A stretch of 32,895 bases of DNA from an uncultured Hyphomicrobiales bacterium (GTDB lineage Bacteria; Pseudomonadota; Alphaproteobacteria; Rhizobiales; Beijerinckiaceae). A model generated the notes under the pieces. The model saw nothing but the letters and a program-made list of their open reading frames with translations, was not told the origin of the DNA and ran no database searches. The stretch lies in NCBI GenBank assembly GCA_903931945.1, contig CAIZEI010000093.1, positions 1 to 32,895 on the forward strand. The letters are read 5' to 3'. Of this stretch, positions 1 through 32,895 are shown piece after piece. Numbering within the stretch: the first letter of the stretch is position 1; each line of letters begins with the position of its first letter. A program made the position numbers and the translations under genes.

Positions 1-65
1 CGGATCGCAGCCAGCGCCACCTTCGCCTTAAACGCTGCATCGTGCTTCTTCCGTGTCTTCGACAT
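1..65 (-). CDS. IS3-family transposase OrfA, N-terminus only (cut by window edge)
   Basis: Reading the minus strand from the ATG at 65-63 gives MSKTRKKHDAAFKAKVALAA and one further Ile before the window ends. This is the usual opening of IS3-group OrfA proteins, which carry a helix-turn-helix that binds the terminal repeats and are followed by OrfB through a -1 frameshift. Only about 21 residues are visible, so neither the subgroup nor the intactness of the element can be judged. A purine-rich stretch (GGGAGAAAAAC on the minus strand, 66-76) provides the ribosome site. Confidence 0.75.
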   Translation of the reverse strand, partial: MSKTRKKHDAAFKAKVALAAI

Positions 66-139
66 GTTTTTCTCCCGTATTTGCTACTTTTACGGGCAAA
101 ACTGTCTCTTAGCTACTGTCTCAAATTACGGGGCCAGCA
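1..139 (-). mobile_element. Left end of an IS3-type insertion sequence (partial)
   Basis: The transposase start at 65 is preceded on its own strand by about 70 bases that look like an IS3 5' end. Read on the minus strand, the tip is TGGCCCCGTAATTTGAGACA (136-117), beginning with the TG typical of IS termini. The exact tip could be 136 or 139, because the partner inverted repeat lies outside the window. No target duplication can be checked. Confidence 0.5.
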
Positions 140-194
140 TAGCCCATTCCTGGCGTTCCCATAATTCCCAATGGCTCATTCATGATAATTCTCC

Positions 195-216
195 AAAAAA
201 GCGCTCTTCAGAGCGC
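195..216 (-). terminator. Rho-independent terminator on the minus strand
   Basis: GCGCTC-TTCA-GAGCGC at 201-216 is a perfect 6-bp stem with a 4-base loop. On the minus strand it is followed at once by six T (200-195). This is a textbook intrinsic terminator facing left. No convincing minus-strand protein gene ends just before it, so it either closes a small untranslated RNA or is left over from a gene disrupted by the insertion sequence next to it. Confidence 0.7.
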
Positions 217-580
217 ATTTGAACTCAAGCACATCGCTGTGGCAGGGAAAAGAGCGCGACGCGCGGAATTCGTCGATTAGGCTCAGAAAGCGCCGGCTTG
301 AAGCCGAGTGACGAAATGAAACGCCCTATTCCATGGCGAGGCAGTTGAAACGATCAAGGCTTGAGCAAATTGTCGCACATATATGCAATTGATCATGTAT
401 TAAATTTCTTGATTAACGATATACATAATTTTCTTGAATACATTTTCATCCTGTGTTATCAAATGATACGTCTTAAGCTTTATAATTTCGGCGTAGTCTG
501 CCTGAGTACATATCATTCCGAATGTGGTTTCGATCGAAATGAAAGGCGTCTTTGGGCGATTGTCCGACGGAGCGCATGTT
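217..580. other. Intergenic spacer, AT-rich from 360 to 500
   Basis: No protein-like reading frame is convincing here; several overlapping short frames on both strands look like noise. The stretch from about 360 to 500 is markedly AT-rich compared with the surroundings and is the likely promoter region for the gene starting at 581 and possibly for a leftward transcript ending at the terminator at 195-216. A small inverted repeat (CGGCTT-GAAGCCG) lies at 293-305. Confidence 0.4.
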
Positions 581-1066
581 ATGAGCGGGGCGAATGTCGT
601 TCTCGACACGACGAAAACGGCAATAGAGCCAGTTGGCCCGATCCGTATGCGCAACTGGCGACTGATTGTCCCTGCATCTGTCTGCGCACTGGCGTGTCTG
701 ACCAGCGCGATTGTGATTGCAGCGCCGTTGTATTCGGCGCCCTTCGTTGTGGTTTGCGGCCTGCTGGCTTATTTCGCCATGCTGGAATTCCGTGGCGTCA
801 TGATGGATCATGAAACTTTATCGGCTCCCCAACGGCGACGTGGGCATTTTTCGGTTGTCGCCCTGAACCGCAGCAACCTGAAAATTGCCGACATTGATGA
901 AATGATCGTGCTCCCCGTGCGTTTCGGAATGCATCGGGTCTTGGTGACGACGATCTCGGCATCTAATGTCATCGCCTTCGACAGCCGCGCATCGCGGCGT
1001 GCCTTTGCCGCAGCGTTACAGCAACGGGCGCCGCGCATCGTTCTTTTCAGAACCCGCAGCGCCTGA
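581..1066 (+). CDS. Small membrane protein of unknown function, two helices
   Basis: The family is not recognised. The ATG at 581 is preferred because GGAG sits eight bases upstream; a GTG at 524 is in frame but lacks a ribosome site. From 581 the product is about 161 residues: a short cytoplasmic lead, two adjacent hydrophobic helices (roughly residues 30-50 and 53-70), then a soluble C-terminal part of about 90 residues rich in beta-strand patterns and basic residues. That architecture recalls bacterial PH-like or DUF2244-like membrane proteins, but no diagnostic motif is seen. It stands alone: upstream is the AT-rich spacer, and downstream is the convergent pyrophosphatase gene 14 bases away. 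Confidence 0.6.
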   Translation: MSGANVVLDTTKTAIEPVGPIRMRNWRLIVPASVCALACLTSAIVIAAPLYSAPFVVVCGLLAYFAMLEFRGVMMDHETLSAPQRRRGHFSVVALNRSNLKIADIDEMIVLPVRFGMHRVLVTTISASNVIAFDSRASRRAFAAALQQRAPRIVLFRTRSA

Positions 1067-1080
1067 ACATTCCATTGGCG

Positions 1081-1620
1081 TTATTTTCCGCCCCTGGCCT
1101 TCGCCCGCTCGATCGACTCCATGACCATGGATTTGGCTTTGGTCGCGTCGCCCCAGCCTGTCACGCGAACCCACTTATTGGGTTCAAGATCCTTGTAATG
1201 CTCGAAGAAATGCTCGATCTGTTTGAGAGTGATATCCGGCAAGTCGGTATAATTATTTACATTATCATAACGCTGCGTCAGTATGGCGCTCGGCACGGCG
1301 AGCAGTTTTTCGTCGCCGCCCGCCTCATCCTCCATCAACAGCACGCCAACAATCCGGCAATTGATGATCGCTCCGGGAATGATCGCGCGCGTGTTCGCGA
1401 CGATCACGTCGCAGGGGTCGCCGTCGTCTGACAGCGTATGCGGAATGAAGCCATAATTGCCGGGATAACGCATAGCTGTGTAGAGGAACCGATCCACCAT
1501 CAGCGCGCCGGACTCCTTGTCCATCTCATATTTGATGGGCTCGCCGCCGATCGGCACCTCGATCACGACATTCACATCTTCAGGCGGGTTCTTTCCAATC
1601 TTGACAGCTTCGAGACGCAT
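1081..1620 (-). CDS. ppa: Inorganic pyrophosphatase, family I
   Basis: This soluble cytoplasmic enzyme hydrolyses pyrophosphate to two phosphates and so pulls nucleic-acid, protein and lipid activation reactions forward. At 179 residues it has the usual length of the bacterial hexameric type. The family signature is visible as [10 protein letters not shown] near residues 65-74, whose acidic residues bind Mg. The upstream [14 protein letters not shown] and YPGNYGFIP segments are also standard. It lies 51 bases downstream of parC on the same strand and may be co-transcribed, although the spacing leaves room for its own promoter. Assignment is secure. Confidence 0.96.
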
Positions 1621-1671
1621 ATCGGCTCCGATTTTACATTTCAGAAAAGATCGCTCGAACGACTTTGCGTT

Positions 1672-3930
1672 TTAACCGCCAAAAAGGTTATTTTTGGGGA
1701 AACCCTTCAATGTGACAAGCCGACCGGAATCGGCGCGGTTGCCCAGATAGGGCGCAAGATCGTCGCCACGCACGTTGAATACACGCCCCGCGCTGTCTTT
1801 CCACGATAGACCTTCGTCCAGTGTGAAGGTTTTGGCGTCAGCGAGGCCGCCATCCCTGTACTTCTGCAACCGCACCCCTTTGCCGCGCGCAAGCTCGGCA
1901 ACTTGCAGGAGCGGAAAGGCCAGCAATTTTCTGTTTTCGCCGATGATCGCGAGATGATCGCCCGTCACCGGAATCGCCAGCATGGCTTTGGCCGGCGCAT
2001 CGACGCTCAGGACTCCCCTGCCTTTGCGCGTCGAGGACAGCATGTCATCCTGCATTACGATGAACCCCCGCGCGTCGCTGCCCGACAACAGCATTTTCTG
2101 TCCCGCCACGTAGGGGAAAACACGCACGATATCTTCGCCATCCTCGATATCGACCATCAACCGGATGGGATCGCCAAAACCGCGTCCGCCCGGCAATTTC
2201 GAAGCCTCCAGCGTGAAAACCTTGCCATTGGTCGCGAGAACCAGAATTTTCGACGTCGTTTCAGCAAAAAACGAGGTCATCATCTCATCATCGCCCTTGA
2301 ACTGAATGGCGCTGACATCTGCAACATGGCCCTTCAACGCGCGGATCCATCCCTTGCGGGAGACAAGCACGGTCACAGGCTCGCGCTCGATCATGGCTTC
2401 GACAATTTCGGCGTCGTCGGCGCGCGGCGCCAGATCAAATGTCGTCCGGCGTTTGCCAATTTTCGTTTCCGGCCCGAACTTCTTGCGCACATCGCGAATT
2501 TGCCAGGCAATGGTCCTCCATTGCTTCAATTCGTCGCTGACCAGTGCGTCGATATCGGCCTTCTCTTTCATCAGCGCTGCGTGTTCTTCGCGCAATTTCA
2601 TTTCCTCGAGCTTGCGCAAGGCGCGCAATCTGGTGTCGAGCACGTATTCAGCCTGAACATCGCTGAGGTTCAACTGCGCCATCAATATGGCTTTGGGTTC
2701 GTCTTCCTCACGAATGATGCGGATCACCTCATCAAGATTGAGGAAGACGATCAGCATCCCCGCCAGAACTTCGAGGCGCCGCTCGATCTGGCCGAGCCGG
2801 AATCGCGAACGCCGGAGCAGCACTTCGCGGCGATGGTCGAGCCATTGTTTCAGCGCATCCGGCAATGAGACAACGCGCGGCACAACGCCATCGACCAGAA
2901 CATTCATGTTGAGCGGGAATCGCGTTTCAAGTTCGCTCAGCCGGAAGACCGATTCCATCATCACGCGCGGATCGACATTGCGCGCGCGCGGCTCGATCAC
3001 AAGGCGAATGTCTTCGGCCGATTCATCGCGGACATCGCTGACAAGCGGCAGTTTCTTGTCGCTGACGAGTTCGGCGAGCTTTTCGTAAAGTCGTCCCTTC
3101 TGCACGCCATAAGGAATTTCGGTCACGACGACGACCCAGGTTCCGCGCCCTGAATCCTCCTGTGTCCAGCGCGCGCGCAAACGGAATGAACCGCGCCCGG
3201 TCCGATAGGCCTCGGCAATCGTTTCAGGCGTATCGATGACAATGCCGCCCGTCGGAAAATCCGGCCCCTTCACAAACGACAGCAACTGATCGCTGGTGGC
3301 GGCTGGATGCGCGATGAGATACAGGCTGGCGTCAAGCAGTTCCGCCAGATTATGTGGCGGAATGGACGTCTCCATTCCGACCGCGATGCCCTGCGCGCCA
3401 TTGGCGAGCAGATTCGGGAATGCGGACGGGAGCACCACCGGCTCTTGCAGATCGCCAGAATAATTATCGCGAAAATCAGTCGCGTCTTCGTCGATGCCGT
3501 CGAGCAGCAGGCTCGCAACATCGGTCATCCGCGCTTCCGTGTAGCGATAGGCCGCCGCCGAATCGCCGTCGATATTGCCGAAATTGCCCTGCCCGTCGAC
3601 CAGCGGGTAGCGCGAGGAAAAATCCTGCGCGAGACGCACCAGCGCGTCATAGATCGCCTGATCGCCATGCGGATGGAACGAACCCATGACATCGCCGACG
3701 ATTTTGGCGCTTTTCTTGAATGGCGTATCCGGATCGAGCCGCAGAATGTTCATACCATGCAGAATGCGGCGATGAACGGGCTTCAGACCATCGCGCGCAT
3801 CGGGCAGCGCCCGGCCCATAATGGTCGAGAGAGCATAATCGAAATAGCGTTGCTCCAGCGCTTCGCGCAAATCAACCTGCGCCGCGGCGGGCGGCGGGGG
3901 CGGCGGGGGATTGGTCGGAGTTCTGGCCAT
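1672..3930 (-). CDS. parC: DNA topoisomerase IV subunit A
   Basis: ParC is the DNA-cleaving subunit that pairs with ParE (29310-31376) to unlink sister chromosomes. After a proline-rich N-terminus (residues 7-14) come the winged-helix and tower domains. The catalytic tyrosine is Tyr130 in AAYRYTEAR, and the quinolone-pocket region [12 protein letters not shown] is at about 86-97. The C-terminal pinwheel is short, and the total of 752 residues is characteristic of alphaproteobacterial ParC rather than the longer GyrA with its GyrA box. The position equivalent to E. coli ParC Ser80 is Gln91 here; the acidic partner is Asp95. The gene is not adjacent to parE, as is common in this group. Confidence 0.95.
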
Positions 3931-4174
3931 GACACTGCCTAGCCAGATCGCTGATTCGCAGCAAGCGGAGCGTTGTGCTCGACAGCATCAAATCGCAGAC
4001 GGCCAGAAACAATTATGCGGTGTTGCTGCATTGCACTAGCGGTCTTCGGGGTTCGGCCCTATCCACGCGCGGCCCCAGGCGGTCACCAACCGTCCCGGCT
4101 GCAAGGATTTTCGATTCGTTGAAATTTTTGTCATGAACCCGGCGCATATTCTGTGCGCTCAACTGGTGGATATA
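3931..4174. other. Spacer between parC and a small exported-protein gene
   Basis: This divergent interval should hold the promoters for parC (leftward) and the small gene at 4175 (rightward). No clear -35/-10 pair, hairpin or repeat stands out by eye. Confidence 0.3.
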
Positions 4175-4369
4175 ATGGTCAAGGTATTGTCAACGTTCGG
4201 TTTTTTAGCAGGTATCGGGCTTTTGGCGCTGGCGTTCCTGAATGCGCCCTCCATGCGCCTTTCACAAGCGCAGGAAGGCGTTTCCGGTTGCCGTAAAATT
4301 GATGTGCCCACCGATGAAGGCTATGGAATCAGCCGGCTGGAAACGCGTTTGATTTGCGGCCGAAATTAG
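4175..4369 (+). CDS. Small exported protein of unknown function
   Basis: The preferred start is the ATG at 4175, preceded by GGTGGA at a spacing of about five bases; an in-frame ATG at 4133 has no ribosome site. The 64-residue product begins with a Lys and a hydrophobic stretch (about residues 5-22), consistent with a signal peptide or single membrane anchor. A polar remainder of about 40 residues follows, with two cysteines near residues 39 and 61 that could form a disulfide in the periplasm. No family is recognised. Two further exported-protein genes follow on the same strand. Confidence 0.5.
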   Translation: MVKVLSTFGFLAGIGLLALAFLNAPSMRLSQAQEGVSGCRKIDVPTDEGYGISRLETRLICGRN

Positions 4370-4481
4370 TATCTCTTTCCGCAGCTGCAGCGCCCTGATT
4401 TTGGATCGCAGTCAGCTCAAGGCGCGGTCGAATCGCCGCCCGGCACATGGATCCGGGATCGACGGGGGGAGGAATAAGCCA

Positions 4482-4919
4482 ATGAATTTGCAGATATTTT
4501 TGGCGATCACGGGTATTGCTGCGCTTGCTGGCTGCAATCCGTCTGCGAGTTCATTGGTCAGTGTGACTGCCGGCGGCAGCCAGGCGAATGTAACGAGGAC
4601 AATTTCTGTTGCGCGCGGCGCCACCGCAAGGCTGAATTTTGTCACAGCGGTGAATGAAAATTGCACGGTTATTTCCGGCAATTTTGCACGCATGTCCCGT
4701 TCTCCGGCGCATGGGTCGCTAAATATTGTCAATGCAAGCGAATATCCAAATTTCGCAAAACCGAATCCAAGGGCGCAATGCAATACGCAAAAGGTCAGCG
4801 GCCAGATCGTCAGCTACACCGCGAACTCAAGCTACACCGGGCCGGACTCGCTGGCGTATGATCGATTCTTGCACACAGGAGCAGTGATTCACTACGAAGT
4901 TAGCATCAACATACTTTGA
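4482..4919 (+). CDS. Lipoprotein with a single Ig-like domain
   Basis: The ATG at 4482 has a strong ribosome site (GGGAGGAATAAGCC upstream). The 145-residue product starts with a lipoprotein signal peptide whose lipobox is LAGC (Cys18), so the mature protein should be lipid-anchored. The rest is beta-strand-rich and ends with YTANSSYTGPDSLAYD, a pattern typical of bacterial Ig-like or cadherin-like repeats (commonly 'YTPxxxFTGxDSFxY'). Only one such repeat is present, so it is not a long adhesin. Two further cysteines could form a disulfide. Function is unknown. A terminator follows at 4931. Confidence 0.75.
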   Translation: MNLQIFLAITGIAALAGCNPSASSLVSVTAGGSQANVTRTISVARGATARLNFVTAVNENCTVISGNFARMSRSPAHGSLNIVNASEYPNFAKPNPRAQCNTQKVSGQIVSYTANSSYTGPDSLAYDRFLHTGAVIHYEVSINIL

Positions 4920-4930
4920 TAAAACCCTGC

Positions 4931-4960
4931 AGCACACGCCTGCGGCGGGTGCTTATTTTC
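4931..4960 (+). terminator. Rho-independent terminator after the Ig-like lipoprotein
   Basis: AGCAC-A-CGCC pairs with GGCG-G-GTGCT (4931-4953, one A/G mismatch, three-base loop) and is followed by a T-rich run TATTTTC. It lies 12 bases after the stop codon at 4919. Confidence 0.7.
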
Positions 4961-5072
4961 TGCGCTTGCCAAAGCCATGGCGTACAGGCAATCTCGAAAG
5001 TGCAGTAAGGGCTCAAAAAATGCCCGCCGGAGTGAAATCCAGCACAAATTACTCCCAACCCAGGATAGCGTC

Positions 5073-6734
5073 ATGGTTTTGGCTCCTATCAGTGTGCCGC
5101 GTTTAGCGCTTGTCTATGCCGCGTCCGCAATGTTCGCCATTGGCGTTTGTGCGCAGGCCCATGCGCTTGAGACTGTGGTTCTGGACAATGTGAAGATTGA
5201 CAACGGCAAGGGGTCGACCGCTATCCCTCACGTAGAATTTGTCGGCACAAATCTGACCAAGGATGAAGTGCAAAAGCTGTTTGCGTCCGGCACGTCCGAA
5301 GCCGATGCGATGTCCTTGCTCGGCAAGCTTATTGCCTCGCGAATTACTATCCCGGAGGCGACAGCGACCGCGCCCGAAGGGAAGATGACTGTAAAAGCCT
5401 TTCAGGCGACGGACGTCGATACTGGCAAAGTTGGCCATATCACCATTGGCGGGTTTGAGGGCGGCTTTTCGGACGCCAGCGGACCGGCGATGCTGAAGTC
5501 TGGTCCGATCGCTCTTGATGGCGCTGGATTCACCGGCATATTCAGCGCTTTGAAGTCGGGGAAACTCGGCGACGCAACCACCCATTTTGGTCACTTTTCG
5601 TGGCAGGGACTGGAGGTTTCCGGACCGGACAAGGAAACGCCCGCCAGCGCGCCCGGCGGCAATCTGGTCAAGGTATGGCTCGAATCGGTGACCATCGACG
5701 GGACCGCCGATGGCGACGTGCCGCTCAAAACGGCGGGCGCGATCAAGGGGCTTAAAATCGAACTGCCGAAAGCTTCGGAGGCCGGCAAGTCGCTGGCTGA
5801 CAACGGCTATCCCGCGCTGAATCTTGGCATGACCTTTTCCTCCACCTACGATCCCGCCAAAAACGCTCTGACGATTGACGATCTCACAATCAACGGCGTG
5901 GATGCGGGTTCGCTTGGCCTGAAATTGACGCTTGGCGGCGTCGACAAGAAGCTCTTTACAGGCAACCAGAATGACCGTGTGGCTGCCTTGCTGGCAGGAA
6001 ATATTGCAACCGCAGAGATCCATTTCGCCAATGCCGGCGTCTCCGAAAAAGTTCTCGCCTATGCCGCCGCTTCCCAAGGCAAGACCCCGGACGCTTTGAA
6101 GGCCGAGGCGAGCGCCATGGCCGCGCAAATGATTCCGATCCTGCTGAATGGACATCCCGTATCCACAGGGATCGCCGCCGAAGTGACGAAATTTATCGCC
6201 AACCCCAAGGGGCTAACCATTGCTGCGCGGCCAAAGTCCGGTGCGCTTGGCTTCTTCGACGCGATATCCCTGACGACGCCCGCCGCATTTCTCGAAAAAA
6301 TTGATGTGACTGTGCTGGCGCAGGCGGCTGGATCCCTCCCGCCTCCTGCCGCTCCGGCTTCGCCGCCTGCGGCAGCCGCAGCGCCCGCGCCTTCGCCGCC
6401 CGCAGCGGCTCAGGCCCCCGCCGCGCCCCGCCGCCTGACGGGCGCAGCCGCCTGGAATGCGCTGATTGGCAACACGATTTCCGGCAAGAACGACGACGGC
6501 GAACCCTATTTTGAATTTTATCTGGCCAATGGCACGGTCAAGCAGCTCGACGACGACGATACGGCGACCGGCAAATGGGCGTTGCGCGGCGACCGCATCT
6601 GCTTCGAATATCCCGACGATGACGAGGAAAGTTGCTACAAGCTCGTTGTCGAGGGAAATATTGCGACTTTTACGGATGACGACGACGCCGGCAAGCGCTA
6701 CGAGATCCTGAAAGGCAACGCCAAGCGGTTATAG
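5073..6734 (+). CDS. Exported protein with Pro/Ala linker and acidic C-terminal domain
   Basis: The start is placed at ATG 5073, which has AGGA seven bases upstream and begins a clear signal peptide ending near AQAHA-LE (about residue 31); longer in-frame starts would bury the signal sequence. The mature protein has a long N-terminal region (about residues 32-425) of beta-strand repeats interspersed with helices. A proline/alanine linker follows (about residues 426-460). Last comes a compact domain of about 90 residues rich in Asp runs and containing two cysteines. The last domain alternates Asp-rich turns with short strands, suggesting a small beta fold that may bind cations. No enzyme motif is visible and the family is not recognised. 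Its stop overlaps the convergent recO stop by six bases. Confidence 0.75.
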   Translation: MVLAPISVPRLALVYAASAMFAIGVCAQAHALETVVLDNVKIDNGKGSTAIPHVEFVGTNLTKDEVQKLFASGTSEADAMSLLGKLIASRITIPEATATAPEGKMTVKAFQATDVDTGKVGHITIGGFEGGFSDASGPAMLKSGPIALDGAGFTGIFSALKSGKLGDATTHFGHFSWQGLEVSGPDKETPASAPGGNLVKVWLESVTIDGTADGDVPLKTAGAIKGLKIELPKASEAGKSLADNGYPALNLGMTFSSTYDPAKNALTIDDLTINGVDAGSLGLKLTLGGVDKKLFTGNQNDRVAALLAGNIATAEIHFANAGVSEKVLAYAAASQGKTPDALKAEASAMAAQMIPILLNGHPVSTGIAAEVTKFIANPKGLTIAARPKSGALGFFDAISLTTPAAFLEKIDVTVLAQAAGSLPPPAAPASPPAAAAAPAPSPPAAAQAPAAPRRLTGAAAWNALIGNTISGKNDDGEPYFEFYLANGTVKQLDDDDTATGKWALRGDRICFEYPDDDEESCYKLVVEGNIATFTDDDDAGKRYEILKGNAKRL

Positions 6735-7487
6735 GGCCGCCTGTCCGGCGGGCGGGCCCGGGGGCTCTCCGCGCCTGATCGCCTCAGCGATAAAGCTTCG
6801 GCGGGCGTCCGGCAGTCCAGAGCCCCGGGGACTGAAGAAGTCGCGTTCGAGAAAATAGCCGGTCAGCCGAAAGCCATCCGACACAGATGCAGCATCAGCC
6901 GAATCCGCCCTGCCCGCCAGAAATCCGGGCAAGGGCAAAAGGCGGTCCCTCCACGGCTCGCCAGCATGGCGACTGACCGCCTTGCCGGATTTCGGCGATA
7001 CATAGATCAGATCGTCCGTTACGCCGGTCGCTGCGCATTTTGAGAGATCAAGCCCGAAGCCCAACTCGACCAGAACCGCCATTTCCAGCCGGACCATCAG
7101 CGCTGGCGCAATTCTCGGCTCATGCAAATGGTCGGCGACAAGTTCGAATGTCTCATGCAGGCCCGGATGCGGCTCGCGTTCGGGCAGCAATCGCGCCAGC
7201 GCGCCCAAATGATTGACGCCATGCAGGGCCAGCGCCGAGCCCAGAATTTCGCTGGAGCGTTGCCGGGTCGATTCAAGAACAAAGGCCCCCATATGCTCTT
7301 CGAGCCGCGCGCGCCAGGTCACAGAGACGCTATTGCCGGGCTGCAGGGCGGGCGCGTTGGTCTTCGAGCGCGCGCCGCGCGCCATGCCAAGGTGGCGACC
7401 ATGCGAGCGCGTCAGGACTTCGACTATCGCGCTGGATTCGCCGTGTCTGCGAATGCCTGTGATGAGCCCCTCATCCCGCCATTCCAT
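6729..7487 (-). CDS. recO: DNA repair protein RecO
   Basis: RecO works with RecF and RecR to load RecA on gapped DNA and anneals SSB-coated strands. The 252-residue product opens with an OB-fold typical of RecO (MEWRDEGLITGIRRHGESSA, residues 1-20). The helical core and a degenerate zinc-finger region follow: only one cysteine (KCAATG, near residue 160) remains where other lineages have four, and a following VSPKSGKAVS segment is typical of alphaproteobacteria. It lies nine bases downstream of the MFS gene on the same strand, so the two may share a transcript. Confidence 0.93.
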   Translation of the reverse strand: MEWRDEGLITGIRRHGESSAIVEVLTRSHGRHLGMARGARSKTNAPALQPGNSVSVTWRARLEEHMGAFVLESTRQRSSEILGSALALHGVNHLGALARLLPEREPHPGLHETFELVADHLHEPRIAPALMVRLEMAVLVELGFGLDLSKCAATGVTDDLIYVSPKSGKAVSRHAGEPWRDRLLPLPGFLAGRADSADAASVSDGFRLTGYFLERDFFSPRGSGLPDARRSFIAEAIRRGEPPGPPAGQAAL

Positions 7488-7496
7488 CGCCTGCCC

Positions 7497-8705
7497 TTAT
7501 TGCGTGGGCGCGACGCGCCAGAGCGTCAACGCAGTCAGCAGCGTCGCCGCCATCAGGGCGCCGGCAAATGTTGCAACGCCTGTCCATCCCCCGCTCGCCC
7601 AGTAAACGCCGCCGTAGGAGCCCGCCACTCCGCCGCCAATATAGTAGAGGAGCAGATAAAGCGAAGACGCCTGCGCCTTGTCGCGATCGGTCAGTGAGGG
7701 CGCCCAGCCGCTGGAAATGGCGTGCGCGCCAAAAAAACCGAATGTCAGTATAGCCAGACCGCCCGCCACAATCCACACATTGTCAGGCGTCATGATCGCA
7801 AGTCCCGCCATCATGATCGAAATGGAAAGGCACAGCGCCTTGCCCCGCCCGATGCGTCCAGCAAGGCCACCCATATAGGCCGAAGCATAGCTGCCGATCG
7901 GATAGACCAGAAAAACCAGCCCCGCGACGCTCTGGCTAAAATTGAACGGCGGCGCCTGCAGGCGAAAGCCGATATAATTGAACACAGCCATATAGCCGCC
8001 CAGTAGAATGAAGCCCTCGACGACCAGCAAGGCGATGGCGGGCTGAACCGAGAGCCGCAACATCGAAAGGGCGAGATCGCCGGGCTTGAATTTTCGCGGG
8101 ATAAAATGCCGCGAAGGCGGCAGGAGCCGCCAGAATACGATCGCAGAGCCAAGCCCCAGAGCGCCAAGGCCCGCCATGGCCCAGCGCCATGAGCCGTAAT
8201 CGGCAAGAAAAGCCGCAACGAGCCGCCCGCTCATGCCGCCGAGCGCGCCGCCGCCGATATAAATGCCAACCGCGCGTGCAACATCGGTTTTTTCCATCTC
8301 TTCGCTGACATAGGCGATGCTGACCGCAGGCGCCCCCGAAAGCGTCACGCCTGCAAGGCCCCGCAACCAGAGGATGGAGTTCCAGTCAGGAGCAATGGCG
8401 AGCGCCAGCGTGAGAATCGACGATCCCACCAGGGCAAGAACCATCAGCAGTTTGCGCCCGTAGACCTCCGACAGAGAACTGGCGAATAACATGGCGATCG
8501 CCATGGCGCCTGTTGTCAGGGACAGAGCCAGCGAGGATTGCGCCGGCGTGACCGAAAACTCGCGCGCCAGCAACGGGAGCACCGGTTGCGTGCAATAGAG
8601 AATCGCAAAAATGGAAAACCCGCAGGAAAACACCGCAATATTCAGCCGGCGGAATTCGGGGGTATTGGCCGCTATTCTGGGCGCCGTAGATGGTTGAACC
8701 GTCAT
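7497..8705 (-). CDS. MFS exporter, YnfM-like
   Basis: The 402-residue protein has about twelve hydrophobic helices, the size and pattern of a major facilitator superfamily transporter of the inner membrane. The loop between helices 2 and 3 carries SLSEVYGRK, a variant of the MFS motif A (GxLaDrxGRk). The opening CTQPVLPLLAREFSVTPAQS resembles the YnfM/arabinose-efflux group of drug/H+ antiporters. The substrate cannot be told from sequence. The start ATG at 8705 faces the hydrolase gene at 8839 across a 133-base divergent promoter region. Confidence 0.88.
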   Translation of the reverse strand: MTVQPSTAPRIAANTPEFRRLNIAVFSCGFSIFAILYCTQPVLPLLAREFSVTPAQSSLALSLTTGAMAIAMLFASSLSEVYGRKLLMVLALVGSSILTLALAIAPDWNSILWLRGLAGVTLSGAPAVSIAYVSEEMEKTDVARAVGIYIGGGALGGMSGRLVAAFLADYGSWRWAMAGLGALGLGSAIVFWRLLPPSRHFIPRKFKPGDLALSMLRLSVQPAIALLVVEGFILLGGYMAVFNYIGFRLQAPPFNFSQSVAGLVFLVYPIGSYASAYMGGLAGRIGRGKALCLSISIMMAGLAIMTPDNVWIVAGGLAILTFGFFGAHAISSGWAPSLTDRDKAQASSLYLLLYYIGGGVAGSYGGVYWASGGWTGVATFAGALMAATLLTALTLWRVAPTQ

Positions 8706-8838
8706 GTGTCGATTACGCCTTTCCCGTCTGTCCTCGACGATCCCGGCGCGCGAAGCAAGCCCGGCTTTTCACCTCGCTCTTCATCCTTGCGCGTGAGCGC
8801 AACTTCGATACCCTGCCAGAAAACCGTGAGGAGACCCC

Positions 8839-9669
8839 ATGCGCTACCGTTATCGCAGCCAGAGCGAACTTGACGCCAGTCTCAACGCGCGCGCGACGGT
8901 CGCCGATGTCACGCCCTATCTGACCGCTTACGCTGAAAAGTCGGCTTTGGCGCGCAAAACTCTCGACTGCCGCATCGGCGTTCCCTATGGACCAACGCCT
9001 GCCGAGCGCCTCGATATTTTCCCGGCGAAAAATCCCGGGAGCCCGGTGTTTGTGTTTATCCACGGCGGCTACTGGAAGGCGCTCGACGCCAGCGATTCCT
9101 CTTTCATGGCGCCAATGTTTGTCGAGGCGGGCGCGGCTGTTGTCGCGGTCAATTACGAACTCGCGCCGATCGCCAGCATTGAGGAAATCGTGCGTCAATG
9201 CCGCGCCGCGCTCGCTTATGTCGCACGGCAGGCGCGCGATTTTCATGGCGACGCCAGGCGCATTCACGTGTGCGGATCGTCCGCCGGCGGACATCTTGCG
9301 GGCATGATCGCAGCGGTGAAGATACCGGTGCAATCGGCTTCGATGCTGTCAGGCCTGTTCGATCTCGAACCTGTGCGGCTCTCCAATTGCAACGAATGGG
9401 CGAAGCTCGACGTTCAGTCTGCGGCGCGCAATTCGCCAATCCGTCATTTGCCGCCCTCGCCTTTGCCGCTCGTGATATCCTACGCGCCCAACGAGGCCGC
9501 CGAATTCGTTATCCAGTCAGAAGCCTATATGGCGGCTTGCGCCTCGCGCGGATACAGGGCGCAATTTGTCACTGAGCCCGGCACCAACCATTTTGACCTG
9601 CCGATGCGGCTTATGGATCGCGGTTCGGCGTTGAGCCGGGCTGTGTTGGGGGCAATGGGGTTGGGGTGA
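8839..9669 (+). CDS. Alpha/beta hydrolase, arylformamidase-like
   Basis: The start is supported by GAGGAG six bases upstream. The 276-residue protein has the HGGYW oxyanion motif at residues 75-79, which marks the kynurenine formamidase (Bna7/AFMID) and hormone-sensitive-lipase-like branch of the alpha/beta hydrolases. The nucleophile elbow GSSAGG places the catalytic Ser at 148, and the likely catalytic His is 251 in TNHFDL. It could be an N-formylkynurenine formamidase or a small-molecule esterase. No kynurenine-pathway gene is nearby, so the substrate is open. Its stop is only eight bases from the stop of the convergent hydrolase. Confidence 0.85.
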   Translation: MRYRYRSQSELDASLNARATVADVTPYLTAYAEKSALARKTLDCRIGVPYGPTPAERLDIFPAKNPGSPVFVFIHGGYWKALDASDSSFMAPMFVEAGAAVVAVNYELAPIASIEEIVRQCRAALAYVARQARDFHGDARRIHVCGSSAGGHLAGMIAAVKIPVQSASMLSGLFDLEPVRLSNCNEWAKLDVQSAARNSPIRHLPPSPLPLVISYAPNEAAEFVIQSEAYMAACASRGYRAQFVTEPGTNHFDLPMRLMDRGSALSRAVLGAMGLG

Positions 9670-9677
9670 GGGTTGCC

Positions 9678-11057
9678 TCACCCGAAAGCACTCTTAACCA
9701 CTCGCCCCGTGCCCTCGACAAACCACTTTTCACTCGCCATCGGCTTGGCAGCCAAGCGTGCGGCCATCCAGTCCGCCACCAGCACCGTCGGCGTCGGCCC
9801 AAGATTGGCGGAGGGAACGCCGCCAACAGAATGGCGGCTATCCGCATAGACCACGAGCTGCTTCGGCCCTGTCATCGCGCTGAACATCGCCTCGGTATAG
9901 CGCAGCGGGCAGAGTTCGTCCGATTCGCCGGCAAGGCAGAGGTATGGCGCTTTCACCGTGTCGATGTGGCCTTCCCAGGTAATGGTCTTGCGAAATTCAT
10001 CAAAGACTTTTTCTTCGAGAACGTTCGACATGAACATGAAGCGCATCTTGAATGTGGGCGAGGCCTCTTCAAAGATTGTGTGACACCCCGGCTCAAGACA
10101 GGTGCCAGATACCGCCGTCGCTTTGATGCGCGGCTCATAGGCGGACGCAATCGTGGAAAAAAAGGAACCGAAAGAATTTCCAGTGATCCCGATCTTGTCC
10201 ATATCGATTTCAGACCGGCTCGCCAGATAATCGCAACAGGCCTTGCCCGTTTTCATCCAGTTCTGGACGCTGAAATAAAGCCCGACCAAAGGCGCTTCAT
10301 ATTGTCCGGGACCGTCGATGGCGAGCACTGCGATTCCACGCGCCAGAAAACGGTCGCCATACATCGCAACGCTGATTTCCTTCAGCGAATCCATCCCCGG
10401 CACAGAAATGACAGCTGGGATTTTGCCACCCGCATAACCCGGCGGCAGATGCAGCCAGGCCGGTATCTTTTTGTCGCCAACCGGAATCCAGACCTCTTCT
10501 ATTTTATGGTCGGCAAGCGCAGCGTATTTCGTATAGCAATCACGTTTGCTCTTGTTGTAGGCGAGATTTTGCGCATTGGCTTCATCGATGGGCCATTGCG
10601 CGGCGCCAAAGTGAATCGCCGCCACAAAATAGTTTTCGCGCGCAGTGATCGGGTTGCCCGCGCTTTCCGCGTCTTTAGCAATCGCCTCGCGTCGTCTTGC
10701 CTGCCGTTCAAACGCGGGCGCAGCGTCTGCATATTTTTTGATGCTGGCGCGAATCGCGGCAAAATCGCCATTGGCCAGCGCGCCGCTCGGCCCCGACAGA
10801 TAGACCGAACGCGGCTGGTCCCAGTCCATGCCATTGGCCTGAATGATATTATCGAGTTGCCAGCGCTGCTCGGTCCAGCGTTTGGTCATGGGGCCTGCGT
10901 GTTCCCTGACCGGGACCGCCTGTGCTGGCGCAGTTTGCGCCTGAGCAAGTTGAATATTTGGCTCTGCGGCGAGCGCTGCCCCGCTGGCTCCAAATGCCGC
11001 TGCCGCTATCGACGCTGTTTGCAGGAAATCGCGACGGCCCAGATCGGAGTTGTTCAT
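9678..11057 (-). CDS. Tat-exported alpha/beta hydrolase
   Basis: The N-terminus NNSDLGRRDFLQTAS carries a twin-arginine signal (Arg8-Arg9 in RRDFL), followed by a hydrophobic Ala-rich stretch and an AxA-type cleavage site near residue 31. Export of the folded protein by Tat is therefore expected. The mature part has a helical cap and then a hydrolase core with nucleophile Ser295 (GNSFGS), probable Asp380 (GESDE) and His409 (DSRHSVGG). This arrangement resembles FrsA/DUF1100 and 2,6-dihydropseudooxynicotine hydrolase-type enzymes, which cleave C-C or ester bonds. The substrate is unknown. The length of 459 residues is reasonable for that group. Confidence 0.85.
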   Translation of the reverse strand: MNNSDLGRRDFLQTASIAAAAFGASGAALAAEPNIQLAQAQTAPAQAVPVREHAGPMTKRWTEQRWQLDNIIQANGMDWDQPRSVYLSGPSGALANGDFAAIRASIKKYADAAPAFERQARRREAIAKDAESAGNPITARENYFVAAIHFGAAQWPIDEANAQNLAYNKSKRDCYTKYAALADHKIEEVWIPVGDKKIPAWLHLPPGYAGGKIPAVISVPGMDSLKEISVAMYGDRFLARGIAVLAIDGPGQYEAPLVGLYFSVQNWMKTGKACCDYLASRSEIDMDKIGITGNSFGSFFSTIASAYEPRIKATAVSGTCLEPGCHTIFEEASPTFKMRFMFMSNVLEEKVFDEFRKTITWEGHIDTVKAPYLCLAGESDELCPLRYTEAMFSAMTGPKQLVVYADSRHSVGGVPSANLGPTPTVLVADWMAARLAAKPMASEKWFVEGTGRVVKSAFG

Positions 11058-11136
11058 TGCGTCCTCCCATAGAAATTCGATGGGAGTTTAACCGTGTGCC
11101 CGGTCAGCGCAAGCGCAAGTCATTCGCGCGAAGGCC

Positions 11137-12282
11137 TCATATCGCCTTGCCATACATGCGATAGCGCTTCACCGGCGGCCCCGCGCACATCTCGCACAGG
11201 CGCGCCATCGGCTTGTTGCCTTCAAGCACCCAACTGAATTCCGCCCAGTCATATTTGCCTGCGGCCTGAATTTTGATCTCATTGGTCAACAGCGCCACCA
11301 TGGCCCCGGCATGGGCGGTGCCTTGCACCGATTTGCGAATGCCCATGAAGATCACACGTCCCGAGCGAAAGCGATCTGTAACCAACGCATAGACGAGTTT
11401 CGCCCAGTTGAACGGCAGCAATTTGCCGCCGAAGTGCAGCAAGGGTTCGTTGTAATTGGGCATGAACACCATAAAGCCAACTTCAACGCCATCGAGCAGC
11501 ACAAACCGGCAGAACTGGCCGCGCACAAACCGCACGAACTCGCCGAGCATCGCCATGATTTCATCCGCGCTCAAGGGTATAAAACCCCAGTTCTCGCTCC
11601 AGGAATCGTTGAAGATATCGCACAACAGCGCAGCTTCTTCGGCTTTCCGCTTCATGTCTGGCGAGCGCAAAGTCAGATGCGTATTGGCCTTTGCGAATTC
11701 GGTCAATTTTTTGGCGCGCGGACTGATTTTTTCAGGATCGACGCGAAAGGCCAGCAGATCGGTTTCCTTGGCAAACCCGGCGCGCTCCAGCAATGCCCCA
11801 GTCCAGGGTCGCGCCTGCGTCATGAAGAGCGCGGGCGGGGTGTCGAAACCCTCGACCTGCAATCCGCATTCCTCATTGATAGAGAGGTTGAACGGCCCGA
11901 CCATTTTGACGCTGCCGCGCGCGCGCAACCAGTCTGCGCCAGCAGCGACAAGGGCGTCGGCGGCTTCCTGATCGTCGAGACAGTCGAAAAAGCCGAAATG
12001 CCCGGCCCCATCCTTGTGGACTTCGAGATGACGCCTGTTGATCTGTGCGCTGATCCGTCCGACAGGCTTGCCGTCGCGCGTGGCGACGAACAGCTGAGCC
12101 TCTCCAAATTTGAAGAACGGCCCTTTTTCCTTCGACAGGCGATCCTTGTCCATGACCAGCAATGGCGGCACCCAGGTGGGATCGTCGCCGTGAACGATAT
12201 AGGGCACCTGCAAAAAAAGATCGCGCCCGGCGGTATCTGTGACAGGCGTGACAACCAAAAATCCGGGGATTGAAGGCGTCAC
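11137..12282 (-). CDS. GNAT-fold acyltransferase, candidate bacterial ceramide synthase
   Basis: The GTG start (12282-12280) overlaps the TGA of the ketoacyl synthase gene (GTGA), so translation is coupled. The 381-residue protein lacks a signal peptide. It shows a GNAT-like N-terminal segment (FVATRDGKPVGRISAQINRR, about residues 65-84) and a second GNAT-like half with FVLLDGVEVGFMVF (about residues 260-275), i.e. a tandem acyltransferase. In Caulobacter, as I recall, the bacterial ceramide synthase bCerS is a GNAT-type protein encoded near serine palmitoyltransferase. Position and size here suggest the same job: transferring a fatty acyl group to the amine of the long-chain base. The fold is fairly sure; the ceramide role is inferred from context. 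Confidence 0.72.
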   Translation of the reverse strand: MTPSIPGFLVVTPVTDTAGRDLFLQVPYIVHGDDPTWVPPLLVMDKDRLSKEKGPFFKFGEAQLFVATRDGKPVGRISAQINRRHLEVHKDGAGHFGFFDCLDDQEAADALVAAGADWLRARGSVKMVGPFNLSINEECGLQVEGFDTPPALFMTQARPWTGALLERAGFAKETDLLAFRVDPEKISPRAKKLTEFAKANTHLTLRSPDMKRKAEEAALLCDIFNDSWSENWGFIPLSADEIMAMLGEFVRFVRGQFCRFVLLDGVEVGFMVFMPNYNEPLLHFGGKLLPFNWAKLVYALVTDRFRSGRVIFMGIRKSVQGTAHAGAMVALLTNEIKIQAAGKYDWAEFSWVLEGNKPMARLCEMCAGPPVKRYRMYGKAI

Positions 12283-13535
12283 AGGTTCACATCCGCCCGT
12301 GTCAGCGCCAGCGTCACATTCAAACCGCCAAAAGCGAACGAGTTGGACAACACCGCTTCGGGGTTAACCTTGCGCGGCCCTTCGGGAATGGCGTCAATCG
12401 GGCAATCGGGGTCCGGCTCAAGATAATTGAGAGTTGGCGGCGCAATTCCGGATTCAAGCGTCGCAATCGCCGCCACCAGCTCCAGCGCGCCCGAGGCGCC
12501 CATGGCGTGACCGATGGACGATTTAATCGTTGAGACCGGAAGCTTGTCGGTTGCTGCGCCAAACACCTCGCGGATCGCCTGGGCCTCCAGACGGTCATTG
12601 ATCTGAGTCCCGGTGCCATGCGCATTGATATAGCCGATGCGTTCGGGCGTCAGACCCGAATCGCGCAGCGCTGCGTGCAGCGCCCGCACCATGCCCCGCC
12701 CATCCGGGGTTGTCAGATCACCCGCGTCGCTGGTCATCCCGCCGCCGGCAAGACGCGCAAGCGCGGGCGCGCCGCGCGCCCGGGCGTGGTCCGTCGTTTC
12801 GAGGACAAACATCGCTGCCCCCTCGCCGATGCTCATGCCAAGTCGGCCTTTCGAAAAGGGTCGGCAGATATCGGTGGTCACCACGCGCAGAGCATCCCAG
12901 GCGCGCAGATAGCCAAAATCGTAACAGGCGTCGGAGCCGCCAACGAGCGCGACATCGGCGAGCCCACTTCGCAGCATCATCACGCCCATCAAAATCGCAT
13001 GGGCCGCCGAGGCGCAGGCGCTCGATGTCGCGAAAACCGGCCCGTGCGCGCCGGTTTCGCGTGCAATCCGGCTGGATGCGCCGCTCGCCATGGTCATCGG
13101 AATGGTGAGCGGAACGGGTTTGCGCCCTTCCAGCAAGATGCGCTGCCATCCCTGGCCAACCGATTCATTGCCAGCGTTAGCCGTGCCCACAATGACCGCA
13201 ATCCGGTCCGCGACAGGGGGCGCGACATCGAAACCTGCCTCTTTCCACGCCTGCCGGGCGGCAACCGCCGCAAATTGCGAAAATCGGTCAAGACCCGCCA
13301 GCACGCGCGGTTCAAAATGCTGCGTCGGGTCGAACCCGATCACCGGGGCTCCGCGCGTGAAGCGCAACTTGAGGCCCGCCATGAATTCAGGAGGCAAGTT
13401 CAGTTCGCGCCCGTTTTCATCAAACGGCTTTATATGTCCCTCGCCTGCCAGAATTGCATTTTGAAACGCCGCGACATCCAGACCGGCGCATGAAACGACG
13501 CCGCGTCCGGTAATTTCAACCCATGGCGACGCCAT
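12279..13535 (-). CDS. Beta-ketoacyl-ACP synthase, FabF/KAS II type
   Basis: The 418-residue enzyme condenses acyl groups with malonyl-ACP. The complete Cys-His-His set is visible: Cys174 in SSACASA, His306 in NAHGTGTQIND, and Lys338/His343 in KSSIGHAMGASG, so it should be active. It starts two bases after the stop of the ACP gene and overlaps the GNAT gene, forming a three-gene operon. Housekeeping fabF usually sits with fabG/acpP; here it sits with a dedicated ACP and opposite a serine palmitoyltransferase-type gene. A specialised role in supplying a long acyl chain for lipid synthesis is therefore likely. Polyketide or capsule-anchor synthesis is an alternative. Confidence 0.92.
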   Translation of the reverse strand: MASPWVEITGRGVVSCAGLDVAAFQNAILAGEGHIKPFDENGRELNLPPEFMAGLKLRFTRGAPVIGFDPTQHFEPRVLAGLDRFSQFAAVAARQAWKEAGFDVAPPVADRIAVIVGTANAGNESVGQGWQRILLEGRKPVPLTIPMTMASGASSRIARETGAHGPVFATSSACASAAHAILMGVMMLRSGLADVALVGGSDACYDFGYLRAWDALRVVTTDICRPFSKGRLGMSIGEGAAMFVLETTDHARARGAPALARLAGGGMTSDAGDLTTPDGRGMVRALHAALRDSGLTPERIGYINAHGTGTQINDRLEAQAIREVFGAATDKLPVSTIKSSIGHAMGASGALELVAAIATLESGIAPPTLNYLEPDPDCPIDAIPEGPRKVNPEAVLSNSFAFGGLNVTLALTRADVNL

Positions 13536-13537
13536 TG

Positions 13538-13798
13538 CTAGGCCTGACCGGCAGCAGGAATAAAGGCCGCCAACGCGCGAACAAAATCGCCGACAGTGTC
13601 GAACTTTGAGTCCTGAGGCAGATCGATCGTTGTCTCGAATTCTTCCTCGACCTTGAAAACAACATGTATCACATCGATCGAATCGATTTTCACTGCCGCA
13701 ATCGGAGTGTCCATGTCGAATTCGACCGACTTGTCCTGAATCTCGGAATGAATGAAACTCAGAATTTTCGTATAAATTTGTTCGTTGTCACTGGCCAC
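13538..13798 (-). CDS. Dedicated acyl carrier protein
   Basis: The 86-residue acidic protein has the four-helix ACP pattern with the phosphopantetheine attachment Ser40 in KIDSIDVIHV (the usual DSL written DSI). Helix II is followed by the acidic EEEF patch that docks partner enzymes. It starts at GTG 13798 with GGGG six bases upstream and is the first gene of the ACP-ketoacyl synthase-GNAT operon. As a non-housekeeping ACP next to a serine palmitoyltransferase-type gene it matches the arrangement known in Caulobacter and Sphingomonas, where the acyl donor for the first sphingolipid step is carried on a special ACP. Confidence 0.92.
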   Translation of the reverse strand: MASDNEQIYTKILSFIHSEIQDKSVEFDMDTPIAAVKIDSIDVIHVVFKVEEEFETTIDLPQDSKFDTVGDFVRALAAFIPAAGQA

Positions 13799-14172
13799 GC
13801 GAAACCCCGTTTCTCAGAACTCTGATCATGGCGCCGGAACAGCAGGCAACGTCATTGACATGCGCCGCCCCATGCGAAACCCCGGCACTGGTATAGGGGA
13901 GTTGCATCGGCGCGGCAACTTGCCGCAAAGACGCCTTTCGTCAGGCCGGCCAGCGCGCGCGAGGGCCGCATTGTCTGGCAATCCAGCGAAAGAAGCCGAT
14001 ATTTGCGGCAAACTCGACAAACCTGATCGCGTGCGCGGTGAACCCGACCGTTTGCCTTCGCGATGCGGATATGAAATGTGTAACTCAAATGTCATAGCAG
14101 CCTTGTCCCGTCGGAATAACCGTAGCCTTATCCAGGCGGCGCCCGCCGGACTTGTCCCAAACGGAATGCCTC
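13799..14172. other. Divergent intergenic region between the ACP operon and the Spt gene
   Basis: These 374 bases separate two divergent lipid transcription units and must hold both promoters. No well-spaced -35/-10 pair could be named with confidence. A CTTGTCCC word occurs twice (about 14102 and 14151) ahead of the Spt gene, and a small GC palindrome lies between the copies. No gene is supported; the short frames on both strands are unconvincing. Confidence 0.4.
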
Positions 14173-15402
14173 GTGTCTGAAGATCGAAACAGTCTCGAAA
14201 CCTATGCGCAGCGTTGGATAAGGCTCGGCAATCTTGACCGGCTTGCTATTTACAATCCCTACTTCGCCCCCATCGATACGATGGCGGCGGCGCGACAAGC
14301 CAACGGCGAGAGACTGGTCAGCTTCGCTCATTATGATTATCTCGGCCTTTCTCGTCATCCTGAGATCGCAGAAGCCGCCTGTTCCGCCATCAGGACAATA
14401 GGCGCTGGCGTCGGGGCCTCACGGCTGGTCGGCGGAGAGCGCTCCACGCACAGGGCCTTTGAATTGGCGATCGCCGACTTTCTTGGCTGCGGCGACGCGC
14501 TGGCGTTGGTCAGCGGCTATGGAACAAATGTCTCCCTCCTCGGCCATCTGCTTGGCGGCGGCGACGCCATCGTCATCGACGAGCTCTCTCACAATAGCAT
14601 TGTGTCGGGGTCGGAGCTGTCGCGCGCCAAAACCCTGACCTTTCCACATAACGATATGGATGCGCTGGAAAAGCTGCTCGAAGAGCGGCGCGGCGAATTC
14701 GGTCGCGTTCTGATTGTGATCGAAGGCCTGTACAGCATGGATGGCGACATCCCTGACCTGCCAAGGGCCCTCGAAATCCGCGACCGCTTCAATGCCTGGC
14801 TTATGGTGGACGAAGCCCATTCCATTGGCGTGCTCGGCGCCACGGGGCGGGGCGTGGCTGAACACTATGGCATTGAGCCCGCGCGCATCGATCTGATCAT
14901 CGGCACTCTGTCCAAGACCTTTGTCTCGAGCGGCGGTTTCATCGCCGGAGGCAAGACGGTCATGGAATGGTTGCGTTACACCCTGCCCGGCTTCGTTTAT
15001 AGCGTCGGGCTGGCGCCGCCTGTGACGGCTGCGGCCCACGCCGCGCTGAAAATTCTTCGGCGCGAGCCCGAGCGAATCGCGAAAATGCGCGATATCACCG
15101 GTTTTTTTGTGCGTCGTGCCCGCGAAGAAGGCCTTGATGTCGGCGACGCAATCGGAGCAGCCGTCGTGCCGCTCATGTGCGCGGATACGATCAAAACAGT
15201 GCTTTTGTCGCGCGCCCTGCTGGAACGTGGCTATTATGTGCCGCCGATCGTCCAGACCGGCGTGCCAAAAAACAAGCCACGGTTGCGATTCTTTTTCTCC
15301 GCAAGCCACGAACGCAGCGACGTTGAAGGCGTCATCGCGGCCATATGCGACGCGCAGTCATCCAAAAATGACGCCGCTGCCGCCATGTTCGCACGCGGTT
15401 GA
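14173..15402 (+). CDS. spt: Alpha-oxoamine synthase, probable serine palmitoyltransferase
   Basis: This PLP enzyme of the alpha-oxoamine synthase family would condense serine with an acyl thioester to 3-ketosphinganine, the committed step of sphingolipid synthesis. With the GTG at 14173 (GGA seven bases upstream; TTG 14152 is an alternative) it has 409 residues. The PLP-stacking His140 is in DELSHNS, Asp213/His216 are in MVDEAHSIG, and the Schiff-base Lys248 is in GTLSKTF. Glycine C-acetyltransferase (kbl) and BioF share these motifs, but no threonine or biotin genes are nearby. The divergent ACP/ketoacyl synthase/GNAT operon and the downstream sphingolipid genes favour serine palmitoyltransferase. 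RkpG of rhizobial capsule synthesis belongs to the same family and is the main alternative. Confidence 0.85.
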   Translation: MSEDRNSLETYAQRWIRLGNLDRLAIYNPYFAPIDTMAAARQANGERLVSFAHYDYLGLSRHPEIAEAACSAIRTIGAGVGASRLVGGERSTHRAFELAIADFLGCGDALALVSGYGTNVSLLGHLLGGGDAIVIDELSHNSIVSGSELSRAKTLTFPHNDMDALEKLLEERRGEFGRVLIVIEGLYSMDGDIPDLPRALEIRDRFNAWLMVDEAHSIGVLGATGRGVAEHYGIEPARIDLIIGTLSKTFVSSGGFIAGGKTVMEWLRYTLPGFVYSVGLAPPVTAAAHAALKILRREPERIAKMRDITGFFVRRAREEGLDVGDAIGAAVVPLMCADTIKTVLLSRALLERGYYVPPIVQTGVPKNKPRLRFFFSASHERSDVEGVIAAICDAQSSKNDAAAAMFARG

Positions 15403-15411
15403 TTGCATGCT

Positions 15412-15431
15412 CTATTCGGGTCCCCGAATAG
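15412..15431 (+). terminator. Perfect 9-bp hairpin just after the Spt gene
   Basis: CTATTCGGG-TC-CCCGAATAG starts nine bases after the stop codon. The stem is strong but no T-run follows, so it may act as a transcript-end stabiliser or a Rho-assisted terminator rather than a classical one. Confidence 0.5.
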
Positions 15432-15450
15432 CCAAAGCCGCAGCTATCTG

Positions 15451-15464
15451 TTAACACATGTTAA
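15451..15464. promoter_or_regulatory. Operator-like palindrome upstream of the export lipoprotein gene
   Basis: TTAACA-CA-TGTTAA is a perfect 6+6 inverted repeat with a two-base centre in an otherwise GC-rich region, about 200-250 bases before the polysaccharide-export gene. The size and symmetry fit a helix-turn-helix dimer site. The regulator is not identified. Confidence 0.4.
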
Positions 15465-15698
15465 TCACATTCGTAGGTTTTTACGTATCGGAGCTATGGT
15501 TCCGGAGCGAAACGCGCGAATGGGTGGTATCCTTTCGGCGCGGGCTTGGGGGGCAGGTTGTTGCGTCGCGGTAACAGGTTTCGGGAATATCTCCGGACCG
15601 GCGACTGCTGGCGCCAGCTTGCTTGACGCGGAGGGGAAAGCCCGGCCACTACTGCCGGTGTAGTGGAACGATTTATAAGGCAAAGCAGGGGCCGTGAC

Positions 15699-16868
15699 TT
15701 GAAGGTTTCAGGAATTCGTCTCGCGTTCGCTGGCGTTGTGTCCATGCTGCTGGCTGGATGTTCCGCGTTGCCCTCGCAGGGTCCCCTCGCCAATGAGGTG
15801 GTCAGCGGGGCGACTGCGGCAGATGGCGAGGCCCGTTACGCGATCATCGAATTGACCGAACGAGTGCAGGATCTTCTCTCGCGCGTTGGCGCCGTTTCGC
15901 TGGCCTCGCGATTCGGCGATCACCGGGCGACGCCTGAGCCAGTGATTGGCATCGGCGATCAGCTCGCCGTGACCGTCTGGGAAGCAGCCGCCGGCGGACT
16001 TTTCTCCGCCCCCAGTTTTGGAGGCGTCACTGCCGGCGCCCATTCTGCACAAATTCCCCCGCAAAATGTGCCAGGCGATGGCTCGATCACGGTGCCCTAC
16101 GCGGGTCGTGTCCGGGTTGCCGGACTGACGGCGCGGCAGATTGAACGCGCGATTGTCGAACGTCTGAAGGACAAGGCTATCGAGCCGCAGGCGCTTGTCA
16201 CGATCACCCAAAGCATCAGCAATTCAGTCACCGTGACAGGCGAAGTTACAGCTGGCGCGCGGGTGCCGCTCACCGGTCGGGGCGACAAGGTTCTGGACAT
16301 CATTGCAAGCGTTGGCGGCGTCCGCGTTCCAGTCCATGATACTTTCATTACCCTGAACCGGGGCAACGCATCGGTTTCCGTGCCGATGCAATCCCTGCTC
16401 GATCATCCGGCCGAAAACATCTTCGTTCGCCCTGGCGATGTCATCACCCTGGTCGGCAGACCGCAGTGGTTCTCGGTCTTTGGCGCGACGGGACGCAATT
16501 TTGTCATTCCTTTCGATGCGGCTGGCATGACCCTCGCCGAGGGCATCGCCAAAGCGGGCGGTCTGCTCGACATGGGCGCCGACCCCGAGGGCGTCTTCCT
16601 GATGCGACCGGAACCTGCCTCCATCGTCAGCCAGCTCGATCCGACTTATCCGATCGCACCGGGCCAGACGAGCGTCAATGTGATCTACCGCGCCAATATG
16701 CGAGACGCGAACACCTATTTCATCGCGCGCAAATTCGCCCTTCGCCATCAGGACATCCTGTATGTCGCAGGTTCGGAAGCCAATCAGTTGCAAAAGGCCC
16801 TTACTGTTATCAACGCCGGCTCTCAGGCGGTTTACAATGTGGCGGTATCGAAACCCTACCTGAAATAA
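15699..16868 (+). CDS. Outer-membrane polysaccharide export lipoprotein, Wza/KpsD-like
   Basis: The protein has a lipoprotein signal peptide with lipobox LLAGC. The TTG at 15699 (AGGGG upstream; Cys21) is preferred, and a GTG at 15663 would add 12 residues. The polysaccharide export domain follows (GDQLAVTVWEAA ... GDGSITVPYAGRVRVAGLT), then SLBB-type repeats (VTGEVTAGARVPL and FGATGRNFVIPFDAAG). This is the architecture of the octameric outer-membrane channel for capsule or exopolysaccharide. No Wzc kinase, Wzx/Wzy or ABC exporter is adjacent, so it is an orphan here. A strong hairpin follows its stop. The secretion partner may be elsewhere in the genome. Confidence 0.87.
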   Translation: MKVSGIRLAFAGVVSMLLAGCSALPSQGPLANEVVSGATAADGEARYAIIELTERVQDLLSRVGAVSLASRFGDHRATPEPVIGIGDQLAVTVWEAAAGGLFSAPSFGGVTAGAHSAQIPPQNVPGDGSITVPYAGRVRVAGLTARQIERAIVERLKDKAIEPQALVTITQSISNSVTVTGEVTAGARVPLTGRGDKVLDIIASVGGVRVPVHDTFITLNRGNASVSVPMQSLLDHPAENIFVRPGDVITLVGRPQWFSVFGATGRNFVIPFDAAGMTLAEGIAKAGGLLDMGADPEGVFLMRPEPASIVSQLDPTYPIAPGQTSVNVIYRANMRDANTYFIARKFALRHQDILYVAGSEANQLQKALTVINAGSQAVYNVAVSKPYLK

Positions 16869-16878
16869 TGCCAAAGGC

Positions 16879-16911
16879 AATTCCAGCAGAACATCAACTT
16901 CTGCTGGAATT
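16879..16911 (+). terminator. Perfect 13-bp hairpin after the export lipoprotein gene
   Basis: AATTCCAGCAGAA (16879-16891) and TTCTGCTGGAATT (16899-16911) form an uninterrupted 13-bp stem with a 7-base loop, ten bases after the stop. No T-run follows directly. It lies between two convergent genes and could mark transcript ends in either direction. The rest of the spacer to 17045 is AT-rich with nothing recognised. Confidence 0.6.
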
Positions 16912-17045
16912 ATCGCCATATCAAATACTTACAGATATTTCTTACGCAAGCCTGCGAGCCGCCGGGGCAGCCTGTGTGAATATCTGCGCAAACTCCCATA
17001 AACGTTTGATTTTAAATAATTTTATATAAGAAATTTGGAAAGTCG

Positions 17046-17915
17046 TCATCGCCAGGGAGCGAAAGCGTCAATCGCCCGGCGATCATTTTCGCCAGACTTG
17101 TTCGGCCCGTCGGTCAAGGCGGACACATAGGCCGCGCGGGATTCGATGGGCAGGCTGCGCGCTGGAATGACCCGACGGGGGACGCCCCGCCGCATCAAAT
17201 GGCCCGATATCCAGACATCGTCAACCCAACGCATTTCCGGGATTTCCTTAGAAAAATCATGCACAGCGGCATCGAGACTGCCGGGCGGAACAAGGTAGCC
17301 CCAGGTGCCGAACAGAATATCGACATCGCGCGGGCGCCGGAGCGCGGTCGCAAATTCATGGTCGAGGTCGCGAATATCGCATCCGGCGCGCAATCGCCAA
17401 CCGCGATGGCCCAGCGCCGCCAGCGGATCGGCCCGGTGCGCAGTCAAAAGAGTCTCTATGAAATCGTGAGGGTAAATCACGTCGTCATCGACAACGATGA
17501 TGACCGCCCCCGGTTCGTCGAGGAGCGCTGGCAGCAATTTGGTCGCCGGGCCCAGATCCTCGCAACGAATCACATCGACGGAATCCGGCAAATCCGCCGG
17601 CGCCGGGTAAGCCGCTCCGGTTCGCAAGGATACGCGGGGCCAGGCCAGCACGATCCGGTCCGCTGGACAGGTCTGATCCACAAGACTGCGCAAGGCCGGA
17701 GCAATCTGGCTGGCGCGATCGGGAATTGAGGTCATGCTTACCACTATGCGTTCAGCGCGGATTTCCGGCGCCCGCCCGCCAACAGGCTCACGCCGAAGCT
17801 GGCGCGCGCGCCAAACATCGCGCGCCACCCCTCCGGGCGTGAGGTAGCGATATCGAATCAGAGCGTTGCGCAGATTGCGCCGGGCCAAAAACGCCCACCG
17901 CCCAAAATCGGCCAT
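17046..17915 (-). CDS. GT-A-fold glycosyltransferase
   Basis: The 289-residue protein has no membrane helix. After a basic N-terminus comes the glycosyltransferase opening IVVSMTSIPDRASQIAPALR (about residues 57-76) and the metal/nucleotide-binding acidic cluster VVDDDVIYPHDF (about residues 140-151). A likely acceptor-side acidic pair lies in RWVDDVWISG (about residues 229-238). It resembles short GT2-like enzymes of surface polysaccharide loci. Donor and acceptor are unknown. It is convergent with the Wza-like gene and divergent from the CDP-alcohol phosphotransferase gene, so it could serve either a polysaccharide or the glycolipid proposed for the next region. Confidence 0.75.
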   Translation of the reverse strand: MADFGRWAFLARRNLRNALIRYRYLTPGGVARDVWRARQLRREPVGGRAPEIRAERIVVSMTSIPDRASQIAPALRSLVDQTCPADRIVLAWPRVSLRTGAAYPAPADLPDSVDVIRCEDLGPATKLLPALLDEPGAVIIVVDDDVIYPHDFIETLLTAHRADPLAALGHRGWRLRAGCDIRDLDHEFATALRRPRDVDILFGTWGYLVPPGSLDAAVHDFSKEIPEMRWVDDVWISGHLMRRGVPRRVIPARSLPIESRAAYVSALTDGPNKSGENDRRAIDAFAPWR

Positions 17916-18216
17916 TTCTCCAGCCCCTGAATTGCAGTTCAGCCTTGACCAACGCCAAAAGGGTCGCCAACTCTGCGCGCACGCGCTATTAACGCGCCCG
18001 ACGCAGCCATGTCTACGAAAGTCAGCCTGGAAATTGCCTGGCTAAAGCTCAGGCGGACATCCAGGGCCAGGCCAGCGCGTGTCGGTGTGAATGGATTGTA
18101 AAGCAGGATTTTTCCGAAAAATCGCATGAAGCGTTTTTGAAAGTTTTGCTCGGGAAACGACAAAGGCCTCGCAGCGCAGGCGAGGCGTCCGCGCACGAAA
18201 GGCCGGGAGTAAGTAT
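17916..18216. other. Divergent intergenic region ahead of the inositol-lipid block
   Basis: About 300 bases without a supported gene. It contains GATTTTT-CCG-AAAAATC (18107-18123), a symmetric AT-rich element, and GCCTCG/CGAGGC (18166-18171 with 18181-18186), a hairpin that would sit in the leader of the phosphotransferase mRNA. Promoters for both flanking genes are expected here but could not be pinned down. Confidence 0.4.
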
Positions 18217-18864
18217 TTGATCGACGATAGTTTTGCGAAAAGCGTGCAACAGCGCTTCCATGCGGTCGTCGGACGTGGCGCCGATTGGCTCAACCAGCGG
18301 GGCGTCCAGCCCAATACGCTGACGTGGCTGTCGCTCGCGCCAGCCATCGCCTCATTTATCGCCACCGCGCATGGATACTTGATTGCGGCCGTTGCGATGA
18401 TGGCGCTGAGCGGGGTTTGCGATCTCCTGGATGGGCCGATGGCGCGACGAAGCGAACGAACAACGTTGTTCGGCGCCCTGCTCGATTCGACTCTCGATCG
18501 TTTCGCCGATGCCGCGCCGCTGCTGGGACTGGTCTATTATTACGGCGGCTACCCGCTCGCGGCCCTGATCTGCGCGCTATCCGCATTTTCGGGCTATACG
18601 GTTTCTTATGTGCGCGCCCGCGCAGAAGGGCTTCAGATTGCGCTGCCCTGGCTCTGGATGCGGCGAACGGAGAGGCTGGTTTTGACAGGCGTCGGGTTGC
18701 TCCTTTCACCCATCGCGATCCCCGCCCTTGGCGTCCCTGCGCCGGTTACGCTGACCTTTGTGCTCCTGAACGGCGTCCTTGCCCTTGTCGCGGCGTTTCA
18801 CGCGCTGATGCTGGCGGAAAGGATCACAACGCAGTCAAACCAAACCCGATCAGACGGACAATGA
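18217..18864 (+). CDS. CDP-alcohol phosphotransferase, probable phosphatidylinositol-phosphate synthase
   Basis: This polytopic membrane enzyme replaces the CMP of CDP-diacylglycerol with an alcohol phosphate. The full family motif DxxDGxxARx8GxxxDxxxD is present (Asp69, Asp72, Gly73, Ala76, Arg77, Gly86, Asp90, Asp94). Downstream, SYVRARAEGL (130-139) and RRTERLVL match the pattern I know from actinobacterial PIP synthases and archaetidylinositol-phosphate synthases rather than PgsA or PssA. It starts with TTG, with GGGAG about seven bases upstream. Its 3' end overlaps pgpA antisense by 41 bases. With myo-inositol-phosphate synthase and a phosphatase nearby, it probably makes phosphatidylinositol phosphate. 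Confidence 0.8.
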   Translation: MIDDSFAKSVQQRFHAVVGRGADWLNQRGVQPNTLTWLSLAPAIASFIATAHGYLIAAVAMMALSGVCDLLDGPMARRSERTTLFGALLDSTLDRFADAAPLLGLVYYYGGYPLAALICALSAFSGYTVSYVRARAEGLQIALPWLWMRRTERLVLTGVGLLLSPIAIPALGVPAPVTLTFVLLNGVLALVAAFHALMLAERITTQSNQTRSDGQ

Positions 18865-19285
18865 GACCGGCAACAACACCGGCGGCGATATCGTCCATCA
18901 TGATTCCGGCGCCCGCGGGCCGCAATCTCTCAAGAGCGCCGATGGGCCCTGGTTTGAAAATATCGAACACGCGAAACAACACGACGCCAAGCGCGTCCAT
19001 CCACAGATTGGCGCCTGCGCCAATCCAGAGCGCCAGCAGCACGCCTGCCGCCTCGTCGATCACTACAATCTGCGGGTCTTTTTCCGCGCGTGCGTCAGAC
19101 ACTTTCTGCGCGGCCCAAAATCCGGTCACACACACCAGCGCCGTCGCCAGAGGCGTCGCGGCGGGGGGCGCAAATTTCAGCGCCCAGAACAGCGGCAAAG
19201 CGGCAATCGAGCCAACGGTTCCCGGCGCGCGCGGCGATAATCCCGCGCCGAACCATGTCGCCAAAACAAATGCAATTTTATTCAT
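18824..19285 (-). CDS. pgpA: PgpA-family lipid phosphatase
   Basis: The 153-residue membrane protein shows the PgpA hallmarks: WFGAGLSPRAPGTVGS near residues 11-26, the acidic DPQIVVIDEAAG (70-81), and FRVFDIFKP followed by GIMMDDIAAG. PgpA normally dephosphorylates phosphatidylglycerophosphate. Here it is convergent and overlapping with a probable phosphatidylinositol-phosphate synthase and divergent from an Aur1-like gene by 24 bases, so phosphatidylinositol phosphate is an equally likely substrate. In Bacteroides, as I recall, a PgpA-type enzyme fills that role. The family call is firm, the substrate inferred. The start has GGAG six to seven bases upstream. Confidence 0.93.
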   Translation of the reverse strand: MNKIAFVLATWFGAGLSPRAPGTVGSIAALPLFWALKFAPPAATPLATALVCVTGFWAAQKVSDARAEKDPQIVVIDEAAGVLLALWIGAGANLWMDALGVVLFRVFDIFKPGPIGALERLRPAGAGIMMDDIAAGVVAGLIVRLIGFGLTAL

Positions 19286-19309
19286 CGCCGCTCCGAACAG
19301 ACTGTCGCC

Positions 19310-20257
19310 ATGACCCAGATAGAACGCCCGCAGGCGACGCCCCGCACCTATTTACATGAAATCCGGCAGCCCGGTTGGCCTGTCGTGCTGGTCACACTCG
19401 CTTATGTCGATGTTATCGCCTTGATCGGCGATTTGCGACCGGAACATATCGCTGTGGCCTGTCTGATCGCCGCAGGATGGCTGGCGGCCAATGGCTTCCG
19501 CATTGCGATTCGCGCAAGCGCGCCGATTGTCCTCGTCATCATCGGATTCGATTCATTGCGTTATCTGCGACCGCTGTTCGTGACAGCCGGGCGCATTCAT
19601 GGCTGCGATCTGCGCGGGGTGGAACTGGCGTTGTTTGGCGTCGCGCCCGACACGACAATCGCCGATTATTTCAATATCCATCACTCGCCCGGCTTCGACC
19701 TGTTTTTTGCAATCCCCTATGCAGCCTTTATCTATGTCGCCATCCTGTATGGCGCGACGATGTATTTCCGTGACCGCAAACGCGTGCGCCCCGGCGTCTG
19801 GGCGTACGCTTTCATCTATCTGATCGCATTTACCTGCTGGATGGCGTTTCCAGCTGCGCCGCCCTGGTACATTCAGGCCCATGGCTGCGTCATCGACCCC
19901 GGCGCAGGACCGAGCGCCGCCGCCCTCATGCGAGTCGATGCGGCGCTGGGAATTCATTACTTTGAAGGCTTTTACGGTCGCGGCCCGACGGCCTTTGGCG
20001 CCATGCCGTCGGTCCACAACGCCTATCCCATGCTGACGCTGCTGGTTTTCTGGCCCATTGCCGGCTGGAAAGAGCGGGTCGCAAGTATCCTCTATGCGCT
20101 GTGGATGATCTGCGCGAGCCTCTATCTCGACCACCACTGGCTGATCGATGGCTTCGCGGGGTGGGCTACGGCGGCGCTTGGCGTCATTTTCGCGCGCCTG
20201 TTTGTCAGCCGGGCGGCGCCAAACGATCGTGCGATCGGAAAAACTGCGGCTTCCTGA
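19310..20257 (+). CDS. Aur1-like inositol phosphorylceramide synthase (PAP2 superfamily)
   Basis: The 315-residue polytopic membrane protein shares with fungal Aur1 a series of motifs in the same order: FPAAPPWY (180-187; Aur1 FPCSPPWY), RVDAALG (208-214; RIDALFG), FGAMPSVH (229-236; FGAFPSLH) and LYLDHHWLID (271-280; MYLTHHYFVD). The PAP2-type catalytic residues are His236, His275/276 and Asp280. Aur1 transfers phosphoinositol from phosphatidylinositol to ceramide. Ordinary PAP2 phosphatases lack the PPWY and RVDA elements. The neighbours supply both substrates in principle. The ribosome site is weak. It starts 24 bases from the divergent pgpA start and is followed 89 bases later by the DES1-like desaturase. 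Confidence 0.86.
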   Translation: MTQIERPQATPRTYLHEIRQPGWPVVLVTLAYVDVIALIGDLRPEHIAVACLIAAGWLAANGFRIAIRASAPIVLVIIGFDSLRYLRPLFVTAGRIHGCDLRGVELALFGVAPDTTIADYFNIHHSPGFDLFFAIPYAAFIYVAILYGATMYFRDRKRVRPGVWAYAFIYLIAFTCWMAFPAAPPWYIQAHGCVIDPGAGPSAAALMRVDAALGIHYFEGFYGRGPTAFGAMPSVHNAYPMLTLLVFWPIAGWKERVASILYALWMICASLYLDHHWLIDGFAGWATAALGVIFARLFVSRAAPNDRAIGKTAAS

Positions 20258-20346
20258 CGCATGCCGGCGACGCCGTTCCTCTCTCCGCGCTTCATGTTAT
20301 AGATGCGCGACGCGCCCATGTATGGGGGCTCTGAACTGGACAGGCG

Positions 20347-21306
20347 ATGGCAGAGGATTTCATTCGGCAGGCAGGCGTCGATCCGCACCGTGAACGCGCG
20401 CCCACGATTCTTGCCGCCCATCCGAACGTGCGCAACCTGATCGGGCGCAATCCCTGGACCGCCGTAATCGGGCTGGCGATTGTGGTGGTTCAGGCGGCCG
20501 CTGCGATTGCGATAGGCCGTCTATGGCCTGGCGGATGGTGGCAACCGATCCTCGCGGCGGCGCTTTTTGGCGCCTTTGCCAATCACGCCCTGTATGTGGT
20601 GGTTCATGACGCGACTCATGGAGTCGTCTTCAAAAGCCCCTGGGGCAACAGACTTGTGCTTGTGTTGGCCGACCTGCCAAATATCTTGCCTGGTTCGATG
20701 GCCTTCCGGGGCTATCACCTCCTGCATCACTCCGGGCGCAGCCAGTATTTCGGCGATCCCGATATTCCCAGCGAATGGGAAGCCCGCCTCGTGCGCAACA
20801 TCTGGTGGCGCAAGGCGCTCTGGCTGGTGGTCTTTCCCTTTTTGCAGGCGACACGCGTCGGGCGGGTTCCGGCAGTGCCTTTGCTCGATGGCTGGGCGCT
20901 AGGGAATTACGCGGCGAATTTTTTATTCGCCGCAGCAATTTACGCCGTCGCCGGCTGGCCCGCGCTCATCTACCTGTTTGCGTCATTCTGGTTTGCAACA
21001 GGGCCGCATCCGCTCGGCATCCGCTGGATATCCGAACATTATGTGCTCGGTCCGGGACACGACACCAACAGTTACTACGGCCCGATAAACTGGATCGCGT
21101 TGAATATCGGCTATCACAACGAGCATCACGATTTTCCGCGAATTCCGTGGAACCGGTTGCCGGAGCTCAAAGCCATGGCGCCGGAATATTACAATACGTT
21201 GCCAGCCCACCATTCGTGGATCCGCCTGTTTTGCGAATTCATTTTCGATGGTCGCTACTGGCTGTTCTCGCGCGTTGTGCGCCCCGATATTCAGGCGGCG
21301 GAATAG
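20347..21306 (+). CDS. DES1-like sphingolipid desaturase/hydroxylase
   Basis: This 319-residue membrane di-iron enzyme has three histidine boxes: HDATH (87-91), HLLHH (124-128) and HNEHH (257-261). Beyond the boxes, the C-terminal half matches eukaryotic dihydroceramide delta-4 desaturase as I know it: GPHPLGIRWISEHY (219-232), SYYGPINWIALNIGYHNEHH and EYYNTLPAHHSWI. The N-terminal HPNVRNLIGRNP also fits that family's Lipid_DES segment. It would introduce a double bond or hydroxyl at C4 of the sphingoid base. General acyl-lipid desaturases do not share the SYYGP-GYHNEHHDFP block. It follows the Aur1-like gene on the same strand. Activity (desaturase versus hydroxylase) cannot be predicted. 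Confidence 0.88.
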   Translation: MAEDFIRQAGVDPHRERAPTILAAHPNVRNLIGRNPWTAVIGLAIVVVQAAAAIAIGRLWPGGWWQPILAAALFGAFANHALYVVVHDATHGVVFKSPWGNRLVLVLADLPNILPGSMAFRGYHLLHHSGRSQYFGDPDIPSEWEARLVRNIWWRKALWLVVFPFLQATRVGRVPAVPLLDGWALGNYAANFLFAAAIYAVAGWPALIYLFASFWFATGPHPLGIRWISEHYVLGPGHDTNSYYGPINWIALNIGYHNEHHDFPRIPWNRLPELKAMAPEYYNTLPAHHSWIRLFCEFIFDGRYWLFSRVVRPDIQAAE

Positions 21307-21396
21307 GCGGGCGCCTGCGTCCGGAGAATGAAAAACGAAAAAATCGGGCTGCGCTCCCGGCGCGTCCGATGTCCAATCATTCGAAACCAAAAGACA

Positions 21397-22473
21397 TTAT
21401 TCGCCGCGAATGAACTTCTCGGTCAGCGCGCGCGCCTCATGCTCGACAAATTGCTGCGGCGGCGATTTCATCAGATAGCTGGACGGCCCTGTCAAAGCGC
21501 CGCCAATCTTGCGGTCCAGCGCCAGTTTGGCGCAGCGCACGGCGTCCACGACAACACCAGCAGCGTTTGGCGAATCCCAGACTTCCAGCTTCATGTCGAT
21601 GCTGATGGGCGATCCGCCAAAACCCGTTCCCTCCATCCGGATATGAGCGAATTTGCGATCTTCCAGCCAAGGCACAAAATCGCTGGGACCGATGTGAATA
21701 TCGTTGGCCGGCAGCGGTTCATCCAGTTGGCTGTTGACGGACTGTGTCTTGGAGATCTTCTTGGATTTCAGGCGCTCGCGGTCAAGCATGTTCAAAAAGT
21801 CTGTGTTGCCGCCGAAGTTCAACTGATAGGTGCGATCCAGCCTTACGCCCCTTTGCCGGAACAAGGACGCCAGCACGCGATGCACAATGGTCGCGCCAAC
21901 CTGACTTTTGATATCGTCGCCCACGATCGGCAGATTGGCGGCTTCAAACTTCTTGCGCCATTTTGCGTTTGAAGCGAGAAAGACCGGAATGCAATTCACG
22001 TAGGCGCAGCCTGCCTTGATCGCCTCTTCAGCATAAAACTCGCTCGCCTGCTGCGAGCCGACCGGCAGATAGGACACGACCACATCAGCCCGCGATTTGC
22101 GAATTTCTGTCGCAATATCAACAGGCGGCTCTGACGATTCGGAAAACTGTTTACTAAGATGGCGGCCGAGGCCATCCAGCGTTACGCCGCGCTGCACCTT
22201 GACCCCCGTCGGGGCCACCTTGGCGAATTGCAAGGTATTGTTTGGCTCAACCAGTATAGCGTCTGCGACATCAAGGCCCACTTTTCCGGCATGCACGTCA
22301 AACGCAGCGCAAATATCAATGGAATCAATCCGGTAACCACCAATTTCCTCGTGCATGACGCCAGGGGCTGGCGCGTTGCCGGCGCCATTGTAATAATAGG
22401 TCAGGCCCTGAACAAGCGATGACGCACAGTTTCCGACGCCAACCAGCGCAACTCTTATTCGTTTTTCCGTCAC
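21397..22473 (-). CDS. ino1: Myo-inositol-1-phosphate synthase, actinobacterial type
   Basis: This NAD-dependent cytoplasmic enzyme converts glucose 6-phosphate to inositol 3-phosphate, the head-group precursor. The Rossmann glycine motif is at the start ([16 protein letters not shown]). Further conserved stretches are PVQRG-like [61 protein letters not shown] and LMKSPPQQ, all matching the mycobacterial Ino1 pattern. The GTG at 22473 is preferred because GGGGG lies seven bases upstream and the product (358 residues) then begins as in the family; in-frame starts up to 22614 add an unlikely N-terminus. It is divergent from the glycosyltransferase gene at 22617. Confidence 0.93.
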
Positions 22474-22616
22474 GCCAAGGCCCCCGATTGCCGCCCGCAT
22501 GAGGAGGACGGTCAACATACAAATGAATCGAAAACATCGGCAAACGCGCCGATCTTGCAGCATATGAGGTTCTGCTCTAATCCCCCCGTGAGGCGTGGTC
22601 AATAGGGACAGCATCC

Positions 22617-23786
22617 GTGAGCTCAGGCCCGACTGGACGCCCGCAATCGTTAAAACGTATCGCTTTGGTCAGCGATTGGTATCTGCCTCGACTCGGCGGA
22701 ATCGAATGGCATGTCGCCGATCTCGCGGCGGCCCTGTCCGACAAGGGATGCGATGTCACAATTTTGACAACGACCCCTGACCCATCGCCGTCTTCGATCC
22801 AGCGAGCGAATGGCGCGTTCAGAATCGACCGTATCGATACGCTGCGCGCGCCCCGGTTCGGATTTTCCATCTCGCCACGACTCGCTGAGCTGTTGACCCG
22901 TCGATTGCAAGCCGGAGATTTTCAACTGGTGCACGTGCATGCCAGCGTGATTTCGCCACTGGCGTTGGCGGCGGTCATCGCCGCACGCCGGCTCAATTTA
23001 CCAGCGGTTGTGACATTTCATTCCATGTTGCTCAGAGCTGCCGGAGTCCTGCGCTGGGCGGATCGTCGCTGGAGCTGGTCCTCGAGACCGATCCTCTGGA
23101 CGGCGGTCAGCGATGCGGTTGCCGCGCAGGCAAGCGGGGCTCTGGGCGGCGCGCCCGTGCAGACCCTGAGCAATGGCGTGTATCTGGAAAACTGGCCGGA
23201 ACGGCCCCGACCGAAGGGCGCGCCGGATCGGCGCATCGTGATTGCAACCGCCATGCGTCTGACGCGGAAAAAACGGCCCCTGGAGCTTCTCGATGCGTTC
23301 TGGATCGCCCGGGATATCGCCAGCGCGCACGGTTGCGATCTGGAATTGCGCATCGCCGGAGAAGGTCCGCTCCGCGCAAAAATGGAGCGTATGATTCAAT
23401 CCGCCGGAGCAGGAAACTCCGTTTTTCTGTTGGGCGCCCTGCCCCGCAACGCCTTGCAGGAGCTCTACGCAGGAAGCGATATTTTCATCATGCCCTCGAC
23501 GCGTGAATCCTTCGGGCTGGCGGCGCTGGAAGCCCGCGCCAGCGGTCTGCCTGTGGTCGCGATGGCGGGCACGGGAACGCAAGACTTTCTCATCGATGGC
23601 AAAACGGGTTTGCTCGCGCAGACCGACCGCGGTCTGGCGTCCCAGCTTGCAAGACTCGCCCTGGACGCGGACCTGCGCGCCCGGCTCTCCCCGCGCGATA
23701 CCGGCATTGCGCGCTTTAACTGGCCGAAGGTCGCCGATCGCCACCCTGAAGCCTATGAACAGGCGCGCATCCTGACCGCCCCATAA
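22617..23786 (+). CDS. GT4 glycosyltransferase, PIG-A/PimB-like
   Basis: The 389-residue GT-B protein begins [19 protein letters not shown] (residues 15-33), the acceptor-side opening shared by PIG-A and phosphatidylinositol mannosyltransferases. It has the donor-site Rossmann half with [14 protein letters not shown] (214-227), IAGEGPLR, and the catalytic EX7E pair Glu297/Glu305 (ESFGLAALE). No membrane span is seen, so it probably works at the inner face of the membrane. It is divergent from ino1 and convergent with the flippase gene. Context suggests adding a sugar to an inositol lipid, but GT4 enzymes use many acceptors, and the donor (GlcNAc, mannose or other) is unknown. The start is GTG with AGGGA eight bases upstream. 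Confidence 0.85.
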
Positions 23787-23823
23787 CCTCAAGCATCTCG
23801 TGTCTTGATGGAACGCGAAAATG

Positions 23824-24816
23824 CTAGGCGCTGTTCCGTTTTGCGGAATAGCTCCAGGGCGGCCACAGGATCAGCGCGCCAAGGCCAGGCAGGACGGAAG
23901 CTGCGAGATAAGCGGCATGTTGCAGCAGCGCCAGCGCCAGCGCGAGTTCCGGCGCGATCCCGGTTTGCGTATAGGCAAAGACTACAGACGCTTCATAAAT
24001 GCCAAGATTGCCCGGCGGCCCCGGGATGACTGTCGACAAAGCGATCGCGGCAACCACAAGAATCGCCGCCTCGGGCGAAGGCGCAACGCCGCAAGCGCGC
24101 ATGATGCAAAGCGCGGCAAAACCTTCGGTGGATTTGCGCGCCGCGTAAAGCGCCAGTGCAAGGCCAACTTTATGCGGCGCGCGGACGGCGGCCAGATGCC
24201 CCGCAAGATCTGCAAAGCCGAGCAGCGCACGTCCCATCCAGCCTTTTTGGCGCAGGGAAAAACGCCGCACGAAACCATGCGAAAACGAGACGCCCGTCAA
24301 CAGGCCAACGAATACAAGCACTGCGGGCAGCAAGATCGCCGCAGCGGTCCGCATGAACGAAGGCGCCGGCGAAAAAATCAGTGCGGCAAGGATGAGAATG
24401 ACTTTCACAGCGCCGGTCAGCGCCTGATCCAGAGCAACGATTGTCGCTGCGACAGCGGCGCTCACTTGCGCCCGCCGAACCAGCATCACGACAGCGACAA
24501 CGCCGCCGCCGAGAATGGACAATGTCTGAATCGCAGCCAGCGTCACCGCTTGCGTTTCGAGCAAGCGCATCGGGGGCGGCGGAATCGGCGTCAGCGCGCG
24601 CCAGGCGAAATACCACAGCGGCATCGCAACGAGGTTGCAGCCAAAGGCCGCCAGAACCCAGATCAGACTGGCTTGCGCGACCGCCGCGTCGACGGCAGCC
24701 CAATCAAGCGATCGTGCGAGATAACTGACACCGAATGCGCCTGCCGCCCAGATGGCGACCCAGACAACAGCTGCGCGCCAGTCCAGTTTGAAGCCCGACT
24801 TTGGCGGCGTTGTCAC
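23824..24816 (-). CDS. Lysylphosphatidylglycerol-synthase-TM/flippase-like membrane protein
   Basis: The GTG start (24816-24814) overlaps the stop of the deacetylase gene (GTGA), so the two are translationally coupled. The 330-residue product has about eight hydrophobic helices and the UPF0104/AglD-type ending VIPGPPGNLGIYEASVV (a PGxxGxxE motif), with no cytoplasmic catalytic domain. Such free-standing MprF-like domains are thought to translocate lipids or support glycosyl transfer. Beside a glycosyltransferase and a deacetylase, a role in flipping or presenting a glycolipid is plausible. Longer upstream starts would only overlap the deacetylase gene. Confidence 0.8.
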   Translation of the reverse strand: MTTPPKSGFKLDWRAAVVWVAIWAAGAFGVSYLARSLDWAAVDAAVAQASLIWVLAAFGCNLVAMPLWYFAWRALTPIPPPPMRLLETQAVTLAAIQTLSILGGGVVAVVMLVRRAQVSAAVAATIVALDQALTGAVKVILILAALIFSPAPSFMRTAAAILLPAVLVFVGLLTGVSFSHGFVRRFSLRQKGWMGRALLGFADLAGHLAAVRAPHKVGLALALYAARKSTEGFAALCIMRACGVAPSPEAAILVVAAIALSTVIPGPPGNLGIYEASVVFAYTQTGIAPELALALALLQHAAYLAASVLPGLGALILWPPWSYSAKRNSA

Positions 24817-25559
24817 GCCGCAGCGCCCGCAGGCAGGAGGTCGCGCATACGGCGGAATCGCGCGCCGCGCGACCTGAACAGACGGATCACAGCCTGCATA
24901 TCTGATAGCGCGGGGTCGCCGGTGCGAAAACGGCAATCCAGACGCAAATTGGTGTTCCGCCAGTCGACATATTCCCATGGGTGGCAGAACAGCACCACCG
25001 GACCCCGCAGCCGCGACAACCAGCGGTCGCGGATGAACGCGGGCAGGCGCAGCACGCTCGAGGTCACAGACGCCGGGATGCGCGTCAGACGGGTTGGCCC
25101 ATCGGGTGAAAAATGCTTCGCCTTGTATTTTGCCTGCGAGGAATCCAGCGCAAATCCTTCATCTTCGAGCAACCCCAGATATTCGGCTGGAAACATCAGA
25201 TTGGGCGCGCGAAAGGAGACAATCTCGCCAAACTCCCGCAGCACTTTTGCGGATTCGGCAATTTCGCCGCGCGCATCATTCCGGTCAAGAGCCGGAAACG
25301 GCCGGTGCGTCATGCCGTGTGAGGCAAGCTCATGACCGTCAACGACAACCCGCGCGGCGACATCCGGCGAATGGCGAGCGCTGTCGCCAGTTATAAAGCA
25401 GGTCGTTTTGACGCCCTCGGACGCAAACAGATCAAGCAGCCGCGGCGCGCCCTCCTCCATACCGCGCCAGGTCCACAGATAGGGCGGACAATCGGGCTCC
25501 ATATCGACGGTGATGCACACGTCGAGGGGAATTGGCGCTGATTGCCTGTGAGTTGACAT
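24813..25559 (-). CDS. Polysaccharide deacetylase, NodB domain
   Basis: The 248-residue protein without a signal peptide has the NodB-type motifs: TVDMEPD with the catalytic Asp and metal Asp/Glu (18-23), HELASHGMTH with His81 and His85, FRAPN (116-120), and HPWEYVDW near residue 175 supplying the late His. This branch resembles cytoplasmic deacetylases of surface-glycan loci rather than secreted chitin deacetylases. It is coupled to the flippase-like gene and lies next to a PIG-A-like glycosyltransferase. Removing an acetyl group from an N-acetyl-hexosamine on a lipid head group is an attractive but unproven role. PIG-L-type motifs are absent. Confidence 0.86.
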   Translation of the reverse strand: MSTHRQSAPIPLDVCITVDMEPDCPPYLWTWRGMEEGAPRLLDLFASEGVKTTCFITGDSARHSPDVAARVVVDGHELASHGMTHRPFPALDRNDARGEIAESAKVLREFGEIVSFRAPNLMFPAEYLGLLEDEGFALDSSQAKYKAKHFSPDGPTRLTRIPASVTSSVLRLPAFIRDRWLSRLRGPVVLFCHPWEYVDWRNTNLRLDCRFRTGDPALSDMQAVIRLFRSRGARFRRMRDLLPAGAAA

Positions 25560-25802
25560 GGTCTGGATTCAACGGATCAAAGCGCCTCTATAAGGGATAA
25601 GGCCGGGCTTCGCTAGTCAGGCGGCGGGGGCAGTCGGGCGGTTGGAACGTCCGCTCGTGGCTTTGGAGCGGAACGGGCGGGAGGCGGGTGGAACGGGGGG
25701 GGGGTGTGACCCTGTACGGTGTTCAGCCCACCTGCGAACATCATTCATGGGCCTGACGCAAGTAGCATATCAAGCTTGGTCTTCCTTTAGGAGGGACTCA
25801 AA
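25560..25802. other. G-rich spacer with a run of ten G upstream of glnE
   Basis: The spacer between the divergent deacetylase and glnE genes contains GGG-C-GGG-AGGC-GGG-TGGAAC-G10 (25675-25704), which meets the four-run quadruplex pattern. G10 lies at 25695-25704. The last part holds the strong glnE ribosome site AGGAGG (25789-25794, eight bases before the ATG). No gene is supported. Confidence 0.6.
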
Positions 25803-28730
25803 ATGGCGTCGCTTTGGAAGCTGCCGCAATCGCCAATGCGGGCGCCTGAGCTAGCCGATCCAAAACGCGCTCGCGCTCGTGTCGGTGAATTGTTGAACGA
25901 CGCACGGTCAATCTCCACAAATCTTTCTGAACTGGCCAAAATACCAGCGGCCCGAAACCTGCTGCTTGGGGTCGCCGATCATTCGGGATTTCTTTGGGAT
26001 ATTGCATCGCGCGATCCGGAGGGCGTCGCCTCTCTTTTCAAGGGCGAGCCGGACGCGGCATTTGCCGAGGTCCTTGCCCGTCTTGCGTTCGATTGCGACG
26101 CGGCGCGCACTGACGAGGACGTTATGCGTGTGCTTCGACTGGCGCGCCGAAAAGTGGCTCTGTTGATTGGCCTCGCCGACATTGGGGGCGTTTGGAGCAT
26201 AGAGGAGGTTATGGAGGCGCTATCCGCCTTTGCCGATACAGCGACGTCCGCTGCTTTGCGGCAAGCTCTGCGCTCGGCTGCGGCCCGAGGCGAACTACGC
26301 CTGTCCAATCGCGCGCGTCCAGAGGCTGGATGTGGACTCGCGGTCCTGGCGTTGGGCAAACATGGCGCGCGTGAGCTCAACTTTTCAAGCGACATCGATT
26401 TGATGTTATTTTTTGATCCCGAAGCGTCTTCCGTTCCCGAGGGCAGAACACCAGCAATCGAATTCGTCCGCGTCGCTCGCAAGCTGGTTCGCCTGCTGCA
26501 GGAATATACAGAGGACGGCTATGTCCTGCGCGTCGATTTGCGATTGCGGCCGGACCCGGGCTCCACAGCAATCGCGATATCGTTCCCCGCTGCTTTCGAC
26601 TACTACGCGACGGTCGGACAGAACTGGGAGCGAGCCGCCCTGATCAAGGCGAGGCCCGTGGCCGGGGATCTACAACTGGGAGCCAGTTTTCTTGCCGATC
26701 TCGAGCCATTCATCTGGCGCAAATATTTTGACTACGCCGCCATCGCCGACATCCATGCCATGAAACGTCAAATTCATGCGACGCGAGGTCACGGTGAAGT
26801 TGCGGTGGCGGGACACAATATCAAACTTGGCCGGGGCGGCATTCGCGAGGTCGAGTTCTTCGTCCAGACACAGCAGCTCATTTTCGGTGGGCGTCGTCCA
26901 AATCTGAGGGGAGCGCGCACTCTTGATATGCTCGTAGAGCTAGAACGCGACGGCTGGATCACAAGCCAAGTGGTCGAGGAACTATCCGCCGCCTATTGCT
27001 ATCTTCGCGAGGTTGAACATCGGCTGCAAATGATCGCGGACGAACAAACCCAGCGGCTTCCAGAGGAAGCCTTAGCATTGGCGCGCTTTGCCCGATTCAT
27101 GGGACACGCAAAAGCGTCAACCTTTGAAAGGGAAATGATGGGGCATTTGCGGCGCGTCGAGCGAAACTATTCAATGCTCTTCGAACATGCGCCCGGGTTG
27201 CACACGCAGGCGGGAAGTCTCGTATTCACGGGCGTAGCTGATGATCCAGACACTATCCGAACCCTTGCGACAATGGGATTTCGGGACCCGGTCCGTGCTA
27301 TCGAAACCATGCGTGGCTGGCACTTTGGCCGACGAATAGCGCTTCGCGGCGAACGCGCGCGTGAAGTCTTGACGGAACTTGCGCCAGCGTTGATCGAAGC
27401 TCTTGCCGGCAGCGGAGAACCGGACGCCGCGCTTGCCGCGCTTGACGAAGCGATGGCGCATATGCCAGCCGCTGTTGAACTGTTCACCATTCTAAAGTCG
27501 CATGCCAAAGTGCGAACGCTCTTCGCCGATATCCTCGGCGGCGCCCCGAGGCTCGCGGGTATCATCGAGCAGCGACCCCACGTCCTCGACTCCGTGATTG
27601 ATCCGGGGTTCGGAATCGCTCCCGCGAGCGTCAAATCTTACGCCGCCGCAATTAGCAATTTGGACCGCCGCACATATGCAATAGAGGACTTCCTGGATGC
27701 CGCTCGTGATCTGGCGCGTGAAGAAATGTTCGTTATCAGTGTGCGAACTCTCTCAGGAACACTCGATCCGCCAATCGCCGGACATGCCTTTTCGGCGCTT
27801 GCCGAGGCCAACCTGAGCGCGATACTTGCACGGGTCGAGGGCGATTTTGCGATCGATCATGGCCGGGTGCCGGGAGGACGTTGCGCGGTCATTGGGATGG
27901 GCCGGCTAGGCGCGCGGGAAATGACGGCGACATCCGATCTCGATCTAATTCTGATTTACGAGTTTGGCGACGCTGACGAATCGATTGGGCCGCGCCCTTT
28001 GCACGCGGAGCGTTATTACGCACGCTTGACGCAACGCGTAATCGCCGCGCTGAGCGCGCTAACCGCTCGCGGCAAAATCTACGATATCGACATGCGGTTG
28101 CGACCGTCGGGTCGCGCCGGACCGATCGCCACGCGACTGGTGAGCTTCAGGGAATATCAGAACCGTGAAGCGGAAACCTGGGAACTTATGGCGTTGACGC
28201 GCGCCCGCGTTGTGGCGGGCGATCCGTCGCTCGCGCGGGAAATCGAAGCCATTGTAGCCGATGTGCTGCGCGCGCCGCGCGACCCCGCCACGCTTGCACG
28301 TGATGTGCGAGAAATGCGCGAACTCGTCGAACGCGAAAAGGGCAACGACGACCCGTGGGATTTGAAGCTCGCCGAAGGCGGCTTGATGGACATCGACTTC
28401 ATCGCGCAATTTTTTGTTTTATCGCTCGCCAGCGAGAAGCCCGACATTATCGGCGCGGATTTCGACTCCGTAATGCGAGCAGTCGCCTTCGCGGGTTGCC
28501 TGCCGCGCGAAGGAACCGAATTCTTGAGGGAAGCGCGAGCGCTCATGTCGTCAGTGACACAATTGACGCGCATCGCCATCGACGGGCGTTTTGATCCTCA
28601 ACGCATGGCCGGCGGCATCTTGCGCCGAGTTGCATCGGCGACCGGTTTGCCGGATGTTTCAGCTCTCGATGCCGCCCTGCGGGACGCACGCGCAAAAACG
28701 CGCCAGATTTTTCGCAGAATTTTCTACTGA
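25803..28730 (+). CDS. glnE: Bifunctional glutamine synthetase adenylyltransferase/adenylyl-removing enzyme
   Basis: GlnE adds AMP to and removes it from glutamine synthetase I according to nitrogen status, under PII control. At 975 residues it has the full two-domain length. The first nucleotidyltransferase centre is GKHGARELNFSSDIDLMLFF (about residues 185-204) and the second is GMGRLGAREMTATSDLDLIL (about 698-717). Each carries the paired Asp residues of the fold, and a helical regulatory linker lies between. Both active sites look intact. The start is fixed by AGGAGG. Codon choice seems somewhat less GC3-biased than in flanking genes, but this was judged by eye only. Its target GSI is not in the window; the GS present at the right edge is GSII. 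Confidence 0.95.
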   Translation: MASLWKLPQSPMRAPELADPKRARARVGELLNDARSISTNLSELAKIPAARNLLLGVADHSGFLWDIASRDPEGVASLFKGEPDAAFAEVLARLAFDCDAARTDEDVMRVLRLARRKVALLIGLADIGGVWSIEEVMEALSAFADTATSAALRQALRSAAARGELRLSNRARPEAGCGLAVLALGKHGARELNFSSDIDLMLFFDPEASSVPEGRTPAIEFVRVARKLVRLLQEYTEDGYVLRVDLRLRPDPGSTAIAISFPAAFDYYATVGQNWERAALIKARPVAGDLQLGASFLADLEPFIWRKYFDYAAIADIHAMKRQIHATRGHGEVAVAGHNIKLGRGGIREVEFFVQTQQLIFGGRRPNLRGARTLDMLVELERDGWITSQVVEELSAAYCYLREVEHRLQMIADEQTQRLPEEALALARFARFMGHAKASTFEREMMGHLRRVERNYSMLFEHAPGLHTQAGSLVFTGVADDPDTIRTLATMGFRDPVRAIETMRGWHFGRRIALRGERAREVLTELAPALIEALAGSGEPDAALAALDEAMAHMPAAVELFTILKSHAKVRTLFADILGGAPRLAGIIEQRPHVLDSVIDPGFGIAPASVKSYAAAISNLDRRTYAIEDFLDAARDLAREEMFVISVRTLSGTLDPPIAGHAFSALAEANLSAILARVEGDFAIDHGRVPGGRCAVIGMGRLGAREMTATSDLDLILIYEFGDADESIGPRPLHAERYYARLTQRVIAALSALTARGKIYDIDMRLRPSGRAGPIATRLVSFREYQNREAETWELMALTRARVVAGDPSLAREIEAIVADVLRAPRDPATLARDVREMRELVEREKGNDDPWDLKLAEGGLMDIDFIAQFFVLSLASEKPDIIGADFDSVMRAVAFAGCLPREGTEFLREARALMSSVTQLTRIAIDGRFDPQRMAGGILRRVASATGLPDVSALDAALRDARAKTRQIFRRIFY

Positions 28731-28735
28731 TCGTG

Positions 28736-28996
28736 CTAGGGGACGCGTCCTCGTTGAGGGGACGAAGCTATTCCATTGAGATGAACCCGATTCACGCCAC
28801 TGGTCTTCCCGCAAAAATCGTTCGGACGGGAGTCGGGCCGAGGTCCCTCCCATCGGCCAAAGCCGATTTCGTCGAAACAGTCGTTTTCGCAAAGACTTTG
28901 TGTTGGAGAACCAACGCCGTGGTTTAAGCTCTTGCGCACGTCGTCCCGAACGTAATCCCACGTGGAATTTTGTTCACTGTCAGGTTGAGTGGTCAT
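28736..28996 (-). CDS. Possible small hypothetical protein
   Basis: An 86-residue frame begins at an ATG with AGGGGA six bases upstream and ends six bases from the convergent glnE stop. The product is hydrophilic with three cysteines and no signal peptide, helix or motif that I recognise. The composition is unlike the neighbours, so it may be a decayed fragment or chance. Only the ribosome site argues for it. Confidence 0.3.
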   Translation of the reverse strand: MTTQPDSEQNSTWDYVRDDVRKSLNHGVGSPTQSLCENDCFDEIGFGRWEGPRPDSRPNDFCGKTSGVNRVHLNGIASSPQRGRVP

Positions 28997-29309
28997 AGCG
29001 GTCCCCTACGAGTTTCGGACGGCTCGGTGTATTGCGGGAATTTGCGTTTTTTGAGACCATCGGCTCAAAGACAGGCAACTGATCTAAAGCGCCAACGATC
29101 ATTGTGCGACGATTCTCGAAATTCGGACATTCCACGCACCTGGGCAGCAATGTCAGTTTGCTCGCAAATTTCAGGTGCGCCGCTGTCCAACCCAAACCGC
29201 TTGCAAATGTGCTGCCGTACGCTTCCTTCGCGGCTCCTGTCCGCTCCTCCGCTGAAAGCCGACCGCTGCCCCTGCCGAACCCGCTGCGCGTGATCGCAAC
29301 CGCCCTGGC
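28997..29309. other. Spacer between glnE and parE with no supported gene
   Basis: These 313 bases contain several short overlapping frames on both strands, none with a good ribosome site or recognisable product. No tRNA cloverleaf, strong terminator or repeat was seen. Together with the doubtful frame at 28736-28996, the gap between two housekeeping genes is 579 bases. Confidence 0.4.
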
Positions 29310-31376
29310 CTAGATATCCAGCGTGGCCTCGCCGCCGGCGAATTTCGCTCGCTCCTGAATAAACGCGAAGCGCAATTCGGGCTTGTTGCCCATCAGGCTT
29401 TCCACCGATTCCGACGTCGCCGCGCGGTCCTCATCCTTGATGACGACTTTCAGCAGCGTCCGCTTGTGCGGGTCCATCGTGGTTTCTTTCAGTTGCGCCG
29501 CCATCATTTCGCCAAGGCCTTTGAAGCGGTTGATCTCGACCTTGCCCCTGCCGGTCAAAACCGTTTTCAAAAGGTAATCGCGGTGCTCGTTATCCCTCGC
29601 ATAGACAGACTTCGTTCCCTGCGTGAGTTTATAAAGCGGCGGCACGGCGAGATAGAGATGGCCTTCCTCGATCAGTTTGGGCGTCTGCCGGTAAAAGAAC
29701 GTGATCAGCAGCGAGGCGATATGCGCGCCATCAACGTCGGCGTCCGTCATGATAATGATTTTGCCATAGCGCAGCTCGGCGGGTTTGTAATGCGCGCCGA
29801 CGCCGCAGCCCAGAGCCAGCACAAGATCGCCGAGCTGCTGGTTGCCGGCCAGTTTGTCGCGCGTGGCTGATGCGACGTTCAGGATCTTGCCGCGCAACGG
29901 CAGGATCGCCTGCGTCGCGCGGTCGCGCGCCTGTTTGGCCGATCCGCCGGCGGAATCCCCCTCAACGATGAACAGTTCCGTATCCTGAGCCGAATTGCTG
30001 GAGCAATCGGCGAGCTTGCCCGGCAGGCGCAACCGCCGGGCGCCAACCTTGCGCGCGACATCTTTTTCGGCGCGACGACGCAACCGTTCTTCCGAGCGCT
30101 CGATCACCCAGTCGAGAAGGCGCGAGGCCTGCGAAGGGCTGTCCGCCAACCAGTGGTCAAGGGCGTCGCGAATCGTTGAATCGACGATCCGCGAGGCCTC
30201 CGCCGTCATCAGACGGCCCTTGTTCTGACCCTGAAACTCGGGTTCGCGGATGAACACGGAAATCAACGCCGCACAGCCCGCGAGCACATCTTCAGTTGTG
30301 ACATTGGCGGCGCGCTTGGCCTGGCCGATGCGTTCGGCGTGATCTTTCAGAGCGCGCAACAGCGCCACCCGCAGCCCCGCTTCATGCGTGCCGCCGTCAG
30401 GCGTTGGGATGGTGTTGCAGTAGGAGTGCACAAAACCATCGTCATCGCTGAGCCAGGTGACAGCCCATTCGACCGTGCCATGCCCGCCCTGCTTTTCGAC
30501 CCGGCCCGTGAAAGCCTGATCGACGACGCCATTCTTCCCCTCCACCTCGCCGGCCAGATAATCTTTGAGACCGCCGGGGAAATGCAGCACAGCTTCAACA
30601 GGCGTGTTGGTTCCGGCGACCAGCGCGGCGGCGCAACGCCAGCGGATTTCGACGCCGCCAAACATATAGGCTTTCGAGCGGGTCATCCTGAAGAGGCGCG
30701 CGGGCTTCCAGGTCGCGTTGGCGCCAAAGATTTGCGGGTCGGGACGAAACCGCACGCGGGTGCCGCGCCGGTTGGGCGCCTTGCCGACTGTTTCAAGTCT
30801 GGTGACGGGCAGACCGCGCTCATAAATCTGCCGATACAATGTCTGCCCGCGCGCGACCTCGACTTCAATACGTTCGGACAGGAAATTCACCACCGAAGCG
30901 CCGACGCCATGCAAACCGCCCGACGTCTGATAGGCGCCTGAATCGAACTTCCCGCCCGCGTGCAGCTTCGTCATGATGACTTCGAGCCCGGATTTCTCGG
31001 GAAATTGCGGGTGCGGATCGACAGGCATTCCGCGACCATTGTCGGTCACGACAAGCCAATTGTCCTCCTCGACCGATACCTCGATCCAGGTGGCGTGGCC
31101 GGCCACCGCCTCGTCCATGGAATTGTCGAGCACTTCGGCGAACAGATGATGCAGGGCCGCTTCGTCAGTGCCGCCAATATACATACCCGGCCGGCGACGC
31201 ACTGCGTCGATATCCGCCAGCACTTCAATCGAGGCGGCGGTATATCCAGCCTCGCCCGGCGTGCCGGACACGCGCGCAGTCTTCTTTTCCGCTGGCGCGG
31301 CAGGCCTCGCGACGGATTTATCGCCGCCAGGACGGGCAGATGAAGGTCCGCCAAAAAGATCGTTCGAATGCGCCAT
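29310..31376 (-). CDS. parE: DNA topoisomerase IV subunit B
   Basis: ParE is the ATPase subunit of topoisomerase IV. A low-complexity N-terminal tail of about 40 residues precedes the GHKL ATPase: EVLDNSMDEAV (catalytic Glu and Asn), DNGRGMPVD, and GGLHGVGASVVN (the ATP lid). The TOPRIM domain follows with IVEGDSAGGSAKQ and the metal site DADVDGAHI. The length of 688 residues and absence of the large GyrB insertion support ParE over GyrB. Its partner ParC is encoded at 1672-3930. Confidence 0.94.
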   Translation of the reverse strand: MAHSNDLFGGPSSARPGGDKSVARPAAPAEKKTARVSGTPGEAGYTAASIEVLADIDAVRRRPGMYIGGTDEAALHHLFAEVLDNSMDEAVAGHATWIEVSVEEDNWLVVTDNGRGMPVDPHPQFPEKSGLEVIMTKLHAGGKFDSGAYQTSGGLHGVGASVVNFLSERIEVEVARGQTLYRQIYERGLPVTRLETVGKAPNRRGTRVRFRPDPQIFGANATWKPARLFRMTRSKAYMFGGVEIRWRCAAALVAGTNTPVEAVLHFPGGLKDYLAGEVEGKNGVVDQAFTGRVEKQGGHGTVEWAVTWLSDDDGFVHSYCNTIPTPDGGTHEAGLRVALLRALKDHAERIGQAKRAANVTTEDVLAGCAALISVFIREPEFQGQNKGRLMTAEASRIVDSTIRDALDHWLADSPSQASRLLDWVIERSEERLRRRAEKDVARKVGARRLRLPGKLADCSSNSAQDTELFIVEGDSAGGSAKQARDRATQAILPLRGKILNVASATRDKLAGNQQLGDLVLALGCGVGAHYKPAELRYGKIIIMTDADVDGAHIASLLITFFYRQTPKLIEEGHLYLAVPPLYKLTQGTKSVYARDNEHRDYLLKTVLTGRGKVEINRFKGLGEMMAAQLKETTMDPHKRTLLKVVIKDEDRAATSESVESLMGNKPELRFAFIQERAKFAGGEATLDI

Positions 31377-31869
31377 GGATGTGTGAACTCGGGAAATCGC
31401 CGGACACTGATTCGGCCCGGCGGCATCTTACTCCAGTTCAGGCGCGCCACGCAGCGTTTGCGCGCTCCCGTTTCAATACCGGGAACAAGTCGTGCCGCAT
31501 GCCCGAACCTGAGCCTGCCCCATGGCGCCCGGGTGTCATTGCGCGCAAAACGAAACTGGCGCCTAAAATATATGCATTTTGATCAAAACCTGGCGTCCGC
31601 ACGTCGGTTTCGCTTATGCTTTTGGCACCATGAAATCGATTGGCGGCCGACCGCCCGTTGCGGATTTGGAAAGCGCGAATCCGGCGGCTGCGGCCGCCGG
31701 TCCTGCGACGGCAGGCGCCCGGAACTCCCCCGGATTTCAGACCGCATCCCGCCAATATGGCAGAATCCCGCCCGATGCGAGAGCTGGCTTTTGCAGCTCC
31801 GCCTTGCGCCCCTTGGCTGGCGGTTCGGGTCGCGCCGTTTTAGACGCATGCCCGGGCGTCAAAGTCTTT
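31377..31869. other. Long spacer upstream of glnII
   Basis: About 490 bases lie between parE and the sigma-54 promoter. Frames here are long only because of the GC content; one from 31630 even runs in frame into glnII, but it has no ribosome site and encodes low-complexity sequence. An NtrC site would be expected in this region; no convincing TGCACN5GGTGCA-type palindrome was seen by eye. Confidence 0.4.
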
Positions 31870-31885
31870 TGGCACGAATACTGCT
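31870..31885 (+). promoter_or_regulatory. Sigma-54 (-24/-12) promoter of glnII
   Basis: TGGCAC-GAATA-CTGCT matches the RpoN consensus TGGCAC-N5-TTGCW with one mismatch and exact spacing. It lies about 100 bases before the glnII start. In rhizobia glnII is activated by NtrC through sigma-54 under nitrogen limitation, which agrees with this site. Confidence 0.82.
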
Positions 31886-31983
31886 TAAGTCTGCGCGGGG
31901 GTCGCGAGCGGATTGTTGACCGCCGAATTGAGCTCAGGCAATTAAATCCCGACATCAACCGAAGTGGACGGAAGTTTCTGAAC

Positions 31984-32895
31984 ATGGCCAAATACAAACT
32001 CGAATATCTCTGGCTTGATGGCTATTCGCCCGTGCAGAACCTGCGCGGCAAGACGCAAATCAAGGAATACGCCAGTTTCCCCACGCTTGAACAGCTTCCT
32101 ATGTGGGGTTTCGATGGCAGTTCGACCCAGCAGGCCGAGGGGCGCAGTTCTGACTGCATGCTCAAGCCGGTCGCAGTCTATCCCGACAGCACGCGCAAGA
32201 ATGGCGTGCTTGTCATGTGCGAAGTCATGATGCCGGATGGCAAGACTCCCCACTCGACCAACCACCGCGCAACCATCCTGGATGACGAAGGCGCCTGGTT
32301 CGGTTTCGAGCAGGAGTACTTCTTCTATCAAGACGGCCGTCCGCTCGGCTTCCCCGAAAATGGCTATCCCCCGCCGCAGGGTCCCTACTACACCGGAGTT
32401 GGCTATAAGAATGTCGGCGATGTCGCCCGCGAACTGGTGGAAGAACATCTCGATATCTGCCTTGAGGCTGGCATCAATCACGAAGGCATCAATGCCGAAG
32501 TGGCCAAAGGCCAGTGGGAATTCCAGATTTTCGGCAAGGGCTCCAAAAAGGCCGCCGACGAAATGTGGGTCGCCCGCTACATTCTCATGCGAGCCGCCGA
32601 GAAATACGGAATCGACATCGAATTCCATTGCAAGCCGCTGGGCGCTACCGACTGGAACGGTTCAGGCATGCACGCCAACTTCTCAACAACCTATTTGCGC
32701 GAAACCGGCGGCAAGGACTATTTCGAAGCCATGATGAAGGCTTTCGAAAAGAACCTTATGGACCACATCACGGTCTATGGCCCGGACAACGACAAGCGTC
32801 TGACCGGCAAGCACGAGACGGCACCTTGGAACAAGTTCTCTTACGGCGTGGCTGACCGCGGTGCTTCGATCCGCGTTCCGCACTCCTTCGCCAAC
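31984..32895 (+). CDS. glnII: Glutamine synthetase II (eukaryote-type), cut by window end
   Basis: GSII joins ammonia to glutamate using ATP. The first 304 codons are present and the frame stays open to the last base, so roughly the last 25-45 residues are missing. Diagnostic segments are MAKYKLEYLWLDGY at the start, WGFDGSSTQQAEG (the substrate-site beta-grasp region), WFGFEQEYFFY (metal-binding Glu residues), GQWEFQIF, and the C-terminal WNGSGMHANFST and RGASIRVP. GSII is found in rhizobia beside GSI and, unlike GSI, is not known to be adenylylated. Control here should be through the sigma-54 promoter at 31870. The start ATG has GGAAG about ten bases upstream. Confidence 0.95.
   Translation, partial: MAKYKLEYLWLDGYSPVQNLRGKTQIKEYASFPTLEQLPMWGFDGSSTQQAEGRSSDCMLKPVAVYPDSTRKNGVLVMCEVMMPDGKTPHSTNHRATILDDEGAWFGFEQEYFFYQDGRPLGFPENGYPPPQGPYYTGVGYKNVGDVARELVEEHLDICLEAGINHEGINAEVAKGQWEFQIFGKGSKKAADEMWVARYILMRAAEKYGIDIEFHCKPLGATDWNGSGMHANFSTTYLRETGGKDYFEAMMKAFEKNLMDHITVYGPDNDKRLTGKHETAPWNKFSYGVADRGASIRVPHSFAN

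Follow-up and report, generated by a model that had tools for sequence, protein, structure and literature searches.

The window, a stretch of 32,895 nucleotides from an uncultured Hyphomicrobiales bacterium, contains a 14-gene block (positions 11137-25559) that is quite probably a sphingolipid biosynthesis cluster, for which we propose a pathway to inositol phosphoceramide with a sugar-decorated headgroup. Inositol-headed sphingolipids are membrane lipids best known from fungi and plants. Judged from the encoded families, inositol phosphoceramide is the likely product, with Δ4-desaturation and headgroup glycosylation as candidate additional steps.

All 14 genes are open frames, distributed over alternating strands (Table 1). 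The first-pass annotation had listed genes for almost every step from serine to a decorated inositol lipid within these 14.4 kb. Each gene it listed is present as a frame that matches a fitting family or has a close homologue, and two further genes, encoding a Poly_export/SLBB protein and a GT2-like protein, had been overlooked. The set is near-complete up to inositol phosphoceramide, except that the ketone-reduction step is missing from the window. Pfam matches above cut-off comprise KAS, ACP, Aminotran_1_2, FA_desaturase with Lipid_DES, CDP-OH_P_transf, PgpA, PAP2_3, Inos-1-P_synth, the GT4 group, LPG_synthase_TM and Polysacc_deac_1.

Table 1. Genes of the block, with coordinates in the window
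Gene product	Position	Strand	Evidence
Bacterial ceramide synthase homologue (bCerS/YghO family; GNAT-type according to the first-pass annotation)	11137..12282	-	38% identity over 363 aa to E. coli BL21 YghO
Beta-ketoacyl-ACP synthase (KAS, FabF-like)	12279..13535	-	PF00109/PF02801; Cys, His, Lys/His motifs
Dedicated acyl carrier protein (ACP)	13538..13798	-	PF00550 24.3 bits (cut-off 20.8); DSI site
Serine palmitoyltransferase (SPT)-type alpha-oxoamine synthase	14152..15402 (start uncertain; perhaps 14173)	+	PF00155
Polysaccharide export (Wza-like) protein	15663..16868	+	PF02563, SLBB
GT2-like glycosyltransferase	17046..17915	-	PF00535 22.0 bits, just below cut-off 23.3; DDD motif
CDP-alcohol phosphatidyltransferase, PIP synthase-like	18217..18864	+	PF01066 56.4 bits
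PgpA-type phosphatase, candidate PIP phosphatase	18824..19285	-	PF04608 134.8 bits
Aur1-like inositol phosphorylceramide synthase	19310..20257	+	PF14378 PAP2_3 69 bits; PSVH, DHHWLID motifs
DES-type sphingolipid desaturase	20347..21306	+	PF00487 94 bits; PF08557 Lipid_DES 29.8 bits (cut-off 23)
Myo-inositol-1-phosphate synthase (MIPS)	21397..22614 (frame)	-	PF01658 128.9 bits
GT4 glycosyltransferase, candidate headgroup glycosyltransferase	22617..23786	+	PF00534, PF13439; E-x7-E motif
LPG_synthase_TM flippase-like membrane protein	23824..24816 (listed frame to 24978)	-	PF03706 94.6 bits
NodB-type polysaccharide deacetylase, candidate headgroup deacetylase	24813..25559	-	PF01522 57.6 bits; TVDME, HGMTH motifs

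From these genes, their families and motifs, and their conserved linkage, we infer the substrates and the order of steps as follows. The dedicated ACP and ketoacyl synthase would provide an acyl thioester that the oxoamine synthase would join with serine. The resulting ketone would be reduced by a reductase encoded outside the block, and the YghO-type enzyme would N-acylate the base to ceramide, to which the DES-type enzyme may add a delta-4 double bond (or a hydroxyl). In parallel, MIPS would produce inositol phosphate, which the CDP-alcohol transferase would convert into phosphatidylinositol phosphate (PIP), and the PgpA-type enzyme would take off the phosphate, resulting in PI. The Aur1-like enzyme would then transfer phosphoinositol from PI to ceramide, forming inositol phosphoceramide. 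Subsequently, the GT4 and GT2 enzymes may add sugars to the inositol headgroup, one of which the NodB-type enzyme may de-acetylate, before the LPG_TM protein would flip the lipid.

The PIP synthase-like protein contains the D-x2-DG-x2-AR...G-x3-D-x3-D motif (18421-18498), the same CDP-alcohol motif that the accessible text of PMC9246714 uses for BT_1523. MIPS scores 504.8 bits against TIGR03450, under the cut-off of 638, and its true start probably lies inside the 405-aa frame. Unlike the BT_1522-1526 type, the Aur1-like protein falls far under the equivalog cut-off of NF052609 (123.6 versus 480 bits), making it related to, and by that model not a member of, this family; a profile of its own family (A1) has AUR1 as sole match in the PDB (E 1.6e-28). 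The desaturase carries three His boxes, HDATH, HLLHH and HNEHH (HNEHHDFP), and gives no PDB match at E<=0.1; its sequence makes it a candidate delta-4 desaturase, with C4-hydroxylation as alternative activity. Checked with Pfam and PDB profile searches, neither the Aur1-like nor the DES1-like protein was placed in an unrelated family, an outcome that the first-pass annotation had named as refuting its reading.

Glycosylation and de-N-acetylation are candidate roles suggested by family and neighbourhood. The GT4 frame is present as annotated, although its label 'PIG-A-like' does not fit the nearest PDB chains, which are, all at low scores, PimA (68.9 bits), BshA (58.2 bits) and 3c48/3c4q (53.8 bits), the last presumably MshA. 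PimA is an inositol-lipid glycosyltransferase. For the flippase-like gene, codon scoring makes the start at 24816 more likely, giving a 4-bp overlap with the NodB gene as in L020, a related Rhizobiales metagenome-assembled genome (MAG). An unlikely but not negligible alternative is that inositol phosphoceramide is made but that the GT4, GT2, NodB, flippase-like and Wza-like genes function in building a capsule or exopolysaccharide as a distinct surface glycan, leaving the sphingolipid unglycosylated or a mere glycan anchor. The Poly_export/SLBB gene does lie inside the block, NodB and GT4 match XrtA/EPS models (all under cut-off), and plasmid-borne relatives of the oxoamine synthase sit in or next to capsule genes. 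However, among 15 alphaproteobacterial loci with an Aur1-like gene, homologues of GT4 occur in 11, of GT2 in 11, of NodB in 10 and of LPG_TM in 12, whereas the Wza-like gene occurs in one, L020 being the sole related locus showing it. Moreover, a complete polysaccharide locus was not seen among the window ORFs scanned. We rejected the idea that the entire block is a polysaccharide locus.

Returning to the sphingolipid pathway, the ceramide arm is bacterial. The label 'eukaryote-like' given in the first-pass annotation therefore holds for the Aur1 and DES steps only, as the SPT, ACP, KAS and ceramide synthase are of bacterial types. The bCerS homologue has no match in a Pfam scan and reaches E 3e-83 against BL21 YghO in that single comparison; YghO is listed together with CC_1154 as acyltransferase gene (aca) for dihydroceramide in the available part of PMC9386255. 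The ACP has no BLAST match to BL21 AcpR, and in relatives, ACPs 58-80% identical to it adjoin KAS. In a PDB search, the oxoamine synthase matches SPT best (3a2b/8guh, 219 bits), while on NCBIfam the bioF model comes out on top (335 bits, cut-off 426) and all SPT models score below their cut-offs. In a tree with SgaB and Caulobacter Spt left out, it falls within a 19-row clade (100/98) with oxoamine synthases neighbouring polyketide synthases (PKSs), apart from the SPTs of BL21, the single-contig alphaproteobacterial genome G098 and S. multivorum. The nearest row outside this clade is, weakly (76/87), the genome's own BioF. The 120 relatives listed mostly lack a protein name; those named are 8-amino-7-oxononanoate synthase, aminotransferase or similar, and none is named SPT. 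BioF was ruled out as the identity of the window enzyme, as the genome's own bioF sits beside bioB and bioD elsewhere; the genome also has a hemA of its own.

It is improbable, in our view, that this synthase uses a non-serine amino acid or yields another N-acyl amino lipid, with the inositol genes making only PI or glycosyl-PI and the Aur1-like enzyme using another acceptor. The sub-threshold SPT models and the distinct clade would fit such a scheme, as would the functional breadth of the PAP2_3 family. Against this, the bCerS homologue is adjoining and recurrent, the PDB search with the Aur1-like family returns AUR1 only, and in G098 and G055 an Spt grouping with that of BL21 lies together with KAS, ACP and bCerS, the company that the window's own synthase keeps. 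In addition, SgaB of the Pseudomonas fluorescens SgaAB system for polyketide-type sphingolipids, a PKS-partnered oxoamine synthase outside our tree, has measured SPT activity and uses serine, according to the portion of PMC12134224 available. The synthases with which the window enzyme groups adjoin type I PKS genes and are in this respect comparable to the PKS partner SgaB; the window enzyme differs in having ACP and KAS beside it instead, and no type I PKS was found beside it among the window ORFs scanned.

Neither a 3-ketosphinganine reductase nor a ceramide reductase turned up in the window ORFs scanned. Queried with BL21 CerR, the genome yielded as best match a 24% epimerase in one place on another contig, and AasR gave six partial matches of 27-36%, none convincing. 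The epimerase and ligase reached on contig C136 were rejected as CerR and AasR; we take them to be NDUFA9-like and malonyl-CoA-synthetase-like, respectively. The best 3 of 21 SDR matches in the genome, on contigs C104, C158 and C191, were set against the SDRs of the clusters. The C104 SDR, which lies on a contig with a PKS, is nearest to that of L027 (45%, fork 84/85) and is a candidate reductase by sequence. SDRs of G009 and G011 separate from those of L024, L027, G022, G024 and G031 (100/100), so the cluster reductase is not one single group.

The first-pass annotation had called the genes a neighbourhood rather than one operon; the comparison of genomes goes beyond this and shows a conserved cluster. 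In L020 the 14 genes are all present in unchanged order, with different genes on either side of the block, and L024, G055 and G098 cluster many of these functions in changed order. In G098, 19 kb hold SDR, SPT, ACP, KAS, ceramide synthase, PgpA, MIPS, PIP synthase, Aur1-like, GT4, GT2, NodB and flippase-like genes. G055, a single contig of 4,494,445 bases, has one match each for the Aur1-like gene, bCerS and MIPS, and the three lie within 11.3 kb; five genus relatives have ACP, KAS, SDR, bCerS and SPT close to one another. An assembly artefact was rejected, as a differently named MAG has the cluster as well and the window's Aur1-like protein is listed on 7 contigs (longest 56,610). Chance adjacency of unrelated lipid and envelope genes, which the alternating strands and the lack of an Aur1-like gene in 35/37 genus members searched (many incomplete) might suggest, is scarcely credible and is contradicted by this conservation across several re-arranged lineages.

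The Aur1-like gene is rare, occurring in 11/397 sampled genomes of the order and 1/387 of the class. Among 61 genomes, all three with an Aur1-like gene also carry bCerS, MIPS and DES, while DES, present in 9/12 Aur1-like-positive genomes versus 5/28 hand-picked genomes lacking that gene, is absent from the other three of the 12. Aur1-like and DES queries gave no match among plasmids, and the 20 kb examined in G225 (likely P. stygius) gave no bCerS, SPT or PgpA match.

Proof of the four-gene inositol module comes from Bacteroides thetaiotaomicron (BT_1522-1526; PMC9246714, PMC8791184), where, as in the window, an Aur1-like synthase, CDP-alcohol PIP synthase, PgpA-type PIP phosphatase and MIPS occur together, with an LPG-synthase-annotated neighbour (BT_1521 homologue) close by. 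As described in the accessible text, that operon, unlike the window, is without ceramide genes, DES-type desaturase, GT4/GT2 and NodB; its GtrA-like protein (BT_1524) has no match among the window ORFs scanned. For the alphaproteobacterium Novosphingobium acidiphilum, the available part of PMC9246714 reports a lipid consistent with phosphoinositol dihydroceramide and homologues of these genes as absent. The earlier novelty claim, that no described alphaproteobacterial pathway of this kind was known, needs narrowing accordingly. M. xanthus has a ceramide phosphoinositol lipid, as cited in the same source. In 65 other, mostly Myxococcota, Aur1-like loci, PIP synthase lies alongside in 41 and PgpA in 26, similar to the window; the flanks examined there show no SPT, bCerS, KAS, DES, GT4, GT2, NodB or LPG_TM match of at least 50 bits, and a weak GT4 match at E<=1e-4 in two.

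The ceramide genes of Caulobacter crescentus and E. coli BL21 are spt, acpR, cerR, aasR and bcerS, accompanied in Caulobacter by LptC2/F2/G2 and a potential flippase gene (accessible portions of PMC9386255 and PMC11324152). The window shares with them the bCerS homologue, a dedicated ACP and an SPT-type enzyme, and LptF/G-like genes occur in the related clusters L047, L048, G055 and G098. Unlike in these systems, the SPT-type enzyme is of another clade, KAS adjoins ACP, the genome lacks close CerR and AasR, and inositol headgroup genes take the place of the genes for CPG/CPG2, whose headgroup is phosphoglycerate. Eukaryotic GIPC/GPI pathways use Aur1, DES1 and PIG-A, with PIG-L as deacetylase. 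The window resembles them in its Aur1-type synthase, DES-domain desaturase, GT4 nearest PimA and a deacetylase, and differs in its bacterial ceramide synthase and SPT and in a deacetylase of NodB rather than PIG-L type.

Tentatively, we consider it possible that the product is a glycosyl inositol phosphoceramide of glucosaminyl type (GlcNAc, then GlcN) whose sphingoid base is delta-4-desaturated, made by a bacterial ceramide pathway joined to Aur1-, DES- and GPI-like steps. LPG_TM would flip it, and in relatives a second Lpt-like machine would carry it on to the outer leaflet, where it would partner or replace LPS; such a lipid would be the bacterial equivalent of the GIPCs of plants and fungi. 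Among the papers listed by our literature search, none showed a bacterial cluster like this candidate, in which genes for making ceramide, for DES-type desaturation, for inositol transfer and probably for headgroup glycosylation lie side by side. The pairing of bCerS with a PKS-type oxoamine synthase suggests a possible marker for sphingolipid makers missed by searches for classical SPT. As related bacteria keep many of the genes together, the pathway is testable, and delta-4-desaturated or glycosylated inositol sphingolipids could be sought directly in named relatives (Phreatobacter). If true, the proposal would add Rhizobiales-type bacteria, with a pathway at the gene level, to the makers of inositol sphingolipids.

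The window makes up the entire contig C93 of a 5.03 Mb genome (203 contigs, 98.5% complete, 4.8% contamination). On either side of its 14-gene block, the genes are of ordinary chromosomal kinds. To the left lie a parC-like subunit, recO, MFS and two hydrolases, one alpha/beta and one FrsA-like; to the right lie glnE, a subunit of the gyrB/parE type and a truncated glutamine synthetase. The GC content per kb is 56–64% in the block and 50–63% in the flanks.

Features of the window and of related loci (genes numbered along the block)
Feature	Place	Coordinates	Strand	Observation
Block	window	11137–25559		14 genes
1, bCerS	block		−	
2, KAS (ketoacyl synthase)	block		−	
3, ACP	block		−	
4, SPT-type oxoamine synthase	block		+	
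5, Poly_export	block		+	
6, GT2-like	block		−	
7, CDP-alcohol transferase	block		+	
8, PgpA	block		−	
9, Aur1-like PAP2_3	block		+	
10, DES-type desaturase	block		+	
11, MIPS	block		−	
12, GT4	block		+	
13, LPG_TM	block		−	
14, NodB	block		−	
Reading frame	window	4977–6734	+	553–585 aa; good codon score; no Pfam or NCBIfam match
Cluster with type I PKS	L027	2–14997		PKS with AT, DH, ER-like, KR and ACP domains, immediately 5' of the oxoamine synthase gene
SDR, second CDP-alcohol phosphatidyltransferase, type I PKS	L170 (contig C104)	1185–6558		PKS cut by contig end
LptF/G-like permeases	L048	11468–14548		by Pfam; ABC ATPase adjoining
LptF/G-like permeases	L156	4786–7214		by BLAST to those of L048
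LptF/G-like permeases	L197	6242–8589		by BLAST to those of L048

The candidate ceramide synthase (bCerS), called a GNAT protein in the first-pass annotation, has no match in Pfam and shares 38% identity (363 aa) with YghO of E. coli BL21, where the neighbouring genes are spt, acp, an epimerase and a fatty acyl-AMP ligase. YghO is listed as an acyltransferase needed for dihydroceramide (PMC9386255). The Aur1-like protein, a candidate inositol phosphorylceramide (IPC) synthase, matches PAP2_3 in Pfam and, weakly, NF052609 (123.6 bits against a cut-off of 480); when the PDB was searched with a profile of 22 relatives, every match at E≤1 was an AUR1 chain (the best at 1.6e-28). The desaturase (DES) contains FA_desaturase and an N-terminal Lipid_DES domain, each above the Pfam cut-off, and three histidine boxes, the final one of which, HNEHHDFP, we take to resemble that of DES1. 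Domain and family models and motif inspection make the assignments of the PIP synthase motif, PgpA and myo-inositol-1-phosphate synthase (MIPS) clear. In the PDB, the GT4 protein is nearest to PimA, followed by BshA and 3c48/3c4q (presumably MshA), with every score being low.

For the oxoamine synthase, bioF is the closest NCBIfam model, under every cut-off, and the best PDB matches are serine palmitoyltransferase (SPT, 219.1 bits), SPTLC2 (204.6) and KBL (203.3). Of 12 aminotransferase-family places checked in its own genome, three gave alignments at E<1e-40: the synthase itself, a bioF beside bioB and bioD (39%), and hemA (32%). A first tree of 18 rows placed the window enzyme in a supported clade of ten cluster rows (paired support values 99/98), with low support for the deep order (43/20). 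In a 26-row tree, the window enzyme falls inside a 19-row clade (100/98), with the SPTs of BL21, S. multivorum and G098 (a genome with a related cluster) outside it and the genome's own BioF as the nearest outside row, weakly (76/87). This clade includes synthases adjoining large multidomain genes, annotated as type I PKS, on Pseudomonas, Shinella and Paraburkholderia plasmids, as well as the S. meliloti pSymB synthase, whose adjoining large gene is annotated as an SDR and shows 39% identity over 1,164 aa to a PKS on C104, a short contig of the same genome as the window; we take these pSymB genes to be rkpA-G-H. Three genes adjoin one another on an Acidisoma plasmid: an oxoamine synthase of the window kind, an SDR and a homologue of bCerS (36% to YghO). 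SPT activity was demonstrated for SgaB, a PKS-partnered enzyme of Pseudomonas fluorescens with a serine aldimine shift at 413 nm (PMC12134224), and we infer that SgaB, which is absent from the tree rows, belongs with the window synthase's clade. Because of this likely tested relative and the recurrent bCerS partner, the window enzyme is a putative SPT. Among the matches listed, P0271, P0282, P0296, P0329, P0333 and P0334 are 53–58% relatives from Rhodobacter, Methylocella, Beijerinckia, Stappia and Methylocapsa, named aminotransferase class I/II (P0296, 8-amino-7-oxononanoate synthase); these may be unrecognised SPTs.

A ketoreductase was sought in the block and not found, although several relatives do have one. 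The best reductase candidate in the genome is the SDR on C104, which is 45% identical to the SDR of L027, a Stellaceae locus. The C104 stretch resembles a fragment of a PKS-type locus for a sphingolipid or a capsule lipid. C104 holds no oxoamine synthase, and since no further one was found in the genome, the C104 PKS and SDR may, as a guess, feed the synthase of the window.

The Aur1-like profile picked up 136 relatives in the species genomes of GTDB, and the 80 best loci were retained; Rhizobiales MAGs are the titled loci closest to the window among these, which suggests that the window belongs to that group. L020, from an uncultured Rhizobiales MAG, contains all 14 genes in unchanged order and orientation (53–87% identity), neighboured by Aldolase_II and DHDPS genes, and the seven flanking window genes tried have no match there. 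As the block is thus kept without the window flanks, the conserved unit ends about where the first-pass annotation had set its limits, at 11137 and 25559. In L024 (Hyphomicrobiales), one run in a different order comprises PgpA, GT2, NodB, LPG_TM (a flippase-like membrane protein), GT4, PIP synthase, Aur1-like, SDR, SPT, bCerS, ACP, KAS, MaoC and MIPS genes. L027 combines a type I PKS with SPT, bCerS, SDR, Aur1-like, GT4, LPG_TM, PIP synthase and DES genes, with no match for MIPS, NodB or GT2 in the locus; it is possibly a polyketide-derived inositol sphingolipid cluster.

Fifteen of the best 80 loci are alphaproteobacterial by title, including L037 ('Proteobacteria bacterium isolate PHREA1'), placed by name, and L021 and L045, which are too short to show much. 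Phreatobacter loci such as L039 and L041–L043 carry bCerS. Counting homologues at ≥50 bits, these hold MIPS, PIP synthase and LPG_TM (12/15 each), bCerS, GT4 and GT2 (11/15 each), NodB (10/15), PgpA (6/15), KAS and SPT (4/15 each), DES (3/15) and Poly_export (1/15). The remaining 65 loci, mostly from Myxococcota, hold PIP synthase (41/65), PgpA (26/65), SDR (4/65), ABC ATPase (3/65) and MIPS (2/65), while bCerS, GT4, GT2, NodB, LPG_TM, SPT, KAS and DES are each found in 0/65. The decoration genes are therefore tied to the alphaproteobacterial form of the Aur1-like locus (10–12/15 versus 0/65).

Related clusters also occur in other genomes. G055 is a single contig of 4,494,445 bases, in which a 20-kb stretch contains an Spt grouping with that of BL21, MaoC, KAS, ACP, two LptF/G-like genes, bCerS, PgpA, an ABC ATPase, MIPS, an epimerase (28% to BL21 CerR), GT4, LPG_TM, GT2, PIP synthase, the Aur1-like gene and, by tblastn, NodB; its DES lies elsewhere in the genome. 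The G098 cluster is similar; NodB is called there and an SDR adjoins Spt, whereas the search for DES gave no match at E≤1e-60. In G225, 20 kb contain ABC, MIPS, epimerase, GT4, LPG_TM, NodB, PIP synthase and Aur1-like genes, and bCerS, SPT and PgpA were not found in this stretch. The LptF/G-like permeases of related clusters (table) suggest a putative machine dedicated to exporting the sphingolipid; the window block showed no such permease. A ceramide region described in Caulobacter includes a second set of Lpt genes together with a putative flippase (PMC11324152).

In the genus relatives G009, G011, G022, G024 and G031, ACP, KAS, bCerS, SDR and SPT lie close together. G022, G024 and G031 have bCerS and DES with no match for the Aur1-like gene or MIPS, and so are predicted to make desaturated ceramide without inositol. 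Genus-relative loci L159, L161 and L169 carry the ceramide gene group, with a DES-type desaturase elsewhere and no match for the Aur1-like gene or MIPS; their owners are predicted delta-4-ceramide makers with another headgroup.

Among 61 genomes, the Aur1-like gene occurs in 3, bCerS in 12 (a weak match in G035 was dropped before testing) and MIPS in 13, with DES in 7 at E<1e-100; relaxing the limit to E≤1e-3 raises DES to 14, and the 7 weaker matches were set aside as other desaturases. The Aur1-like genomes all carry bCerS, MIPS and DES (3/3 each); bCerS is present in 6/7 DES genomes. One-sided Fisher tests, which ignore kinship, gave 5e-5 for DES–bCerS (2.6e-4 without the own genome), 0.005 for Aur1–bCerS (0.025) and 0.008 for Aur1–MIPS (0.037). 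The Aur1-like gene is rare and patchy in the order (11/397 genomes, the own and ten of one family, f20) and the class (1/387, the own), sampled at E≤1e-40 with 90% completeness required and up to five candidates considered in each genome. DES is present in 9/12 Aur1-like-positive genomes versus 5/28 negatives, the latter hand-picked and including three already known to be DES-positive.

The inositol module of the window is that of BT_1522–1526 of Bacteroides thetaiotaomicron, where deletion showed the roles of BT_1522, 1523, 1525 and 1526, and BT_1524 had no lipid phenotype (PMC9246714). In PMC8791184, attempts to delete BT_1525 failed, and a BT_1524 mutant had less IPC. Ceramide phosphoinositol is reported from Myxococcus xanthus, and a PI-dihydroceramide-like lipid from Novosphingobium acidiphilum, which lacks these genes (PMC9246714). 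Among the papers listed by full-text literature searches, none described a cluster of this kind or a DES-type sphingolipid desaturase from a bacterium, which is weak evidence of absence given their poor coverage of subscription literature. The presumed clade position of SgaB and the missing ceramide genes of the G225 stretch slightly lower the confidence in the overall reading. Taken as a whole, the block probably directs the synthesis of an inositol phosphoceramide via a bacterial ceramide pathway; the sphingoid base is likely delta-4-desaturated, and the headgroup could plausibly be glycosylated with a GlcN-type sugar.
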